In this document: in pieces, positions 1-64,000 of the stretch
Layout of the letters: each line of letters starts with the position of its first letter
Position numbering within the stretch: the first letter of the stretch is position 1
NCBI GenBank assembly: GCA_947475995.1
Contig: CANJNI010000019.1
Location: 1 to 64,000, forward strand
Reading direction: 5' to 3'
DNA from: Beijerinckiaceae bacterium
Lineage (GTDB): Bacteria > Pseudomonadota > Alphaproteobacteria > Rhizobiales > Beijerinckiaceae
Length of the DNA: 64,000 bases
Translations under genes and position numbers: made by a program
The notes under the pieces: model-generated
Seen by the model: only the letters and a program-made list of their open reading frames with translations
The model's database searches: none
Told to the model about the DNA's origin: nothing

Positions 1-36
1 AAATTCGAGTTTCCACCTCTAAGTCATTGATAATAG

Positions 37-112
37 TGGTGAGCGCGTCGGGATTCGAACCCGAGACCCTCTGATTAAAAGTCAGATGCTCTACCGGCTG
101 AGCTACGCGCTC
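37..112 (-). tRNA. tRNA-Lys (anticodon TTT)
   Basis: On the minus strand a full cloverleaf can be folded: a 7-bp acceptor (GAGCGCG with CGCGCTC), a D arm, and an anticodon arm TCTGA-CTTTTAA-TCAGA that puts TTT in the anticodon position. The T arm carries GGTTCGAATCC. Discriminator A and a genomically encoded CCA follow (37-40). It lies downstream of the complex I/DUF1467 gene string. Confidence 0.95.
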
Positions 113-181
113 TCACGAGGGTGCGCCTGAGTAGCCCCCCCGGTCGGGCGGGTCAATAGCGCGGGGTGAAAGATCGGGCGA

Positions 182-409
182 TCAGGCGGACCAGTTGATG
201 TAGGTCCACAGCAGTCCGAAGAGGACGGCTGAAATCAGCGTTGTGGCGATAGCCTTCGCCAGCAGGCGAGGCGCGACAGGCGCGCCGGGGTCGGTGCCGC
301 CAGCGTAATCCGCGGCCTCGTGCTGGGAGCGCACGCCGAAGGGCAGCACGGCGAACAGGACGATCCACCACATGGTGAAATAGATCGCGATCCCCATCGG
401 TATGGTCAT
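182..409 (-). CDS. DUF1467 family small membrane protein
   Basis: A 75-residue inner-membrane protein with two predicted transmembrane helices (about residues 5-25 and 50-72) separated by a short loop rich in Gly, Ala and Pro. The N-terminal MTIPMGIAIYFTMWWIVLF block and the PFGVRSQ motif after helix 1 are typical of alphaproteobacterial DUF1467 proteins, whose function is unknown. The ATG at 409 is preferred because a longer in-frame reading would run into the mce gene. It is the last gene of the nuo-birA-rnj-mce string, 34 bases after mce, an order found in many Hyphomicrobiales. Confidence 0.8.
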   Translation of the reverse strand: MTIPMGIAIYFTMWWIVLFAVLPFGVRSQHEAADYAGGTDPGAPVAPRLLAKAIATTLISAVLFGLLWTYINWSA

Positions 410-443
410 GCTTGCGCCCTGCTCAACTCTGCAAAATCTAGGA

Positions 444-848
444 TCACACCTGCTCGAGTTCCACAAGCGTCCCGGCAAAATCCTTCGGGTGCAGGAACAG
501 GACCGGCTTGCCGTGCGCGCCGATCTTCGGATTGCCGTCGCCCAGAACGCGCGCGCCCTTCGCCTTGAGCTGGTCGCGCGCGGCGATGATGTCGGTCACT
601 TCGTAGCAGACGTGGTGCATGCCGCCGTCGGCGTTCTTTTCGAGGAATTTCGCGATGGGGGAATTTTCGCCCAGCGGTTCCAGCAGCTCGATCTTGGTGT
701 TGGGCAATTCGATGAAGACGACCGTGACGCCGTGGTCGGGCTGCGGCGTCGGGCCCGAGACCTTCGCCCCCAGCGTCTCCCGATAAACGGCGCTGGCCCT
801 GGCCAGATCCTTCACGGCGATCGCCACATGATTGAGCCGCCCGATCAT
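444..848 (-). CDS. mce: methylmalonyl-CoA epimerase
   Basis: A 134-residue vicinal-oxygen-chelate protein that interconverts (S)- and (R)-methylmalonyl-CoA in propionyl-CoA metabolism. The paired beta-alpha-beta modules are visible: NHVAIAV near residue 6 (metal His), the IELLEP block near 53, GGMHHVCYEV near 75, and a C-terminal LVELEQV carrying the last metal-ligand Glu. The length is normal for bacterial epimerases. It starts 10 bases after the RNase J stop, so it is probably cotranscribed. The propionyl-CoA made by the MmsA-type dehydrogenase of this window would feed the pathway it serves. Confidence 0.93.
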   Translation of the reverse strand: MIGRLNHVAIAVKDLARASAVYRETLGAKVSGPTPQPDHGVTVVFIELPNTKIELLEPLGENSPIAKFLEKNADGGMHHVCYEVTDIIAARDQLKAKGARVLGDGNPKIGAHGKPVLFLHPKDFAGTLVELEQV

Positions 849-858
849 CCCTGTCTCC

Positions 859-2532
859 TCAAACCATCATCACCAGTACATGCACGACGGGCCGCTTGCC
901 CCAGACGTTGCGCATAGCGCTGCGGATCGCCTTTTCGATGCTTTCGGACACGGCGTCGGCGTCGCGGCGGCGAGGCTTGGGCATGGTGTCGAGGGTCTCG
1001 AAAATGGCGCGGTCGACAATCTGGTCCATCGGCTTGCCCGCCCCGGTGCGGGCCGGAATGCCCTCCATCACCACGTCGGGATCTCCCGCCAGTTCCCCTT
1101 TCGAGGTCATGGCGATGCCGACCGAGATGACGCCCGCGAAAGCCAGCCTGGTGCGCTGGCGGATCGCCTCATCGTCCGAACTGACGATGATGTTGCCGTC
1201 GGTATAGAGCCTGCCGTGCGGAGCCTCGTCGATCAGGCCGGGATTGCCGGGCGCCAGAAGCACGACGTCGCCGTTGGTGGTCTTGATGACCGTCTGCGCG
1301 CCCTGCTCCAGGGCGAATTTGGCATGTTCGGCAATGTGAACCGCCTCTCCATGGGCCGGGATCGCCAGTTTCGGCCGCACCCATTCGTACATCCGGCGCA
1401 CCTCGTCGCGGCGCGGATGGCCGGACGCATGCACGAGGCCGTCGCGATCTGTGATGACCTCGATGCCCTGCCGGGCGAGACCGTTGAGGATCTGGTTGAT
1501 GGACTTCTCGTTGCCCGGGATGGGGCGCGAAGAAAAGATCACCCGGTCGCCCGGCGCCAGCTTGACGCCCGGATGCCCGTCCTCGGCGATGCGCGCCATG
1601 GCGGCGCGGCTTTCGCCCTGCGAGCCGGTGGCCAGAACCACGATCCGGTCGCGCGGCAGGCGCGCATAGGCGTCAGGACCAAGGAAGGGCGGCAGACCGT
1701 CGAGATGGCCGCATTCGCGGGCCACTTCCGCCACGCGCTCCATGGAACGCCCGACGAGGACGCAGCTGCGGCCTGCGGCTGCTGCGGCTTCCGCCACGGT
1801 GCGAAGTCGCGCGACATTCGACGCGAAGGTGGTCACCAGCACGCGGCCCGTCGCAGTGGCGATCAATTCGCGCAACTTGACGGCGACCTCGGACTCCGAC
1901 GGCGATGAGCCTTCGCGCAGTATGTTGGTGGAATCGCAGATCAGCGCCAGAACGCCTTCATCGCCAATCGCCTTGAAGCGCGCCTCGTCGGTCTGCCAGC
2001 CGACGACCGGACCGGGGTCGATCTTCCAGTCGCCCGTATGGACGACCGTGCCGAGCGGGGTGCGGATCGCCAGCGAGCAGCTTTCCGGAATGGAATGAGA
2101 GACCGGCACAAACTCGACCGAGAAGGGACCGAGTTCCAGCGTCGCCCCCGCCCCCACGATATGCAGCGGAACATCCGGAGCGCCGGGCTCCGACAGGCGG
2201 CGGGCCTCCAGCAGGGACGCCGCAAAGCGGGTCGCGTAGACCGGGCAGCCGAGGCGCGGCCACAGATGCGCGATGGCCCCGATATGGTCTTCATGCGCGT
2301 GGGTGATGACGAGACCGAGCAGATCCTTGCGGATGGATTGCGCAAAGGCGATGTCCGGGAGGATCAGTTCGATGCCCGGCAGGTCCGGCCCCGCGAAGGC
2401 GACGCCGAGATCGACCAGAATCCATTTGCGCTTTGCTTTCGGGCCGAAGCCGTAGAGCGCTGCGTTCATGCCGATTTCGCCGAGGCCGCCGAGCGGGAGG
2501 AATACGAATTCGTCGTTCTTGTTGTTGGTCAT
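859..2532 (-). CDS. ribonuclease J (metallo-beta-lactamase/beta-CASP RNase)
   Basis: A 557-residue RNase J family nuclease, a cytosolic 5'-3' exo/endoribonuclease acting in mRNA turnover and rRNA maturation. The N-terminal metallo-beta-lactamase core carries the HxHxDH zinc motif in ITHAHEDHIGA (His78, His80, Asp82, His83), then SHSIPES and HTGDWKID. The beta-CASP insertion (about 215-370) contains TTFASNVARL and ATGSQGE, and HASGHPRRDE supplies the late conserved His. The start ATG directly abuts the birA stop (TGAATG), so the two are translationally coupled. The order birA-rnj-mce after nuoN is conserved in alphaproteobacteria. Confidence 0.94.
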   Translation of the reverse strand: MTNNKNDEFVFLPLGGLGEIGMNAALYGFGPKAKRKWILVDLGVAFAGPDLPGIELILPDIAFAQSIRKDLLGLVITHAHEDHIGAIAHLWPRLGCPVYATRFAASLLEARRLSEPGAPDVPLHIVGAGATLELGPFSVEFVPVSHSIPESCSLAIRTPLGTVVHTGDWKIDPGPVVGWQTDEARFKAIGDEGVLALICDSTNILREGSSPSESEVAVKLRELIATATGRVLVTTFASNVARLRTVAEAAAAAGRSCVLVGRSMERVAEVARECGHLDGLPPFLGPDAYARLPRDRIVVLATGSQGESRAAMARIAEDGHPGVKLAPGDRVIFSSRPIPGNEKSINQILNGLARQGIEVITDRDGLVHASGHPRRDEVRRMYEWVRPKLAIPAHGEAVHIAEHAKFALEQGAQTVIKTTNGDVVLLAPGNPGLIDEAPHGRLYTDGNIIVSSDDEAIRQRTRLAFAGVISVGIAMTSKGELAGDPDVVMEGIPARTGAGKPMDQIVDRAIFETLDTMPKPRRRDADAVSESIEKAIRSAMRNVWGKRPVVHVLVMMV

Positions 2533-3327
2533 TCAGGTTTCCTGTTCGACCCGCAGGGGCTTGCGGGCGCCCGGCAGGAACACGTCGCCCGCTTCAATGA
2601 TGCGGGCTCCCTGCGGCGTCCTGAGCACAAGCCTGCCCTGCTGGTCGATCGTTTCGAAAATGCCTTCGAGATTTTCCTGCCCGACAGAAACACGAATTTG
2701 CCCGCCCACGCCAGCGGCATTGTGCAGCCATGCGGCGCGGATGGCGTCGAAATGATCTCCCCTGCCCCATTTGTCGAGCCAGCGCGCCATTTGCACCGAA
2801 AGAGCCTCGAAAACATCCACGCAATTACAGGAGGCCCCGAGATTCACAAGGTCCTGCGTCCGGTACGCAAGACCTTCGGGATGCGACACGCAATTGACCC
2901 CCATGCCGATCACACACGCAAAGCGTCCGTCAGGAAGCCGCGACCCGCCAAGCAGGATGCCGGCAAGCTTCGCGCCTTCGTGGACAAGATCGTTGGGCCA
3001 TTTAAGCGCCAGACGCGGATCGTTGGCCAGAAACGGACGCACGGCGGAAACGAGTGCCAAGCCTGCGACAAAGCCCAGTTGCGGAGTCCGGGCCAGCGGG
3101 GCCGGATCGACCAGCAAAAGGCTGGCGTAAAGATTGCCGCGCGGGGAAGTCCAGTGGCGACCGTGGCGGCCGCGCCCGCTGGTCTGCTCGCCCGCCACGA
3201 ACCAGCGGCGGTCGGGCGCGTCGAGCATGGCGCGCCGCATGGCTTCGTCATTGGTGGAGCCGATGGTGTCGTGAAACTCGACAGAAAAGCCTGCGGCTTC
3301 GGCGCTTCTTGAAAGCCGCAGGTTCAT
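2533..3327 (-). CDS. birA: biotin--[acetyl-CoA-carboxylase] ligase
   Basis: A 264-residue biotin protein ligase that adenylates biotin and attaches it to the carrier lysine of biotin-dependent carboxylases. The catalytic domain starts near residue 17 (HDTIGSTNDEA). The GRGRHGRHWTSPRGNLYAS region (about 52-70) is the biotinyl-AMP loop, and LKWPNDLV (about 108-115) carries the catalytic Lys. A C-terminal SH3-like domain follows. There is no N-terminal helix-turn-helix, so this is a monofunctional enzyme and not a bio-operon repressor. It lies 5 bases after nuoN and directly upstream of the RNase J gene. Confidence 0.95.
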   Translation of the reverse strand: MNLRLSRSAEAAGFSVEFHDTIGSTNDEAMRRAMLDAPDRRWFVAGEQTSGRGRHGRHWTSPRGNLYASLLLVDPAPLARTPQLGFVAGLALVSAVRPFLANDPRLALKWPNDLVHEGAKLAGILLGGSRLPDGRFACVIGMGVNCVSHPEGLAYRTQDLVNLGASCNCVDVFEALSVQMARWLDKWGRGDHFDAIRAAWLHNAAGVGGQIRVSVGQENLEGIFETIDQQGRLVLRTPQGARIIEAGDVFLPGARKPLRVEQET

Positions 3328-3332
3328 GCCGT

Positions 3333-4766
3333 TCAGAACAACGATTTGGCGGCGGCGGTCGCGGCCGAAACGAGCGGACCGGGGAAGACCCAGTAGAGAA
3401 CCACAGCCGCGCCGGCCAGATACATGACGGCCGTGACTTCGCGGCTGACGCCTTCGAACGGCGCTGCGGGCTCGTCGAGATAGATGATCTTGACGACGCG
3501 CAGATAGTAGAAGCAGGCGACCACGCTCGACAGCATGCCGATGACGGCGAGCGGATAAAGTCCCGCATCAATGGCCGCCGCGAAGGCGTACCATTTGGCG
3601 AAGAAGCCTGCGAGCGGCGGAATGCCGGCTAGCGACAGCATCATCATGGCGAGGAAGAACGCCATGCCCTTGCGGCTGCGCGACAGGCCCGCGAGATCGT
3701 GGATCGACTCCACATATTTGCCGCCCGTGCGCATGGAGAGGATCGCCGCAAACGTGCCGAGCGTCATGACGAGATAGATCGCCATATACATCAGGACGCC
3801 GTTGACGCCCTTCTCGGTGCCGGCCGCGAGGCCCACGAGCGCGAAGCCCATGTGGCCGATGGACGAATAAGCCATCAGGCGCTTGATGTTCGTCTGACCA
3901 ATCGCCGCAAAGGCCCCGATCGCCATCGACAGGATCGACATGAAGACGATGATCTGCCGCCACTGGCCCTCAATGCCGGGGAAGGCGGTGATGATGATCC
4001 GCACTGTCACGGCGACAGCCGCCATCTTGGCTGCGGAAGCGAAGAAGGCGGTGACGGGCGTGGGCGCGCCTTCATAGACGTCCGGCGTCCACATGTGGAA
4101 CGGCACGACCGACATCTTGAAGGCGAGGCCGGCCATGACGAAGACGAGGCCGAAGATGACGCCCAGATGCACGTTGCCTTTGAGGGCAGCCGCTATGCCG
4201 GGGAACGACACAGTGCCGGCGAAGCCGTAAAGCAGCGAGGAACCGTAGAGCAGCATGCCGGACGAAAGCGCGCCGAGCACGAAATATTTCAGGCCCGCTT
4301 CAGACGCGCGCACGTTGTGACGATGGAATGCGGCGATGACATAGAGCGCGAGGCTCATCAGCTCGAGCCCGAGATAGAGCGCAATCAGATTATGTGCGGA
4401 GATCAGCATCAACATGCCGAGCGTGGCGAGCAGCACCAGCACAGGAAATTCAAAAAGGTCGATGCCTTCGCGCGCCATGAATTCACGCGACATGAGCAGG
4501 GAGATCAGCGCGCCGCCGAGCGCCAGCGCCTTCATGAATCGACCGAAAGCGTCGTCGATAAAGGCTCCGTCATATACGAGCGCAGGCTCTTTCAGTTCCA
4601 CGAACATCATCAGGAAGGCGACGCCAAGGATCGCAATCGCCAGTTCGCTGATGATCCAGTCGCGTCCGCCCGACTTGAAGACGCCCAGCATGAGCAGGCA
4701 GAGAGCCCCGATGGCGAGAAGGATTTCCGGGAGGCTGTGCGCAAAGGCGAAGGACAGCGGCGTCAT
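3333..4766 (-). CDS. nuoN: NADH-quinone oxidoreductase subunit N
   Basis: A 477-residue, highly hydrophobic antiporter-like membrane subunit of complex I with about 14 predicted helices. Family features are visible: a conserved Glu in the LALYLGLELMSLALYV helix, a Lys in the AFKMSVVPFHMWTPDVY segment, and KRLMAYSSIGHMGFAL. It takes part in proton translocation at the quinone-proximal end of the membrane arm. It is the last nuo gene, 10 bases after nuoM, and runs on into birA. The length is normal. Confidence 0.97.
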   Translation of the reverse strand: MTPLSFAFAHSLPEILLAIGALCLLMLGVFKSGGRDWIISELAIAILGVAFLMMFVELKEPALVYDGAFIDDAFGRFMKALALGGALISLLMSREFMAREGIDLFEFPVLVLLATLGMLMLISAHNLIALYLGLELMSLALYVIAAFHRHNVRASEAGLKYFVLGALSSGMLLYGSSLLYGFAGTVSFPGIAAALKGNVHLGVIFGLVFVMAGLAFKMSVVPFHMWTPDVYEGAPTPVTAFFASAAKMAAVAVTVRIIITAFPGIEGQWRQIIVFMSILSMAIGAFAAIGQTNIKRLMAYSSIGHMGFALVGLAAGTEKGVNGVLMYMAIYLVMTLGTFAAILSMRTGGKYVESIHDLAGLSRSRKGMAFFLAMMMLSLAGIPPLAGFFAKWYAFAAAIDAGLYPLAVIGMLSSVVACFYYLRVVKIIYLDEPAAPFEGVSREVTAVMYLAGAAVVLYWVFPGPLVSAATAAAKSLF

Positions 4767-4776
4767 GATTTCAGCC

Positions 4777-6287
<1,511 letters not shown>

Positions 6288-6288
<1 letters not shown>

Positions 6289-8267
6289 CAGCGGACGCCT
6301 CCGAGCATGTACCAGGTGATGATGGCCGCCAGACCGATCAGCATCGCAAAGGCGTAATGATAGACATAGCCGGTCTGCAACTTCACGACGCGGTTGGTCA
6401 CGTCAACCACACGGGCTGAAATCCCGTCTGGCCCAAGTCCGTCGATGATCTTGCCGTCGCCGCCCTTCCAGAACAGGCGGCCGAGCCAGAAAGCCGGACG
6501 CACGAAGAGGAAGTCATAGAGTTCGTCGAAGTACCACTTGTTGAGCAGGAAGCGGTACATGAGCGGGTTCTGCCGCGCGATGGCTTTCGGCGTGCCGGGC
6601 GACACGATGTACATGTAGTAGGCCAGCGCAAATCCCAGCACCATCATCACGAAGGGCACGTAAGCAACCACATGCGGAATGGCGTGCATCTCGTGCAGGA
6701 TGTGGTTTGAAGCTCCGGTATAGAGCGACTTCTTCCAGAACTCTTCGACGCCGTGGCCGATGAAGGCGCCGTTGAACACGAGGCCCGCGAAAAGCGCCCC
6801 GAACGCCAGCAAGCTGAGCGGAACCAGCATGACAAGCGGCGATTCATGCGGAGCATGCTCGTGGCCGTGGTCTTCATGCCCATGAGCGTGATGTTCATCG
6901 TGCACGGCGTTGGCGCCGCGCTCGCCGAAGAAGGTCATGAACACCAGACGCCACGAATAGAAGGACGTGAAACCTGCCGCGATGACCGTCATCAGGAAGC
7001 CGTATAGCGCGGCTGAGGAATGCGCACTGCCAGCGAAAGCCGCCTCGATGATGGCGTCCTTGGAATAATAGCCCGCCGTGAACGGAAAGCCCGTAAGCGC
7101 CAGCGTCCCGATGGTCATCATCCAGAAGGTGAAGGGAATCTCTTTCCGCAGGCCACCCATGTTGCGCATGTCCTGCTCGTGGTGCATCGCGTGGATGACC
7201 GAGCCTGCGCCCAGGAACAGCAGCGCCTTGAAGAAGGCGTGGGTGAACAGGTGGAAGATGCCGACCGAATAGGCCCCGAGCCCGAGCGCCACGAACATGT
7301 AGCCGAGCTGCGAGCAGGTCGAATAGGCGATCACGCGCTTGATGTCATTCTGCACCAGGCCAACCGTGGCGGCGAAGAAGGCGGTCGTGGCGCCGACGAT
7401 GGTCACCACCGCAAGAGCGGCGGGCGCCTGCTCGAACAGCGGAGAGAGACGCGCCACCATGAAGACGCCCGCCGTCACCATGGTGGCGGCGTGAATGAGC
7501 GCCGAAACCGGCGTCGGGCCTTCCATGGCGTCCGGCAGCCACGTGTGCAGCAGGAACTGCGCCGACTTGCCCATCGCGCCCATGAAGAGCAGCAGGCAAG
7601 CGACCGTCATGGCATCGGCGTTGAGGCCGAAGATGTGGATCGGCTTGTCTGCAAGACCCGGCGCGGCGGCGAAGACCTGATCGAAAGCCACCGAATTCGT
7701 CAGCATGAACACAAGGAAGATGCCGAGCGCGAAGCCGAAGTCGCCGATGCGGTTCACCACGAAAGCCTTCATGGCCGCAGCATTGGCTGACGGCTTCTCG
7801 TACCAGAATCCGATCAGCAGGTAGGACGCGAGGCCGACGCCTTCCCAGCCGAAAAACATCTGCACGAGGTTGTCGGCTGTCACCAGCATCAGCATCGCGA
7901 AGGTGAACAGCGACAGATAGGCGAAGAAGCGCGAGCGGCTCGGGTCCTCGTGCATGTAGCCAATGGAATAGAGGTGCACGAGCGACGACACGCTGGTGAC
8001 AACGACGAGCATCACGGCGGTGAGCGTGTCGATGCGGAGCGCCCAGTCAATCTTCAGCGCGCCTGACGTGATCCAGTTGCCCAGCACCGGCACGGTGACG
8101 GGCTGATGGCCGAGCCCCACCTCGACGAAAACGATCCATGAAAAGATCGCCGACAGGAACAACAATCCCGTGGTGATGAGTTCGGCAGGACGCGCGCCCA
8201 TCTGGCGGCCGAAGAGACCGGCGATCAGAAAGCCCGCGAGTGGCAGGAAAACGATTGCGCTGTACAT
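6288..8267 (-). CDS. nuoL: NADH-quinone oxidoreductase subunit L
   Basis: A 659-residue distal antiporter-like subunit of complex I, including the long C-terminal lateral helix region. Family signatures include [18 protein letters not shown] (conserved Glu), [20 protein letters not shown] and [20 protein letters not shown]. An extramembrane loop at about residues 455-475 is very rich in histidine ([15 protein letters not shown]). The loop lies between predicted helices, so it should not disturb the proton channel. The function of the loop is not evident. Confidence 0.97.
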
Positions 8268-8273
8268 CGCCGC

Positions 8274-8582
8274 TCAGCCTTTCAGAACGTTGATGTCTTC
8301 AACCGCGATGGTTCCGCGATTGCGATAATAGGTGACGAGGATGGCGAGACCGATGGCGGCCTCGGCGGCCGCGACTGTCAGAATAAAGAGCGAGAACACC
8401 TGCCCGGTCAGATCCCCGAGAAACGACGAGAAGGCCACAAGGTTGATGTTCACCGAGAGCAGGATCAACTCCACGGACATCAGGATGACGATGATGTTCT
8501 TGCGGTTCAGGATGATGCCCATCACGCCGAGCGTGAAGAGGATCGCGGCGACCGAGAGATAATGCGTGAGGCCGATGGTCAT
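8274..8582 (-). CDS. nuoK: NADH-quinone oxidoreductase subunit K
   Basis: A 102-residue membrane subunit of complex I with three predicted helices. The start at 8582 (MTIGLTHYL) fits the family and leaves 10 bases after nuoJ; an in-frame extension upstream would overlap nuoJ and has no family support. Two membrane glutamates needed for proton transfer are present, in [11 protein letters not shown] and in the [10 protein letters not shown] helix. It is followed by nuoL after a 6-base gap. Confidence 0.96.
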
Positions 8583-8592
8583 TCTTCGCTCC

Positions 8593-9207
8593 TCAGACGC
8601 CGGCCCGCGAGGGCGCTTTCTTGAGTTCGACGGCGGTCTTGCGATCGCGCGCATTCTGGTCGGCGATGTTCTGGCGTTTCACGTCGGGCTTGTGGCTCAG
8701 CGTCAGCACGATGGCGCCGATCATGGCGGTGAGCAGCACAAGACCCGCCGCCTGGAAGAAGTAGAAGTGCTTGGTGTAAAGGACGCGGCCCAGCGCGGCC
8801 GTGTTGGAAACATCATCCGGGGCAGGCGCGCTGGCGCTGGCGATGGCGGCGTCCGAAGTCACCCAGCCGGTCATCACCAGCACGAGTTCAATCGCCACCA
8901 TGATGCCGATCAGCGCTCCGATGGGCAGATATTGCAGGAAGCCCTGCTTGAGTTCGGCGAAGTCCACGTCGAGCATCATGACGACGAAGAGGAACAGAAC
9001 CGCCACTGCGCCGACGTAAACGACCACCAAGATCATGGCGAGGAATTCCGCGCCGAGCAGAATGAAGAGACCGGAAGCGTTCACGAAAGCCAGGATAAGA
9101 AACAGCACGGAGTGCACGGGATTGCGCGCCGCGATCACCATGAAGGCCGAAGCGATCATGAGCGTCGAGAACAGATAGAAAAAGGCCGCGGCCACCATCT
9201 CGTTCAT
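8593..9207 (-). CDS. nuoJ: NADH-quinone oxidoreductase subunit J
   Basis: A 204-residue membrane subunit of complex I with five predicted helices. The ATG at 9207 ([14 protein letters not shown]) is chosen because it matches the family N terminus; upstream in-frame sequence overlaps nuoI. The [38 protein letters not shown] stretch contains the conserved pi-bulge helix (TM3). The hydrophilic tail ([15 protein letters not shown]) is of normal length. Confidence 0.96.
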
Positions 9208-9244
9208 CCTCTGCGGCTTCGCCCTTTCGGACGAAGCTGAAATA

Positions 9245-9733
9245 TTACCGGTAGGGAGCGTCCATCGCGATGTTGCGCGCGATTTCACGTTCCCAGCGCG
9301 CGCCGTTATCGAGCAGTCGCTGCTTGTCGTAGTAGAGTTCCTCGCGGGTCTCGACCGCGAATTCCTGGTTCGGCCCTTCGACGATGGCGTCAACCGGGCA
9401 GGCTTCCTGACAGAAGCCGCAATAGATGCACTTCACCATGTCGATGTCGTAGCGCGTGGTGCGGCGCGTCCCGTCATTGCCGCGCGGCGCGGCCTCGATG
9501 GTGATGGCCTGCGCCGGGCAAATGGCCTCGCAGAGCTTGCAGGCGATGCAGCGTTCCTCACCGTTCGGGTAGCGGCGCAAGGCATGTTCGCCGCGGAAGC
9601 GCGGCGAAATCGGGTTCTTCTCGTGCGGATAGTTGATGGTCGACTTCGGCTTGAAGAAATAGCGCATCGAGAGCCAGAAAGCTCCGATGAACTCCTTGAG
9701 GAAAAGCGACCGTGCTGCGGCTTCGAGCTTCAT
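9245..9733 (-). CDS. nuoI: NADH-quinone oxidoreductase subunit I
   Basis: A 162-residue ferredoxin-like subunit of complex I that carries clusters N6a and N6b in the peripheral arm. Two canonical [4Fe-4S] motifs are visible: [16 protein letters not shown] (about residues 62-77) and [16 protein letters not shown] (about 101-116). The N-terminal amphipathic segment ([16 protein letters not shown]) anchors it to the membrane arm. The gene sits between the uncharacterised 80-residue ORF (8 bases upstream) and nuoJ. Confidence 0.97.
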
Positions 9734-9741
9734 GTGTCTAC

Positions 9742-9984
9742 CTATGGGCCGAACGTATCGCCGACGACATAGCCGACGGCCGGCATGACGACGAAGGCGC
9801 CGGCGAGCATTGCGACCTTGATGGGCCGCATCCGCCGTTCGAAATTCCCGATCCCCGCAAGGTCTGCGCCCTGCGCGGTTTCAGCCGCGATGGCGCGGCC
9901 GATCATGCGGGTCACCACGACATATTCGGCCAGCCCGAAACCGAGCCCCGCCAAAGCGCCGATTGTGGCCCCGCTGGCGTCCAT
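9742..9984 (-). CDS. small two-helix membrane protein inside the nuo operon
   Basis: An 80-residue protein of unknown function between nuoH and nuoI. Its ATG overlaps the nuoH stop (ATGA at 9984), a sign of translational coupling; a TTG one codon upstream is also possible. Two hydrophobic segments are visible: about residues 6-27 ([16 protein letters not shown]) and about 56-78 ([19 protein letters not shown]), with a basic ERRMRPIK loop. It is not one of the 14 core complex I subunits. I infer an accessory or assembly role from position only. Confidence 0.75.
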
Positions 9985-11000
9985 CAATTCGCCCCGCCCC
10001 AGCCGGTGACCTGCAACACGCCGGCCACCAGGACGACCATGAACAGCGAGATCGGCAGGAACACTTTCCAGCCAAGCCGCATCAACTGGTCATAACGGTA
10101 GCGCGGCACGAAGGCCTTCACCATCGCGAACATGAAGAAGACGAGGCAGACCTTGAGGACGAACCAGATCACGCCCGGCACCCATGTGAAGGGCGCGAAC
10201 GGAATGGGCGAGAGCCAGCCTCCGAGAAACAGGATCGTGGTCAGCGCGCACATGGTCATGATCGCCACATATTCGCCAAGCATGAACAGCATGTAGGGGG
10301 TCGAGGAATATTCGACCATGAAGCCCGCAACGAGTTCGGATTCGGCTTCAACGAGATCGAACGGCGGACGGTTGGTTTCAGCCAGCGCCGAGATGAAGAA
10401 GATCACGAACATCGGGAACAGAGGCAGCCAGTACCACCCCAGCGCCCCGAGGCCTGTGTCCTGCGCGCGCACGATGTCGGTGAGGTTGAGCGATCCGGCG
10501 CAGAGAAGAACCGTGATGATGACGAAGCCGATGGAGACTTCGTAGCTCACCATCTGGGCCGCAGAGCGAAGCGCGGCCAGAAACGGATATTTCGAGTTCG
10601 ACGCCCAGCCGCCCATGATGACGCCGTAAACGCCGAGCGACGAGATGGCGAATATGTAAAGGATGCCGACGTTCAGATCGGCCACGGCCCAGCCGTCCGT
10701 CACCGGGATCACCGCCCATGCGGCGAGCGCCAGCATGCCGGACACGAAGGGCGCCAGGATGAACACGCCCTTGTTGGCGCCCGACGGCAGCACCGGCTCC
10801 TTCAGCACGAACTTCAACATGTCGGCGAAGGATTGCAGCAAGCCCCACGGACCAACGACGTTGGGCCCGCGACGCATCTGCACCGCCGCCCAGATCTTGC
10901 GGTCAGCGTAAAGAATGTAGGCGACGAAGATCAGCAGCGCGACAAGCAGCAGCAGGCTCTTGCCGAGGAGGATAAGCAGCGGGATCAGCCAGTCCGTCAC
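9984..11000 (-). CDS. nuoH: NADH-quinone oxidoreductase subunit H
   Basis: A 338-residue membrane subunit of complex I that forms most of the quinone-access chamber. Hallmarks: [19 protein letters not shown] near the N terminus, the Glu-rich loop with [23 protein letters not shown], and FLGGWLSP. The GTG at 11000 is preferred because GAGGAG lies 9 bases upstream and it begins 13 bases after nuoG; a GTG at 11036 would overlap nuoG by 23 bases. The stop overlaps the next small ORF. Confidence 0.95.
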
Positions 11001-11013
11001 TTGCGTGGGCTCC

Positions 11014-13059
11014 TCATTCCGCCGCTTGCGCGACACGGCCCTTGGCCAGCGCGGAACATTCGGCCATGACGGCCGAGGCGCGGGCGATCGGGTTGGTGAG
11101 ATAGAAATCGTCGATGGCGTTGACGAAGGCAGTCTTGTCGGGCGATCCAGCCGGGATGTCGCCGAGCGAGCCTTTCTGGATCAGGTCCAGCGCGGCGAAA
11201 TGCGGATGCGCCTTATAGAGAGCTGCGCGCAGAGCGTTCAGCGTATCGAACGGCAGGCGTTTTCCGAGCACATCGGAGAGAGCGCGAAGCACAGCCCAGT
11301 CCTCGCGGGCATCGCCCGGCGGGAAGGACGCGCGGTCCGCCATCTGCACGCGGCCTTCGGTGTTCACATAAGTGCCGGACTTTTCGACATAGGCCGCACC
11401 CGGCAGGATGACGTCAGCGCGGTGCGCGCCACGGTCGCCATGCGTGCCCTGATAGATGACGAAAGCGCCGGGCGCGATGTCGATCTCGTCCGCGCCGAGA
11501 TTGAACAAAACGTCCACGCCGCCCTTCGCCATCGCGGTTGCATCGAGACCTCCCTCGCCCGGCACGAAACCGAGATCGAGACCACCGACGCGCGAGGCCG
11601 CAGTATGAAGCACACAGAAGCCGTTCCACTCAGGCGTGATTGCTCCAGCGGCCTTCGCCACCTCAAGCGCGCGCGCCAGAACCGCAGCGCCATCGGGCCG
11701 CGCGAGAGCGCCGGCGCCGAGGATCAGCATCGGTTTCTTCGACCCCTCCGGCGGCTTGCAGGTTTGCGGATCGAGCGAGTCCGGGCCAGCGCCCATATAT
11801 TTGTACGAGTAGGTCAGGTCCGCCTGCTGGCCGATGAGTCCCACGGCAAAATCGCCGCGCAGCCAGCGCTTGCGGATGCGGGCGTTGAGCACCGGCGCTT
11901 CCTTGCGCGGATTGGAGCCGACGATGAGAAGCGAGTCCGCCTCGTCGATGCCCGCAACCGTCGCGTTGAACAGATAGGACGCGCGACCATATTTCGGATC
12001 GAGCCGGGAACCATCCTGACGGCAATCGAGGTTCGGAGAACCGAGGGCCTGCATCAGCGATTGAAGCGCGAACATATCCTCGACGCTGGCGAGATCGCCC
12101 GCAATCGCGCCGATCTTGCCGGGCGAGGCCGCCTTCACCTTCGCGGCTATGGCCGCAAAGGCTTCGTTCCACGACACCGGCGTCAGACGACCGTTCTTGC
12201 GCAGATAGGGACGGTCGAGACGCTGCGTCTTCAGTCCATCGACGATCTGGCGCGTCTTGTCGGAAATCCATTCCTCATTCACGGCGTCATTGACGCGCGG
12301 AAGGATGCGGATGACTTCGCGGCCGCGCGAGTCGACGCGAATGTTGGAGCCGAGCGCGTCCATCACATCGATGGATTGCGTCTTGGCGAGTTCCCACGGA
12401 CGCGCGCGGAACGATTGCGGCTTCGGCAGCAACGCGCCCACCGGGCACAGGTCGGCCACATTGCCCTGAAGCTCGGAACCCATCGCGGTTTCGAGATAGG
12501 TGGTGATCTCCATGTCTTCGCCGCGACCGATGGCGCCCATGTCGCCAGTGCCGGCGACTTCCGCCGTGAAGCGGACGCAGCGCGTGCAATGGATGCAGCG
12601 GTTCATGGACGTCTTGACGAGCGGACCGAGGTATTTGTCTTCCACCGCGCGCTTGTTCTCGTGATAGCGCGAGGAATCGACCCCGTACGCCATCGCCTGA
12701 TCCTGCAGATCGCATTCGCCGCCCTGATCGCAGATCGGGCAATCGAGCGGATGATTGATGAGCAGGAATTCCATCACGCCCGCACGCGCCTTGCGGGCCA
12801 TGGGCGAATTGGTCAGCACCACCGGCGCTTCGCCGTTCGGGCCGGGACGCAAGTCGCGCACCGCCATCGCGCAGGATGCGGTCGGCTTCGGCGGGCCGCC
12901 CTTCACCTCGACGAGGCACATGCGGCAATTGCCGGCGATCGACAGACGCTCGTGGTAGCAGAAGCGCGGCACTTCCGCGCCAGCTTCCTCGCACGCTTGC
13001 AGCAGCGTGTATTCCGCCGGGACGTCGAGTTCCTTGCCGTCGATGTTGATCTTGGTCAT
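11014..13059 (-). CDS. nuoG: NADH-quinone oxidoreductase subunit G
   Basis: A 681-residue iron-sulfur subunit of the NADH dehydrogenase module of complex I. The N terminus holds a [2Fe-2S] set ([19 protein letters not shown]), the His-ligated N5 cluster region ([18 protein letters not shown]) and the N4 [4Fe-4S] motif ([10 protein letters not shown]). A long molybdopterin-oxidoreductase-like domain without molybdenum follows. ATG 13059 ([14 protein letters not shown]) is the family start; the longer reading overlaps nuoF. The gap to nuoF is 5 bases. Confidence 0.97.
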
Positions 13060-13064
13060 CGCGC

Positions 13065-14366
<1,302 letters not shown>

Positions 14367-14377
14367 ATCGGGGCCCC

Positions 14378-15061
14378 TCACTTCTTTTCGGCGGCGGCTG
14401 CGGCCGCCATCGATTCATCGAAACGCTTGCGCCATGCGCCGACGACCGAGCCGTCATAAAGCGCCGGATCGAGCAGCGTATCGCCCTTGGCGGGCTCAGG
14501 TTCGGACGAGATGCGACCGACCTGCGAGCCCTTCTGCACCGGTCGACCGGCGGCGAGGTCATCGAGCAGCTTGTTGAAATTCTCGGGCGTCAGATCTTCG
14601 TAATAGTCGTCGTTGATCTGGACCATGGGGGCGTTGCAGCACGCGCCCAGACACTCGACTTCGAGCCACGAGAAATTGCCATCAGGGGTGACATGCCGCT
14701 GGTCGCCGATACGCGAGCGGCAGACGTCCTTGATCGCATTGGCTCCGCGCAGCTCGCAGGGCGTCGTGCCGCACAATTGGATGAAATGCCTGCCGACGGG
14801 TTCGAGATTGAACATCGAATAGAAGGTGGCGATTTCGAGAACCCGGATGTACGGCATGCCAAGCATCTCGGCGATTTTCTCGATGGCCGGTTTTGTCACC
14901 CAGTAATCGTTCTGCGCCTGCGCGCGCCACAGCAGCGGGATCACCGCCGAGGCCTGTCGGCCTTGCGGATATTTGGCGATTTCCTTTTCGGCCCAAGCCT
15001 TGTTTTCGGCTGTGAACTCGAAGGACGCCGGTTGTTTTTCGGCCAGTCTGCGAACCGTCAT
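14378..15061 (-). CDS. nuoE: NADH-quinone oxidoreductase subunit E
   Basis: A 227-residue thioredoxin-fold subunit carrying the N1a [2Fe-2S] cluster. The four ligands are visible as Cys97-x4-Cys102 (CGTTPC) and Cys137-x3-Cys141 (CLGACC). It has the C-terminal extension of about 60 residues, rich in Ala, Lys and Glu, often seen in alphaproteobacterial NuoE. It follows the 74-residue membrane ORF by one base and ends next to the nuoF start. Confidence 0.96.
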
Positions 15062-15062
15062 C

Positions 15063-15287
15063 TCAGCTACCCGATGACTTGCGTTGTGAGGCGACCATCA
15101 GTGCGAACACGATGAACGGAATGGCGAAGCAGGCATTCCAGAGAAGAAGCACAAAGGTCTCCTCCGAGGCCCAGAACTGCGGTCGCCCGGCCAGCAGGTC
15201 GAACAGGACGCGGCTGACCAGATACATCACCACCGCAACGGGGATGAACTTGACGACGTCCCGCAGACGATCCCGGTCGAGTTTCAT
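15063..15287 (-). CDS. small two-helix membrane protein between nuoD and nuoE
   Basis: A 74-residue protein of unknown function. Its ATG overlaps the nuoD stop (ATGA, 15284-15287) and its stop is one base from the nuoE start, so it is translated as part of the operon. It has a charged N terminus ([10 protein letters not shown]), a hydrophobic helix at about residues 12-32, a short loop with FWASEETF, and a second helix at about 43-65. The tail is basic and serine-rich. It is not a core complex I subunit; an accessory role is inferred from position. Confidence 0.8.
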
Positions 15288-16477
15288 CGGTCGACCTCTC
15301 CGAAGACGATATCGAGCGATCCCAAAATCGCCGACACGTCGGCCAGCATGTGCTTGCGGCACATGAAATCCATCGCCTGCAAATGCGCAAAGCCCGGCGC
15401 GCGGATCTTGCACTTGTAGGGCTTGTTGGTTCCGTCCGCGACGAGATAGACGCCGAACTCGCCCTTCGGGGCTTCGACCGCCGCATAGACTTCGCCGGCC
15501 GGAACGTGGAAGCCTTCGGTGAACAGCTTGAAGTGATGGATGAGGGCTTCCATCGACTGCTTCATCTGGCTGCGTGACGGCGGCACGACCTTCTGGTCCT
15601 GCACCGCGACAGGCCCCTGCCCGCCCGGCGCCAGAAGCTTCTCGACGCACTGCTTCATGATGCGCACGGACTGGCGCATCTCTTCCATGCGGATCACCTG
15701 ACGATCGTAATTGTCGCAGTTCTTGCCGACCGGAATTTCGAATTCCATCTCGTCGTAGCATTCGTAAGGCTGCGCGCGGCGCAAATCCCAGGCTGCGCCG
15801 GAGCCGCGCACCATGACGCCCGAAAAGCCCCACTTCCAGCATTCTTCCAGCGTCACGACGCCGATATCGACGTTGCGCTGCTTGAAGATGCGGTTATCGA
15901 GAAACAGGTTCGTCAGGTCGTCGCAGACCTTCAGGAACGGGTCGCAGAACGCCCCGATATCCTCGATCAGCTTCACCGGCAGATCGCTCGCGACGCCGCC
16001 CGGACGGAAATAATTGGCGTGCATGCGCGAGCCGGAGGCGCGCTCATAAAACACCATCAGCTTTTCGCGTTCCTCGAAGCCCCACAGAGGCGGCGTCAGC
16101 GCGCCGACGTCCATGGCCTGCGTGGTGACGTTCAGGAGATGGGACAGCAGCCGGCCGATTTCGCAGTACAGAACGCGAATGAGCTGCGCGCGGCGCGGAA
16201 CCGCGATCCCGAGCATCTTTTCGATGGCGAGGCAGAAAGCATGTTCCTGATTCATCGGCGCGCAATAGTCGAGCCGATCGAAGTAAGGAACATTCTGCAG
16301 ATAGGTGCGGGCTTCCATCAGCTTTTCGGTGCCGCGATGCAGCAGCCCGATGTGCGGATCCACGCGTTCGACCACCTCGCCGTCGAGTTCCAGCACGAGA
16401 CGCAACACGCCGTGCGCGGCGGGATGCTGCGGACCGAAGTTGATCGAGAAGTTACGGACGGAGGGTTGTTCGGTCAT
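15284..16477 (-). CDS. nuoD: NADH-quinone oxidoreductase subunit D
   Basis: A 397-residue 49-kDa-type subunit that lines the quinone-reduction site with NuoB. The N terminus contains [21 protein letters not shown] (loop with the quinone-interacting His) and the conserved [14 protein letters not shown]. The C terminus ends with DIVFGEVDR, the family ending. It overlaps nuoC by 4 bases upstream and the 74-residue ORF downstream. Separate nuoC and nuoD genes are the usual alphaproteobacterial arrangement, not the fused nuoCD of enterobacteria. Confidence 0.97.
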
Positions 16478-17094
16478 GTACGGGCTCCGCCTGAAGCCTT
16501 TTCATCGCCGGGGAGCTGGTATTCGCCGTCACCTTCCCAGGGCGAAAGGAAGTCGAAGTTGCGGAATTCCTGATTGAGCCGGACGGGTTCGTAAACGACG
16601 CGCTTCTGCTCGTCGTCGTAACGGACTTCCACATAGCCGGTCATCGGGAAGTCCTTGCGGAGCGGATGACCTTCAAAACCGTAGTCGGTCAGGATGCGGC
16701 GCAGGTCCGGGTGGCCGGTGAAGTAGACGCCGTACATGTCCCAGACTTCGCGCTCGTACCAGTTAGCGAAGGGGAACAGGTCCGTAGCAGAGGCGATCGG
16801 CTCATCTTCGGCGAGCGGCGCGACAACGCGGACGCGCTGGTTATGGCGTGGCGACAGCAGATGATAAACGACGTCGAAACGCTGCTCGCGCGTCGGATAA
16901 TCAACCGCCGTTATGTCGATCGGACAAATGAACAGACAGGCCGGATCATCCCGCAGATAGGTCAGCACCTTCAGGATGTGTTCCGCGTCGGCGACCAGAT
17001 TGAGCTCGCCGTAAGCCACGAACGAGCGCAAGACAACGCCGGGAAGCGCTGCCGAAATGGCTTCGCCCAGCGTCTTGAGGTCTTCGTCCATCAT
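16474..17094 (-). CDS. nuoC: NADH-quinone oxidoreductase subunit C
   Basis: A 206-residue 30-kDa-type subunit of the complex I peripheral arm. The signature [20 protein letters not shown] and the downstream [40 protein letters not shown] block are intact. It carries no cofactor and scaffolds NuoD. It starts 33 bases after nuoB and overlaps nuoD by 4 bases. Confidence 0.97.
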
Positions 17095-17127
17095 GTCGCT
17101 CCTGCCGCCGGCCGGGCCGCGGCTGAA

Positions 17128-17700
17128 TTACCGTTCAATCGTGCCGGTGCGGCGAATCTTCTTCTGGAGAAGCAGCACGCCGTACAGGAGGGCCTCCGCC
17201 GAGGGCGGGCATCCGGGCACATAAATATCCACCGGCACCACGCGGTCGCAGCCGCGCACCACCGAATAGGAATAGTGATAGTAGCCGCCGCCGTTGGCGC
17301 AGGACCCCATCGAGATCACATAGCGCGGCTCGGGCATCTGGTCGTAGACCTTGCGCAAGGCCGGGGCCATCTTGTTGGTCAACGTTCCGGCGACGATCAT
17401 CACGTCGGACTGGCGGGGCGAGGCGCGCGGCGCGAAGCCGAAACGCTCGACGTCATAGCGCGGCATGGACATCTGCATCATTTCCACGGCGCAGCAGGCC
17501 AAGCCGAACGTCATCCACATCAGCGAGCCGGTGCGGGCCCAGTTGATGAGGTCGTCCGTGGTGGTGACCAGAAAGCCCTTGTCGGCGAGTTGATCGTTGA
17601 TCGTCAGGAAGAACGGATCATTGGACCCGACCGGCTTGCCGGTGTTCGGATCGATGATGCCGCGCGGCGCGGGCGCGATGGCCGTCGGGGTCAATCCCAT
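17128..17700 (-). CDS. nuoB: NADH-quinone oxidoreductase subunit B
   Basis: A 190-residue subunit that carries the N2 [4Fe-4S] cluster, the last electron donor to quinone. The ligand cysteines are visible in GLACCAVE (tandem Cys), [20 protein letters not shown] and [18 protein letters not shown] 17700 is chosen because AGGGAG lies 8 bases upstream; it overlaps nuoA by 10 bases. A start at 17721 would add seven residues and a larger overlap. Confidence 0.97.
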
Positions 17701-18056
17701 TCGAGGGCTCCCTTTTTCCATTCATAGATGAAGCCGATCGTCAGCACGCCGAGGAAGGACATCATGGACCAGAAGCCGAAAACGCCGACTTCCTTGAAGG
17801 CCACCGCCCAGGGGAACAGGAAGGCCACTTCCAGATCGAAGATGATGAAGAGTAGCGAGACCAGATAGAATCGCACGTCGAACTTCATGCGCGCGTCGTC
17901 GAAAGCGTTGAATCCGCATTCGTAGGCGGACAGCTTCTCGGCGTCGGGCGCCTTGTAGGCGAGCAGGAAGGGCGCGATCAGCAGCGCTGCCGAAATAACG
18001 CCGGCTACGGCGATGAAGACCACAAGGGGGAGATAGTCGTTGAGAAGGCCCGACAT
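17691..18056 (-). CDS. nuoA: NADH-quinone oxidoreductase subunit A
   Basis: A 121-residue membrane subunit with three predicted helices, first gene of the complex I operon. The conserved loop [24 protein letters not shown] holds the ECG motif, and [15 protein letters not shown] holds the conserved acidic pair. The operon promoter must lie in 18057-18251, the spacer towards the chromate transporter genes, but I cannot pick out a convincing -35/-10 pair there. Confidence 0.96.
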
Positions 18057-18251
18057 TCGATCGTCCGGAGCTGGAGATGCCCGACGCGTCGAAATCGGAC
18101 GAAGGGGCGTAGTCGCGGCCTTCCTCGTCGGATTCCGATGACGGGCGGAGGACTATCGCAGTGCAGCACAAGGCGCAAGCCGGAAACAGGCCTCATACGT
18201 CTCTCTGCACTGCGGAAACCGCGCGGATTTAGCTAGACTTTCGGGTGATAT

Positions 18252-18791
18252 TCAGACGATTCCGAGGCGCGCCGCCAAAATCGCAAAAATCGTTGCAGCC
18301 GCGATGGCCCAGAGGGGATTTCGCTTCGTGGTCGCGGTGAAAACGGCAGCGCCGGCGGCGAAGACCACCCCCAGCCAGTCATGCACCGCCACCGTGGCGG
18401 TCACAAATCCGGAGGCGGCCATCAGGCCGAGCACGACGGGCGGCAAGGCGGCCTTGAAGGACGGGAACCAGTGGCTGCTCTCCAGCTTCTGCCAGACCCG
18501 CCCTACCCCGAAGGCCAGTGCGCTGGCCGGCAGGATGATCGAGACAGTCGAGACCAGCAGACCCGCCAGACCAGCGACCTGCCAGCCGATCAGGCTGGTC
18601 ACATTCAGGTTAGGCCCCGGCGCCAACTGCGCCAGCGCGAAGGTTTCGGCAAATTTCCGGTCGGTCATCCAGCCGTAGACATCCACCACCTGCCGATGGA
18701 GGTCCGGAATGATGGTCGGCGCGCCGCCGACCGAAACCAGCGAAAGCGTCGTGTACATGATGATGAGACGCAGCAGCACCGACTCGTTCAT
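18252..18791 (-). CDS. chromate transporter, short-chain subunit 2
   Basis: A 179-residue CHR-family half transporter with about five or six predicted helices. It starts by overlapping the upstream CHR gene by 4 bases (ATGA), so the two products probably assemble as a heterodimer. Family features include VSVGGAPTIIPDLHRQ near residue 20 and LAQLAPGPNLNVTSLIGW near residue 55, equivalent to the PGP-x-N signature of ChrA. The family exports chromate or related oxyanions; the true substrate here is unproven. Confidence 0.87.
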   Translation of the reverse strand: MNESVLLRLIIMYTTLSLVSVGGAPTIIPDLHRQVVDVYGWMTDRKFAETFALAQLAPGPNLNVTSLIGWQVAGLAGLLVSTVSIILPASALAFGVGRVWQKLESSHWFPSFKAALPPVVLGLMAASGFVTATVAVHDWLGVVFAAGAAVFTATTKRNPLWAIAAATIFAILAARLGIV

Positions 18792-19387
18792 CTGCTGCGG
18801 CTCCAGTAAGTTACGGCGAAGCTCAGGGGCAGCAGGGCGACAAGCGTCGGGACCAGCGGGAACCGGATGATCGCCACGCAGACGAAGGCCAGCACGACAA
18901 ATCCAAGCGCGCGAGCGGTGAATTTCAGGGCCCGCATCATCTTGATCGCGGTTCCGATGACCAGGCCGGATGCTGCTGCAGCTGCGGCTGCGGCGCCCAC
19001 CTTCACGTCGGGCAAATCGGAAATCTGGTCGTAGCCGGTCGCCAGAAGGACAAGAAGGACCAGCGGGGCGGCGAACAGGCCGACTACGGCCGCAATCGAC
19101 CCGGTCAGGCCGCAAAAACGGTCGCCCAGAATGGTTGCGACATTGATGACATTGCCGCCCGGCAGGGCCTGACAGATGCCGAAAAGGGCCGCATAGTCAT
19201 GCTCTGACGCCCATTTGCGCTTCTCGACGATGATGTGACGGGAGATGGCCGCCAGCCCGCCAAAACCATAAAGACCGATCTGGAGAAACCCCACGAAAAG
19301 GTCGGTCGGGGTCACACGCTCCGGGGGCGGAACCTCTGTGGTCGCGGAATTGTCCGGAATGCCTGCCTGTTCGCCCGCCACGCGCAC
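18788..19387 (-). CDS. chromate transporter, short-chain subunit 1
   Basis: A 199-residue CHR-family half transporter. After a hydrophilic stretch of about 25 residues come the family motifs GLYGFGGLAAISRH and QALPGGNVINVATILGDR, then several hydrophobic helices. The predicted start is a GTG at 19387; a later start is possible. It is the first gene of a two-gene operon with the second half transporter. No chrB-type regulator is next to it; the upstream gene is the inositol regulator. Confidence 0.85.
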   Translation of the reverse strand: MRVAGEQAGIPDNSATTEVPPPERVTPTDLFVGFLQIGLYGFGGLAAISRHIIVEKRKWASEHDYAALFGICQALPGGNVINVATILGDRFCGLTGSIAAVVGLFAAPLVLLVLLATGYDQISDLPDVKVGAAAAAAAASGLVIGTAIKMMRALKFTARALGFVVLAFVCVAIIRFPLVPTLVALLPLSFAVTYWSRSR

Positions 19388-19482
19388 CTTCTCCGCTGTC
19401 GATTCTGGGGCCCGGATCGCACGGGTTCACCGGAGGTGGCAAGTCCGTTCGCCGGCGCGCGCGATAGGTTCGGGCAAATCTC

Positions 19483-20331
19483 TCAGGCGGAGCGCTCTCG
19501 TCTCGCATTGGCGATGGCGACTGCCAGCGTCATGCTCAGCGTCATCGTGGCTGTGAGAGAGCGGAAGCCGTTGAAATCCGTCTCGACGACCTCGAACCAG
19601 CTTCGGGCATGGGTCAGAAGCGGGCTGAAGGGACTGTCGGTGATCACCACCAGCCGCGCCCCATGTTCGGCGATGATCTTGGCCGAATCGATGGTCGAGA
19701 GCGTGTAGGGCGTGAAGCTGATGGCCAGAGCGGCGTCGCGCTCGTTGGCGAACTTGCAGATCTCTACGTCGTTGCGCAGGGGCGAGCTCACCAGCACGTG
19801 CTTGATGCCGAGCGTGCCCAGCAGGTAGCTGACATAGGAACTGACCGCGAAGGAACGCCGCTGGCCGATGAGATAGATGGTCTCCGCCCCGGCCAGCACC
19901 TCCACGGCTTCGTCGAACTGGTCAGGCCTCAGGCGGGAGCGCAGCCCCTTGATCGAATGTTCTGCGGCGTCGGCGAAACCATCAAAAAGCAGGCCGGAAG
20001 CCGTGGCTTCCTGCGCACTGTCGGCCAGCGCCGAAAGACGCGCTTCGTAACTCGGAACACGGTCGCGCAGCCTTTCGCGGAATACAGCCTGCAAGTCCGC
20101 AAAGCCCGAATATCCGAAGACCTGCGCGAACCGCACGAGCGTGGACGGCTGGACGTGCGCCCGCGCGGCGAGGCTCGACGCCGTCGATAGGGCTACATCG
20201 TCCGGATTTTCAATGGCATAGGCGGCCACCTGCGCGAGACGTTTGGGCAAGGTGTCGCGGCGCGCCATGAGTTGCAGCCGCAGCGCCTCGAAAGAACCCG
20301 GCGGGCTCGGTAGATCATCGGTTTCGGACAT
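19483..20331 (-). CDS. iolR: MurR/RpiR family transcriptional regulator, probable regulator of inositol catabolism
   Basis: A 282-residue cytosolic regulator. The N terminus (about 15-95) is an RpiR-type helix-turn-helix (KRLAQVAAYAIENPDDVALS and VQPSTLVRFAQVFGYSGF). A SIS sugar-phosphate-binding domain covers about 130-265 (AETIYLIGQRRSFAVSSYVS and ALAISFTPYT). It is divergent from iolC with a 266-base spacer, the layout of IolR in rhizobia, where RpiR-family IolR represses iol genes until an inositol intermediate appears. The function is inferred from position and family; no binding was shown. Confidence 0.85.
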   Translation of the reverse strand: MSETDDLPSPPGSFEALRLQLMARRDTLPKRLAQVAAYAIENPDDVALSTASSLAARAHVQPSTLVRFAQVFGYSGFADLQAVFRERLRDRVPSYEARLSALADSAQEATASGLLFDGFADAAEHSIKGLRSRLRPDQFDEAVEVLAGAETIYLIGQRRSFAVSSYVSYLLGTLGIKHVLVSSPLRNDVEICKFANERDAALAISFTPYTLSTIDSAKIIAEHGARLVVITDSPFSPLLTHARSWFEVVETDFNGFRSLTATMTLSMTLAVAIANARRERSA

Positions 20332-20366
20332 GGCCCCCTATGCCACGCTGACAGCCGCAAAAAAAG

Positions 20367-20381
20367 AACAGAAATTCTGTT
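20367..20381. promoter_or_regulatory. perfect inverted repeat upstream of the RpiR regulator gene
   Basis: AACAGAA-A-TTCTGTT forms a perfect 7-bp dyad 36 bases upstream of the iolR start codon, in an A-rich stretch. Its position fits an autoregulatory operator or another regulator's site. It does not contain the GGAA/TTCC half-sites seen near iolC. Only the symmetry is observed; the role is inferred. Confidence 0.35.
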
Positions 20382-20514
20382 TCTGGAAAAAATCGCATTT
20401 GCGGAAAGGGCGGCAGGTCCGCTGAAAGCGCTTGTTCTTCGGGTTTTGAATGCAATCGGCCGCCAACGGCCGGACGGATGTGGCGATTCGCCGCTCGGAG
20501 CATGAAGCTAGGCA

Positions 20515-20538
20515 TTCCAGTTTCGGAATTTATATTCC
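20515..20538. promoter_or_regulatory. candidate IolR operator array (TTCC-N6-GGAA-N6-TTCC)
   Basis: Three half-sites occur exactly 10 bp apart: TTCC at 20515, GGAA at 20525 and TTCC at 20535. The last two form GGAA-N6-TTCC, the motif I recall being proposed for the RpiR-type IolR of Sinorhizobium. The array lies just upstream of a possible -35 (TTGACA, 20543-20548) for iolC. The 10-bp phasing places all half-sites on one DNA face. Confidence 0.55.
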
Positions 20539-20542
20539 AAAT

Positions 20543-20570
20543 TTGACATTTATGGATTTCATATTCTAGT
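20543..20570 (+). promoter_or_regulatory. candidate iolC promoter
   Basis: A consensus -35 hexamer TTGACA (20543-20548) is followed after 16 bases by TCTAGT (20565-20570), a weak -10 matching four of six positions. It directs towards iolC, whose start codon is at 20598, and sits immediately downstream of the half-site array. The spacer is AT-rich compared with its surroundings. Confidence 0.4.
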
Positions 20571-20597
20571 AGCATTTGCTCACTTCGGGACTCTCCC

Positions 20598-22514
20598 TTG
20601 CTTGATCTCATCGCCATCGGACGTTCGTCGGTCGATCTCTACGGCCAGCAGGTGGGTGGACGGCTGGAGGATGTGGCGAGCTTCTCGAAGGCGGTGGGCG
20701 GGTGCCCGGCGAATATCGCGATCGGCTCTGCCCGGCTGGGCCTCCGGTCAGGCCTGATCACCCGCGTCGGCGACGAAGCCATGGGCCGCTTCATCCGCGA
20801 ACAGCTTGGGCGCGAGGGCGTCGATACGCGAGGGGTCGTGACCGACGCGACACGGCTGACCGCGCTCGTCCTGCTCGGCGTGCGCGATGACCATTCGTTC
20901 CCGATGATCTTCTACCGCAGCGACTGCGCGGATGCGGCTTTGGATGAATCCGACATCGACGAAAACTACATTCTGTCCGCACGCGCCATCGTGGTCACCG
21001 GCACGCATTTCGCGCTGCCGAAAGCCACCGCCGCGCAGCGCAAGGCCATCGGGATTGCCCGGAAGGCCGGGCGTCGCGTCGTCTTCGACATCGACTACCG
21101 TCCCAACCTTTGGGGACTGGGCGGCCACGACGCAGGCGAAAGCCGCTATGCGGAATCGACCGCTGTCACCCAACGCCTCCAGACCATCGTGCCCGATTGC
21201 GACCTCATCGTGGGGACTGAAGAGGAATGGCACATAGCCGGCGGCAGCGAAGATACGCTCGCCGCCTTGCGGGCCGCCCGCGCCCTCTCGTCAGCCGTTT
21301 TTGTTGTGAAGCGCGGCCCCATGGGCTGCGTGGTCTTTCCCGACGCGATTCCGGCCTCGCTCGACGACGGAATCCAAGGGTCCGGCTTTCCGGTCGAAGT
21401 CTATAATGTTCTGGGCGCAGGCGACGCCTTCATGTCCGGGCTGCTTTACGGCTGGCTGCGCGGCGAGCCCATCGAGCGCTGCTGCATGTACGCCAACGCC
21501 TGCGGGGCTTTCGCAGTGTCGCGATTGCTTTGTTCGATCGAATATCCGAGGCGGAGCGAGCTCGAACATTTTCTCGCCCACGGTTCGGCCACGAAGGCGT
21601 TGCGACAGGACGCTCAGCTCAATCACCTGCACTGGTCGACGACGCGCGACGCCCTGACGCCGCGCACGAAATCCGATCAGGTGCTGGCCTTTGCGATCGA
21701 CCATCGCGCGCAACTCGAAGCCATGGCGGATGCAGCCGGCGCGCCGCGCGCGCGCATCAACGCCTTCAAGAAACTTGCCCTGCAAGCGACCCTGGAGGTC
21801 GCGGGCGAGCGCCCCGGTTACGGCATCCTGCTCGACGGAACCTACGGACGCGAAGCCCTGTTCGAGGCTTCACGCCACAACCTGTGGATCGCCCGCCCCA
21901 TTGAGCAACCGGGTTCGCGGCCTTTCGACATCGAGGGCGGCGGTTCCTTTGCGGCGCAATTGACCGAATGGCCGACCCATCAGGTCATCAAGGCGCTCGT
22001 GTTTTACCACCCGGACGATCCGCTGGATTTACACGTCCGGCAGGATCGCGAACTCGTCCGCCTTCATGCCGGGGCTCGCGCCCTTCGCCGGGAACTGATG
22101 GTCGAGATCATTGCCGGCAAGCACGGGTCGCTGGCCGACGACGCCGTCGCCCGTGTTCTGGACCATCTGTACGAAATCGGCGTGGCGCCCGACTGGTGGA
22201 AACTGGAAGCGCAACCCGATGCCGCCTCGTGGGCAGCGATCGGCGCCGTGATCGAACGGCGCGATCCCCTGTGCCGGGGCGTACTGCTGCTCGGCCTCGA
22301 CGCGCCTGAGGACCAGATTGCGGCGGCCATCCGGCTTGCATCGCGGGAAAAATGCGTCAAGGGTTTCGCCATCGGCCGGACAATCTTCGGCGCTTGCGCG
22401 CGCGAATGGCTCGCGGGCCGCATCGATGACGGGCAAGCCGTCGCCCGCATGGCCGCCGCCTATGGAAGGCTGACGACGCTGTGGGATGAATGCCGAAAGG
22501 AGGGGCGCACATGA
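20598..22514 (+). CDS. iolC: 5-dehydro-2-deoxygluconokinase fused to a DUF2090 domain
   Basis: A 638-residue fusion. Residues 1-320 are a PfkB-type kinase (IGRSSVDLYGQQVGG, then YNVLGAGDAFMSGLLYG with the catalytic base Asp) that phosphorylates 2-deoxy-5-keto-D-gluconate. Residues from about 335 form a DUF2090 aldolase-like TIM-barrel domain, a common fusion in proteobacterial IolC; it may perform the following aldol cleavage, but that is not shown. The start codon is TTG, chosen because the protein aligns from MLDLIAIGRS; GGGA lies seven bases upstream. It is first in the operon and overlaps iolD by 4 bases. Confidence 0.94.
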   Translation: MLDLIAIGRSSVDLYGQQVGGRLEDVASFSKAVGGCPANIAIGSARLGLRSGLITRVGDEAMGRFIREQLGREGVDTRGVVTDATRLTALVLLGVRDDHSFPMIFYRSDCADAALDESDIDENYILSARAIVVTGTHFALPKATAAQRKAIGIARKAGRRVVFDIDYRPNLWGLGGHDAGESRYAESTAVTQRLQTIVPDCDLIVGTEEEWHIAGGSEDTLAALRAARALSSAVFVVKRGPMGCVVFPDAIPASLDDGIQGSGFPVEVYNVLGAGDAFMSGLLYGWLRGEPIERCCMYANACGAFAVSRLLCSIEYPRRSELEHFLAHGSATKALRQDAQLNHLHWSTTRDALTPRTKSDQVLAFAIDHRAQLEAMADAAGAPRARINAFKKLALQATLEVAGERPGYGILLDGTYGREALFEASRHNLWIARPIEQPGSRPFDIEGGGSFAAQLTEWPTHQVIKALVFYHPDDPLDLHVRQDRELVRLHAGARALRRELMVEIIAGKHGSLADDAVARVLDHLYEIGVAPDWWKLEAQPDAASWAAIGAVIERRDPLCRGVLLLGLDAPEDQIAAAIRLASREKCVKGFAIGRTIFGACAREWLAGRIDDGQAVARMAAAYGRLTTLWDECRKEGRT

Positions 22515-24361
22515 CCGGCAAGATCCGCCTCACCATGGCGCAGGCTCTGGTGCGGGCCATGGCGGCGCAGAAGACCGTTCTGGACGGCCAGACCGTTCCG
22601 CTCTTTGCCGGATGCTGGGCGATCTTTGGCCACGGCAACGTGGCCGGCCTTGGCGAAGCGCTTTACGGCGCGCGCGATGTTCTGCCGACGTACCGCGCCC
22701 ATAACGAACAGGCGATGGCGCATGCGGCGATTGCCTTCGCCAAGGCGTCGCGCCGTCGGCGCATGATGGCCTGCACGACCTCCATCGGCCCCGGCGCAAC
22801 CAACATGGTGACAGCCGCGGCCGTGGCGCATGTGAATCGTTTGCCGGTTCTGCTGCTGCCGGGCGATGTCTTCGCCAACCGTCGCCCCGACCCCGTGTTG
22901 CAGCAGATCGAGGACTTCACCGACGGACTCATCACCGCCAACGATTGCTTCCGCCCCGTCTCGCGTTATTTCGACCGGCTCTCGCGCCCCGAGCAACTGA
23001 TCCCGGCCTTCGATCGCGCCATGGCGGTCCTGACTGATCCGGCAAACTGCGGCCCCGTGACTCTGGCCCTGTGCCAGGACACGCAGACGGAAGCTTACGA
23101 CTATCCGGCCAGTTTCTTTGAAGAGCGCATCTGGTCGCCGCGCCGCCAGCCGCCTGATGCGGGCGAACTCGACGCCGCTGCGAAACTGCTGACCAATGCG
23201 CGAAAGCCATTCGTGATCGTTGGCGGCGGCGTGCTTTACGGCGAGGCCGAAAAAACGCTGGCGGATTTCTGCGCGCGCCACGGCATTCCGGCGGCGGAGA
23301 CGCAGGCCGGCAAATCCGCCCTGCCCGACGGCGCTTCGTTCAACCTCGGCGCGATCGGCGTCACCGGCACGGGGGCGGCCAATGCGATGGCGCAGGAAGC
23401 CGACGTGATCCTCGCGGTCGGTACGCGCCTGCAGGATTTCACCACCGGATCGTGGTCGCTTTTCAATGCGCCGGGACGCAAAATCATCGGCCTGAACGTA
23501 CAGGCTTTCGACGCCGCGAAGCATCGCGCCCAGCCGCTTGTGGCCGACGCACGCGCGGGACTCGAAGTCCTGTCGAAAACGCTTGGCGACTGGCGGGCCG
23601 CCGTCGAATGGACCAGCCGCGCCACGCAGGAAAAGCAGACGTGGAGCAATGTTGCAGAACGCTACACGGCTGCGACCGATGCGGCGCTTCCATCCGATGC
23701 CCAGGTGATCGGCGCCGTGCAGCGTCAGGCTCTGGCGAGCGATGTGGTCCTCTGCGCGGCGGGCGGATTGCCGGGTGAATTGCACAAGCTTTGGCGGCCT
23801 GGCGCGCCGGGCGGCTATCACCTTGAATACGGCTATTCCTGCATGGGTTACGAGATCGCAGGGGGTCTCGGCGTCAAGATGGCCAATCCATCGCGGGACG
23901 TCTTCGTCATGGTGGGCGACGGCTCCTACCTGATGATGAATTCCGAAATTGCCACGTCCGTCATGCTTGGGCTGAAGCTCACCATCGTGGTGCTCGATAA
24001 TCGCGGCTTCGGCTGCATCAACCGCCTGCAGAAGGCGACCGGCGGCGCGCCGTTCAACAATCTGCTGGCCGATACGCGGCACGAAACATTGCCGCAGGTG
24101 GACTTCGCTGCCCATGCCGCAGCGCTCGGCGCGATCGCGAAAAAAGTCGCCGGCGTCGCTGAACTTGAAGCAGCTTTGAGCGAAGCCCGGAGAGCGGCCT
24201 CCACCACTGTCATCGTCATCGACACCGATCCGCTGATCTCCACCGATGCAGGCGGCCATTGGTGGGATGTGGCTGTGCCGGAAGTCTCTACGCGCCCGCA
24301 GGTCGAGTCCGCGCGCGCGCAATACGAACAAGCCATCACCAGACAGACCATCGGACACTGA
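22511..24361 (+). CDS. iolD: 3D-(3,5/4)-trihydroxycyclohexane-1,2-dione acylhydrolase (ThDP-dependent)
   Basis: A 616-residue ThDP enzyme that opens the ring of the inositol-derived trione to give 5-deoxy-glucuronate. The domain order is Pyr (about 1-190, with YRAHNEQAMAHAAIAFAKA holding the activating Glu), a central domain, then the PP domain with GDGSYLMMNSEIATS (ThDP/Mg2+ motif) near residue 470. The ATG at 22511 overlaps the iolC stop (ATGA) and follows a strong AAGGAGGGG ribosome-binding site. Length is normal for IolD. Confidence 0.95.
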   Translation: MTGKIRLTMAQALVRAMAAQKTVLDGQTVPLFAGCWAIFGHGNVAGLGEALYGARDVLPTYRAHNEQAMAHAAIAFAKASRRRRMMACTTSIGPGATNMVTAAAVAHVNRLPVLLLPGDVFANRRPDPVLQQIEDFTDGLITANDCFRPVSRYFDRLSRPEQLIPAFDRAMAVLTDPANCGPVTLALCQDTQTEAYDYPASFFEERIWSPRRQPPDAGELDAAAKLLTNARKPFVIVGGGVLYGEAEKTLADFCARHGIPAAETQAGKSALPDGASFNLGAIGVTGTGAANAMAQEADVILAVGTRLQDFTTGSWSLFNAPGRKIIGLNVQAFDAAKHRAQPLVADARAGLEVLSKTLGDWRAAVEWTSRATQEKQTWSNVAERYTAATDAALPSDAQVIGAVQRQALASDVVLCAAGGLPGELHKLWRPGAPGGYHLEYGYSCMGYEIAGGLGVKMANPSRDVFVMVGDGSYLMMNSEIATSVMLGLKLTIVVLDNRGFGCINRLQKATGGAPFNNLLADTRHETLPQVDFAAHAAALGAIAKKVAGVAELEAALSEARRAASTTVIVIDTDPLISTDAGGHWWDVAVPEVSTRPQVESARAQYEQAITRQTIGH

Positions 24362-24362
24362 C

Positions 24363-25262
24363 ATGACGATCCGCATCGGCGCGAACCCCATTGGCTGGTC
24401 CAACGACGACCTGCTCGAAATCGGCGGCGACATTCCGCTCGAAACGTGCTTGCGCGAGGCGCGCGAAGCCGGCTTCGAGGGCATGGAGCTGGGCAACAAG
24501 TTTCCGCGCGAAGCCAAAGCGCTGCAAGCCGCGCTCGCGCCGTTCGGAATGGACCTCGTGGGCGGCTGGCATTCGGTCGAGTTGCTCAGGCGCTCCGCCG
24601 TAGATGAATTCAAGGCGGCGCGCCCCCATCTCGACTTGCTGAAGGCGATGGGCTGCGGCGTCTTCATCGCGGCGGAAACATCCAACGCGATCCACGGAGA
24701 CCGCCAGAAGCCCCTGTCGCAGAGGCCTCGCCTGCAAGCGGGCGAATGGGACGCCTATGGTCGCGCCATGACGGACTTCGCCGACATGGTGAAGGCCGAG
24801 GGGCTGCAACTCGTCTATCATCACCACATGGGCACCATCGTCGAGACGGAAGACGACATTCAAAAATTCATGGCGGCCTGCGGGCCTTCGGTGAATCTGC
24901 TGCTCGACACTGGCCATGCCACATGGGCGGGCGCCGACCCGGTCGCGCTGGCGCGCCGCTATCGCGACCGCATCGGCCACTTCCACGCCAAGGACGTTCG
25001 CCTCGACAAGATCGCGCAGTCGCGCGCCGGCGACTGGAGCTTTCTGGATTCCATCCTCGGCATGGGCGCGGACCTCGGCGTCTATACCGTCCCGGGAGAT
25101 GGATCGGTCGATTATGCAGCCGTGTTCCGCGAGCTTAGAGGCTACTCGGGCTGGGTGGTGGTCGAGGCCGAGCAGGACCCGACGAAAGCCACGCCGCTCG
25201 TTTATGCGAAGAAAGGCGTCGCGAGCCTGCGCGCCGCCCTCGCCTCCTCCGGACTTGCCTGA
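24363..25262 (+). CDS. iolE: myo-inosose-2 dehydratase
   Basis: A 299-residue TIM-barrel enzyme of the xylose-isomerase-like family that dehydrates 2-keto-myo-inositol to the trihydroxycyclohexane-dione. The N terminus (IGANPIGWSNDDLLEIGGD) and the YHHHMGTIVE and DTGHATWAGADP metal-site blocks are characteristic; GHFHAKDVRLDK and VVVEAEQDPT complete the barrel. It starts one base after the iolD stop and is followed by iolB after 8 bases. The pathway runs IolG, IolE, IolD, IolB, IolC. Confidence 0.96.
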   Translation: MTIRIGANPIGWSNDDLLEIGGDIPLETCLREAREAGFEGMELGNKFPREAKALQAALAPFGMDLVGGWHSVELLRRSAVDEFKAARPHLDLLKAMGCGVFIAAETSNAIHGDRQKPLSQRPRLQAGEWDAYGRAMTDFADMVKAEGLQLVYHHHMGTIVETEDDIQKFMAACGPSVNLLLDTGHATWAGADPVALARRYRDRIGHFHAKDVRLDKIAQSRAGDWSFLDSILGMGADLGVYTVPGDGSVDYAAVFRELRGYSGWVVVEAEQDPTKATPLVYAKKGVASLRAALASSGLA

Positions 25263-25270
25263 GGCATCGA

Positions 25271-26071
25271 ATGACAAACCTGCTGGTACGCCCCACCAAG
25301 CCCGACGCCGATGGCCGCGTGCTCAATGTCACGCCCGCATCGGCGGGCTGGACCTATGTGGGCTTCGAGGTGCTTCGGCTGGCGGCCGGCCAGACGCTGG
25401 CGCGCGAAACGCTGGCGCGCGAGCATTGTCTCGTGCCGATCTCGGGCGAAGCTGTCGCGGCCAGCGGCGCACTGACGGACATTCGCCTCGGCGGCAGGAC
25501 GTCCGTTTTCGAAGGTTCGCCCACTTCGCTTTATGTGCCGGCGAAATCGTCGTGGTCCTTGCGCGCACAAACCGATTGCGAAATCGCTGTCTGCTCCGCC
25601 CCAGCCGATGGCAGGCTCCCGGCGCGCGTCATTCCGCCTGAAGAAGTCGGTCAGGAAACGCGCGGCAAGGGCACGAACACGCGCTATGTGCGCAACATCC
25701 TGCCCGATACGTCTCCGCATGCCGAAAGCCTGCTGGTCGTGGAAGTCATCACGCCGGGGGGACACTGGTCGAGCTATCCTCCGCACAAGCACGATACGGA
25801 TGATTTTCCGCGCGAAACCTATCTGGAAGAGACCTACTATCACCGTCTGAAGCGCGGCTCGGGCTTCGCCATGCAGCGCGTCTACACGGACGATCTTTCT
25901 CTCGACGAAACGATGGCCGTGCATGACGGCGATGTGGTTCTGGTGCCGCGCGGGTATCACCCCGTCGGCGCGCCGCACGGTTTCGATCTCTACTATCTCA
26001 ACACGATGGCCGGGCCGATCCGCCAATGGAAATTCACCATGGCGCCCGACCATGCCTTCCTGACATTCTGA
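25271..26071 (+). CDS. iolB: 5-deoxy-glucuronate isomerase
   Basis: A 266-residue bicupin that isomerises 5-deoxy-glucuronate to 2-deoxy-5-keto-gluconate. The C-terminal cupin has the metal site in WSSYPPHKHDTDD with a downstream LEETYYHRL, and VLVPRGYHPVGAPHGFDLYYLN supplies the last His. It sits between iolE and mmsA, 8 and 11 bases away. Length is typical. Confidence 0.96.
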   Translation: MTNLLVRPTKPDADGRVLNVTPASAGWTYVGFEVLRLAAGQTLARETLAREHCLVPISGEAVAASGALTDIRLGGRTSVFEGSPTSLYVPAKSSWSLRAQTDCEIAVCSAPADGRLPARVIPPEEVGQETRGKGTNTRYVRNILPDTSPHAESLLVVEVITPGGHWSSYPPHKHDTDDFPRETYLEETYYHRLKRGSGFAMQRVYTDDLSLDETMAVHDGDVVLVPRGYHPVGAPHGFDLYYLNTMAGPIRQWKFTMAPDHAFLTF

Positions 26072-26082
26072 ACGAGGACCCT

Positions 26083-27582
26083 ATGGCGCGCGAACTCACG
26101 CATTTCATCGGCGGCAAGCATGTGAAGGGGACGTCCGGGCGCTTCGCCGACGGGTTCCAGCCGATGACCGGCGAGGTCATCTCGCGCGTCCCGCTGGCCT
26201 CGCAACAGGAAGTCCGCGCCGCCGTCGAGAACGCGCTCGCCGCGCAACCCGCATGGGCCGCCACCAATCCGCAGCGCCGCGCGCGCGTGCTGATGAAGTT
26301 CCTGCAACTCATCGAGCGCGACAATGACATGCTCGCCGAAATGCTGGCCCGCGAACATGGCAAGACCATCCTCGACGCCAAGGGCGACATCCAGCGAGGC
26401 GTCGAAGTGGTCGAATTCGCCACCGGTATCCCGCATCTGATGAAGGGCGAATTCACCGACGCTGCCGGACCGGGCATCGACGTTTATTCGATGCGCCAGC
26501 CTCTGGGTGTCGTCGCCGGCATCACGCCGTTCAATTTCCCGGCGATGATTCCACTTTGGAAACTTGCGCCTGCCATCGCGTGCGGAAATGCATTTGTCCT
26601 CAAGCCATCCGAGCGCGATCCGGGCGTGCCGCTGAAGCTTGCAGAACTGTTGATCGAGGCTGGTCTTCCGGCCGGCGTCTGCAATGTGATCAATGGCGAC
26701 AAGGAGGCGGTCGACGCCCTGCTGGACGATCCGGACATCAAGGCGATCGGCTTCGTGGGTTCGACGCCAATCGCGGAATATATCTATGGACGCGGCTGCG
26801 CGAGCGGCAAGCGCGTGCAATGTTTCGGCGGCGCCAAGAACCATATGGTGATCATGCCCGACGCTGACATGGATCAGGCCGTCGATGCGTTGATCGGCGC
26901 GGGCTACGGCTCTGCGGGCGAGCGCTGCATGGCGGTGTCTGTTGCGGTGCCGGTCGGCAAGGGCACGGCGGATGAACTGGTGAAGCGGCTCATTCCGCGC
27001 GTCGAGTCCCTGAAGATCGGACCCTCCACGGATTCGTCCGCCGATTTCGGCCCGCTGGTGACCCGACAGGCGCTCGATCGCGTGCGCTCCTATGTAGACA
27101 TCGGCTTGCAGGAGGGCGCGAAACTTCTGGTGGACGGACGTAATTTCAAAATGCAGGGCTACGAGAACGGCTTCTATCTCGGCGGCTGCCTGTTCGACGA
27201 TGTGACGCCCGACATGCGCATCTACAAGGAAGAGATCTTCGGCCCGGTGCTTTCGGTCGTGCGCGCCAACACCTATGAGCAGGCGCTGAAGCTTTGCAAC
27301 GACCATGAATACGGCAACGGTGTTGCGGTCTTCACCCGCGACGGCGACGCGGCGCGCGACTTCGCCTCGCGCGTACAGGTCGGCATGGTGGGCATCAATG
27401 TCCCGATCCCGGTGCCGCTCGCCTATTACACATTCGGCGGCTGGAAGCGCTCATCCTTCGGCGATCTCAACCAGCACGGACCGGACTCCATCCGCTTCTA
27501 CACGAAGACCAAGACCATCACGTCGCGCTGGCCCTCCGGCGTGAAAGACGGCGCGAGCTTCGTGATCCCGACGATGAGCTGA
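26083..27582 (+). CDS. mmsA: CoA-acylating methylmalonate-semialdehyde dehydrogenase
   Basis: A 499-residue aldehyde dehydrogenase that converts (methyl)malonate semialdehyde with CoA and NAD to acetyl- or propionyl-CoA and CO2, the last step of inositol (and valine) breakdown. Catalytic Cys282 lies in YGSAGERCMAVSV, the oxyanion Asn151 in GITPFNFPAM, and QCFGGAKNHMVIMPDAD is a CoA-ALDH signature. The ATG at 26083 starts the family N terminus, 11 bases after iolB; an upstream in-frame extension overlaps iolB. It plays the IolA role here. Confidence 0.95.
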   Translation: MARELTHFIGGKHVKGTSGRFADGFQPMTGEVISRVPLASQQEVRAAVENALAAQPAWAATNPQRRARVLMKFLQLIERDNDMLAEMLAREHGKTILDAKGDIQRGVEVVEFATGIPHLMKGEFTDAAGPGIDVYSMRQPLGVVAGITPFNFPAMIPLWKLAPAIACGNAFVLKPSERDPGVPLKLAELLIEAGLPAGVCNVINGDKEAVDALLDDPDIKAIGFVGSTPIAEYIYGRGCASGKRVQCFGGAKNHMVIMPDADMDQAVDALIGAGYGSAGERCMAVSVAVPVGKGTADELVKRLIPRVESLKIGPSTDSSADFGPLVTRQALDRVRSYVDIGLQEGAKLLVDGRNFKMQGYENGFYLGGCLFDDVTPDMRIYKEEIFGPVLSVVRANTYEQALKLCNDHEYGNGVAVFTRDGDAARDFASRVQVGMVGINVPIPVPLAYYTFGGWKRSSFGDLNQHGPDSIRFYTKTKTITSRWPSGVKDGASFVIPTMS

Positions 27583-27648
27583 ACCTGCATCCAGCCCGAC
27601 ATTGGAATATCCGGCGGCCCTGACGCCGCAACAGAAAGAGGATTTGCT

Positions 27649-28638
27649 ATGCTTCAGTTCGGACTGATCGGCGCCGGGCGCATCGGGCGTATTCACGGCG
27701 CCAATGTGGCGGCTCGCCGCGACACGCAGCTTGCGATGATCGCCGACCCGGATGCAGCCGCGGCCGGGAGCCTTGCGGACGAAACGGGCGCCAAGGTCGG
27801 CAGCATCGACGAGATGCTGGCGTCGCCCGCCATCAACGCCGTGCTGATCTGCAGTTCGACCGACACCCATGCGGATCTCATCGATCGCGCCGCAAAGGCC
27901 AGGAAGGCGATCTTCTGCGAGAAGCCGGTCGACCTTTCGTGCGAACGCATCACGAAGACGCTCGATGTGGTGAAAGCGTCCGGCGTTCCTTTGATGATCG
28001 GCTTCAATCGTCGCTTCGACCGCAACTTCGCGGAGCTCGAAAAGCGTTTGCGCAACGGGGCGATCGGCAATGTGGAAATTGTCACCATCCTGTCGCGCGA
28101 TCCTGCGCCGCCGCCTGCGTCCTATGTGGCGCGTTCGGGCGGCCTTTTCCGCGACATGATGATCCACGATCTCGACATGGCCCGTTTTCTCCTCGGCGAG
28201 GAACCGGTCGAGATTCAGGCCATGGGATCGTCGCTGGTCGACCCGGAGATCGGCAAGGCGGGAGACGTCGACACCGCCGTCGTCCAGATGCGCACCGCAT
28301 CCGGCAAGCTCTGCCAGATCTCGAATTCGCGCCGCGCCACCTATGGTTATGACCAGCGCATCGAGGTGCATGGTTCGGGCGGGCTCCTGCGCGCCGCAAA
28401 CCAGCTTGAAACGACCGTGGAGCTGTCGAATGCGCAGGGCATCCGCAATGACCCCGTGCAGCACTTCTTCCTGCAGCGTTACGCGGAAGCCTACCGCAAC
28501 GAGCTTGAGACCTTCGTGTCGGCCCTCACAAGGGGCAGCGCCATTAGCCCGACAGGCGATGATGGTCTGCGGGCGCAGAAGCTCGCCGATGCGGCGACCC
28601 TGTCGGCCACATCCGGCAAACCGGTGAAGATCGACTGA
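27649..28638 (+). CDS. iolG: inositol 2-dehydrogenase (Gfo/Idh/MocA family)
   Basis: A 329-residue NAD-dependent dehydrogenase that oxidises myo-inositol to scyllo-inosose, the first step of the pathway. The Rossmann motif GLIGAGRIGRIHGANV starts at residue 4, the EKPVDLS catalytic-Lys block is at about 96-102, and GGLFRDMMIHDLDMARFLLGE carries the active-site Asp and His. GAGG lies about 8 bases before the ATG. It is last in the iol operon, 66 bases after mmsA. No inositol transporter is present in this window. Confidence 0.95.
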   Translation: MLQFGLIGAGRIGRIHGANVAARRDTQLAMIADPDAAAAGSLADETGAKVGSIDEMLASPAINAVLICSSTDTHADLIDRAAKARKAIFCEKPVDLSCERITKTLDVVKASGVPLMIGFNRRFDRNFAELEKRLRNGAIGNVEIVTILSRDPAPPPASYVARSGGLFRDMMIHDLDMARFLLGEEPVEIQAMGSSLVDPEIGKAGDVDTAVVQMRTASGKLCQISNSRRATYGYDQRIEVHGSGGLLRAANQLETTVELSNAQGIRNDPVQHFFLQRYAEAYRNELETFVSALTRGSAISPTGDDGLRAQKLADAATLSATSGKPVKID

Positions 28639-28757
28639 TTGCTGTGGCGAACGTCCGAAAGGATCGTTTTCCCTGCGGCGGGACGAAGCGGCGAGGCGGC
28701 CATTCCTAGCCGCCCGAAGCTGTGCTGAACGAATGCGCTACGGTCGCGTTGTGATGG

Positions 28758-29516
28758 ATGCAATGCATCCAGACTCTTCCCATCGTCTTGCGGGCGTTCG
28801 CTTCGTTCGCTGTGTTTGTGTCCAGCGCGACTGTCTGTTCGCTGGCGCAGGACGCCCGACCGGCCTCTAGTCCCGAAATACAGCAATCAGGCGAGAATAT
28901 TCCAATCCCTCCCCGGCGACCGGCGGATCTGTCATCTGCGCCGTCTGCCAACGCCCTTCGCCCGAAGGATGCAGCCTGCACCGACTCATTGCGGGATGAA
29001 GGCTTCGAGTTTGAAATCGTCGAGACGCCCGCCGGGCAGTGCGCCATCGACACGCCGGTACGCTTGTTGCGCGGGTTGCAAAGGGCGGACTTTCCAGAAG
29101 TGAGATTCCCCGAAAAGCCGGTAGTGGCGTGTGCCTTTGCGCGCACGTTCGGCCAATGGACTCGCCTTTTGGCCGCGCCGATGGCGCGAGGATTTAGTCG
29201 CGAGGATATTTCGGCCATCAGTACGGGGCCTGGATTCGAGTGCCGCGCACGCAATCGCCAGCCCGGGGCAAAGATGAGCGCACATGGCTCCGGCCTTGCG
29301 CTCGATGTCGCCGGATTCACGCTGTCGGGCGGCAGGCGTCTGGCGATTACGGATCGCCAACCCGCCAATGAGCCATTCTTGAGGGCTCTGCGGACAGCGT
29401 CCTGCGGCTGGTTTACGACGATTCTGGGCCCCGGAAGCGATCCGTTTCACAGCGACCACTGGCACCTTGATACGATCCAGCATGGGTCGAGCCTGAATTA
29501 TCGCATTTGCCAGTGA
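28758..29516 (+). CDS. extensin-like C-terminal domain secreted protein
   Basis: A 252-residue exported protein. A hydrophobic signal sequence (about residues 5-30) precedes a proline-rich linker (NIPIPPRRPADL), then the extensin-like C domain (about 70-250). That domain contains two likely Cys pairs and the SAHGSGLALDVAGF and PFHSDHWHLD motifs, which resemble the zinc-binding HxxxxxxD...HxH pattern of LAS-type peptidases. A role in peptidoglycan remodelling is plausible. It converges with an L,D-transpeptidase gene, the stops being 3 bases apart. Confidence 0.85.
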   Translation: MQCIQTLPIVLRAFASFAVFVSSATVCSLAQDARPASSPEIQQSGENIPIPPRRPADLSSAPSANALRPKDAACTDSLRDEGFEFEIVETPAGQCAIDTPVRLLRGLQRADFPEVRFPEKPVVACAFARTFGQWTRLLAAPMARGFSREDISAISTGPGFECRARNRQPGAKMSAHGSGLALDVAGFTLSGGRRLAITDRQPANEPFLRALRTASCGWFTTILGPGSDPFHSDHWHLDTIQHGSSLNYRICQ

Positions 29517-29519
29517 GCA

Positions 29520-30551
29520 TCACTCGACAAACCGCACCTTCGTGCCGCCGCGAACCAGATGTCCGAGTTCCTCGGCATCCCAATTCGTCAGCCGTACGCA
29601 CCCGTGCGAGACGGTCTTGTCGATCTTGGATGGTTCAGGCGTGCCGTGGATCCCGTAGGTCGGCTTGCTCAGTGCGATGAACACGGATCCAACGGGGTTG
29701 TTCGGTCCCGAGGGGATGCTCAGCCGTTTGGAATTGGATCCCTGTTTGAAATTCTTGACGGGATCGTAAGTGTAGCGGGGCTTCCAGGCCACGCCCTTCA
29801 CCTTGTGCTCGCCGCTGGGCGAAGGCACATCCTGGCTGCCTATGGTGGCCGGATAAGCGACAAGCAAGGCGCCATGCCGGTCGAACGCCCTTAGCTCGCC
29901 TTTCTGCTTGTCCACTTCAATGTGGTCCACCTTGTCTTGCAGGCGCGACCTTTCGACATTGGCGACCACGATGCGCGAGCCCGATTGCAGGAAATCTGTT
30001 TTCGGATTGAGCGCAAGGAGAAGCCGCTCATCCATGTGAAACCGCTCCGCGAGCATTTCCGTCATGGTTTGGAAATTCAGATTCTTCAGGGCGGCAAGCT
30101 TGCCGTAATCCGTCGGCAGGTCGGGCGTGAACCGATATGCCGTATCCTCGTCGGTGATTTTGTAGTCCGTGAGCACCGGCGTCTCAGCAGCGGGCGCCAG
30201 CGCTTCCGCGAACGCTGCATCGAAATCGCCCGAACCCCCCAGCGACCGCGCGGTCCGGAAAGCCGCCACGGCCTTCTGAAGATTTTCTCCATGTCGACCG
30301 TCAATGACGCCGGGAGAAAAGTGCATCCGGTCCAACAAGACCTGTATCCTGACGATTGACGGAGACATGCCGTCCTTCTCCGTCACGGGCGAAAGCGGAG
30401 CCTTTTCGATATTGTCTCGGGATAAGTCGCCCCGCTCGGCAGAGCCCGCCGAGGGGCGCGCGGGATTTTCCGGACCTTCTTGCGCAAGTCCGTGATCCGC
30501 GATGCAAGCACCCAGAGCGAGAAACAGGGCGACGGCGGGCAATCTATTCAT
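29520..30551 (-). CDS. L,D-transpeptidase (YkuD) with peptidoglycan-binding region
   Basis: A 343-residue envelope protein that forms or remodels 3-3 peptidoglycan cross-links or links proteins to peptidoglycan. An LGAC lipobox-like sequence ends the signal peptide at Cys16, so it may be a lipoprotein. Residues about 65-115 resemble a peptidoglycan-binding domain (QVLLDRMHFSPGVIDGRHG). The YkuD domain (about 205-342) carries the catalytic YGIHGTPEP...VSHGCVRLTNWDAEEL with His and Cys intact. GAGGGA lies 5 bases before the ATG. Confidence 0.93.
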   Translation of the reverse strand: MNRLPAVALFLALGACIADHGLAQEGPENPARPSAGSAERGDLSRDNIEKAPLSPVTEKDGMSPSIVRIQVLLDRMHFSPGVIDGRHGENLQKAVAAFRTARSLGGSGDFDAAFAEALAPAAETPVLTDYKITDEDTAYRFTPDLPTDYGKLAALKNLNFQTMTEMLAERFHMDERLLLALNPKTDFLQSGSRIVVANVERSRLQDKVDHIEVDKQKGELRAFDRHGALLVAYPATIGSQDVPSPSGEHKVKGVAWKPRYTYDPVKNFKQGSNSKRLSIPSGPNNPVGSVFIALSKPTYGIHGTPEPSKIDKTVSHGCVRLTNWDAEELGHLVRGGTKVRFVE

Positions 30552-31021
30552 GGCGATCCCTCAGGCAGAGGAAACCTAACGTCCGGCCCGGTGGAACGGT
30601 CCCTGTTGGCCCCGACAGCGTCGAAAGGCGCTCCTCCACGGGCCGCTGGTTGAAGCGGTCGGCTTCGGTTCAACGCGATGAGTGGAGCGAATTTCCGGGG
30701 ACCGGGCGACGTGGAAGCCAATGGACAGACGAACCGGACAGCTATCACGGTTTCGTGAAGTCGCGTCTTTTGACGTACAATGGGAAGCTCGCGCTCGCGC
30801 GCTTGGTAATCGGTCTCCGAAATCCCGTTCCGAATAGCTATTCTGCAACATTTTGATGCTTCGCGCAGGGAAGCCCCGGCTTTCTGGCGGCGCAGAGCGG
30901 CTCCGGCCACCCTGTGCCGATTACAATTGTCTCCAGAAAATTGCATCGCTCCGCCTGCCGTGCTTCACTTCGGCTTTCGGCGAGGGGCGCGCCGCCAGTT
31001 TTTTGATTCAGGGGATTATTC
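30552..31021. other. 470-base intergenic region, divergent promoters
   Basis: This spacer separates the L,D-transpeptidase gene (minus) from the broken giant repeat-protein gene (plus), so it should hold two divergent promoters. Open frames in it have no recognisable protein features and overlap each other on both strands. The last bases hold GGGGA, a ribosome-binding site seven bases before the ATG at 31022. I see no RNA gene or clear operator. Confidence 0.5.
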
Positions 31022-34000
31022 ATGCCGACCATTACCCTTGTGCGTGCGCTCGCGCCCTCGCAGCTTGCCGCGACCCTCACCCGCATCAGCACCACACCAG
31101 CCGGCGCGCAAGCGAATGGCGAGTCCGGCGCAAACTGGGACCAATCGGGCGGCACGATCTTCACCGGCGACGGGCGCAGGCTCATCTTCGAGACGGCTGC
31201 CACCGACATTTTCAGCGGGGACACCAACAATACAACCCTCGACGCCGTCACCCGCTACCTTTTCTCCGGGCTCTCGACACTGGCGGTCTACGGCTCGACA
31301 GGCGCGCAGCCCAACTCCAACATTGTGGCGGCCCAGATCAGCGCCGACGGGCGCTTTGTGTTTTCCGCGACCGACGCGAGCAACATGGTCCCGGGAGACA
31401 CCAACTCCGCCTACGACATTTTCCGCCGGGATCTGCAGACCGGCGCGGTCATGCGCGTGACGACGAAAGCCGACGGCGGGCAAATTCCCCTGGGGTTAAG
31501 CTCATCGTATTTCACGATCAGCGCCGACAGCCGCTACATTGCCTTCGTCAGTTCCGACGCCACCATAGTCGCCGGCGACACGAACGGCGCGCCTGATGTT
31601 TTCCGCAAGGATCTGGTCACGGGCGCGGTGCAACTGGTGTCGGCGACCTCGGCGGGCGCCTTGGCGACAGGCGGCGGCAGCTTCAGCCCGAATATGTCCG
31701 CCGACGGACGCTACGTCGTTTTCGAGAGCGACGCCACCAATCTGGTCGCGGGCGACACCAACGCCACAACCGACATTTTCGTCAAGGACATGGCGACCGG
31801 CGCGATCACCCGCGTTTCCACAACCGCCCTGGACGCCCAGGCTACCGGCGCCAGCACCGCCGCAAGAATCTCCGCCGACGGACGCTATGTGGTTTTCCAG
31901 AGCAGCGCCACAAATCTGATCGCGGGCGACACGAACGGCGCGATCGATATTTTCCGCAAGGATCTGTGGACCGGCGCGATTGTGCGCGTCAACACGGACA
32001 CCGGCGGCGCCCAGGTGACGGGCGGTACGAGCAACACGTCCCGCATATCGGCGGACGGGCGCTATGTGGTGTTCACTAGCGCAGCCACGAATCTCGTCAC
32101 GGGCGACACGAACGCGTCCCAAGATGCCTTCGTCAAGGACATGCAGACGGGCCAGGTCACCCGTGTCTCCTTCAATCCGGACACGAGTACGCAGGCCGCG
32201 GGCGGTGTCTTCGACGTGAACATTTCCGCCGATGGCCGCTTCGTGATGGTCGACACCAGTAAAAAACGGGCTCGTGGCCGGCGACACGGCGAACGAGGAC
32301 GTGTTCATCTACGACATGCGGGCGACCGCCAACAAGATTGCGGCGCGGACCAACAAGCTTGTTTCCCTGGGGGTCGATACCAGCGGCGGCGATCAGCTCT
32401 CGATCAACTGGGGCGACGGGACGGTGGACCGCCTGACGACCTCGCGGGAATACGCCACATCCTCCATTGTGGATCACGCCTATGGGGCCGACGGGCGCTA
32501 CACAGCGACGCTCGCATCGACCAGGCTCGGCGGCGCTACCAGCGTCTCCAACGCGACCGTCATTCTGGGCACGGAATATACCGGCCACACATTGCTCAAT
32601 CCGGGCTTCGACGGGCCGGCGAATAATGCAGTCTTTACTGCCGGACTTTCCGCCAACGGGCGATATGCGGTTCTGCTTAGCACAGCTACCAATCTGGTTG
32701 CGGGCTTCAACCCGCGTGGCCAGCAGCAATTTTATTTGAAGGATACGGTCACAGGCGACATCACGCCTGTCTCCACAGACGTGAGCGGGCAGGCCGGCGG
32801 TCTCGGCCCCACCGGCACGGTGTTCGTGTCGAATGACGGGTCTCGGGTGATCTTTCAGTCAAGCGCGAGCTACGGCCTGACCGATCCCAACATTTCCAAC
32901 GATGTATTCTCGAAAAACATGACGACCGGCGTGGTGACGGCGCTGTCGACCACCGCCGGAGGTCTTGTCGGCAATGGCGCCTCCAATCTCGCCGATGTCT
33001 CGCCCGACGGCCAGTTTGTAGTGTTTGCGTCGGCATCAACAAATCTTACAGGGTCTGACACAAACGGAAACTTCCCCGATGTCTTTCTGAAGAACTCCGT
33101 TACCGGCGCGATCCAGATGGTTTCGGTCACAACGGCCGGCGCGCAGGCTTTTTCCACTTCCAACGGAGGGGCAGTCTCGGCCAACGGCCGCTATGTAGCA
33201 TTCAACAGCTTTGGTGCGCTGCAAGCGGGCGACACCAATGCAACTCAGGATGTTTATCTCCGCGACACACAGACGAACACGACGACACGCGTATCTCTCG
33301 GGGTCGGCAACGCGCCGCTTATCTATGACTCAAACCTTGAAGATTTGTCTGCCGATGGTTCTCTCGTCCTGTTCACGACAATAGCGCCCATTTTGCCAGC
33401 CGATCCGTTTAATATTGATTATGACCTCTACCTGCGCAATGTCGCCACCGGCGCGCTGACGCTTGTCTCGGTAGCAGCCGACGGTGTGACCAGCCCGGGA
33501 CAAGTCATTCAAGGGTCGGCGCGCATGTCCGCCGACAATCGCTACGTGACATTTTCGACCAACGGCTCATTCGACGCCGGCGACGTAAATGCGTCAAATG
33601 ATGTCTTCCGCAAGGATCTCCAGACAGGCGCCTTGCTGCGCATCTCCTCGGCAGGCGGGGTTCAGGGCGGGAACGAAGATTCCCAAAATGCGTTCCTCTC
33701 CGATGACGGCCAGACAATCCTATTCCTGACCCGTGCGAGCGACCTGACCGGCCCGCTTGGCAATGCCAGCAACTACGATTCCGTGCTGTGGCGCGCCGGC
33801 GGCGGCCCCGCTCAGGTGCTGAACGGCACGCCCGGCATCGACATTGTGCAGGGCAGCCAGGCCGCCGACCTGATCTCCACTTTCGAGGGCGACGATTCCA
33901 TCTTCGCCTACCGGGGCAACGACACGGTCGACGGCGGCGGCGGTTTCGACACGTTCAATCTTTCGGGCAATTTCCAGGATTACACGCTGTCGACCTACGG

Positions 34001-34829
34001 ATCGAAAATCAGTCTCGGCAATGCGGCCGACGGCAATGATGTGGTGCGCAATGTCGAGCGCCTGCAATTCGCCAACGGTGCGATCAACAAGGCGGTCGAT
34101 CCTTACGTCGACGCCTTCTATTACAACAAGCGCTATATCGACATCTTCAACGGCGGCGCCGACGCGGGAGATCATTACAACGCCTTTGGCTAGCAGGAGC
34201 GGCGCGACCCCAACGCCTATTTCTCCACCAGCGGGTATGTCGGCTATTACTCAGATATCCGCGCCGCCAATATCAATCCGCTCGCCCACTACGCCCAGTA
34301 TGGCTGGCGCGAGAACCGCGACCCGAACGCGAACTTCTCGACCGAGCTTTATCTGCTCAACAATCAGGACGTGAAGAACGCCGGCATGAACCCGCTGCGC
34401 CACTGGCTCGAATATGGCCAGGCGGAGGGAAGGCTGGCTCTGCCGTCGATCGGCCCCGTGGGGACGGACGGGTTCGACGCCAAATATTACCTTCTCGCCA
34501 ATCCGGACGTGGCGCTGGCGGGCGTCGACCCTCTGAGCCATTTCAACAACAACGGCTGGCACGAAGGCCGCAATCCCAACGCGTTCTTCGATACTTCCGG
34601 GTATCTGGCGCGTTACGCTGATGTCGCCGCCGCTGGCGCCAATCCGCTACAGCACTACATGCAGTACGGCTTCCTCGAGAACCGCGATCCTTCAGGAGCC
34701 TTCGACACGGCGGGCTACAAGGCGCTCAATCCGGACGTGGCCGCGGCAGGCATGAACCCCCTGCTCCACTTCATGCAATATGGCGCCCGCGAAGGCCGCA
34801 TGTTCATCGGCGACGGAGTGCTGGGTTAA
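31022..34829 (+). pseudogene. giant secreted PD40/TolB-like repeat protein, broken by a frameshift and an amber codon
   Basis: One ancestral reading frame of about 1,268 codons is visible in three pieces. Piece 1 (31022 to about 32266) and piece 2 (to 34193) share a repeat of about 58 residues with ISADGRYVVF, TNLVAGDTN and DIFRKDLxTG, likely beta-propeller blades. The frame shifts at a run of six A (32261-32266): with one A fewer, TSKNGLVAGDT continues perfectly. Piece 2 ends in an RTX-like GDDSIF..GNDTVDGGGGFDTF segment and stops at TAG (34191-34193). In the same frame 34194-34829 goes on with about 40-residue repeats (NPDVAAAGMNPLLHF). Aligned repeats have Trp (TGG) where TAG occurs. There is no signal peptide; a type I secretion substrate is likely. 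Confidence 0.8.
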
Positions 34830-35266
34830 CGCATAGTGCGCCACAGGGGCGGTTCGACAAGCTGACGCAGTTCAGAAACGCTCGGCTTCTGAGGCAGCTA
34901 CAAATTACTGGACGGCCCGGCCGCCTTTCGGGCGGCCGGGCCTTGAGTCGACGCGCTTCCCGGCGATGACCAGGGCTCAGGCGGACGCATCCGAAATGGT
35001 TGAAGAAAAGCGAGGCGTCGCAAACGCTGCGGTTCTCACCAGCGTGAGGGATTCGGGAGATAAAATCGGGTGAACACCGATGTTCTGGCGAAACCTTCAG
35101 GAGGCACGGTGGACGGTCCAACCCAATCCTGTGATCGAAGCCGGCGGGACCCGGACCAGGGTGCGATGGAAGCAAAAAAAGAGGCCGAAACTCCAACATG
35201 CGTCAGTCTCCGGCAAGCAGACCCGGAAAAGACGTTTTGAGAAACGCCTGATTTGCTATTGGAAAA
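34830..35266. other. 437-base intergenic region with a terminator
   Basis: The space between the broken repeat-protein gene and tRNA-Asp. It contains one strong GC hairpin (34914-34942) and otherwise no gene that I can support; the open frames here lack family features, recognisable ribosome-binding sites and a consistent reading. Confidence 0.5.
34914..34942 (+). terminator. GC-rich hairpin terminator
   Basis: A perfect 12-bp stem (GGCCCGGCCGCC with GGCGGCCGGGCC) closes a 5-base TTTCG loop about 85 bases after the end of the repeat-protein gene. Only two T follow, so termination may be weak or factor-assisted. Confidence 0.6.
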
Positions 35267-35343
<77 letters not shown>

Positions 35344-35469
35344 GCATCGAAACCGGAGCGCCGCAGCGGCCCGTCTCAAGCAGAGGTGGCCGAATTAGGA
35401 CAGGCGGGGATTCAAGTCAAGCAATTAAGGCCGGTTCGCGCAAAAAGTGTGCGCGCGCCGGTTGGACAC

Positions 35470-36147
35470 TCAGAATTTGGTCGATCCCAGACGCCATGCC
35501 CTGAGCTCGCGCGGCGAAACGAGGTGAATCCGGTCCGGGCTCGTGCGCTCGGCGGTTTTCACCAGATCGTTGCTGATTCCCATCATGCGGACATAGCGGC
35601 TCAGGTTTCCGACGAGATCGTCGTCGGCATAGACGCGACTGAGCGATTGTCCGCTCTCGTCCATGGCGCGCTCGTACATGAACATGCGGTGGATGCCGAC
35701 CGCGCTTTGCGGCGGGACGACGCGCTTCTTGCCGCCCATCATGGCGTAGACGCAGGCCGAGTAGCAGCGGGCTGAGGCGAACCAGGCGGCCTTGCCGCTG
35801 CCGGGCTCGGGCGGAATGATCCGGGCCACCACAGTGGCCGCCCCCAGCTTGCGCAGGGCCATGCCGAGCTCCATGGAGGCCACGACGCGCCCTCCCGGCG
35901 AATGGATGAAGACGACGCTGCGGACGGACTTGTCGCGGATGTTCCGGCGGACGAAGTCCACGAACCTGTCGGGTGTCGCGGTTCCGATCTCCCCCTCGGC
36001 GGAAATGACCTGAACGCATTTCTTTCCGCAGGTCGCCGGATCGTTCATGGGCACCAGGCTGAACGTCATTTCCGCCGCTGTCGCTCCGCCGGCCCATGCG
36101 GCCAACGCCAGCCCCCCGGCTCCCAGAATTTTCCCGACGCGACCCAT
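35470..36147 (-). CDS. ClpP-like periplasmic serine protease family protein
   Basis: A 225-residue exported protein. Its N-terminal signal peptide (GKILGAGGLALAAWAGGATAA) is followed by a ClpP/crotonase fold. VVFIHSPGGRVVASMELG forms the oxyanion strand-helix, ARCYSACVYAMMGG near residue 127-138 places the likely nucleophile Ser130, and SAVGIHRMFM places His153 as base. Five cysteines suggest disulfides in the periplasm. The start at 36147 gives a normal signal peptide and has GGGAG upstream; ATG 36165 is an alternative. Substrates are unknown. It is divergent from the P450 gene. Confidence 0.78.
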   Translation of the reverse strand: MGRVGKILGAGGLALAAWAGGATAAEMTFSLVPMNDPATCGKKCVQVISAEGEIGTATPDRFVDFVRRNIRDKSVRSVVFIHSPGGRVVASMELGMALRKLGAATVVARIIPPEPGSGKAAWFASARCYSACVYAMMGGKKRVVPPQSAVGIHRMFMYERAMDESGQSLSRVYADDDLVGNLSRYVRMMGISNDLVKTAERTSPDRIHLVSPRELRAWRLGSTKF

Positions 36148-36258
36148 CCGGTGCTCCCGCTGCATGGGCAAGGATCGCCCCGCAAGCGCCCCGATGCAAG
36201 CGGGGCGGCCGGTTAGGCTTACCGGCGTGCCGTTCCGGCTTGACGAGCTTGGCGGCCC

Positions 36259-37494
36259 GTGGAACCTGTCGGTCGAATTCTGGAGTTGCAGGTGAAGCCG
36301 GAACCCGCTGCCGCCCCCGGTCCCGAACCGGGCCATGACTGGGACCCGTCCCTGCCGGTCCATCAGGAAAACCCGTTCGCCATCCACCGGGAGTTGCGGG
36401 CCAAATGCCCTGTCGCCCATTCGGACCAGTGGGGCGGCTTCTGGACCCTGACGAAATATGAGGACATCCGGGCCGTCGGGGTCGACAAGGAGCGCTATAC
36501 GGCGACGGTGCGGAGCATCGTGCCCTCCTCCCCGAAGGTCGGCCTGCCCCGCCTGCCGCTGCAGGCGGACGCGCCGCAACTGGGCGTCTACCGCAAGGCC
36601 CTGTCCCCCTGGTTCTCCGATCCCTACACGAACCGGCTGGAGCCCGCCGTGCGGGCGCTCGCTGTCGACCTGCTGGAGCCGCTGGTCGGCGGCCACGATG
36701 CGGATGTGGTGGGCGGCTTCGCGGAACCTTTCACGGTGCGGGCGCTGTGCCTGTTTCTGGGCATGAGCGACGCCGAGGCAGACCGGCTGAAGAACCTCAG
36801 CATCCATTATGTCGAGGTCGTGCAGGCGCAGGATCTTAAAACCGCAGCCGCCATCAGCCGCGAGATCGACGGGTTCGCGATCAGCCTCGTCGAGAACCGC
36901 AAGGCGCATCCGGGCGATCCGCGCACCGATGTCACCACCGGCCTCTTGCAGATGAACCGGTTCACCGACACGGAGGTGGCCGGCATGGTGCGCCTGTCGC
37001 TGATCGGCGGGCATATCGTGCCGAAGAATTTTCTCGGCAGCGTCTTGCGGCACTTCGCGGACAATCCCGCCCATATCGGCATGCTGCGGGATTCGCCTGC
37101 TCTGATCGCCGACGCCATTGAGGAAATGCTGCGACTCTATTCGCCCAACCAGGCGCTGGCCCGCACCACCACCTGCCCGGTCGAGGTGCGCGGCAAGCGC
37201 ATCGAGGCGGACCAGCCGGTCGCCATGCTGTTCCTGTCCGCAAACCGCGACGAAGAGATTTTCGAAGCGCCGGACGAATTCCGTCTCGGCCGCAAGCAGA
37301 AGCACATTGCCTTCGGCTACGGCCAGCATTCCTGCATCGGCCAGCAGTTCGCCCGCATGCAGGCGCGCGTCACCGTGGAGGAACTGGTGCGCCGCATCGA
37401 CAGGATCGAAATCGCCGGAGCCGTGCAGAACGCGGTCTGGCCCGAATATGGCGTGGCGGGAATGCGCGCCAGACTTTATCCGCACATCGCCTGA
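36259..37494 (+). CDS. cytochrome P450 lacking the usual I-helix acid-alcohol pair
   Basis: A 411-residue soluble bacterial P450. The heme-thiolate loop is FGYGQHSCIGQQFARMQ with Cys359, and the K-helix ExxR is E289-M-L-R292. The I helix reads SLIGGHIVPKNFLGS (248-261): aligned on GG and NF with the P450cam sequence GGLDTVVNF, the Asp-Thr pair for oxygen activation becomes Ile253-Val254. Either the chemistry is non-canonical or a substrate group supplies protons. No ferredoxin or reductase gene is near. The start may be the ATG at 36259 or a GTG at 36292. A solute-binding protein gene follows after 10 bases. Confidence 0.9.
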   Translation: MEPVGRILELQVKPEPAAAPGPEPGHDWDPSLPVHQENPFAIHRELRAKCPVAHSDQWGGFWTLTKYEDIRAVGVDKERYTATVRSIVPSSPKVGLPRLPLQADAPQLGVYRKALSPWFSDPYTNRLEPAVRALAVDLLEPLVGGHDADVVGGFAEPFTVRALCLFLGMSDAEADRLKNLSIHYVEVVQAQDLKTAAAISREIDGFAISLVENRKAHPGDPRTDVTTGLLQMNRFTDTEVAGMVRLSLIGGHIVPKNFLGSVLRHFADNPAHIGMLRDSPALIADAIEEMLRLYSPNQALARTTTCPVEVRGKRIEADQPVAMLFLSANRDEEIFEAPDEFRLGRKQKHIAFGYGQHSCIGQQFARMQARVTVEELVRRIDRIEIAGAVQNAVWPEYGVAGMRARLYPHIA

Positions 37495-37504
37495 GGGAGG
37501 CAAA

Positions 37505-38503
37505 ATGACAACCGACATCACACTCACGCGCAGAAATTTCGTCGCCGGCGCCACCGCGTTCGGCGCAGGCCTCGCAGGCTGGTCGCCGCTCAGCGCCGCC
37601 GACGAGGCGACCTTGGCCGCCGCCGCCAAACGCGAAGGCACAGGCATGCTCTATTCGGTAATCGAGCCCGCGATCACGCAGGCGCTGCTTGCGGCCTTCG
37701 AGAAGAAATACGGCGTCAAGGTCGAATTCCAGCGGCTCGGCACCGGTCCGCTGGCGCAGCGCTATTCGGCTGAAGTGGAAGGCGGCAACGTGGTCGCCGA
37801 TGTGATCATGCTGGGCGACCGCACGTTTCTTGAAACCGCGCGCGGCAAGGGCTGGATCGGACCTTCCCAACTGGCGCCGGCCGGACTGCCCAACGGCGTG
37901 ACGGACGGAACGCTCGCGACCGTCGCCTACAATCCTGAATCGCTGGCCTGGAACACCAATATCGTCACCGAGAGGCCCAAGAGCTGGGAAGTCCTCATCG
38001 ACCCGAAATATTCCAAGCGCGTTTCCGTCTTCGATCCGCGCGGCTCGATCCTCGGGGTTAAATGGTATTCGCTGATCCGCAAGGCCTACGGGGATGACTT
38101 TCTCAGGAAGCTGGGCCAGCAGGCCGTACTGGCTTCGAGCGTGGTTCCGGCGATCCAGCAGGTCGCTGCGGGCGCCATGGCCATGTATGCGCCGGCGATC
38201 CACGTTGCGGTCGATGCGCTGAAACAGAAGGGCGCACCGATTGATGAGGCCTTCTTTGAGCCCGCCACCACCGGGGCGATCGTCGCGGCAGTTTCGGCGA
38301 AAGCCCCCCACCCGGCCATCGCCAGCCTGTTGTTCCATTACGTGCTGACGCCGGAAGGCCAGTCGCTGCTCAACAAGGACAATTTCTCGCCGCTGCCGAA
38401 TGTGCCGGGCACGCGGCAGGACACGCCGAAAATGTCGGACGTCACGGACGCCGCCGCACGCGCCGAACTGCCGCAAATCCTGCAGTTGCTCGGCATTTCC
38501 TGA
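37505..38503 (+). CDS. Tat-exported extracellular solute-binding protein (iron(III)-type family)
   Basis: A 332-residue periplasmic binding protein. The N terminus has a twin-arginine signal (TRRNFVAGATAFGAG) ending near ADEATLAAA. The mature part resembles family-1 iron(III)/polyamine ABC binding proteins (TGMLYSVIEPAITQALLAAF, ADVIMLGDRTFLETA, LTPEGQSLLNKDN). It is 10 bases after the P450 gene and probably cotranscribed with it. No ABC permease or ATPase gene is nearby, so it is an orphan receptor or uses a distant transporter. The ligand is unknown. Confidence 0.83.
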   Translation: MTTDITLTRRNFVAGATAFGAGLAGWSPLSAADEATLAAAAKREGTGMLYSVIEPAITQALLAAFEKKYGVKVEFQRLGTGPLAQRYSAEVEGGNVVADVIMLGDRTFLETARGKGWIGPSQLAPAGLPNGVTDGTLATVAYNPESLAWNTNIVTERPKSWEVLIDPKYSKRVSVFDPRGSILGVKWYSLIRKAYGDDFLRKLGQQAVLASSVVPAIQQVAAGAMAMYAPAIHVAVDALKQKGAPIDEAFFEPATTGAIVAAVSAKAPHPAIASLLFHYVLTPEGQSLLNKDNFSPLPNVPGTRQDTPKMSDVTDAAARAELPQILQLLGIS

Positions 38504-38600
38504 ACCAGGGAGCGCGGCGAACCCGCGCACCCGCTTGCGCCGCCGCGCGCTTTGACCTTAATGCCTGCGGCGCGCCTTCGTGCACCATTGCGAGTAGCCC

Positions 38601-39455
38601 ATGTCCGGACCGTTCCTGAACCCCCTGCTCTACGACAAGCTTGTCCGCGCCGCCCTTGAGGAAGACATCGGCCGCGCCGGCGACATCACCACGCAGGCCA
38701 CCATTCCGGCAGGCATGCAGGCTGTGTGCGAATTCGTCGTGCGGAAGCCCGGCGTCGTGGCCGGGATTCCGGTGGCGCAGGAAGCGTTTCGGCAGATCGA
38801 CCCCACGGTGAAATTCGAGACGCTTTGCCCGGATGGCACGCACATCCAGTCGCGCACCGCCGTCGCGCGCGTGTCGGGCGATGCGCGGGCGATCCTCACC
38901 GCCGAGCGCGTGGGCCTCAACTTCATGAGCCGCCTGTCCGGCACCGCGACCCTGACGGCGAAATATGTCGACCTGATCAAGCACACGCAGGCGCGCGTCT
39001 GCTGCACCCGCAAGACGACGCCGGGGCTGCGCGCGCTGGAGAAATACGCCGTGCGCTGCGGCGGCGGCATGAACCACCGCTTCGGCCTCGACGACGCCGT
39101 GCTGATCAAGGACAACCACATCGCGGTCTGCGGCTCGATCACGGCTGCGCTGCGCGCCGCAAAGGCCTCCATCGGCCATCTGGTGAAGATCGAAATCGAG
39201 ATCGACGGTCTCGACCAACTCGATGAAGTGATCGCCGAAGGCGCGGACGTGGTGCTGTTCGACAACATGTCGCCCGCCGACATGCGCGAAGGCGTGCGCC
39301 GCATTGCGGGCCGCATGAAGACGGAAGCCTCGGGCGGCGTGAACCTCCAGAACATCGTCGATGTCGCGGAATCGGGCGTCGATCTCCTGTCGTCGGGCGC
39401 GATCACGCATTCGGCGCCGATCCTCGATATCGGCCTCGACATCAAGATCGGCTGA
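38601..39455 (+). CDS. nadC: nicotinate-nucleotide pyrophosphorylase (carboxylating)
   Basis: A 284-residue cytosolic enzyme that makes nicotinate mononucleotide from quinolinate and PRPP in de novo NAD synthesis. Motifs: EEDIGRAGDITTQATIPA near the N terminus, CCTRKTTPGLRALEKYAVRCGGGMNHR (substrate-binding Arg, Lys and His), DDAVLIKDNHI, and a C-terminal VDLLSSGAITHSAPILDIGLDI. nadA and nadB are not in this window. Length is normal. Confidence 0.96.
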   Translation: MSGPFLNPLLYDKLVRAALEEDIGRAGDITTQATIPAGMQAVCEFVVRKPGVVAGIPVAQEAFRQIDPTVKFETLCPDGTHIQSRTAVARVSGDARAILTAERVGLNFMSRLSGTATLTAKYVDLIKHTQARVCCTRKTTPGLRALEKYAVRCGGGMNHRFGLDDAVLIKDNHIAVCGSITAALRAAKASIGHLVKIEIEIDGLDQLDEVIAEGADVVLFDNMSPADMREGVRRIAGRMKTEASGGVNLQNIVDVAESGVDLLSSGAITHSAPILDIGLDIKIG

Positions 39456-39486
39456 CGTTTACAGGCGAAAGCCTTCCGCTTAGCAT

Positions 39487-39524
39487 CCCGGGATCATCGC
39501 GCCTCGACGCGCGATCATTCCGGG
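39487..39524 (+). promoter_or_regulatory. long hairpin that covers part of the ribosome-binding site of the next gene
   Basis: CCCGGGATCATCGCGC (39487-39502) pairs with GCGCGATCATTCCGGG (39509-39524) around a 6-base loop, giving 15 pairs (one G-U) with one mismatch. The right arm ends in GGG that is also the first half of the GGGAGG ribosome-binding site (39522-39527) of the gene starting at 39534. It could end nadC transcription or hide the site. Confidence 0.5.
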
Positions 39525-39533
39525 AGGACACAC

Positions 39534-40307
39534 ATGCGCATTCTCTTCGTCAACCAGTCACCGGCCCTGAAGGACCGGAAAGAACTCTATGACGTGGAGG
39601 AAGTGACCAAGCTTCTGAACTCCTACGCTTCGCCGGGAACGACCGTCGATATCGGCTTTCCGGAGGACTTCGAGGGAAGTCAGGTCTTCTTCAAACTGGG
39701 CGACGTGTCCGGCCTCAACGGCCTGCATCACATGATGGAAGTGCCGGCCATCGTGCGCAAGATCTTCTGGGCTGCCGAGAACGGCTATGACGCTGTGATT
39801 TCATCGAACACGTTCGATCCCGGCGTTGATGGCGGACGGCTCGCGGTGAACATTCCGGTCATCGGCCTGCTGCGCACCACCATGCACGCTGCCACCACGC
39901 TCGCCGACCGTGTCGGCGTGACCGTGCCGCTCGGCCCGCATGTGCCGTACACGCGCCGCCTGTTGCGGTCCTACGGCATGGAACATTTCGTCACGGACAT
40001 TCAGCCGATCGGCATCTATGGCGAGGATGCCGCCGCCCACAAGGACGCGATCTTTGAACGCACCGTGAAGCTCATCAAGGGGCTGGTGGCCAACGGGGCG
40101 GAAATCATCGTGCCGCTCGGCGGTGCGCTGATCCCCTATGTGGTGAATCCGGACGACCTCGCGCGCGAGACCGGCGTGCAGGTTCTGAACACAAAGGCCA
40201 TCGGCATCCGCTTCGCCGAAACCTGCGTGGCCTTCGGGATGACGCAAAGCGCCATCACCTATCCGCGCGCCAAACTGAACTATCAGGATTTCACGAACAA
40301 GCTGTGA
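39534..40307 (+). CDS. Asp/Glu/hydantoin racemase superfamily protein without catalytic cysteines
   Basis: A 257-residue two-domain protein of the cofactor-independent racemase fold. Family racemases use two Cys, one in an ACFGDPG-like loop and one in an LGCAG-like loop. Here the matching loops read SNTFDPGVDGG (Asn92 at the Cys position) and VPLGGALIPY (Gly197 at the Cys position). A racemase reaction by the two-Cys mechanism is therefore unlikely; decarboxylase or isomerase activity, as in related arylmalonate- or maleate-type members, is conceivable but those also keep at least one Cys. It has a GGGAGG ribosome-binding site. Confidence 0.75.
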   Translation: MRILFVNQSPALKDRKELYDVEEVTKLLNSYASPGTTVDIGFPEDFEGSQVFFKLGDVSGLNGLHHMMEVPAIVRKIFWAAENGYDAVISSNTFDPGVDGGRLAVNIPVIGLLRTTMHAATTLADRVGVTVPLGPHVPYTRRLLRSYGMEHFVTDIQPIGIYGEDAAAHKDAIFERTVKLIKGLVANGAEIIVPLGGALIPYVVNPDDLARETGVQVLNTKAIGIRFAETCVAFGMTQSAITYPRAKLNYQDFTNKL

Positions 40308-40316
40308 GACTGCGTC

Positions 40317-40345
40317 CCGGGTTCGCGCTGCGCGCGAACCCGGGC
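40317..40345. terminator. hairpin between convergent genes
   Basis: A perfect 13-bp stem (CCCGGGTTCGCGC with GCGCGAACCCGGG) with a TGC loop lies 9 bases after the racemase-like gene and 12 bases before the end of the convergent cupin gene. It can act on either strand; no T run follows. Confidence 0.65.
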
Positions 40346-40357
40346 TGACAGAAGCTG

Positions 40358-41479
40358 CTATTCCGCCGCCGCCTGATTGGGGAAGAACGTCTCCATCTTC
40401 GGCTCGACGCCGTGCTTTTTCATTTCTTCAAGCCATAGCGCGTGGATGCGCGGATCCTGATCCTCGTATTCCACCTGATCGCCGCCTTCCTTCTGGCTCA
40501 GCGACACGGCGCCCTTCTGGCCCTTGACGCCGAGCAGCGATCGACGCTGCTGAAACGTCAGAGGATAGCGAAGCCCGCCGATGGCGGTGGCGAGATATCG
40601 CGCCGGCTCCTTGCTCAGATTGAAGTGCTGGTGGAACTGCCCGTCCGATGGCGGGAAGACGACGCCGTGTTTCCAGTCGAGCCGGCGGAAATCCTTGTCG
40701 CCCTCATTCCACAGCAACGAGTAGCCGTGGCCGGTGACGCACATGACGTGGAAACCCGCGCCGTGCTTGTGCCCCTTCTTGTAGGTGCCGACGGGCATTT
40801 CCGAAATATGCGCGTGCATCATGCCGTCCGCCAGAACGAACATGATGTTCGTGCCGCCCGCGCCACGGTCGCCCCATTGCTTGAGTTCGATGGCGGCCAG
40901 ATCGGGAACGAAATTCGTTTCCCACATGTGGTTGCCGGGGCGCACCGTGATGAGATCGCCCTCGCCTGAATAATAGCCTTCGCGGCCTGCGCGATCAGAG
41001 AAGTCGAACTCCGTGTCGAAGATGAATTTCTCGTTGTGGAACGTGTTCATCACGAGCGGCAGATCCGTGGTGGAAGCGAGCAGCGCGCGCTCGGTTCCGC
41101 TGCCGTTGAAGTGGCGATGTTTGGCGTTCAGCGGGATTGCGAACAGCGCCTTGGGTCCCCACTCAAAAGCGCGCTTTGTGCCGTCCGACAATTCCACCTG
41201 CGTGGAGCCGTGACCGTCCAGCACGTAGATCACCTCTTCGTAGAGATGGCGTTGCGGGCTCGTGGATTGTCCGGGGCCGATGTCATAGACGAACATGTTG
41301 CCGAAATCGCCGCGACCGTCGAGATGCACGGCGGCCGCCTTCACGCCGTAGCGCGGCCACATGGCCGTCGGGACGGCAAAAAGGTCGATGCCGAATGTTT
41401 CCGTTACCGGTACGCCTTCCCTGGCGACCCATTCGAGATAAGGATCGACGCCATAGCGCGGCTGAGCCTGAGCGTTCAT
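40358..41479 (-). CDS. bicupin protein, gentisate-dioxygenase-like
   Basis: A 373-residue protein with two cupin domains. The N-terminal cupin (about 70-150) has RHLYEEVIYVLDGHGSTQ and a later NAKHRHFNG; the C-terminal cupin (about 235-310) has GTYKKGHKHGAGFHVMCVTG and DGQFHQHFNLS, so metal-binding His residues are present in both halves. The general shape resembles gentisate 1,2-dioxygenase-like proteins, which open aromatic rings with Fe(II). It is last in a five-gene minus operon, 35 bases after the EutA-like gene. The substrate is unknown; isomerase or storage-type cupin functions remain possible. Confidence 0.7.
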   Translation of the reverse strand: MNAQAQPRYGVDPYLEWVAREGVPVTETFGIDLFAVPTAMWPRYGVKAAAVHLDGRGDFGNMFVYDIGPGQSTSPQRHLYEEVIYVLDGHGSTQVELSDGTKRAFEWGPKALFAIPLNAKHRHFNGSGTERALLASTTDLPLVMNTFHNEKFIFDTEFDFSDRAGREGYYSGEGDLITVRPGNHMWETNFVPDLAAIELKQWGDRGAGGTNIMFVLADGMMHAHISEMPVGTYKKGHKHGAGFHVMCVTGHGYSLLWNEGDKDFRRLDWKHGVVFPPSDGQFHQHFNLSKEPARYLATAIGGLRYPLTFQQRRSLLGVKGQKGAVSLSQKEGGDQVEYEDQDPRIHALWLEEMKKHGVEPKMETFFPNQAAAE

Positions 41480-41514
41480 GAGAGTTCCCTTCCCTTCTGA
41501 CCCTGAGATGATGC

Positions 41515-43020
41515 CTACGAAAAAAGCAGCGATTTGATGACGACCGGCACGACGCCCGGCGGATCGTACAATTCGCCGATATCGACGAAGTCGAGTTCCT
41601 GAAGCTGCATGCCGTCAATGGAGACGAGCTTCGCGTCGAGATGCAGTTCCTTGTCGAGGATGCGGCCGAGCGTGCGGCCGACATCGCCGTCGATCATCAG
41701 GACGAGCATCTCGTCACGTTTGCCGCTGGGCGCGAAAGCTTTCATGATCGCTTTCGCCATGGTGGCGAGGCGTGAATATTCAGGATCGCCGGCCCATGTG
41801 AAAGCCGCTGCGAGCCTCGCGCCAGAATCAAGATCCATCAGGCTCGCGGCCTTCAGGAAACCCTGCGCGATCGTATCGGCATCGAGATCGCCTTCCAGCG
41901 ACATTCCCAGATGCACGACCGGAATGTTGTGCACCGGCAGCACCGACTTGTCGGCCAAATAGATCGTCTTGCCGCTCACCTGCACAGTGAATTGCGAGGC
42001 GCCGATGACGGTGGCGCGGATGCGCTGGCCCGGATCAATGAGCGGGATCTTGCCGCGCTTGCCGAGTTGCTGCGTGAGTTCGCGCGCGAGGGGTTTGGCG
42101 ATATCGCCGAACTCCTGTTCTTCGTAGGTGAAGATATATTCGGCGACGCCGCCCGAGAAGGTGAACGCGGTCGCCGCATTGCCAGTGGGCAGTTCTTCTG
42201 TCAGTTGCAGGGCGCGCCCGAGATCGTCGAGCGGAGCGCGCAGCACATAGTCGGCGGCGACTTCCGCAAGGCGACGGGCGATGCGGGTGCGCTGCTCGAT
42301 ATCCGACATGGTCACTGGATCGGTCGAGATGCCCAGTTCCTTCGCGACAAGAACGGCGGAATCGTCGATGCGCGTCCATTCGCCCTTTGCGTCCTGCGCC
42401 ACGCAGCGTCCGCCAACCGCAAAAGCCATGACGCCGAGGATCACGCCGTTGTCGATCAGGGCAAGCTTCGTGGTGCCGCCTCCAATGTCGATATGCAGGA
42501 TGGTGCTCTCGCGCTGCTTTGAAAGCGCCACGGCGCCGGAGCCGTGCGCGGCCAGAATGCATTCGAGCTTGTGGCCTGCGGTCGCGCAAACGAACTTGCC
42601 GGCCTCGTTCGCGAAAATCTCGTCAATGGCGCGGGCGTTCTTTCGCTTGATGGCTTCGCCGGTGAGGATCACCGCGCCGCTGTCGATATCGTCGGGCTTG
42701 TAGCCGGCCTTCTCGTAGGCGTCGTTGATGAAGACGCGCAACGCGTCTGCGTCGATCGTGCCGTCCTTCAGGAAGGGCGTCAGCATGATCGGCGAGCGCC
42801 AGATGACGTGACGGTCGATCACCATGAAGCGGCTGGAAAGGCCCTGGGTCTGGCGTTGCAGGATCACACGCGCAAACAGCAGATGCGACGTCGAACTGCC
42901 GATGTCGATGCCGACTGTGGTGAGTTCGACGGTCTCCTGTTCCCAGATGGCCCGCGCGAGTGCAGCGCGGTCCGCTTCGGTCATGGTTGCATGTTCGTGA
43001 TCGAAATCCATATCGTGCAT
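41515..43020 (-). CDS. EutA-like reactivating factor (actin/Hsp70-fold ATPase)
   Basis: A 501-residue protein of the EutA family. EutA uses ATP to release damaged cobalamin from ethanolamine ammonia-lyase. Two actin-fold phosphate motifs are visible: TTVGIDIGSSTSHLLFAR (about 35-52) and HIDIGGGTTKLALIDNG (about 175-191), with TFSGGVAEYIF (about 290-300) as a connect motif. The partner lyase genes eutB and eutC are absent here. It starts 3 bases after the MarR gene inside an aromatic-degradation-like operon. I infer that it serves another enzyme of this cluster or a distant B12 enzyme. Confidence 0.8.
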   Translation of the reverse strand: MHDMDFDHEHATMTEADRAALARAIWEQETVELTTVGIDIGSSTSHLLFARVILQRQTQGLSSRFMVIDRHVIWRSPIMLTPFLKDGTIDADALRVFINDAYEKAGYKPDDIDSGAVILTGEAIKRKNARAIDEIFANEAGKFVCATAGHKLECILAAHGSGAVALSKQRESTILHIDIGGGTTKLALIDNGVILGVMAFAVGGRCVAQDAKGEWTRIDDSAVLVAKELGISTDPVTMSDIEQRTRIARRLAEVAADYVLRAPLDDLGRALQLTEELPTGNAATAFTFSGGVAEYIFTYEEQEFGDIAKPLARELTQQLGKRGKIPLIDPGQRIRATVIGASQFTVQVSGKTIYLADKSVLPVHNIPVVHLGMSLEGDLDADTIAQGFLKAASLMDLDSGARLAAAFTWAGDPEYSRLATMAKAIMKAFAPSGKRDEMLVLMIDGDVGRTLGRILDKELHLDAKLVSIDGMQLQELDFVDIGELYDPPGVVPVVIKSLLFS

Positions 43021-43023
43021 TTC

Positions 43024-43527
43024 CTAGTTTCCTCCCTGGTCCTGCGCGGCTTCGTCGCGCGCCAGGTGTTCGATCATTGTCAACAGGACGCGCCGCGTCG
43101 TGGCGATCTCGGAGGCCGGAAGCCCCGCAATGGCGATGCGGTTGACCTCCTCGGCCATAGGCACGAGTTTCGCCTTCAGCGCGCGTCCCTGTTCGGTCAG
43201 AAACACATACACATTCTTGCGGCTGTGCGGCAGCTTCCGGCGCGTCACATAGCCGAGTTTTTCCATCGCAACGAGTGCCGAAAAGGTCGTCGGCTCCATC
43301 AACCCGGCCTCGAGGCTCAACTCGCGCTGCGTCAACCCGTCCTTCTCCCACAGAATGCGCAGGAACACCCAGTGTCCGAACGAGACGCCTTCCGTGGCGA
43401 GGCGGGATTGCAGGGCGCGCGTCAGGCCGCGCGTGGCGTCCTTCACCAGATGCGCCAGCCGATCGTTCGGAACAGCCTCGCGCCAATGGTTCAGGATGGT
43501 TTCCGTAACGCGCTCGGGCTTCTTCAT
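43024..43527 (-). CDS. MarR family transcriptional regulator
   Basis: A 167-residue winged-helix regulator. The DNA-binding domain covers about residues 45-115: GLTQRELSLEAGLMEPTTFSALVAMEKLGYV is the helix-turn-helix and HSRKNVYVFLTEQGRALK the wing. Its ATG overlaps the upstream Gfo/Idh stop by 4 bases. As the only regulator in the operon it probably controls this aromatic cluster; two matching palindromes in the divergent promoter region (45741 and 45793) are candidate sites. MarR proteins of such clusters often respond to phenolic or CoA-bound ligands. Confidence 0.9.
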   Translation of the reverse strand: MKKPERVTETILNHWREAVPNDRLAHLVKDATRGLTRALQSRLATEGVSFGHWVFLRILWEKDGLTQRELSLEAGLMEPTTFSALVAMEKLGYVTRRKLPHSRKNVYVFLTEQGRALKAKLVPMAEEVNRIAIAGLPASEIATTRRVLLTMIEHLARDEAAQDQGGN

Positions 43528-44732
43528 GGGGTGTCGTCCGGCAGACCGACCTGATGGGACAGGGAAATCTCCCGGCCTTCGCGCGAGGAACGCAGGATGG
43601 CGAGGCACGCCTCCATAGTCGCGAGACTCCACTCGCCATTGTGGACCGGCTCGCGGCCCTCGACCACAGCGCCCCAGAGTTCGTCGATCACTTCCTGCCG
43701 AGGCACGGGCGGAACCGGGAGCGCCTCGAAGCGGGCCTCCTGATGATCGTAGATCTTCACGCCCTTTGAGGTGGGCCGTAGATCGCCGCCTTCGCAGGAG
43801 GCGACCAGAAGTCCGAAATTCTGATGAAACGGCGGGCGCGGGCCGCTGCCGGTTCTGGCGCCGGCATATCTGGGGCCGCCATAGTTGACGGAAGCCTTGA
43901 TGGCGGCTTCCACCGTGCGGTCCGGCGCATCCGACAGGGCGCGGCGCGTGGCGCCATAATTCAGAGAATTTTTCTCGATCCCCGATTCGGCGACCCAGTC
44001 GCAGAACTCGTCCGTGTCGAAATGCGCGTAGCCGCTGTAGGTCAACGAGGCGCAGGCGCCGCTCTCGAACGTGAAGAAAGCCGTGTAGGCGCCCTCCGTG
44101 GGACGGTCCGCATCCCACACGCCTGCCGAGGCCCGGACGCTCGCAAGCTTTCCGCCGCCGATCAGGCGCATCATTTCGACCTGGTGGGGCGCCTGATTGA
44201 ATATCACGCCGCCGCCCTGCCCGGTCGAAAGCTCCTCCGGGCGGCGCGGACGGTAGATGAAATCGGTGAAGTTCATCGCGGTGATCATCCGCAAGGGGCC
44301 GTACTGGCCGCTGCGCACGAGCGCTGCGGCTCGTTGCACGGGGCCGTCAAAAGAATGACTATGGCCGACGATCATGTGCACGCCTGCCGTCCGCGCCGCA
44401 TCTATCATGCGGCGGCAGTCGTCGAGCGACAGCGCCATCGGCTTTTCGACCAGCACGTGCTTGCCGTTACGCGCGGCTGCGAGGGCATTGGGCATATGAA
44501 ACTGGTGAGGCGTCGAGATGTAGACGACTTCGACATCGGGATTCGCGCAGAGCGCATCGACGTCCGCATAGGTCTTTCCGCCGAAATCCTCGGTGAATCG
44601 TGCGCGCGCCTCTTCGCGCGGATCAGCGCCTGCGACGATTTCCACGCGTGGATCGAGCGCAAAGGTCGGAAGCATGAACGAAAAGGCGCGGCCGAGCCCC
44701 GCCACCCCGATGCGCAGCTTGCGCCCGCTCAC
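43524..44732 (-). CDS. Gfo/Idh/MocA oxidoreductase, possible cis-dihydrodiol dehydrogenase
   Basis: A 402-residue NAD(P)-dependent dehydrogenase. The Rossmann start IGVAGLGRAFSFMLP (8-22) and the catalytic VEKPMALSLDDCRRM block (about 96-110) are intact, and GGGVIFNQAPHQVEMMR carries the active-site His region. The length of about 400 residues and the setting beside a phthalate-type Rieske oxygenase and PDR reductase match the 4,5-dihydro-4,5-dihydroxyphthalate dehydrogenase (Pht4/OphB) arrangement. That assignment rests on family and context, so the substrate is open. It overlaps the reductase gene and the marR gene by 4 bases each. Confidence 0.82.
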   Translation of the reverse strand: MSGRKLRIGVAGLGRAFSFMLPTFALDPRVEIVAGADPREEARARFTEDFGGKTYADVDALCANPDVEVVYISTPHQFHMPNALAAARNGKHVLVEKPMALSLDDCRRMIDAARTAGVHMIVGHSHSFDGPVQRAAALVRSGQYGPLRMITAMNFTDFIYRPRRPEELSTGQGGGVIFNQAPHQVEMMRLIGGGKLASVRASAGVWDADRPTEGAYTAFFTFESGACASLTYSGYAHFDTDEFCDWVAESGIEKNSLNYGATRRALSDAPDRTVEAAIKASVNYGGPRYAGARTGSGPRPPFHQNFGLLVASCEGGDLRPTSKGVKIYDHQEARFEALPVPPVPRQEVIDELWGAVVEGREPVHNGEWSLATMEACLAILRSSREGREISLSHQVGLPDDTP

Positions 44733-45697
44733 AGGTTGCTCCCCAGATCGAGCAGGAGCTCGGGCGATTTCGCGCGCGAGACGCAGATCATGATGTAGCG
44801 CTGGCGTTCATCCTCCGTCAGCGCGAGATCGCGGTGATCGGCTTCGCCCGACACAAGCTCGGTGCGGCAGGTGCCGCAGGTGCCGCTTTCGCAGGAACTG
44901 GCGAGCTGATGACCCGCCGCGCGAAGGGCGTCCAGAATGGTCACGCCCGCCGGAACCTTGATCGTCTCGCCGGATGGCCGCAGTTTGACGGTGAAAGCCA
45001 CATCGTCCGGCCGGTTCGCTTCGGCTTCCGAAAAGGCCTCGAAATGCACGGCGCTGGTCGGCCAGTGGCCGGTCATGTCGCGCACCGCATCCATCAGCCC
45101 GCGCGGGCCGCAGCAATAGATGTGCTGGCCCTTCGGCCGCTCGAGGATGGGCCAGAAGTCGAGCGCCTTCGCCGGGTCGCCCCCATCATGGTGGACAGTC
45201 ACCTTGCCGCGGAAATCAGGCCCCTTGAGATCGTCCAGAAAGGCCGTCGAGGCGGCATCGCGCGTGCAGTAATAAACGTGGAAGTTGGCGACGCCTGTGT
45301 TCAGCAGGTGACGCGCCATCGAGACGATCGGCGTGATGCCGATGCCGCCTGCGATGAGGATGTAGCCTGCCGGGTTCGGCTTCAGCGGAAAATCGTTGCG
45401 GGGCGTGGAGACTTGGAGAGTCTGCCCCTCAATGATGTCGTCGACCATTGAGGCCGAGCCGCCCCGCCCGTTCGGTTCGCGCTTCACGCCGAGCAGGTAA
45501 TGATCGCGTTCGTCCGGGTCGTTGGCGAGGGAATACTTGCGTTCAAGCCCGTTCGGGGCCCGCACGGCCACATGCGCTCCGGGGGTGAAGGCGGGCAGAT
45601 CGCGGCCGTCCGCAGCGCGCAACTCAAAGCCCATGACGCCTTCCGCAAGCGGAGCCTTTTTGGCGACGACAAGCGCTATCCAGTCGGTTGCGGTCAA
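44729..45697 (-). CDS. PDR/VanB-type reductase component of a Rieske oxygenase
   Basis: A 322-residue iron-sulfur flavoprotein that passes electrons from NAD(P)H to the oxygenase. Domain order: FMN-binding (RKYSLANDP at about 54-62), NAD-binding (ILIAGGIGITPIVSMARH at about 112-129; CCGPRGLM), and a C-terminal plant-type [2Fe-2S] ferredoxin with SSCESGTCGTCRTEL and the last Cys in MICVSRA. This order is that of phthalate dioxygenase reductase and VanB. It is first in the minus operon, divergent from its probable partner oxygenase with a 144-base spacer. Confidence 0.92.
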   Translation of the reverse strand: MTATDWIALVVAKKAPLAEGVMGFELRAADGRDLPAFTPGAHVAVRAPNGLERKYSLANDPDERDHYLLGVKREPNGRGGSASMVDDIIEGQTLQVSTPRNDFPLKPNPAGYILIAGGIGITPIVSMARHLLNTGVANFHVYYCTRDAASTAFLDDLKGPDFRGKVTVHHDGGDPAKALDFWPILERPKGQHIYCCGPRGLMDAVRDMTGHWPTSAVHFEAFSEAEANRPDDVAFTVKLRPSGETIKVPAGVTILDALRAAGHQLASSCESGTCGTCRTELVSGEADHRDLALTEDERQRYIMICVSRAKSPELLLDLGSNL

Positions 45698-45740
45698 AAA
45701 TTACGTCTCCCTCCCCGCCCGGCGCGGCGGGTGAGCTTGT

Positions 45741-45752
45741 TTAGCCCCCTAA
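45741..45752. promoter_or_regulatory. TTAG-N4-CTAA palindrome, copy 1
   Basis: TTAG-CCCC-CTAA in the spacer between the reductase gene (minus) and the oxygenase gene (plus). The same palindrome occurs again 52 bp away. It is a candidate operator for the MarR protein encoded in this operon, by position and symmetry only. Confidence 0.45.
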
Positions 45753-45792
45753 CGAAATTGGTCAAGCGGCCCTCCCCCTTGCCAAAGAAAAC

Positions 45793-45804
45793 TTAGAACC
45801 CTAA
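45793..45804. promoter_or_regulatory. TTAG-N4-CTAA palindrome, copy 2
   Basis: TTAG-AACC-CTAA, 38 bases before the oxygenase start codon. It repeats the arms and spacing of copy 1, and the 52-bp distance is close to five helical turns, so dimers on both would face the same side. Confidence 0.45.
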
Positions 45805-45841
45805 ACATTCTCAATGGCCGCAAACTGGCGGGAGGATGCCC

Positions 45842-47152
45842 ATGCTGACTCGTGAAGAGAATGACCTGCTTTGCCGCGTCGAAGGCGACGCCCCGATGGG
45901 GCAGATTTTTCGACGTCACTGGATGCCAGCCTGCCTGATCGAAGAAGTGGCGGAGCCCGATGGCGATCCCGTCAAGGTGCGCCTGCTGGGCGAAGACCTT
46001 GTGATCTTTCGCGACACGAACGGAAAGATCGGCATTCTGGATGAATATTGCCCGCATCGTCGCGCGTCGCTGGCGTTCGGCCGCAATGAGGAATGCGGTT
46101 TGCGTTGCCTCTATCACGGCTGGAAGATCGACGTTGAAGGCAACGTGGTCGAAATGTCGTCCGAGCCGCCCCAGAGCGGCTTCGTCGAGAAGGTTAAGCA
46201 CAAGACCTATCCGGCGCATGAGGCGGCGGGCTTTGTTTGGATCTATATGGGCCCGCGCGAGACCATGCCGGAGTTCGAGCTTCCGTTCTTTGCGCCGACG
46301 CCCGACACAAAGGTCTCGATCGGCAAGGTTATGATCGACTGCAACTGGGCGCAGATTCTGGAAGGCGCAATCGACTCGGCGCATTCATCGAGCCTGCATT
46401 CGTCCGACATGGTGCCGGCGCGCGTCGATGGCGCGAAGGCGACCAACACCAACTGGCTGCGGCCTTCCACCGACAAGTCGCCGCGCCTTCAGGTGCAACG
46501 CACCAGCTTCGGCTTCCGCTATGCGGCGATCCGGCGTCCGATCATGAACGCCAACACGCATGACTACATCCGCACCACGCTGTTCATCGCGCCCTATTCG
46601 GTGCTGATCCCGCCGAACAACATGTACAATATCGCGATCCTGCACATTCCGTCGGACGATACCCATACGGCTTTTCACTTCATCGCCTGGGGCGGCGACA
46701 CCGTGTCGAGCACGGAAGAATGGCGCAAGTTCATTGCCTGCCAGGTCGGCATCGACGTGGACAAAAACTTCCGCAAGACACGCACACGGGAAAATAATTA
46801 CCTGCAGGACCGGCAGGCCATGAAGCTCGGCAACTTCACCGGCATCAAGGGCATTCCCAATCAGGACATTGCGATGTGGGAAACGATGGGACCGATCGCC
46901 GATCGCTCACTCGACCGCCTCGGGGCGAGCGATTTCGCCATCGTGGAGTTCCGACGGCAGATGGTGGAAGCTGCGAAGAAGTTTGTCGAGACCGGTGAGG
47001 TCATCGGCCGAACCGAACCACATATTCCGCAGGTGAAGCTGCAATCATTTGAAGGCGTCGTGCCGAAGTCCACCAACTGGCGGACGATCAACGTGAGCGC
47101 CGAGGAAATGGCTTCGGGCGAGACCAGCGACGCGACATCCGCGGCGGAGTAA
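45842..47152 (+). CDS. Rieske aromatic ring-hydroxylating oxygenase, phthalate 4,5-dioxygenase-like
   Basis: A 436-residue oxygenase alpha subunit. The Rieske cluster motif is Cys70-x-His72 (CPHRRAS) and Cys89-x2-His92 (CLYHGW). The mononuclear iron site follows in AIDSAHSSSLHSSD (His181, His186). The N terminus MLTREENDLLCRVEGDAPMG is typical of the phthalate-4,5-dioxygenase/LigXa-type group. The ATG at 45842 is chosen because GGGAGG lies six bases upstream; the ATG at 45836 directly touches that site. No beta subunit is seen, as expected for this homo-oligomeric class. The divergent PDR reductase is the likely electron donor. The substrate is not determined. Confidence 0.88.
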   Translation: MLTREENDLLCRVEGDAPMGQIFRRHWMPACLIEEVAEPDGDPVKVRLLGEDLVIFRDTNGKIGILDEYCPHRRASLAFGRNEECGLRCLYHGWKIDVEGNVVEMSSEPPQSGFVEKVKHKTYPAHEAAGFVWIYMGPRETMPEFELPFFAPTPDTKVSIGKVMIDCNWAQILEGAIDSAHSSSLHSSDMVPARVDGAKATNTNWLRPSTDKSPRLQVQRTSFGFRYAAIRRPIMNANTHDYIRTTLFIAPYSVLIPPNNMYNIAILHIPSDDTHTAFHFIAWGGDTVSSTEEWRKFIACQVGIDVDKNFRKTRTRENNYLQDRQAMKLGNFTGIKGIPNQDIAMWETMGPIADRSLDRLGASDFAIVEFRRQMVEAAKKFVETGEVIGRTEPHIPQVKLQSFEGVVPKSTNWRTINVSAEEMASGETSDATSAAE

Positions 47153-47158
47153 GGAATC

Positions 47159-47240
47159 GTCATTGCGAGGAGCGAAGCGACGAAGCAATCCAGCACTTCC
47201 TCTGGATTGCTTCGTCGCCATGAAGCGCACTCGCAATGAC
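47159..47240. repeat. palindromic intergenic repeat (REP/RIME-like)
   Basis: GTCATTGCGAGGAGCGAAGC (47159 onward) extended to CAATCCAG at 47193 is mirrored by CTGGATTG (47202) extended to GCAATGAC (47240). The arms match over most of 35 bases around an 8-base loop. Sequences of this kind are dispersed in many copies in genomes such as Rhodopseudomonas and Bradyrhizobium. It sits between convergent genes and may act as a terminator or mRNA stabiliser. Confidence 0.75.
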
Positions 47241-47251
47241 CGCAGGATGAT

Positions 47252-48076
47252 TTACTTCTTGTCGCGGATGTAGTTGCCCAGACCCGGCCGGTAGAGCTTT
47301 TCGTCCACGAATTGCGCGAGCGCCGTGTCGCGACCCTTCTCGGGATCGCGCAGACGAAGCGCGTCGGTCTTCGCATTGAGGTAATCGAGCGCCTGCTGCT
47401 CATGCATGCCGCGCACGGAGCGAATCGCTTCCTTCGTGTAGCGCAGCGTCATCGGGTTCTTTTCTTTCATCTTGTTCGCGAGCTTGATGGTCTCCTCGCG
47501 CAGCTTCGCGAGCGGAACCGAATAGTTCACGAGGCCGATCTGCGCCGCCACCTGACCGCCAAACGGATCGCCCGTCATGGCGTAATACATGGCGTTGCGG
47601 AAGTTCAGCAGGTCCGAGACGTTCCAACTCACCGAGCCGCCCGGAATGATGCCCCAGTTGACTTCCGAAAGGCCGAAGGTGGCTTCATCTGCCGAAACGG
47701 CAAGATCGCAGGCGCAAAGGTGCACGAACGCGCCGCCGAAGCAGAAACCGTTGACCATCGCGATGGTCGGCTTGGGGAAGCGCGACAGGCGCTGCCAGCG
47801 CCACTGGTGCGAATTTTCCGAAGCCTCGAACCGCTCGCGCGCCTTGCCCTCGGTGCCACGGAAGAACAGCTTGAGGTCCTGGCCGGCGCAATAGGCATCG
47901 CCCGCGCCGGTGAGAATCAGCACCTGCGTTTCGGGGTCGGTGGCGAGATTGTAGAGCGCGTCGTTGCACTCCGCGTGCAACTGCGGGCTCATGGCGTTGC
48001 GCTTCTCTGGACGATTGAGAATGAGCCAGGTGATCCCGTTCTCCTTCTCGATCTTGATGTTCTCGTATTTGGACAT
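47252..48076 (-). CDS. hydroxycinnamoyl-CoA hydratase/lyase-like crotonase
   Basis: A 274-residue crotonase-superfamily enzyme closest in appearance to p-hydroxycinnamoyl-CoA hydratase-lyase, which cuts feruloyl-CoA into vanillin and acetyl-CoA. Shared blocks: LILNRPEKRNAMSP, VNGFCFGGAF, ADEATFGLSEVNWGI (catalytic Glu). As I remember the Pseudomonas enzyme, a phenol-binding Tyr (DLKEYF) is Phe here (DLKLFF) and Ser123 is Val (GGAFVHL), so a non-phenolic or different acyl-CoA is likely. ATG 48076 (MSKYENIKIE) fits the family. No feruloyl-CoA synthetase is adjacent. It is convergent with the oxygenase. Confidence 0.82.
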   Translation of the reverse strand: MSKYENIKIEKENGITWLILNRPEKRNAMSPQLHAECNDALYNLATDPETQVLILTGAGDAYCAGQDLKLFFRGTEGKARERFEASENSHQWRWQRLSRFPKPTIAMVNGFCFGGAFVHLCACDLAVSADEATFGLSEVNWGIIPGGSVSWNVSDLLNFRNAMYYAMTGDPFGGQVAAQIGLVNYSVPLAKLREETIKLANKMKEKNPMTLRYTKEAIRSVRGMHEQQALDYLNAKTDALRLRDPEKGRDTALAQFVDEKLYRPGLGNYIRDKK

Positions 48077-48305
48077 ATCCGCCACAGCTTCCTCCGGATG
48101 TAGCACGGGTTTCCGCGCGATTTCTTGATGGGGCGATCTATCGCGAAAGGTCATCCGAAGGCCAGAGATTTTCGCGGCCGCCCGCTGCAGACCTCCCGAA
48201 CCGCGCCAGGCCGGATTTGCGCGAGGTCAAGGCGAAGCACTGCCGTTCGGGCTTTTCTTTTTTCAAGATGGGGATTTTTGCAACGCAACATGAGTGGAGG
48301 AAGGC

Positions 48306-49250
48306 ATGGCGCAACCGCAGGTGACGGCTGTCCGGGGCATCGAACTGAACGTCCGCGATCTGGCCGCCAGCGCGGCCTTCTACTCGAACGTCTGGGGACT
48401 CACGGAAGTCGGACGTCAGAACGGTTCCATCCATTTCAGGGCGACCGGCGACGAGCATCACGTGCTGACCCTTCACGCCGCCGACAATTCCGGACTGGCG
48501 TCCTTCAATGTGGCCGCCGCCGACAAGGGATCAGTGGATGGATTGCACGCTGCCGCCATCGCCTATGGAGCCAATGTGCTGGATGCGCCGCACGGGCTCG
48601 ATGGTGTCGCGGGTGGCGGCTACGGCTTCAACCTGACGACGCCGGACGGCATCAGGCTGACGGTCAGTTGCGATGTGGCGCGCCACGCGGCGCGCATCGA
48701 CGACCGGACGCGGCCCAACAAGTTTTCGCATATCGTGCTGCGATCGGAAGCGCCGGATACGATGGACGCATTCTTCATCGACCTGCTGGGATTCAGGCTC
48801 TCCGACAAGAATGGCCACATTGATTTCCTGCGTTGCTCGCCCGATCATCACAGCGTCGCAATCGGCCATGCGAAGGGGCCCGGCTTGCATCACATGGCGT
48901 TTGAACTGCCAGATCTCGACGGATTGATGAGCGCGTGCGGCCGCGCCAAGGTAGCCGGCTATCCGATTGAATGGGGCATCGGACGCCACGCGGGTCCGGG
49001 AGAAAATGTCTTCTGCATGTTCGTCGAACCGAACGGCTTTGCGTCCGAATACACGACCGAAATGTACCAGTGCGATGAGGCGACCTATCCGAAGCGGAGC
49101 ATCGAATACTGGAAGTCGGTTCCACTGCAGCCCTGCGCCTGGGGACTGGCGACGCAGCGTTCGGAAATGCTGCACAAGGCGCGGTCGGGACAGCTTGTGG
49201 AAGAACTGAACGCGCGGCACGAAAATCTCGCGCCGCGCAAGGCTGCCTGA
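48306..49250 (+). CDS. type I extradiol dioxygenase-like VOC protein
   Basis: A 314-residue two-domain vicinal-oxygen-chelate protein. The second domain keeps a full 2-His-1-carboxylate set: His142 (KFSHIVLRS), His195/196 (LHHMAFEL) and Glu248 (FASEYTTEM), spaced as in catechol 2,3- or biphenyl-2,3-diol dioxygenases. It is therefore a good candidate for ring cleavage of a diol made by the Rieske system nearby. ATG 48306 follows GGAGGAA. It is divergent from the hydratase-lyase-like gene. A glyoxalase-type or other non-oxidative VOC activity cannot be excluded. Confidence 0.75.
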   Translation: MAQPQVTAVRGIELNVRDLAASAAFYSNVWGLTEVGRQNGSIHFRATGDEHHVLTLHAADNSGLASFNVAAADKGSVDGLHAAAIAYGANVLDAPHGLDGVAGGGYGFNLTTPDGIRLTVSCDVARHAARIDDRTRPNKFSHIVLRSEAPDTMDAFFIDLLGFRLSDKNGHIDFLRCSPDHHSVAIGHAKGPGLHHMAFELPDLDGLMSACGRAKVAGYPIEWGIGRHAGPGENVFCMFVEPNGFASEYTTEMYQCDEATYPKRSIEYWKSVPLQPCAWGLATQRSEMLHKARSGQLVEELNARHENLAPRKAA

Positions 49251-49254
49251 AAGC

Positions 49255-49764
49255 CTACTTGCTTTTCAGGAACACGTAGGTCGCCCAATAGGGCTCGCCG
49301 AAAATCATGCCGTGGTCCTTGCAGGCCCCCGTGAGCACGCCGCTCTCGGTGTCGACCATCACCACGGCAGTGACGCCCGTGAAAACGCCGGAGCCCTTCG
49401 AGGCGACGACATCATAGCGCTCGTATTTGAAGTTCTCGGGCTTGTCGGCGTCGATCTGCTTGACGAGCTTTCCGGTGACGCTGCTGCCGTCGTTGTGCGT
49501 CCAGATCGGACCTGTCTGGACGCGCCCGACGACCTTCTCCTCGATGCGAAGCGGCGCGCGCGGGCCCATGTAGTCCCAGTGCGATTCACCATTGGCGCGA
49601 AAGCATTGATAGGTCTGAGACCCTCCGCCGGCGCGAAAAACGGCGACGACCTCGTCGCCCGGTTTCGCAAGTTCGGGTGGAATTTTCACATCCGGCGTTT
49701 GCGCCGACGCGGCGGAAGCCGACATCGCCAGAACAAAGGACACGGCAATCGCGCGAATGAACAC
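49255..49764 (-). CDS. DUF3455-like secreted protein
   Basis: A 169-residue exported protein. Signal peptide AIAVSFVLAMSASAASAQT ends near residue 22. The mature part has QTYQCFRANGESHWDYMGP, GPIWTHNDGSSVTGK and a C-terminal CKDHGMIFGEPYWATYVF, the pattern of DUF3455 proteins; two Cys may form a disulfide. Function unknown. It is convergent with the extradiol-like gene and divergent from the first alcohol dehydrogenase. Confidence 0.72.
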   Translation of the reverse strand: MFIRAIAVSFVLAMSASAASAQTPDVKIPPELAKPGDEVVAVFRAGGGSQTYQCFRANGESHWDYMGPRAPLRIEEKVVGRVQTGPIWTHNDGSSVTGKLVKQIDADKPENFKYERYDVVASKGSGVFTGVTAVVMVDTESGVLTGACKDHGMIFGEPYWATYVFLKSK

Positions 49765-49995
49765 TTCGGCTCCTCCCTTTTCATTTTGCAGCCGAGATTT
49801 CTACCGCACTGCAACACAACCGTACGCAATGAACGCATAACACGCCTGCGTTATTCGCGTTTGACCAACTCTTTGTCAGCGACCTAGCTTTTCATTGTCG
49901 CCGGGAAGCTTGAACACGCTTCTTAAAGTCAAACAAGGCGACGAACAAGACACGGTCCACAAGGCCGACAAAGATAAAAGCCCCGGGGAGTTCAT
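49765..49995. promoter_or_regulatory. divergent promoter region before the first PQQ dehydrogenase
   Basis: A 231-base spacer, AT-richer than its neighbours. It holds ATAAC-N8-GTTAT (49837-49854) and a TTGACC (49861-49866) that could be a -35 without a good -10. GGGGAG lies six bases before the ATG at 49996. No lanthanide switch element is recognisable. Confidence 0.35.
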
Positions 49996-51762
49996 ATGCA
50001 ATCAAAACGCATAGCAGGCGGCCTTGCCGTCTCGCTGCTTCTTGCAACAGCACTGTCCACCGCGCAGGCGGCTGACATGACGTTCGACCGTGCGGTCAAC
50101 GCCGACAAGGAGCCGCAAAACTGGCTTTTGCATCACAAGAATTATTCCGCCCACCGCTTTTCGCAATTGAAGGACATCAACACTTCGACCGTGAAGAATC
50201 TCCGTATGGCGTGGACTGTCGCGCTGAGCGGCTACCAGAGCGGCGGACGCTATGAGTCCGGCAATCTCGAAGTGACGCCGATTGTCGAAAACGGCGTGAT
50301 GTACGTGACCGACGGCTGGGGTTCTGTTTACGCGCTCGACGTCAAGAGCGGCCGCAAGGCCGACATGCTTTGGAAGATGGATCCCGGCACCGATCGCGCA
50401 TGGGCCGGCGACGTCGCCTGCTGCGGCGTCAACAATCGCGGCGTTGCCCTGTGGAAGGACAAGGTCGTTTCCATCGCGCTCGACGGCCGCATTTTCCTGA
50501 TCAACAAGGAAACCGGCGAAATGCTGTGGGAGCGCAAGGTCGGCGAGCCCGCAGTGGGCGAGACGATCACGGCGGCTCCGCTTGTGGTGCGCGACGTTGC
50601 GATCACCGGCTCGGCCGGCGGCGAATTCGGCATCCGCGGCTGGCTTGACGGAACCGATCTCAACACCGGCAAGCAGGCCTGGCGCACGTTCACGATTCCC
50701 GGACCCGGCGAGCCCGGACACGAGACGTGGAAGGACGGCAAGAATCACTATCTCCACGGCGGCGCTTCCGTGTGGGTCACTCCGACCTACGATCCCGAAC
50801 TCGACACCTTCTACGTCGGCGTCGGCAATGCAGGTCCCGACTACGATCCGGATTTCCGTCCGGGCGACAACAAGTGGGCCGCATCGGTTCTGGCGATGGC
50901 GCCGGGCGACGGCAAGATCAAGTGGGGCTTCCAGTACACGCCGAACGATCCCTACGACTACGACGAAATTTCGGAACATCCCTTGATCGACGCGAAGATC
51001 AACGGACAGGACCGCAAGCTCGTCACGCATGGCGCGCGCAACGGTTTCTACTATGTGCTCGATCGCGCCAACGGATCGTTTGTGGCCGGCAAGCAGTATA
51101 TCGACAAGCTGACCTGGGCGACGGGCCTCGACCCGAAGACCGGCATGCCGCTCGAATACGATCCCAAGCTCGACGTGCAGCAGTACGTGAAGGGCACGGT
51201 CGCAAACCGCGCACGCCCCAACGGCGACGTGAAATGTCCGACCACGACGGGCGGCAAGAACTGGGAGCCGTCAGCCTACAATCCGGATCTCAACCTGATG
51301 TACCTGCCGACGGCAGAGGGCTGCAATTCCCTCGTCATGCAGGCGCAGGCTGACTTCAAGGATCAGGGCGGCACGGTGAATCCGCGCGATCGCTTCACGG
51401 GCGGCTCCGGCAAGCCGGCAGGCGATGTGACGGGCGCGATCAAGGCGGTCGATCCGGTGACGGGTGAAACCCGCGCCACTGCGCGCTGGAAATATCCGAA
51501 CTGGTCCGGCGTTCTGGCCACTGCGGGCAACGTGATCTTCGCCGGTTGGCTCGATGGCGAGTTCAAGGCCTACGACGGCAAGACGTTGGAAGAACTGTGG
51601 GCCTTCAACACCGGTTGCGGCATCAAGGCGCCGCCGATCAGCTACTCGGTGAACGGCAAGCAATACGTCACGGTTGCGGCCGGACCGTTCTTCCTCGGCA
51701 CCAAGCCGCCAGACCTGAAGAATGCCGCCACCTGCTCGATGGTTTACACGTTCACGCTGTAA
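49996..51762 (+). CDS. PQQ-dependent alcohol dehydrogenase 1, lanthanide-type active site
   Basis: A 588-residue periplasmic quinoprotein with an eight-bladed propeller. Signal peptide ends near Ala25-Ala26. Active-site features: vicinal disulfide Cys142-Cys143 (GDVACCGVNN), metal ligands Glu210 (AGGEFGIRG), Asn278 (VGVGNAGPD), catalytic Asp321 and the extra Asp323 (PYDYDEI). The D-x-D pair marks lanthanide-dependent enzymes; calcium enzymes have Ala or Ser at the second position. Arg348 (HGARNG) contacts PQQ. There is no heme domain, so electrons leave through a separate cytochrome. The clade does not look like classic XoxF; the substrate alcohol is unknown. It ends at a strong terminator. 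Confidence 0.92.
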   Translation: MQSKRIAGGLAVSLLLATALSTAQAADMTFDRAVNADKEPQNWLLHHKNYSAHRFSQLKDINTSTVKNLRMAWTVALSGYQSGGRYESGNLEVTPIVENGVMYVTDGWGSVYALDVKSGRKADMLWKMDPGTDRAWAGDVACCGVNNRGVALWKDKVVSIALDGRIFLINKETGEMLWERKVGEPAVGETITAAPLVVRDVAITGSAGGEFGIRGWLDGTDLNTGKQAWRTFTIPGPGEPGHETWKDGKNHYLHGGASVWVTPTYDPELDTFYVGVGNAGPDYDPDFRPGDNKWAASVLAMAPGDGKIKWGFQYTPNDPYDYDEISEHPLIDAKINGQDRKLVTHGARNGFYYVLDRANGSFVAGKQYIDKLTWATGLDPKTGMPLEYDPKLDVQQYVKGTVANRARPNGDVKCPTTTGGKNWEPSAYNPDLNLMYLPTAEGCNSLVMQAQADFKDQGGTVNPRDRFTGGSGKPAGDVTGAIKAVDPVTGETRATARWKYPNWSGVLATAGNVIFAGWLDGEFKAYDGKTLEELWAFNTGCGIKAPPISYSVNGKQYVTVAAGPFFLGTKPPDLKNAATCSMVYTFTL

Positions 51763-51787
51763 GCCGACGCAAAGGCTACGATTGACG

Positions 51788-51822
51788 AAGGCCGGTGAAG
51801 GGTAATTCACCGGCCTTTTTTT
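51788..51822 (+). terminator. Rho-independent terminator after dehydrogenase 1
   Basis: A 12-bp stem AAGGCCGGTGAA / TTCACCGGCCTT with a 6-base loop is followed by a T run, 25 bases after the stop. It separates the two dehydrogenase genes transcriptionally. Confidence 0.9.
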
Positions 51823-51827
51823 GCGGC

Positions 51828-51861
51828 TTTGCACAAGACCATTTTGCTGCTCTGCACAAGA
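51828..51861. promoter_or_regulatory. direct repeat of TGCACAAGA upstream of dehydrogenase 2
   Basis: TTTGCACAAGA (51828-51838) recurs as TCTGCACAAGA (51851-51861), 23 bases apart, just after the terminator and about 175 bases before the second dehydrogenase. Two-turn spacing suits a dimeric activator. Role inferred. Confidence 0.35.
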
Positions 51862-52036
51862 ATAGACAGATTGTCGCAGGCCTCGTGTTGTTACAATCAA
51901 ATCACCGGTGACGCTCCCGATTGCCGCGGGACGCAATTGACGGTCGCGCGGCGGAATGCAAAATGGGTCGTTGCGCAGTCTGCGCATTCGCGTGGCCGGA
52001 GCGCAAAAATGCTTCGACCACTTTCGGGGGAAACCG

Positions 52037-53818
52037 ATGAACCACATCAAAACTACCGGCATGCTCGCGGGCATGCTGCTTGCAGCAACGGCATTGTCGC
52101 CGGCGATGGCCGCCGACATGACCATGGAACGCGCCCTCAAGGCCGATTCCGAACCGGGAAACTGGATCCTTCATGCCCAGAACTATGAAGGTCACCGCTT
52201 CTCGCGTCTGAAGGAAATCACTGCCGAAAACGCCAAGAACCTCAAGCTCGCCTATACGGTCGCGCTCGGCGGTTACCAGAGCGGCGGTCGTTATCCGCAC
52301 GGCAACCTCGAAGGCACGCCTCTCGTTGACGACGGCATTGCCTACGTGACGGACGGCTGGGGCTCGGTCTACGCTGTCGACGCTTCCGCCAACAAGCGCG
52401 GCAGCCGCGTGATCTGGAAGATGGACCCCGGCACCGATCGCGCCTGGGCAGGCGACGTGGCTTGCTGCGGCGTCAACAACCGCGGCGTTGCGCTCTGGAA
52501 GGACAAGATCGTCTCCATCGCGCTCGACGGTCGTCTCTTCCTGATCGAGAAGAAGACCGGCGAAATGCTGTGGGAAGCCAAGGTCGCTGAGCCGGCCGTG
52601 GGCGAAACCATCACCCTCGCCCCGCTCGTCATCCGCGACGTCGCCATCACCGGCTCCGCCGGCGGCGAATTCGGCATCCGCGGCTGGTACGACGCTGTTG
52701 ACCTCAACACCGGCAAGCAGAAGTGGCGCACCTTCATGATTCCGGGACCGGGCGAACCCGGCCACGAGTCCTGGAAGGGTGGCGGAAACCGCTGGAAGCA
52801 CGGCGGCGCCTCGGCTTGGGTCACCCCGACCTTCGACAGCACGCTGAACCTGATCTACGCCGGCGTCGGCAACCCGGGCCCGGACTGGGATCCGGATTAT
52901 CGCCCTGGCGACAACAAGTGGGCTTCGTCGGTCGTCGCCATGAATCCGGATGACGGCAAGATCAAGTGGGGCTTCCAGTACACCCCGAATGATCCGTATG
53001 ACTTCGACGAAATTTCGGAGCATCCGATCGTCCGCATGAAGATCAACGGCCAGGACCGTACGGTCATGACCCATGCGGCCCGTAACGGCTTCTACTACTC
53101 GCTCGACGCAGCCAACGGCTCGTTCATCACCGGCAAGCAGTATGTCGACAAGCTGACCTGGTCCACGGGCCTCGACCCCAAGACCGGCATGCCGCTCGAA
53201 TACGATCCGAAGAAGGACGTGCAGGACTACATCGCCAGCATGACGCCGCGCCGCTCGCGTCCGACCACGGACGTGAAGTGCCCGACGACCTCAGGCGGCA
53301 AGAACTGGCAGCCGACTGCGTTCAATCCTGACCTGAACATCATGTACATCCCCTCGGCGGAAGGCTGTAACAAGCTGACCCTCGTGGTTCAGAAGGATTG
53401 GGAAGACGAGCCGGGTGGCACCGTCAAGCCGCGCGACCGCTTCACCGGCGGTGGCGGCGTGAACCAGGGCCGCATCGAAGGCTCCGTCAAGGGCGTCGAT
53501 CCGCTCACGGGCGAAATGAAGGTCAAGACCGCGTATCGTTACCCGAACTGGGCGGGCCTGATGGCCACTGCCGGCAACCTGATCGTTACGGGTTGGCCGG
53601 ACGGCGAGTTCGTGGCCTACGACGCCAAGACTCTTCAGGAAGTCTACACCTACTCGACGGGCTGCGGCATCAACGCTCCTCCGGTGACCTACACGGTCGC
53701 CGGCAAGCAGTACATCGGCCTGCTGGTCGGTTCGATCCAGAAGGCGGCGATCCTGCAGGATTCGCCGGAGCTGAAGAACTCGGCGACCTGCTCCATGTTC
53801 TACGCATGGGCGCTCTGA
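52037..53818 (+). CDS. PQQ-dependent alcohol dehydrogenase 2, lanthanide-type active site
   Basis: A 593-residue periplasmic paralogue of the preceding gene; in the segment around residues 132-233 I count about 90 of 102 identical positions. It keeps signal peptide (ends near AMAADM), vicinal Cys143-Cys144, Glu211, Asn279, catalytic Asp322 and the extra Asp324 (PYDFDEI), so it is also predicted to use a lanthanide. ATG 52037 follows GGGGG by seven bases; upstream in-frame sequence is not signal-like. It has its own leader region and terminator, suggesting separate control from copy 1. The next gene is a c-type cytochrome. Confidence 0.93.
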   Translation: MNHIKTTGMLAGMLLAATALSPAMAADMTMERALKADSEPGNWILHAQNYEGHRFSRLKEITAENAKNLKLAYTVALGGYQSGGRYPHGNLEGTPLVDDGIAYVTDGWGSVYAVDASANKRGSRVIWKMDPGTDRAWAGDVACCGVNNRGVALWKDKIVSIALDGRLFLIEKKTGEMLWEAKVAEPAVGETITLAPLVIRDVAITGSAGGEFGIRGWYDAVDLNTGKQKWRTFMIPGPGEPGHESWKGGGNRWKHGGASAWVTPTFDSTLNLIYAGVGNPGPDWDPDYRPGDNKWASSVVAMNPDDGKIKWGFQYTPNDPYDFDEISEHPIVRMKINGQDRTVMTHAARNGFYYSLDAANGSFITGKQYVDKLTWSTGLDPKTGMPLEYDPKKDVQDYIASMTPRRSRPTTDVKCPTTSGGKNWQPTAFNPDLNIMYIPSAEGCNKLTLVVQKDWEDEPGGTVKPRDRFTGGGGVNQGRIEGSVKGVDPLTGEMKVKTAYRYPNWAGLMATAGNLIVTGWPDGEFVAYDAKTLQEVYTYSTGCGINAPPVTYTVAGKQYIGLLVGSIQKAAILQDSPELKNSATCSMFYAWAL

Positions 53819-53839
53819 GTCTCTAGCATTTGACTACAG

Positions 53840-53865
53840 CCGGCGCGATCGTATGATCGCGCCGG
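53840..53865 (+). terminator. hairpin terminator after dehydrogenase 2
   Basis: A perfect 11-bp stem CCGGCGCGATC / GATCGCGCCGG with a GTAT loop, followed by TTTGATTT. It lies 22 bases after the stop and may attenuate read-through into the cytochrome gene. Confidence 0.8.
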
Positions 53866-53978
53866 TTTGATTTGAAGAACAACAAGAAAACCAAGCGGCC
53901 CTTCGGGGTCATGCCGTCAACAAGAACAACCGCAACGCTGCTCGGCGGTTAGGTGCTGGGAACACAAAGGCTCTCGAA

Positions 53979-54497
53979 ATGAAAAAGCTCTACGGATTCA
54001 TGTTCGCGGCTGCCGCCGCTTTCGCACTCACGGTTTCGTCCGCCAGCGCCCAGACCCCGGCGCCTACTGAATCCGCCGCTGATCTGCGCGAGATCGAATA
54101 TGGCAAGGACATCTTCAAGACGAAGGCGAACTGCCAGTTCTGCCACAAGTGGGACGGTTCGGGCGACCAGGGATACGGCGGCAATGCGCTTCCGCTGCGC
54201 ACGACGGAACTGACGCTGGAGCAGTTCGTGGAAACCGTGAAATGCGGCCGCATCGGAACCGGCATGCCCTACCATGACCGTTTCGCGTATAACGACAAGC
54301 GCTGCTATGACACCACGCGCGAAGAACTCGGCAACGACACGCCGCCGATCGCCAACGAATATCTGCAGCCGCGTGAAATCGCCGCTGTCGCCAAATACGT
54401 CTTCGCCCGCCAGAAAGGCCGCGGCGTGAAGGGATCGTATGAGGATTGCCTGGACTTCTGGGGCAAGGAAAGCAAGCAGTGCGAACAGTTCAAGTAG
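53979..54497 (+). CDS. periplasmic c-type cytochrome, probable electron acceptor of the PQQ dehydrogenases
   Basis: A 172-residue monoheme cytochrome. Signal peptide ends near SASAQ (residue 25). Heme is bound at Cys52-x2-Cys55-His56 (CQFCHKW), and Met96 in GTGMPYHD is the likely axial ligand. Four further Cys (89, 109, 157, 168) could form two disulfides, an unusual number for a small class I cytochrome. Position directly after the two dehydrogenases gives it the XoxG/MxaG role by context; sequence alone does not prove that. Confidence 0.85.
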   Translation: MKKLYGFMFAAAAAFALTVSSASAQTPAPTESAADLREIEYGKDIFKTKANCQFCHKWDGSGDQGYGGNALPLRTTELTLEQFVETVKCGRIGTGMPYHDRFAYNDKRCYDTTREELGNDTPPIANEYLQPREIAAVAKYVFARQKGRGVKGSYEDCLDFWGKESKQCEQFK

Positions 54498-54501
54498 TCG
54501 C

Positions 54502-55242
54502 ATGAAAATCGCCGGATCCCTGCGTTCCATTCTTTTTTCGGCCTGCTTCGGGCTGGCTGCGCTTGGCGCGGCCAGTGCCCAGGAGCTTCCGGTGGATGAT
54601 CGCACGAGCGACATTCACGGCTTGAAGCTCGGCATGGTCGCCGACGACATGGATACGCGAGGATACGGCGAGTTCGCCTGCGGCAGCAATGGCGGCGCCC
54701 CGCGCGCGCAATTGACCGACTGGACTGAATTCAAGAAGTGCAGGCCCGAGCCGAACGGACTTTACGAAGTTTACGTTCGCATCGACGATCAGGTGGAATA
54801 TCTGAGCAAGGCCTATGACGACCCGACGATCGCCACCAACAAGCGCGGTACGACGGTGGCCGGGCATCCGGTGATCCTGTCCGTCCTTTTCGACAAGGAC
54901 GGCGTGGGCCGGATGATCCGCTTCGTCACAGACCCCCGCGCCGATGTCTCGGCGCGTCGCGTGGCGCAGCTGTTGCGCATCACGGTGAGCAATCAGTACG
55001 GACCGCGTGGCTGGGAGTGCAAGGACATCCCGCCGCAGGAAGGTGAATCGCCGGTCGGCGGCGTGTTCCATCATTCCTTCTGCGTCAAGAAGTTCGCCGG
55101 CAAGACAATCACGATTCTCGCCAAGTTCTTCCGCAAGCCCGGTCAGGCGGACATTGATCCTGTGACCAAGCAGTACCATGCGGGCTACTTCGAAAGCTCG
55201 ACACGAGTCGAGATTTTCGACGATACGGTCAAGACCCAGTAG
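54502..55242 (+). CDS. secreted protein of unknown function in the PQQ dehydrogenase locus
   Basis: A 246-residue exported protein; signal peptide about 1-26 (LFSACFGLAALGAASAQ). The mature part begins with DDRTSDIHGLKLGMVADDMD, has a GYGEFACGSNGG loop and four Cys, but no cofactor motif that I recognise. It starts 4 bases after the cytochrome stop, so it is cotranscribed with it. It is not an MxaJ/XoxJ-type binding protein. A chaperone or maturation role is possible by context only. Confidence 0.7.
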   Translation: MKIAGSLRSILFSACFGLAALGAASAQELPVDDRTSDIHGLKLGMVADDMDTRGYGEFACGSNGGAPRAQLTDWTEFKKCRPEPNGLYEVYVRIDDQVEYLSKAYDDPTIATNKRGTTVAGHPVILSVLFDKDGVGRMIRFVTDPRADVSARRVAQLLRITVSNQYGPRGWECKDIPPQEGESPVGGVFHHSFCVKKFAGKTITILAKFFRKPGQADIDPVTKQYHAGYFESSTRVEIFDDTVKTQ

Positions 55243-55344
55243 GCGAAAATTCGCCGCTTACCTCTGGAAGCCCGCCGCGCCTTGCCTATATGTTTAAGGC
55301 ATAAGAGGCATGCAAGCCTCGCGGGCGTTCACAGGGGAGACATC

Positions 55345-55590
55345 ATGAAATACATCATCATGACGGCCGCTTTGGTCGTGGCTGCAGCTTTTGCGCCCTC
55401 GCCGGCGAAGGCCAACGGCTGCATCAATTGCCTCGTGCAAAGCAGCACGCCGGTCGCCGGCAGTCCTGGCAAGTTCCAGTTTCGCGTCGTCTGCATCGAG
55501 CTTCTCAGCGGCGACGAGATCGCTTCGCTGATTACGGCTTCAACCGAAGAAGAAGCCCTGAAGATCATGGACGAAACGAAGTGCAAATAA
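55345..55590 (+). CDS. small secreted CxxC protein
   Basis: An 81-residue exported protein. Signal peptide MKYIIMTAALVVAAAFAPSPAKA ends near residue 23; the mature part begins NGCINCLVQ with a CxxC pair and has two more Cys. AGGGGAGA precedes ATG 55345. No family is recognised; a redox or metal-binding role would fit the Cys content. It is the last plus-strand gene before the bidirectional terminator. Confidence 0.7.
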   Translation: MKYIIMTAALVVAAAFAPSPAKANGCINCLVQSSTPVAGSPGKFQFRVVCIELLSGDEIASLITASTEEEALKIMDETKCK

Positions 55591-55616
55591 GCGGCTTCTT
55601 CCGCATCGCATAACCA

Positions 55617-55643
55617 AAGGGCCGCGCTAACAGCACGGCCCTT
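55617..55643. terminator. bidirectional terminator between convergent operons
   Basis: AAGGGCCG (55617-55624) pairs with CGGCCCTT (55636-55643) around an 11-base loop, 26 bases after the plus-strand stop and 26 bases before the end of the convergent pentapeptide gene. T- and A-rich flanks serve both directions. Confidence 0.75.
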
Positions 55644-55669
55644 CTTCATTTCCAGATTCCCGGACCGTC

Positions 55670-56443
55670 CTACTCGTTGCGCTTTCCATCCGGCATGATG
55701 GCGGCGTCGAATTTCGCGCCCTCGAGCTGGGCGCCAGTCAGGATGGCTCTTTCGAGGTTCGCGCCTTCGAAATCCACGTCCCGCAAATCGGCGCCGTTCA
55801 GGTTCGCGCCGAAAAGATTGACGCCGGCAAGCTTGGCGCCACGCAGGTTCGCACTGCGCAGATCCGTCTCGATCATGTCGCCCATCGTGAAGTCGATGCC
55901 CGCAAGATTCTGTTCGCGCAGATTCATCCTGTCGAGGCGCGCGCCCTTCATCGAGACTCCCTGCAACTTCGCGGCAGGCAAGCGAGCATCCCGCATGTCG
56001 GCGCCGTCCAGATTGGCGCCCTCGAGATTGGCGCCGTTCAACCGCGCCTTGCCCAACCGCGTCCCCGAAAGGTTTGCGCCTTTCAGATTTGCGCCGCTCA
56101 GATCGGCCTCGAACAGCAAGGCTCCTTCGAGATTGGCGTTCGACAAATCGGCGAATTTGGCGTCGATCCTGTTCAGGTCGGCGTTTTTCAGCAGTGCGCC
56201 GGAAAGATTGGCTCGCTGCAAGTTGCTGCGGAACAGGACAGTGCTTTCAAGCTTCGCGCCCGCCAGATTGGCCTTGTCGAGACGCACGCGCCCGAGATCG
56301 CGAGAGGAGAAATCCATGCCCGACAGATCGCACGATGAACATGTGCGCGACGTTCCGGCACGGAATGCATCCGTAGCCTCGTCCGCCAGCGCCGCGCCAC
56401 TTGCAAGCGACAGTGCAAAAGCCGCTGAGACAAACTTCTTCAT
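55670..56443 (-). CDS. secreted pentapeptide-repeat protein
   Basis: A 257-residue exported protein. Signal peptide AAFALSLASGAALA ends near residue 20, then TCSSCDLSGMDF opens about 35 consecutive A(D/N)LxX pentapeptides (for example ANLEGANLDGADMRDARL) that form a right-handed quadrilateral beta-helix. It closes with a short charged tail. Periplasmic location is unusual for the well-studied gyrase-protecting members, which are cytosolic. It is the last gene of the molybdoenzyme operon, 30 bases after the previous one. Function unknown; scaffolding is a guess. Confidence 0.8.
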   Translation of the reverse strand: MKKFVSAAFALSLASGAALADEATDAFRAGTSRTCSSCDLSGMDFSSRDLGRVRLDKANLAGAKLESTVLFRSNLQRANLSGALLKNADLNRIDAKFADLSNANLEGALLFEADLSGANLKGANLSGTRLGKARLNGANLEGANLDGADMRDARLPAAKLQGVSMKGARLDRMNLREQNLAGIDFTMGDMIETDLRSANLRGAKLAGVNLFGANLNGADLRDVDFEGANLERAILTGAQLEGAKFDAAIMPDGKRNE

Positions 56444-56473
56444 AAGCAGTCTCCCTTGCAGGTTAGAGATCCA

Positions 56474-57403
56474 TCACGCTGCCGGAACTGGCTCCGGAGG
56501 CGCCTCCGTCGGCTTCGCAACGACCATCCGATCAAGCCACTTCAGGATTTCTGTCTGGTCAGCGCCGAAGCCGATCGCATTTTCGGCGTCGGTCCAAGCG
56601 GAGTTGGTCGCGTCCAGCAGAGGCGACGCAACGTGTCGGGTCTGCGCAAGTCGCGAGGCAATCTCGAGATTTCGGCGCACGAGGCCAAGAGGACGTCCCG
56701 ATGCATAATGACGGGTCGCCAGTTCGCGGTCGATCAAACCCGCAATGGAGGAGCCTCCAAGCTCGCGCGACAGGCGCAACAAGCCGGGCGCATCAAATCC
56801 GAACTGCTCGCCGATCCTGATCGCCTCGCTTGTCGCCAGCATCTGGGCAGCGTGTAGATAATCCGCGAGCGCACTGGCGGCCTGTGCAGACCCTGCCGTT
56901 CCGGCGCGGAAGATGCGGGTTGAGATGCAATCAAGCACCGGCTGCGCAAGAGCCACGCTCGCGTCGTCGCCGCCAACCACGAGGGTCAGTCCGCCTTCCT
57001 TCGCCTGTGTGGGCGTTCCGAATGCGGGCGCATCGACAAAACTGATTCCGCGATCAGCGAGTTCCCTGGCGATGTTCGCAGTCTCGACGGGATCTGTGAC
57101 GCCAAGGTCGACGACGACGCCCCGCTCCTTGAAGCCGTCCGCGAGGCTCTCCCATCCGAAACAGGCTTCACGCAGAGCTGCGGCTGACGGCAGGACCGTA
57201 ATGACGACATCGGAGGTCTGAGCAACCATGCGGCACGACCCCATGCCCATCGCGCCATATTCGTTGCCGAATATGCGAACGATCATGTCGTTGCAGTCGT
57301 AAGCCCCAAGCCCCGGGAAACCATTCCACAGGAGTCGCATCGCGACGCGCGACCCAAACGCGCCCAGACCAACAATTCCAACTCGAAGCGGTTCGTCGGT
57401 CAT
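56474..57403 (-). CDS. 3-hydroxyisobutyrate-dehydrogenase-like protein lacking the catalytic lysine
   Basis: A 309-residue beta-hydroxyacid-dehydrogenase-fold protein. The Rossmann motif VGIVGLGAFGS is intact near the N terminus. The substrate loop DAPVSGG of active members reads DAPAFGT, and the GQAAKIxNN helix reads AQAASALAD, so the catalytic Lys is Ser (about residue 177) and the following Asn pair is lost. It is probably a non-canonical or inactive dehydrogenase that may still bind NAD(P). ATG 57403 is used; a GTG six bases upstream is possible. It is 21 bases after the 135-residue helical protein. Confidence 0.78.
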   Translation of the reverse strand: MTDEPLRVGIVGLGAFGSRVAMRLLWNGFPGLGAYDCNDMIVRIFGNEYGAMGMGSCRMVAQTSDVVITVLPSAAALREACFGWESLADGFKERGVVVDLGVTDPVETANIARELADRGISFVDAPAFGTPTQAKEGGLTLVVGGDDASVALAQPVLDCISTRIFRAGTAGSAQAASALADYLHAAQMLATSEAIRIGEQFGFDAPGLLRLSRELGGSSIAGLIDRELATRHYASGRPLGLVRRNLEIASRLAQTRHVASPLLDATNSAWTDAENAIGFGADQTEILKWLDRMVVAKPTEAPPEPVPAA

Positions 57404-57424
57404 TCGCACTCACAGGCTCAATGA

Positions 57425-57832
57425 TTACAGCCCGCTGATCTTCAGGGATTCATCCAGCAGAAACAGATCAGTGAGCAGGGCTCTTACGTGGATGGATGCA
57501 TTGAGATTGTCAATGATCTGGGAGCCGATGTTGTGCTGCGAAAGCACGAATCTGAAAGCAGCCTGCGCCTTGCGCGCATCGTCATTCACGACGTCAAGGA
57601 AGCTCTGCACGTCCGCGGTCGCCTGGCCGCCCTTCAACCCGACCAGTTCGGGAGTCAGGGCGCGCAGGACGTCCATGGCAGCGACGGAACGCTTGAGGAG
57701 TTCACGCGCAGGTCCACCGTCTTCCTCCACCCGGCGTCCCTGCGCCGCATAGGCAAGCATGAACTCGTAGGTTTCCTCGACCGTGTCGATGGCGGCAGCG
57801 ACAACGCCGACGCCCTCATTTGCGGAGGCCAT
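57425..57832 (-). CDS. small helical protein of unknown function in the molybdoenzyme operon
   Basis: A 135-residue, probably all-helical soluble protein with no signal peptide, membrane segment or Cys. Recognisable only are amphipathic helices such as TVEETYEFMLAYAAQGRR and DDARKAQAAFRFVLSQHN. AGGGGA lies six bases before the ATG. It lies between the cytochrome b and the dehydrogenase-like gene, both on the same strand. A cytosolic assembly factor for the exported oxidoreductase is one possibility. Confidence 0.65.
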   Translation of the reverse strand: MASANEGVGVVAAAIDTVEETYEFMLAYAAQGRRVEEDGGPARELLKRSVAAMDVLRALTPELVGLKGGQATADVQSFLDVVNDDARKAQAAFRFVLSQHNIGSQIIDNLNASIHVRALLTDLFLLDESLKISGL

Positions 57833-57878
57833 ACTTTATCCCCTGAACAGGTTGTATCCGACCCACGCGATGCGGATC

Positions 57879-58556
57879 TTACTTCTTGGTCTCTGCCGGC
57901 CACCGCGACGGATCATGATGCGCCTTGTATTCCTTGCCGGAAATCCATCCGCGGAACATGGACCGCAGCAGGTGCCATTCATCCGGGCGCAGCGCAAAAT
58001 AGATATGGATCAATACCATGCTGACCATGAACATGGCCGCAAAACCGTGGATCGCGTAGATATATCCCCAGTCGGAGTCGCCGAGCCAGTAGGGATTGCG
58101 CTTCCAGAACGGCGTATCAATCTTCGTCAGCATCGCCAGACCGGTGCCGATCACCGACAGGATGAAGAATGCGACACCCAGATGATAAAGCTTCTGCAGC
58201 GCATTGTATTTGCCGGGCTTGACGGGTGCGGGCGCATCCTGGCCCATCGCGCGCTTGACGATCCGCACCCCGTTCTTGACGTCGGTCGGCGTGACCACCA
58301 TGGACATGCGGTCCTGGAAAATCACTGCGCGCACAATGTGGATCAGCACGCAGACAGCAAGCACGACGCCAGCAATCCAGTGAATGGTGAGCCACTCGAA
58401 CTTGATTCCGAAAATCGGCAAAAAGGCGGAGCCCATAAGGGCGAAAACAGATCCGGCCATGATCCAGTGATAGAGCCGGTCAACAAGCTTGTGGCGGACA
58501 ACGCGCCCGGTGTCGAGACCGGGCGCGTTGTTGTTCTTCAGTTCCGTGACAGCCAT
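57879..58556 (-). CDS. membrane b-type cytochrome (formate dehydrogenase gamma / hydrogenase cytochrome b family)
   Basis: A 225-residue integral membrane protein with four helices (about 31-49, 57-78, 122-145, 168-190). Candidate heme-b ligands are His30, His59, His73, His125, His170 and His184 in DRLYHWIMAGS, TIHWIAG, VLIHIVRA, KLYHLGV, YAIHGFA and MVLIHIYFAL. Family members take electrons from a periplasmic dehydrogenase and reduce quinone. It lies in one operon with a PaoABC-like aldehyde oxidoreductase, so it is a likely membrane partner of that enzyme. Confidence 0.88.
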   Translation of the reverse strand: MAVTELKNNNAPGLDTGRVVRHKLVDRLYHWIMAGSVFALMGSAFLPIFGIKFEWLTIHWIAGVVLAVCVLIHIVRAVIFQDRMSMVVTPTDVKNGVRIVKRAMGQDAPAPVKPGKYNALQKLYHLGVAFFILSVIGTGLAMLTKIDTPFWKRNPYWLGDSDWGYIYAIHGFAAMFMVSMVLIHIYFALRPDEWHLLRSMFRGWISGKEYKAHHDPSRWPAETKK

Positions 58557-58575
58557 TTAATGCAACTCTCGCTAT

Positions 58576-58740
58576 TCAGTGTGCTTCTTGATTCCGCTTT
58601 CCGGTCAGGAACTTCAGTGCAGCATGAACCACAATGAAGGCAGCGGCGGCGGCTACGAACCAACCAAACAGGTCCCATGAGGCCCCGATGATATTGGCGT
58701 CGCCGCCGTAGAGCGACCTCGAATAACGAAACAGTTCCAT
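58576..58740 (-). CDS. 54-residue single-helix membrane protein next to the cytochrome b
   Basis: A short gene read from ATG 58740 to TGA 58576. The product begins MELFRYSRSLYGGDANIIGA and has one strong transmembrane helix (about 25-46, FGWFVAAAAAFIVVHAAL) with a basic tail GKRNQ. It lies 8 bases after the FAD subunit gene and 19 before the cytochrome b gene, so it is tightly packed in the operon. I recognise no family; a small anchor or heme-stabilising subunit of the cytochrome b complex is inferred from position and topology. Confidence 0.7.
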   Translation of the reverse strand: MELFRYSRSLYGGDANIIGASWDLFGWFVAAAAAFIVVHAALKFLTGKRNQEAH

Positions 58741-58748
58741 TACTGACC

Positions 58749-59747
58749 TCAGGCCTTGGCTTCACGCACCGCGCGCGTGACAAGATTCGCCATCAGCGGA
58801 ATCTTGAACTGGTTGTAGTTCAGCGGACGCGCACCGCGCGTCGCCGACTGACCGGCCAGTTTCGCCAGATCCGCATTCTGCGGCTTGCCCTTGACGATCG
58901 CTTCGACCGCCTCGAGACGACGCGGAACAGCGCTGACCGCGCCGCAAACGATGCGGCAATCCTCGATCGTGCCGTTCTTGACAATCATCGCCGCAGCGAC
59001 GTTCACCAGAGCGAAGTCCCAGGCATTACGGTCGGCCACCTTCTCGAAGTAGAAGTTGGCGCCCGCAAAGGTCTTCGGCACGCGGATCGCGACCAGGACT
59101 TCTTCAGGACGGATCGACGTCAGGTGGGTGATGTCGATCTTCGGTCCAATGAAGAATTCCGAGGCGCTGAGCACGCGCTCGCCCTTCGAGCTGCGCAGCA
59201 CGAACTTCGCATCGAGAGCCGTGAAGGCCGGAGCCGTATCCGAAGGATTCACGGTGACGCAACGATCCGTATCGAACAGCGCGTGCTCGCGGTTCACGCC
59301 TTCCGGCGTATCCGCGAAGCAGGTGTTGCCGCCGGCGCGATAGCACGGCAGACCGCCGCGATAGTACCAGCAGCGGGCATCCTGAGCGACGTTGCCGCCA
59401 ACGGTGCCGACGTTACGGATCTGCGGGCTGGCCACCTTCGAGGCGGAGTCGGACAGAATCCGGTACTTCGCCTTGATGATGGGGTTGTTGGCCAGCTCGG
59501 TGAGAGTGGTCATCGGACCAATCTCGATTCCGTCCGCCGTCTCCTTCACCCCGGACATGTCCGGGAGGTTGGAGAGGTCGATCACCGCCTTCGGGCGCTT
59601 GGCGCGGTCCTTGAACCACGACAGCGAGTCGTGCGCTCCGGCCATCTTCCAGCCGTCCTTCCCGTAACGATCGAGAAGGGTGAACGCGTCTTTCAGGGTC
59701 GCAGGCCGAAACAACTCAAAGTTCGGCATCATGTCCTTGACGAGCAT
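58749..59747 (-). CDS. paoB: PaoB-like FAD/[4Fe-4S] subunit of periplasmic aldehyde oxidoreductase
   Basis: A 332-residue medium subunit of the xanthine oxidase family. FAD motifs AGAHDSLSWFK and TVGGNVAQDARC are seen. The insert after DARC contains Cys at CWYYRGGLPC, CYRAGGNTC and DTDRCVTVNPSD; four such Cys bind an extra [4Fe-4S] cluster in E. coli PaoB and in HcrB. It relays electrons between the [2Fe-2S] subunit and FAD. It has no signal of its own, so export would be with the small subunit. AGGAGA lies seven bases before the ATG. Confidence 0.9.
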   Translation of the reverse strand: MLVKDMMPNFELFRPATLKDAFTLLDRYGKDGWKMAGAHDSLSWFKDRAKRPKAVIDLSNLPDMSGVKETADGIEIGPMTTLTELANNPIIKAKYRILSDSASKVASPQIRNVGTVGGNVAQDARCWYYRGGLPCYRAGGNTCFADTPEGVNREHALFDTDRCVTVNPSDTAPAFTALDAKFVLRSSKGERVLSASEFFIGPKIDITHLTSIRPEEVLVAIRVPKTFAGANFYFEKVADRNAWDFALVNVAAAMIVKNGTIEDCRIVCGAVSAVPRRLEAVEAIVKGKPQNADLAKLAGQSATRGARPLNYNQFKIPLMANLVTRAVREAKA

Positions 59748-59759
59748 TTCGTTATCTCC

Positions 59760-62162
59760 TCAGACCGTATTGATCTGCAGCGGCTTGTGCGCCTGAGGAC
59801 GCCCGGCCAGGTGGTTGATGATCATGTCCGCCGAGACCGGCGTACGGTTAAACAGGTGACCACCCAGCGCATCAGAAATGGCGGAAGTGATCGCCGCAGC
59901 GCCCGAACCCACAACCGGTTCGCCCACGCCCTTCACACCCATCGGGTTCGAAGGATCGGCCTTTTCGACCGCAGCAGTCTTGATGTTCCGGGGAACGTCA
60001 AGCCATGACGGCGGCTTGGCCTGGTAGAGCTTGCCGGCAGCCGGCAGACCCAGCTTGGGATCGTACACGCGACGCTCGAGCGCCACCTGGCCGATGCCCA
60101 TGATGTTGCCGCCGCGCATCTGGGCCGCGAGACCCATCGGATGCAGGACGGTGCCGCAGTCAGCCACGCAGACCATTTCGTTGATGTGGATCTTGCCGGT
60201 TTCGGTATCGAGCTCGATCTCAGCCATGGTGGTGGTGAGGCCGGGCGTCAGACCGACGCGCGGGAGCGTGTCCTTCGCGACAGCAACAAGACCAGTGCCG
60301 GCGACCATCGTCAGGGCGTCGACCGTGACCGGGTTGATGTCCTTCGGGGGCTCCTTGCCCACATACTTGCCACCCAGTTCCATGGCCTTCTGCGCAGCCT
60401 GCGCGAAGGTGATGGACTTGGACGGATCGGCCTTGCTGACGACCTTCTCTTCACCGAGATCGTAATCAGCCGGCTGACCGCCGAGCATCTGGGCCGCAAT
60501 GTCGAACAGCTTGTTCTTCATGTCGACGGCAGCCACGTACATGGTACGGGACTGGGTCGAGGCCGAGAGGCTGCCCGCCTGGTTGCTGTTCCACGGCAGG
60601 CCGCGACGGCTGTCGCCGCGCTCCACAATGGAGTTCTCCCAACGCGCATTGAGCAGTTCGGCGGCCACGCGAGCCGTCGCGCCATGCGAGTGGGTGCCGA
60701 GGTTGCCGACGCCGGTGTGGATGTGCAGCTTGCCATCCGGGGTGATGCGCAGCAGACCATCGAAGCCGTTCGAACCGGCCGTGTGATAGCCCTGGCCGAT
60801 GCCGACGCCGATCAGCTTGGTGCCGACCTTCTGGCCCGACTTCTTCTTGCGCTCTTCCCAGTTGAACATCTGGGCAGCCTTTTCCGTCGCTTCCTTGAGG
60901 AACGCGCTGGTGACGGGAGCCTGGTCGGCGCCGATCTTGGACTGCGGATGCGGGCTGTTCATCAGACGGATCGCAACGCGATCGATGTTCAACGCACGAG
61001 CGGCCTTGTCGATGATGGGTTCGAGCGAAGCCGTGAACTGGTTTTCACCCGGACCGCGGAACGCGCCGACCGGCGGCGTGTTCGTCAGCACCGGAATACC
61101 GCGCCAGCGCATGGATTCAGGCTGATAGACCATCGACAGGGCGTTGCCGGCCGCGCGGAAGTCGCCGGCGCCGAGATACGGACCGTTCTCCTGCACGACG
61201 TAAAGGTCGGCGGCGAGGATCTTGCCGTCTTCCCGGAAGCCCATCTTGATGCGGGCCTGGAAGGTCGGACGGGCGCTGCCGATGGCGTATTCGTCGTCAC
61301 GCGTCAGGCGGTTCATGACCGGACGCTTCAGCTTCTTCGACATGAGGGCTGCAACCGCCATGTTCGGATAGCCGCCGATCTTCGAACCGAAGCCGCCGCC
61401 GCAGAATTCCGCAATCATCACGAGATCTTCCGGCTTGATGCCGACGAAACGCGCGATGTTCGGAACAGCCGCCGTGTGGCTCTGGTTGGAGACGTGCAGG
61501 AAGCACTTGTCGCCCTGCCAGTAAGCGAAGGTCGTGCGGGGCTCCATCGAGTGATGGGGATGGCCGCCGGCCACGAACGTCTCGTCGACGACGAGCTTGG
61601 AAGCCTTGAAGCCGGCTTCGACATCGCCGTACTTCCACTCTTCCGCGGGCTTGCCCATCGGGAGCTTGTCGTCACCCGAGGCGGCAAAGTCGGCGGCATC
61701 CCACTTGGCGACCTGCAGGTTGATCTGCGCGCCGGCCACGTTGCCGTTCGAACGAGCGTTCGGACCGCCCGGGAAAAGGCTTTCCAGCGGATCGGTCACG
61801 TGCGGAAGCATTTCGAAGTCGATCTTGATCGCCTCGATCGCCTCGGCGCAGAGCAATTCGCTCTCTGCAGCCACAGCCAGGATCGGCTCACCGACGAAGA
61901 AGGTTTCGTCCTTGGCGAGGATCGGCGGCTGGGGCGGCGGGAACTGCGGCACTTCGTCGGCCATCAGCACGCCGAGCACACCCTTGATCTTGAGGGCGGC
62001 GGACGTGTCGATGCGGCGAATGCGAGCATGCGGGACGGGGCTCGTCAGCAGCTTGCAGAAAACCATGCCTTCGGCGCGGAAGTCCTCGGCATATTTCGCG
62101 GCGCCGGTGACGCGCGCTTCCATATCCAGGGGAATAAAGTTTTGTCCGACCAGCTTGGCCAT
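59760..62162 (-). CDS. paoC: PaoC-like molybdenum-cofactor subunit of periplasmic aldehyde oxidoreductase
   Basis: An 800-residue catalytic subunit of the xanthine oxidase family that oxidises an aldehyde to an acid at Mo. N-terminal RVTGAAKYAEDF, the Moco loops EFCGGGFGSKIG and GAFRGPGENQ, and the active-site Glu748 in GVKGVGEPVVGSG are intact. No signal peptide is present, as in PaoC, which crosses the membrane by riding on the Tat-bearing small subunit. It starts one base after paoA and ends 12 bases before paoB. The gene order is small-large-medium, unlike E. coli paoABC (small-medium-large). Confidence 0.92.
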   Translation of the reverse strand: MAKLVGQNFIPLDMEARVTGAAKYAEDFRAEGMVFCKLLTSPVPHARIRRIDTSAALKIKGVLGVLMADEVPQFPPPQPPILAKDETFFVGEPILAVAAESELLCAEAIEAIKIDFEMLPHVTDPLESLFPGGPNARSNGNVAGAQINLQVAKWDAADFAASGDDKLPMGKPAEEWKYGDVEAGFKASKLVVDETFVAGGHPHHSMEPRTTFAYWQGDKCFLHVSNQSHTAAVPNIARFVGIKPEDLVMIAEFCGGGFGSKIGGYPNMAVAALMSKKLKRPVMNRLTRDDEYAIGSARPTFQARIKMGFREDGKILAADLYVVQENGPYLGAGDFRAAGNALSMVYQPESMRWRGIPVLTNTPPVGAFRGPGENQFTASLEPIIDKAARALNIDRVAIRLMNSPHPQSKIGADQAPVTSAFLKEATEKAAQMFNWEERKKKSGQKVGTKLIGVGIGQGYHTAGSNGFDGLLRITPDGKLHIHTGVGNLGTHSHGATARVAAELLNARWENSIVERGDSRRGLPWNSNQAGSLSASTQSRTMYVAAVDMKNKLFDIAAQMLGGQPADYDLGEEKVVSKADPSKSITFAQAAQKAMELGGKYVGKEPPKDINPVTVDALTMVAGTGLVAVAKDTLPRVGLTPGLTTTMAEIELDTETGKIHINEMVCVADCGTVLHPMGLAAQMRGGNIMGIGQVALERRVYDPKLGLPAAGKLYQAKPPSWLDVPRNIKTAAVEKADPSNPMGVKGVGEPVVGSGAAAITSAISDALGGHLFNRTPVSADMIINHLAGRPQAHKPLQINTV

Positions 62163-62163
62163 T

Positions 62164-62817
62164 TCAAGCCTCCTTCGAAGCGCGCATGACCGCGTTCAGG
62201 TAGTGGTTGTAAGCTCCGCAACGGCAGAGGTTGCCCGACAGGGCCACCATCACTTCGTCTTCGGTCGGCTTGGCGTTCTGGTTGAGCAGAGCGACGGCGG
62301 TGACGATCTGGCCCGGGGTGCAGAAGCCGCACTGCGGGGCGAGCTCTTCCATCATGGCCTTCTGGACCTTGTGGAGCTGGCCGTTCGGGCCGGCGATGCC
62401 TTCAATCGTGACCACCTTCTTGCCGCGGACGCGCTGCGTCAGCGTGGTGCAGGAATAGGTCGCGACGCCGTCCACCAGGACGGTGCAGTTGCCGCACTCG
62501 GAATGGTCGCAGCCGATCTTGGTGCCGGTGAGGCCGAGCTTGTAGCGCAGGGTCTGGACCAGCGTCTCCTGCGGCAGCACGTCGACGGTGCGATCGTTGC
62601 CGTTGACGTTGAGACGCACCATGCGCTCGACGGCGCCGGCGGTCTGGGCAGCAGCTTCCGTGGAACGGCCGGCGACGACATAACCCGTCGACGAAACCGC
62701 AACACCCGAAGCTACCACGCCTTTAATGACATCACGCCGCGATGCACGCAGGCCGGTCTCTCCGGCCTCGTGGTCGTGAGCGTGCTGACATGTCGTATGT
62801 GTATCGTGTTCTGACAT
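62164..62817 (-). CDS. paoA: PaoA-like [2Fe-2S] subunit with Tat signal and a His-rich N terminus
   Basis: A 217-residue small subunit. Residues 1-20 are rich in His (4, 7, 12, 14, 16) with Cys10, then a Tat signal (RASRRDVIKGVVASG, Arg27-Arg28). Two [2Fe-2S] sets follow: Cys103/108/111/123 (plant type) and Cys163/166/198/200 (CGFC and CRC). The Tat signal places the whole oxidoreductase in the periplasm. The His-rich extension before the twin arginines is unusual and could bind metal in the cytosol before export. ATG 62817 follows GAGAGGG. Confidence 0.9.
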   Translation of the reverse strand: MSEHDTHTTCQHAHDHEAGETGLRASRRDVIKGVVASGVAVSSTGYVVAGRSTEAAAQTAGAVERMVRLNVNGNDRTVDVLPQETLVQTLRYKLGLTGTKIGCDHSECGNCTVLVDGVATYSCTTLTQRVRGKKVVTIEGIAGPNGQLHKVQKAMMEELAPQCGFCTPGQIVTAVALLNQNAKPTEDEVMVALSGNLCRCGAYNHYLNAVMRASKEA

Positions 62818-63037
62818 GAGCGCCCTCTCAACAAGGTGGACGAGCAGTCGCACCGACTGGTGTTCGTTCCCGCCCAACCAAAAATGTTGTCACTGTAAAG
62901 AACCATAGCGCTCCGCCAAACTCAATAGGTCTGGATGGCAGTTCGCTACAAATTCTCGTCACCATATTGCTGCAATGCAAATCAAATGCATTACAAACAA
63001 TTCTTTCAGAGCCCGGCACGATGCGACCGCAAGAATC
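62818..63037. promoter_or_regulatory. AT-rich leader of the molybdoenzyme operon
   Basis: A 220-base spacer between the Sel1 gene and paoA, clearly AT-richer than the surroundings. It contains a perfect dyad AATGCA-N7-TGCATT (62974-62992) about 155 bases upstream of the paoA start, a candidate operator. I cannot fix a -35/-10 pair. Confidence 0.35.
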
Positions 63038-63547
63038 TCACGGTTTGCGAAGGCCGAACTTCAATCTCATATCGTCGATCATATGATAGCTCTCCCGCAT
63101 GTCCGCTTCGGAGACATATGATATAGCCATATCTCGACAAAACTGTCCGTCGGGCTGGCCGAAGTCCTGCGCAATCTGGCACCAGGCCAGCGCGTGAATG
63201 TAACTTTGCGGAACCCCCGTTCCGTAAAGATACAACAGCCCCAGCATCAACTGGCCTTCGGGCTGCCCCTGGTCGGCGGCGCGCTGGAACCACTTGGCGG
63301 CGGCGGCATTGTCGGCCGCCGTCCCCAGACCCTTGTGGAACATGAAGCCGATCCCCGCCTCGGCCCGGGCATCGTGGTCCTCGGCCAGCGGCGTCCAGGC
63401 TTCGAAAGCCGTCTTGAAGTCCCCTGTATTGAACGCCGTCAAGCCTCGCCCGAACTCCTTGTCGCGTTGAGCGTCCGTGGCTGCATGGCCGATGCTCGCA
63501 ACGGCCATGACCAAAAGAGCGATGAGTGCAGCCCTGGGCCGAATCAT
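63038..63547 (-). CDS. secreted Sel1-repeat protein
   Basis: A 169-residue exported protein. Signal peptide ALIALLVMAVASIGHAA ends near residue 23. Two or three Sel1/TPR-like repeats follow (ARAEAGIGFMFHKGLGT and EGQLMLGLLYLYGTGVPQ with paired helices), then a C-terminal helix containing two Cys. Such repeats mediate protein contacts. ATG 63547 gives a proper signal peptide; the longer frame overlaps the cytochrome gene. It lies between the edge cytochrome and the aldehyde oxidoreductase and may help assemble them. Confidence 0.82.
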   Translation of the reverse strand: MIRPRAALIALLVMAVASIGHAATDAQRDKEFGRGLTAFNTGDFKTAFEAWTPLAEDHDARAEAGIGFMFHKGLGTAADNAAAAKWFQRAADQGQPEGQLMLGLLYLYGTGVPQSYIHALAWCQIAQDFGQPDGQFCRDMAISYVSEADMRESYHMIDDMRLKFGLRKP

Positions 63548-63587
63548 TTGCCCGTTGCTCCCGTGCGGCGTCCTGACGCGGGTGACA

Positions 63588-64000
63588 TTAATCCACTTTC
63601 GCCGTTCTCGGGAAGGGGGTGAATCCATCCCGGTTCGGCATCTGGACCTTGGGCAGGGTCTGGGCGTCCATCACCTCGTCGGCCTTGATGATGCCATTCA
63701 GGTTGAAGATGTAGGCCGAAACCGCATAGATCTCGTCGCTGGTCAGCGACTTCGGTTCGTTCCACGGCATTGCGCGGCGGACATAATCGAAGAACGTCGT
63801 CGGATAAGGCCAGAAGCTGCCGACCGTCTTCAATGCGGGCTTGTCGCCGGGCAACGAGCCCTGCCCGCCCACCAGCACGTCGTTCGGGCGACCGGCGCCC
63901 TTTTCACCGTGGCAGGCCTGACATTTGGCGGCATAGACCGCCTCGCCTTGCTGCACAGTGCCCTTGCCGGACGGAAGGCCGACGCCGTCCGGGCCGACGC
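63588..64000 (-). CDS. c-type cytochrome (partial at window edge)
   Basis: The 3' part of a cytochrome gene whose start lies beyond the window. The visible 136 codons include heme motif CQACHGEKGAGRPND and the downstream VRRAMPWNEPKSLTSDEIYAVSAYIFNLNG, where Met in the AMPW segment is the likely axial ligand. The upstream VGPDGVGLPSGKGT linker suggests a second domain or longer N terminus. It is on the same strand as the aldehyde oxidoreductase operon, 40 bases before the Sel1 gene, and could be an electron acceptor for it. Confidence 0.87.
   Translation of the reverse strand, partial: VGPDGVGLPSGKGTVQQGEAVYAAKCQACHGEKGAGRPNDVLVGGQGSLPGDKPALKTVGSFWPYPTTFFDYVRRAMPWNEPKSLTSDEIYAVSAYIFNLNGIIKADEVMDAQTLPKVQMPNRDGFTPFPRTAKVD

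What the first reader, a model, noticed from the sequence alone, without database searches (positions are those of the whole stretch)
49996..64000. Periplasmic alcohol-to-acid oxidation island pairing lanthanide-type PQQ dehydrogenases with a PaoABC-like molybdoenzyme
Two tandem PQQ alcohol dehydrogenases with the D-x-D lanthanide signature, a cytochrome c, and two unknown secreted proteins converge on an operon with a Tat-exported aldehyde oxidoreductase, a cytochrome b, a 54-residue membrane protein and a further cytochrome c. The simple reading is that an alcohol is oxidised to an aldehyde by the quinoproteins and then to an acid by the molybdoenzyme, all outside the cytosol, with two electron outlets. 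I do not know a described system with this set. The link between the two convergent operons is inference.
Basis: partly seen in the sequence, partly recalled or inferred. Interest (0 to 1): 0.75.

Follow-up and report, generated by a model that had tools for sequence, protein, structure and literature searches.

The report
Alcohol-oxidation gene island with embedded molybdoenzyme
A bacterium carries, twice, a long gene block in which a widespread but unstudied exported molybdenum enzyme with its own membrane partner sits inside the gene set of rare-earth-type alcohol dehydrogenases, probably so that an alcohol is turned into an aldehyde and then an acid outside the cytoplasm.

Summary
The minus-strand run goes on about 8 kb past the window end, and a 20-gene block (MotA/ExbB-like and two membrane-type proteins, lut-type ABC genes, NosR-like protein, ApbE, SoxCD-like pair, Sel1, PaoABC-like enzyme, 54-aa protein, cytochrome b561, 135-aa protein, NAD dehydrogenase, pentapeptide protein) recurs in the same order on a second contig. 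Two modules meet. (1) PQQ dehydrogenase, cytochrome c and P0004: P0004 occurs in the same 7 of 199 family genomes as P0001-type dehydrogenases, beside one in each. (2) A predicted Tat-exported Mo-hydroxylase with p54, cytochrome b and p135, found in MAGs of several phyla. In this genome they are interleaved with dehydrogenase-partner genes, so coupling here is plausible but unproven. p54 fused to the cytochrome in two genomes supports a membrane electron outlet. Nearby hydroxycinnamate and LigXa-type genes suggest lignin-type aromatic alcohols. PaoABC membership fails at curated cut-offs. New variant of known kinds.

The parts
44729..45697 (-). Flavin/FeS oxygenase reductase (aromatic context)
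   Evidence: NCBIfam hits to reductase components, best 101.3 bits, under cut-off
45836..47152 (+). Rieske oxygenase with LigXa-type C-terminal domain
   Evidence: PF19301 517 bits, PF00355
47252..48154 (-). p-Hydroxycinnamoyl-CoA hydratase/lyase (makes aromatic aldehyde)
   Evidence: NF006588 359.2 bits over cut-off 276; 57% identical homologue 3.6 kb from a dehydrogenase of genus mate G119
48294..49250 (+). Extradiol-dioxygenase-like protein
   Evidence: PF00903; TIGR02295/TIGR03211 under cut-off
49996..51762 (+). PQQ alcohol dehydrogenase 1, D-x-D type (P0001)
   Evidence: TIGR03075 519.0 bits; D321-x-D323
52037..53818 (+). PQQ alcohol dehydrogenase 2, D-x-D type (P0002; listed ORF starts 51956)
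   Evidence: TIGR03075 492.8 bits; 68% identical to P0001; D-x-D
53979..54497 (+). Secreted monohaem cytochrome c (CQFCH)
   Evidence: PF13442/PF00034; homologues beside dehydrogenases in other genomes
54502..55242 (+). Secreted protein of no known family (P0004, 'sec267'), dehydrogenase partner
   Evidence: No Pfam or PDB sequence relative; same 7 of 199 genomes as P0001-type ADH and beside one in each
55345..55590 (+). Small secreted protein ('sec81')
   Evidence: Homologues convergent to the Mo operon in L031, L032, L033, L066
55670..56443 (-). Secreted pentapeptide-repeat protein
   Evidence: PF00805 207 bits; beside ADH modules in L112, L113, L163 and after NADdh in L029, L004
56474..57409 (-). 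3-Hydroxyisobutyrate-dehydrogenase-like NAD(P) enzyme
   Evidence: PF03446, PF14833; homologue in 9 of 54 core loci
57425..57832 (-). p135: helix-bundle protein of an unnamed family, no signal or TM-like stretch
   Evidence: 35 of 54 core loci, 0 of 26 others; model pLDDT 93.2; no TM-like segment; no Pfam family for the window protein
57879..58556 (-). Cytochrome b561/FdnI-like membrane subunit
   Evidence: PF01292 81 bits; FdnI 1kqf_C match, E 0.0011; His22, 30, 59, 73, 125, 170, 184 in 38 of 38 rows
58576..58740 (-). p54: one-TM protein, partner of the cytochrome b
   Evidence: 31 of 54 core loci; fused to cytochrome b in L035 (same contig as L109) and L036; one TM-like segment
58749..59747 (-). 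FAD subunit with four-Cys [4Fe-4S]-type insert (PaoB-like)
   Evidence: PF00941, PF03450; Cys126/135/143/163 in 56 of 58 rows; stretch aligned to the Cys-rich stretch of 5y6q_B
59760..62162 (-). Molybdenum subunit (PaoC/HbaC-like)
   Evidence: Best PDB match 1rm6_A 216.8 bits, then 5y6q_C, PaoC; Glu748 aligned with the Glu of the PaoC KGVGE motif, invariant in the 20 rows of A1
62164..62817 (-). 2x[2Fe-2S] subunit with Tat-type signal SRRDVIKG (PaoA-like)
   Evidence: PF01799, PF00111; RR motif in 57 of 64 PaoA-type hits
63038..63628 (-). Secreted Sel1-repeat protein
   Evidence: PF08238; upstream of the Mo genes in 9 of 54 core loci
63588..64000 (-). SoxD-like cytochrome c, cut by the window end (full ORF L003:3589-4284)
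   Evidence: PF13442; adjoining SoxC-like gene passes TIGR04555, 564.2 over 420 bits

Best explanation
The region is a periplasmic oxidation island put together from two separable modules. Module 1: D-x-D (lanthanide-type) PQQ dehydrogenases oxidise an alcohol, probably a lignin-derived aromatic one, to an aldehyde, with a dedicated cytochrome c and the partner protein P0004; lut-type ABC genes serve cofactor or metal homeostasis and the NosR-like/ApbE pair is a membrane electron conduit for it. Module 2: a Tat-exported Mo hydroxylase of an unstudied clade oxidises the aldehyde to the acid; electrons go Mo, 2x[2Fe-2S], FAD/[4Fe-4S], then to the cytochrome b561 with the one-helix p54 and so to quinone; p135 is a cytosolic helper. 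In this lineage module 2 has been placed inside the module-1 neighbourhood and the whole block duplicated. Shown: gene content, motifs, conservation, the second copy, the p54-cytochrome b fusion. Inferred: export, substrates, lanthanide use, electron path, coupling of the two steps.
For: 20-gene block present twice in one order. P0004 in the same 7 of 199 genomes as the ADH and beside one in each, 0.3-0.9 kb away. In G119 the set ADH-cytc-P0004-pentapeptide-permease-ABC binding-YVTN-ATPase is adjacent without Mo genes, and in G167 the MotA/ExbB-like trio follows ADH-cytc-P0004; in the window's genome the Mo genes lie between those halves. A NosR/ApbE pair follows five PQQ enzymes in G352 and, more weakly, lies near YVTN/ABC genes in G375; NapH-like clusters with ExaA are in print for 172 genomes (PMC8238504, passages and section 17). 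L093: lut-type genes directly upstream of Sel1-PaoABC, with the only TIGR03075 match of that genome (E up to 1e-60) 6.4 kb away, matched by its coordinates. p54 fused to cytochrome b in two genomes. An aldehyde dehydrogenase gene precedes the ADH in G144 and G073. Hydroxycinnamoyl-CoA hydratase/lyase near the dehydrogenases of G000 and G119. PaoABC of E. coli prefers aromatic aldehydes (PMC3958847, passages).
Against: Module 2 is far more often found without module 1 (0 of 54 at 40% identity or more; 5 of 54 with any PQQ propeller). PQQ dehydrogenases in the flanks of 3 of 41 loci against 0.71 expected, P = 0.03, weak, and the observed and expected values use different hit criteria. 12 of 41 genomes with the Mo core have no TIGR03075 match at E up to 1e-60 (MAGs, so may be incomplete). 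The Mo subunit scores higher to 4-hydroxybenzoyl-CoA reductase than to PaoC. SoxCD-like and Sel1 have no place in the scheme. Neither G000 nor G119 has a pqqC match, so PQQ would have to come from outside. The C28 dehydrogenase of G000 and the C103 one of G119 have no P0004 beside them. No Pfam FMN-binding hit in the NosR-like protein.
Confidence: 0.5

Rival explanations
1. The Mo module is an independent mobile operon with its own substrate (for example an aromatic or N-heterocyclic compound from outside), and its place beside the dehydrogenases only reflects the clustering of catabolic genes.
For: Module 2 stands without PQQ dehydrogenases nearby in most relatives and in 12 of 41 genomes without a TIGR03075 match; sporadic in the family, 2 of 199; genus mate G119 carries a copy from another branch of the tree on another contig; higher score to 4-HBCR than to PaoC.
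Against: Interleaving with lut-type, NosR/ApbE and pentapeptide genes, kept in order in two copies of 56-91% protein identity; lut-type genes upstream of the Mo operon also in L093, near the only TIGR03075 match of that genome.
Confidence: 0.33
2. The Mo enzyme is a general detoxifier of aromatic aldehydes, needed because of aldehyde-producing enzymes nearby (hydroxycinnamoyl-CoA lyase as well as dehydrogenases), not a growth pathway step.
For: Detoxification role proposed for PaoABC in PMC3958847 (passages); aldehyde-forming lyase at 47252-48154.
Against: A cytochrome b561 gene in 35 of 54 core loci suggests respiratory use.
Confidence: 0.12
3. The dehydrogenases are Ca or inactive quinoproteins; the D-x-D motif is inherited and says nothing of lanthanide use, and the strain cannot make PQQ.
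For: No pqqC match in G000 and G119; best pqqE match of G000 far under cut-off; weak matches also ring in all 14 control genomes, none over the cut-off.
Against: All 11 PQQ propellers found in the genome keep D-x-D, TIGR03075 passed, vicinal CC in the sequence, lut-type genes in the same block; PQQ scavenging is known in other bacteria (recalled).
Confidence: 0.05

Closest known systems
PaoABC periplasmic aldehyde oxidoreductase (E. coli)
   Same: Three subunits, Tat signal on the [2Fe-2S] subunit, four-Cys FAD subunit, xanthine-oxidase-family Mo subunit
   Different: NCBIfam PaoC 253.4 of 1180 and PaoA 145.9 of 322 bits needed; extra cytochrome b561, p54, p135; the terminal acceptor of PaoABC was unidentified according to PMC3958847 of 2014
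4-Hydroxybenzoyl-CoA reductase
   Same: Best-scoring known Mo subunit (350.1 bits TIGR03194; 1rm6_A 216.8 bits)
   Different: Far under the 994.55 cut-off; Tat-type signal here, no CoA substrate expected outside the cytosol (inference)
Lanthanide-dependent PQQ alcohol dehydrogenases (PedH, XoxF)
   Same: TIGR03075, D-x-D as in 6zcv/6zcw (PedH by recall), cytochrome c beside
   Different: Own subgroup with P0004 partner; no pqqC match in the genome
lut / Ped-type ABC system
   Same: TIGR03861 and TIGR03866 passed; lutA, B, E, F roles in La transport in PMC7391723 (passages)
   Different: TIGR03863 under cut-off; here in one run with NosR/ApbE, SoxCD and Mo genes; homology to the Lut proteins is recalled, not aligned
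NapH-like flavinylated systems with ExaA
   Same: NosR-like polyferredoxin + ApbE near PQQ dehydrogenases (PMC8238504)
   Different: NF046105 NosR 539.4 of 1000 bits; the words PQQ, SoxC and molybd do not occur in the main text of that paper
Formate dehydrogenase N gamma subunit (FdnI)
   Same: Cytochrome b561 family, aligned to 1kqf_C
   Different: Match is weak (E 0.0011; TIGR01583 50.2 of 115.85 bits); stands beside a xanthine-oxidase-family enzyme with a separate p54 helix

Membership tests
Lanthanide-dependent PQQ alcohol dehydrogenase | TIGR03075 over curated cut-off | tested here: met
   519.0 and 492.8 against 480.05 bits
Lanthanide-dependent PQQ alcohol dehydrogenase | D-x-D metal-site motif | tested here: met
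   D321/D323 aligned to D-x-D of 6zcv/6zcw; 18 of 18 aligned enzymes
Lanthanide-dependent PQQ alcohol dehydrogenase | Activity needs Ln3+ | not testable with these tools
   needs assay
PaoABC aldehyde oxidoreductase | NCBIfam PaoC and PaoA equivalog cut-offs | tested here: not met
   253.4/1180 and 145.9/322 bits
PaoABC aldehyde oxidoreductase | Tat signal on small subunit | tested here: met
   SRRDVIKG; RR motif in 57 of 64 hits, of which one (L083, 183 aa) looks like a chance match; of the 7 without, 6 are short and look like second enzymes, 1 probably an antisense frame
PaoABC aldehyde oxidoreductase | [4Fe-4S] cysteines in FAD subunit | tested here: met
   four Cys in 56 of 58 rows, stretch aligned with 5y6q_B
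PaoABC aldehyde oxidoreductase | Aldehyde oxidation | not testable with these tools
   needs assay
4-Hydroxybenzoyl-CoA reductase | TIGR03194 cut-off | tested here: not met
   350.1 of 994.55 bits
SoxCD sulfane dehydrogenase | SoxC TIGR04555 cut-off | tested here: met
   564.2 over 420 bits
SoxCD sulfane dehydrogenase | Other sox genes in the genome | not tested
   no genome search left
lut/PQQ-ABC system | TIGR03861, TIGR03866 cut-offs | tested here: met
   359.8/241.35 and 327.5/287.3 bits
lut/PQQ-ABC system | TIGR03863 cut-off | tested here: not met
   342.0 of 413.6 bits
lut/PQQ-ABC system | TonB receptor lutH | not tested
   not searched
NosR | NF046105 cut-off | tested here: not met
   539.4 of 1000 bits
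NapH-like flavinylated protein | PF12801 polyferredoxin plus ApbE | tested here: met
   71 bits, and PF02424 216 bits in the next gene
NapH-like flavinylated protein | FMN-binding domain | tested here: inconclusive
   no Pfam FMN-binding hit at 1e-4

The most novel reading that the evidence does not exclude
A membrane-coupled periplasmic two-step oxidation machine for lignin-type aromatic alcohols: lanthanide quinoproteins with an unnamed obligate partner (P0004) make the aldehyde, and a new clade of Tat-exported Mo hydroxylases, wired to quinone by p54 and cytochrome b561 and matured by p135, makes the acid, in a bacterium that scavenges its PQQ; module 2 alone would be a widespread new respiratory enzyme of uncultured bacteria.
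Probability: 0.3. Interest if true: 0.72.

Novelty: new variant of a known kind. Interest (0 to 1): 0.52.

Why it matters
The terminal electron acceptor of PaoABC was unidentified according to PMC3958847 (2014, passages); this clade carries a conserved cytochrome b561 and a one-helix protein beside a similar enzyme, so the question becomes directly testable. It would also tie lanthanide quinoproteins to lignin-type aromatics; a text search for that (10 of 14 papers listed) showed no paper on it.

Tried and rejected

Faults of my own: the SoxD query was out of frame, so its SoxD hits do not count; it was replaced by the C12 copy, so the '100%' for SoxD is a self-match and is dropped. Scripts set the first residue of local queries to M and some queries begin a codon off the start. 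Gene lists (longest ORF first) and (codon score) are home-made and sometimes prefer antisense frames; the counts used here come from tblastn. L028, L035 and L109 look like pieces of one contig (G119; same length, identical Mo protein), so the p54-cytochrome b fusion is seen in two genomes. The 80 loci are the best 80 of 287 relatives, all titled as MAGs, and many flanks are cut by contig ends; 33 of 54 core loci have 9 kb or more downstream. The tree is a quick one without bootstrap; the p54/cytochrome b/p135 label is not one clade on it (6 label changes against 28.2 shuffled).

Literature: (all 10 searches, open-access library only); no paper with this gene set was seen in the listings, and (name of one organism) found none. 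Read: passages of PMC7391723, passages and section 17 of PMC8238504, passages of PMC3958847; the other papers were seen as listings only.
Full report
What is there. The window is G000:C19:1-64000 of a 4.14-Mb, 73-contig genome, and the contig goes on to 78,611. On the plus strand 49,996-55,590 hold two PQQ dehydrogenases (TIGR03075 passed, D-x-D), a monohaem cytochrome c, P0004 (no family) and a small secreted protein. Convergent, on the minus strand, are the pentapeptide protein, a 3-hydroxyisobutyrate-dehydrogenase-like enzyme, p135, cytochrome b561, p54, FAD subunit, Mo subunit and Tat-type FeS subunit, then, across the window end, Sel1, SoxD-like, SoxC-like (TIGR04555 passed), ApbE, NosR-like, PedC-type permease (TIGR03861 passed), ABC-binding protein (TIGR03863 under cut-off) and YVTN protein (TIGR03866 passed), ending about 7.8 kb past the window, with the ATPase gene divergent. 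Gaps within the Mo run are 1-46 bases by the coordinates; 220 bases separate PaoA from Sel1, so two transcripts are possible (inference).

A second copy. Contig C12 carries the same genes in the same order, from a MotA/ExbB-like gene to a pentapeptide gene cut by the contig end. Protein identities run from 56% (pentapeptide, partial) and 65-68% (NADdh, Sel1, ABC-binding, p135, one membrane-type protein) to 91% (PaoB, PaoC, permease) (SoxD not compared). In a quick tree the two Mo subunits are sisters, while the genus mate G119 (its contig looks identical to L035) carries a 61% relative on another branch. So the block was probably duplicated within this lineage.

Module 1 is real and separate. 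Among 199 family genomes a P0001-type dehydrogenase (E up to 1e-140) occurs in 7, and a P0004 homologue (E up to 1e-8) in 7, the same 7. In each of them every P0004 gene found lies 0.3-0.9 kb from a PQQ dehydrogenase; in G119 the neighbour is the C17 enzyme (E 2.6e-139), not the C103 one that passed the threshold, and the C28 dehydrogenase of the own genome has no P0004. The genomes are related, so 7 of 7 is not seven independent events. Cytochrome c homologues sit beside in 5 of the 6 other-genome loci with P0004 (not in L159). The own genome has further ADH-cytc-P0004-pentapeptide sets on C12 and C7. In G119 the set ADH-cytc-P0004-pentapeptide adjoins the four lut-type ABC genes, and in G167 the MotA/ExbB-like trio follows ADH-cytc-P0004, both without Mo genes there. 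An aldehyde dehydrogenase gene precedes the ADH in G144 and G073.

Module 2 is real and widespread. The alignment scan of named genomes kept the best 80 of 287 relatives, all titled as MAGs, from Pseudomonadota, Gemmatimonadota, Latescibacterota and others. PaoA or PaoB stands beside PaoC in 54 of 80 (both in 52); of those 54, p54 is found in 31, cytochrome b in 35, p135 in 35, Sel1 in 9, NADdh in 9; in the 26 others none of these. The ten Gemmatimonadota loci have PaoABC without p54, cytochrome b or p135. p54 is fused to the N-terminus of the cytochrome b in L035 and L036. The cytochrome b keeps seven His in 38 of 38 rows, the FAD subunit four Cys in 56 of 58, and the small subunit a twin-arginine signal (57 of 64 hits have the motif, one of them probably by chance; of the 7 without, 6 are short and look like second enzymes and one is probably an antisense frame). 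Invariant residues of the Mo subunit include Glu748, aligned with the Glu of the PaoC motif.

Are they coupled? In general weakly: 0 of 54 core loci have a dehydrogenase of 40% identity or more in the flanks held, 5 of 54 any PQQ propeller; in 41 genomes tested 3 have a dehydrogenase in the flanks against 0.71 expected (P = 0.03), and 12 of 41 have none in the genome at E up to 1e-60. PQQ propellers also lie near 13 of the 26 PaoC genes without PaoA/B. In this genome the Mo genes lie between the two halves of a dehydrogenase neighbourhood, together with NosR-like/ApbE, a combination that is in print beside ExaA-type enzymes in 172 genomes as a likely conduit, and with lut-type genes, whose relatives (by recall) transport La in Methylorubrum (PMC7391723, passages). 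L093 (Pseudolabrys) repeats lut-type genes plus Mo operon in another order, 6.4 kb from the only TIGR03075 match of that genome. I therefore hold coupling likely here and optional elsewhere.

Substrate. Upstream of the dehydrogenases lie a p-hydroxycinnamoyl-CoA hydratase/lyase (over its cut-off, opposite strand, 1.8 kb away), a LigXa-type Rieske oxygenase and an extradiol-like protein. A lyase of the same family (57% identical, over its cut-off) with a CoA-ligase-type protein (under its cut-offs) is found near the dehydrogenase cluster of G119. PaoABC prefers aromatic aldehydes. This points to lignin-type aromatic alcohols; it is an inference from two genomes, and in the five other ADH-module genomes no such gene was looked for beyond the loci read.

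Cofactor. All 11 PQQ propellers found in the genome keep D-x-D. pqqC has no match in G000, G119 and G578 but is present in 12 of 15 genomes tested, and the best pqqE match of G000 is far under the cut-off. If the missing 4% of the genome does not hide them, PQQ is scavenged.

Against. SoxCD and Sel1 are unexplained. The Mo subunit is nearer in score to 4-HBCR. Nothing here measures activity, and no FMN-binding domain was detected by Pfam in the NosR-like protein.

Noticed in passing
   Followed up: partly
G000 and G119 whole genomes: No pqqC match although dehydrogenase modules are present; all 11 PQQ propellers found in G000 carry D-x-D.
   Followed up: partly
L040, L054, L057, L075, L085 and others (26 of 80 loci): PaoC-type genes (54-58% identity) without PaoA or PaoB in the flanks held; Candidatus Rariloculus versatilis has three PaoC loci.
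   Followed up: no
L055, L075: SoxC/SoxD-like pair near a lone PaoC and a PQQ propeller in two gammaproteobacterial MAGs.
   Followed up: no
L153 (G541:C1:237000): NosR-ApbE-SoxC-SoxD in one run without Mo hydroxylase genes in the stretch read.
   Followed up: partly
L043, L046, L056, L062, L064: Six further gene families shared by five alphaproteobacterial loci beside the Mo genes, one of them Rieske-oxygenase-like (named from the sequence start only).
   Followed up: no
L003:12670-14684, C19 about 72.7-74.7 kb: MotA/ExbB-like protein with two unnamed membrane-type proteins, also behind ADH-cytc-P0004 in G167.
   Followed up: partly
L066: Record titled Candidatus Marinimicrobia but its Mo subunit groups inside alphaproteobacterial rows (72% identity); bin label or transfer in doubt.
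   Followed up: no
window 41515-43020: EutA-like reactivating factor, under cut-off (319.3 of 598 bits).
   Followed up: no
window 36259-37494: Cytochrome P450-type protein under every NCBIfam cut-off listed.
   Followed up: no
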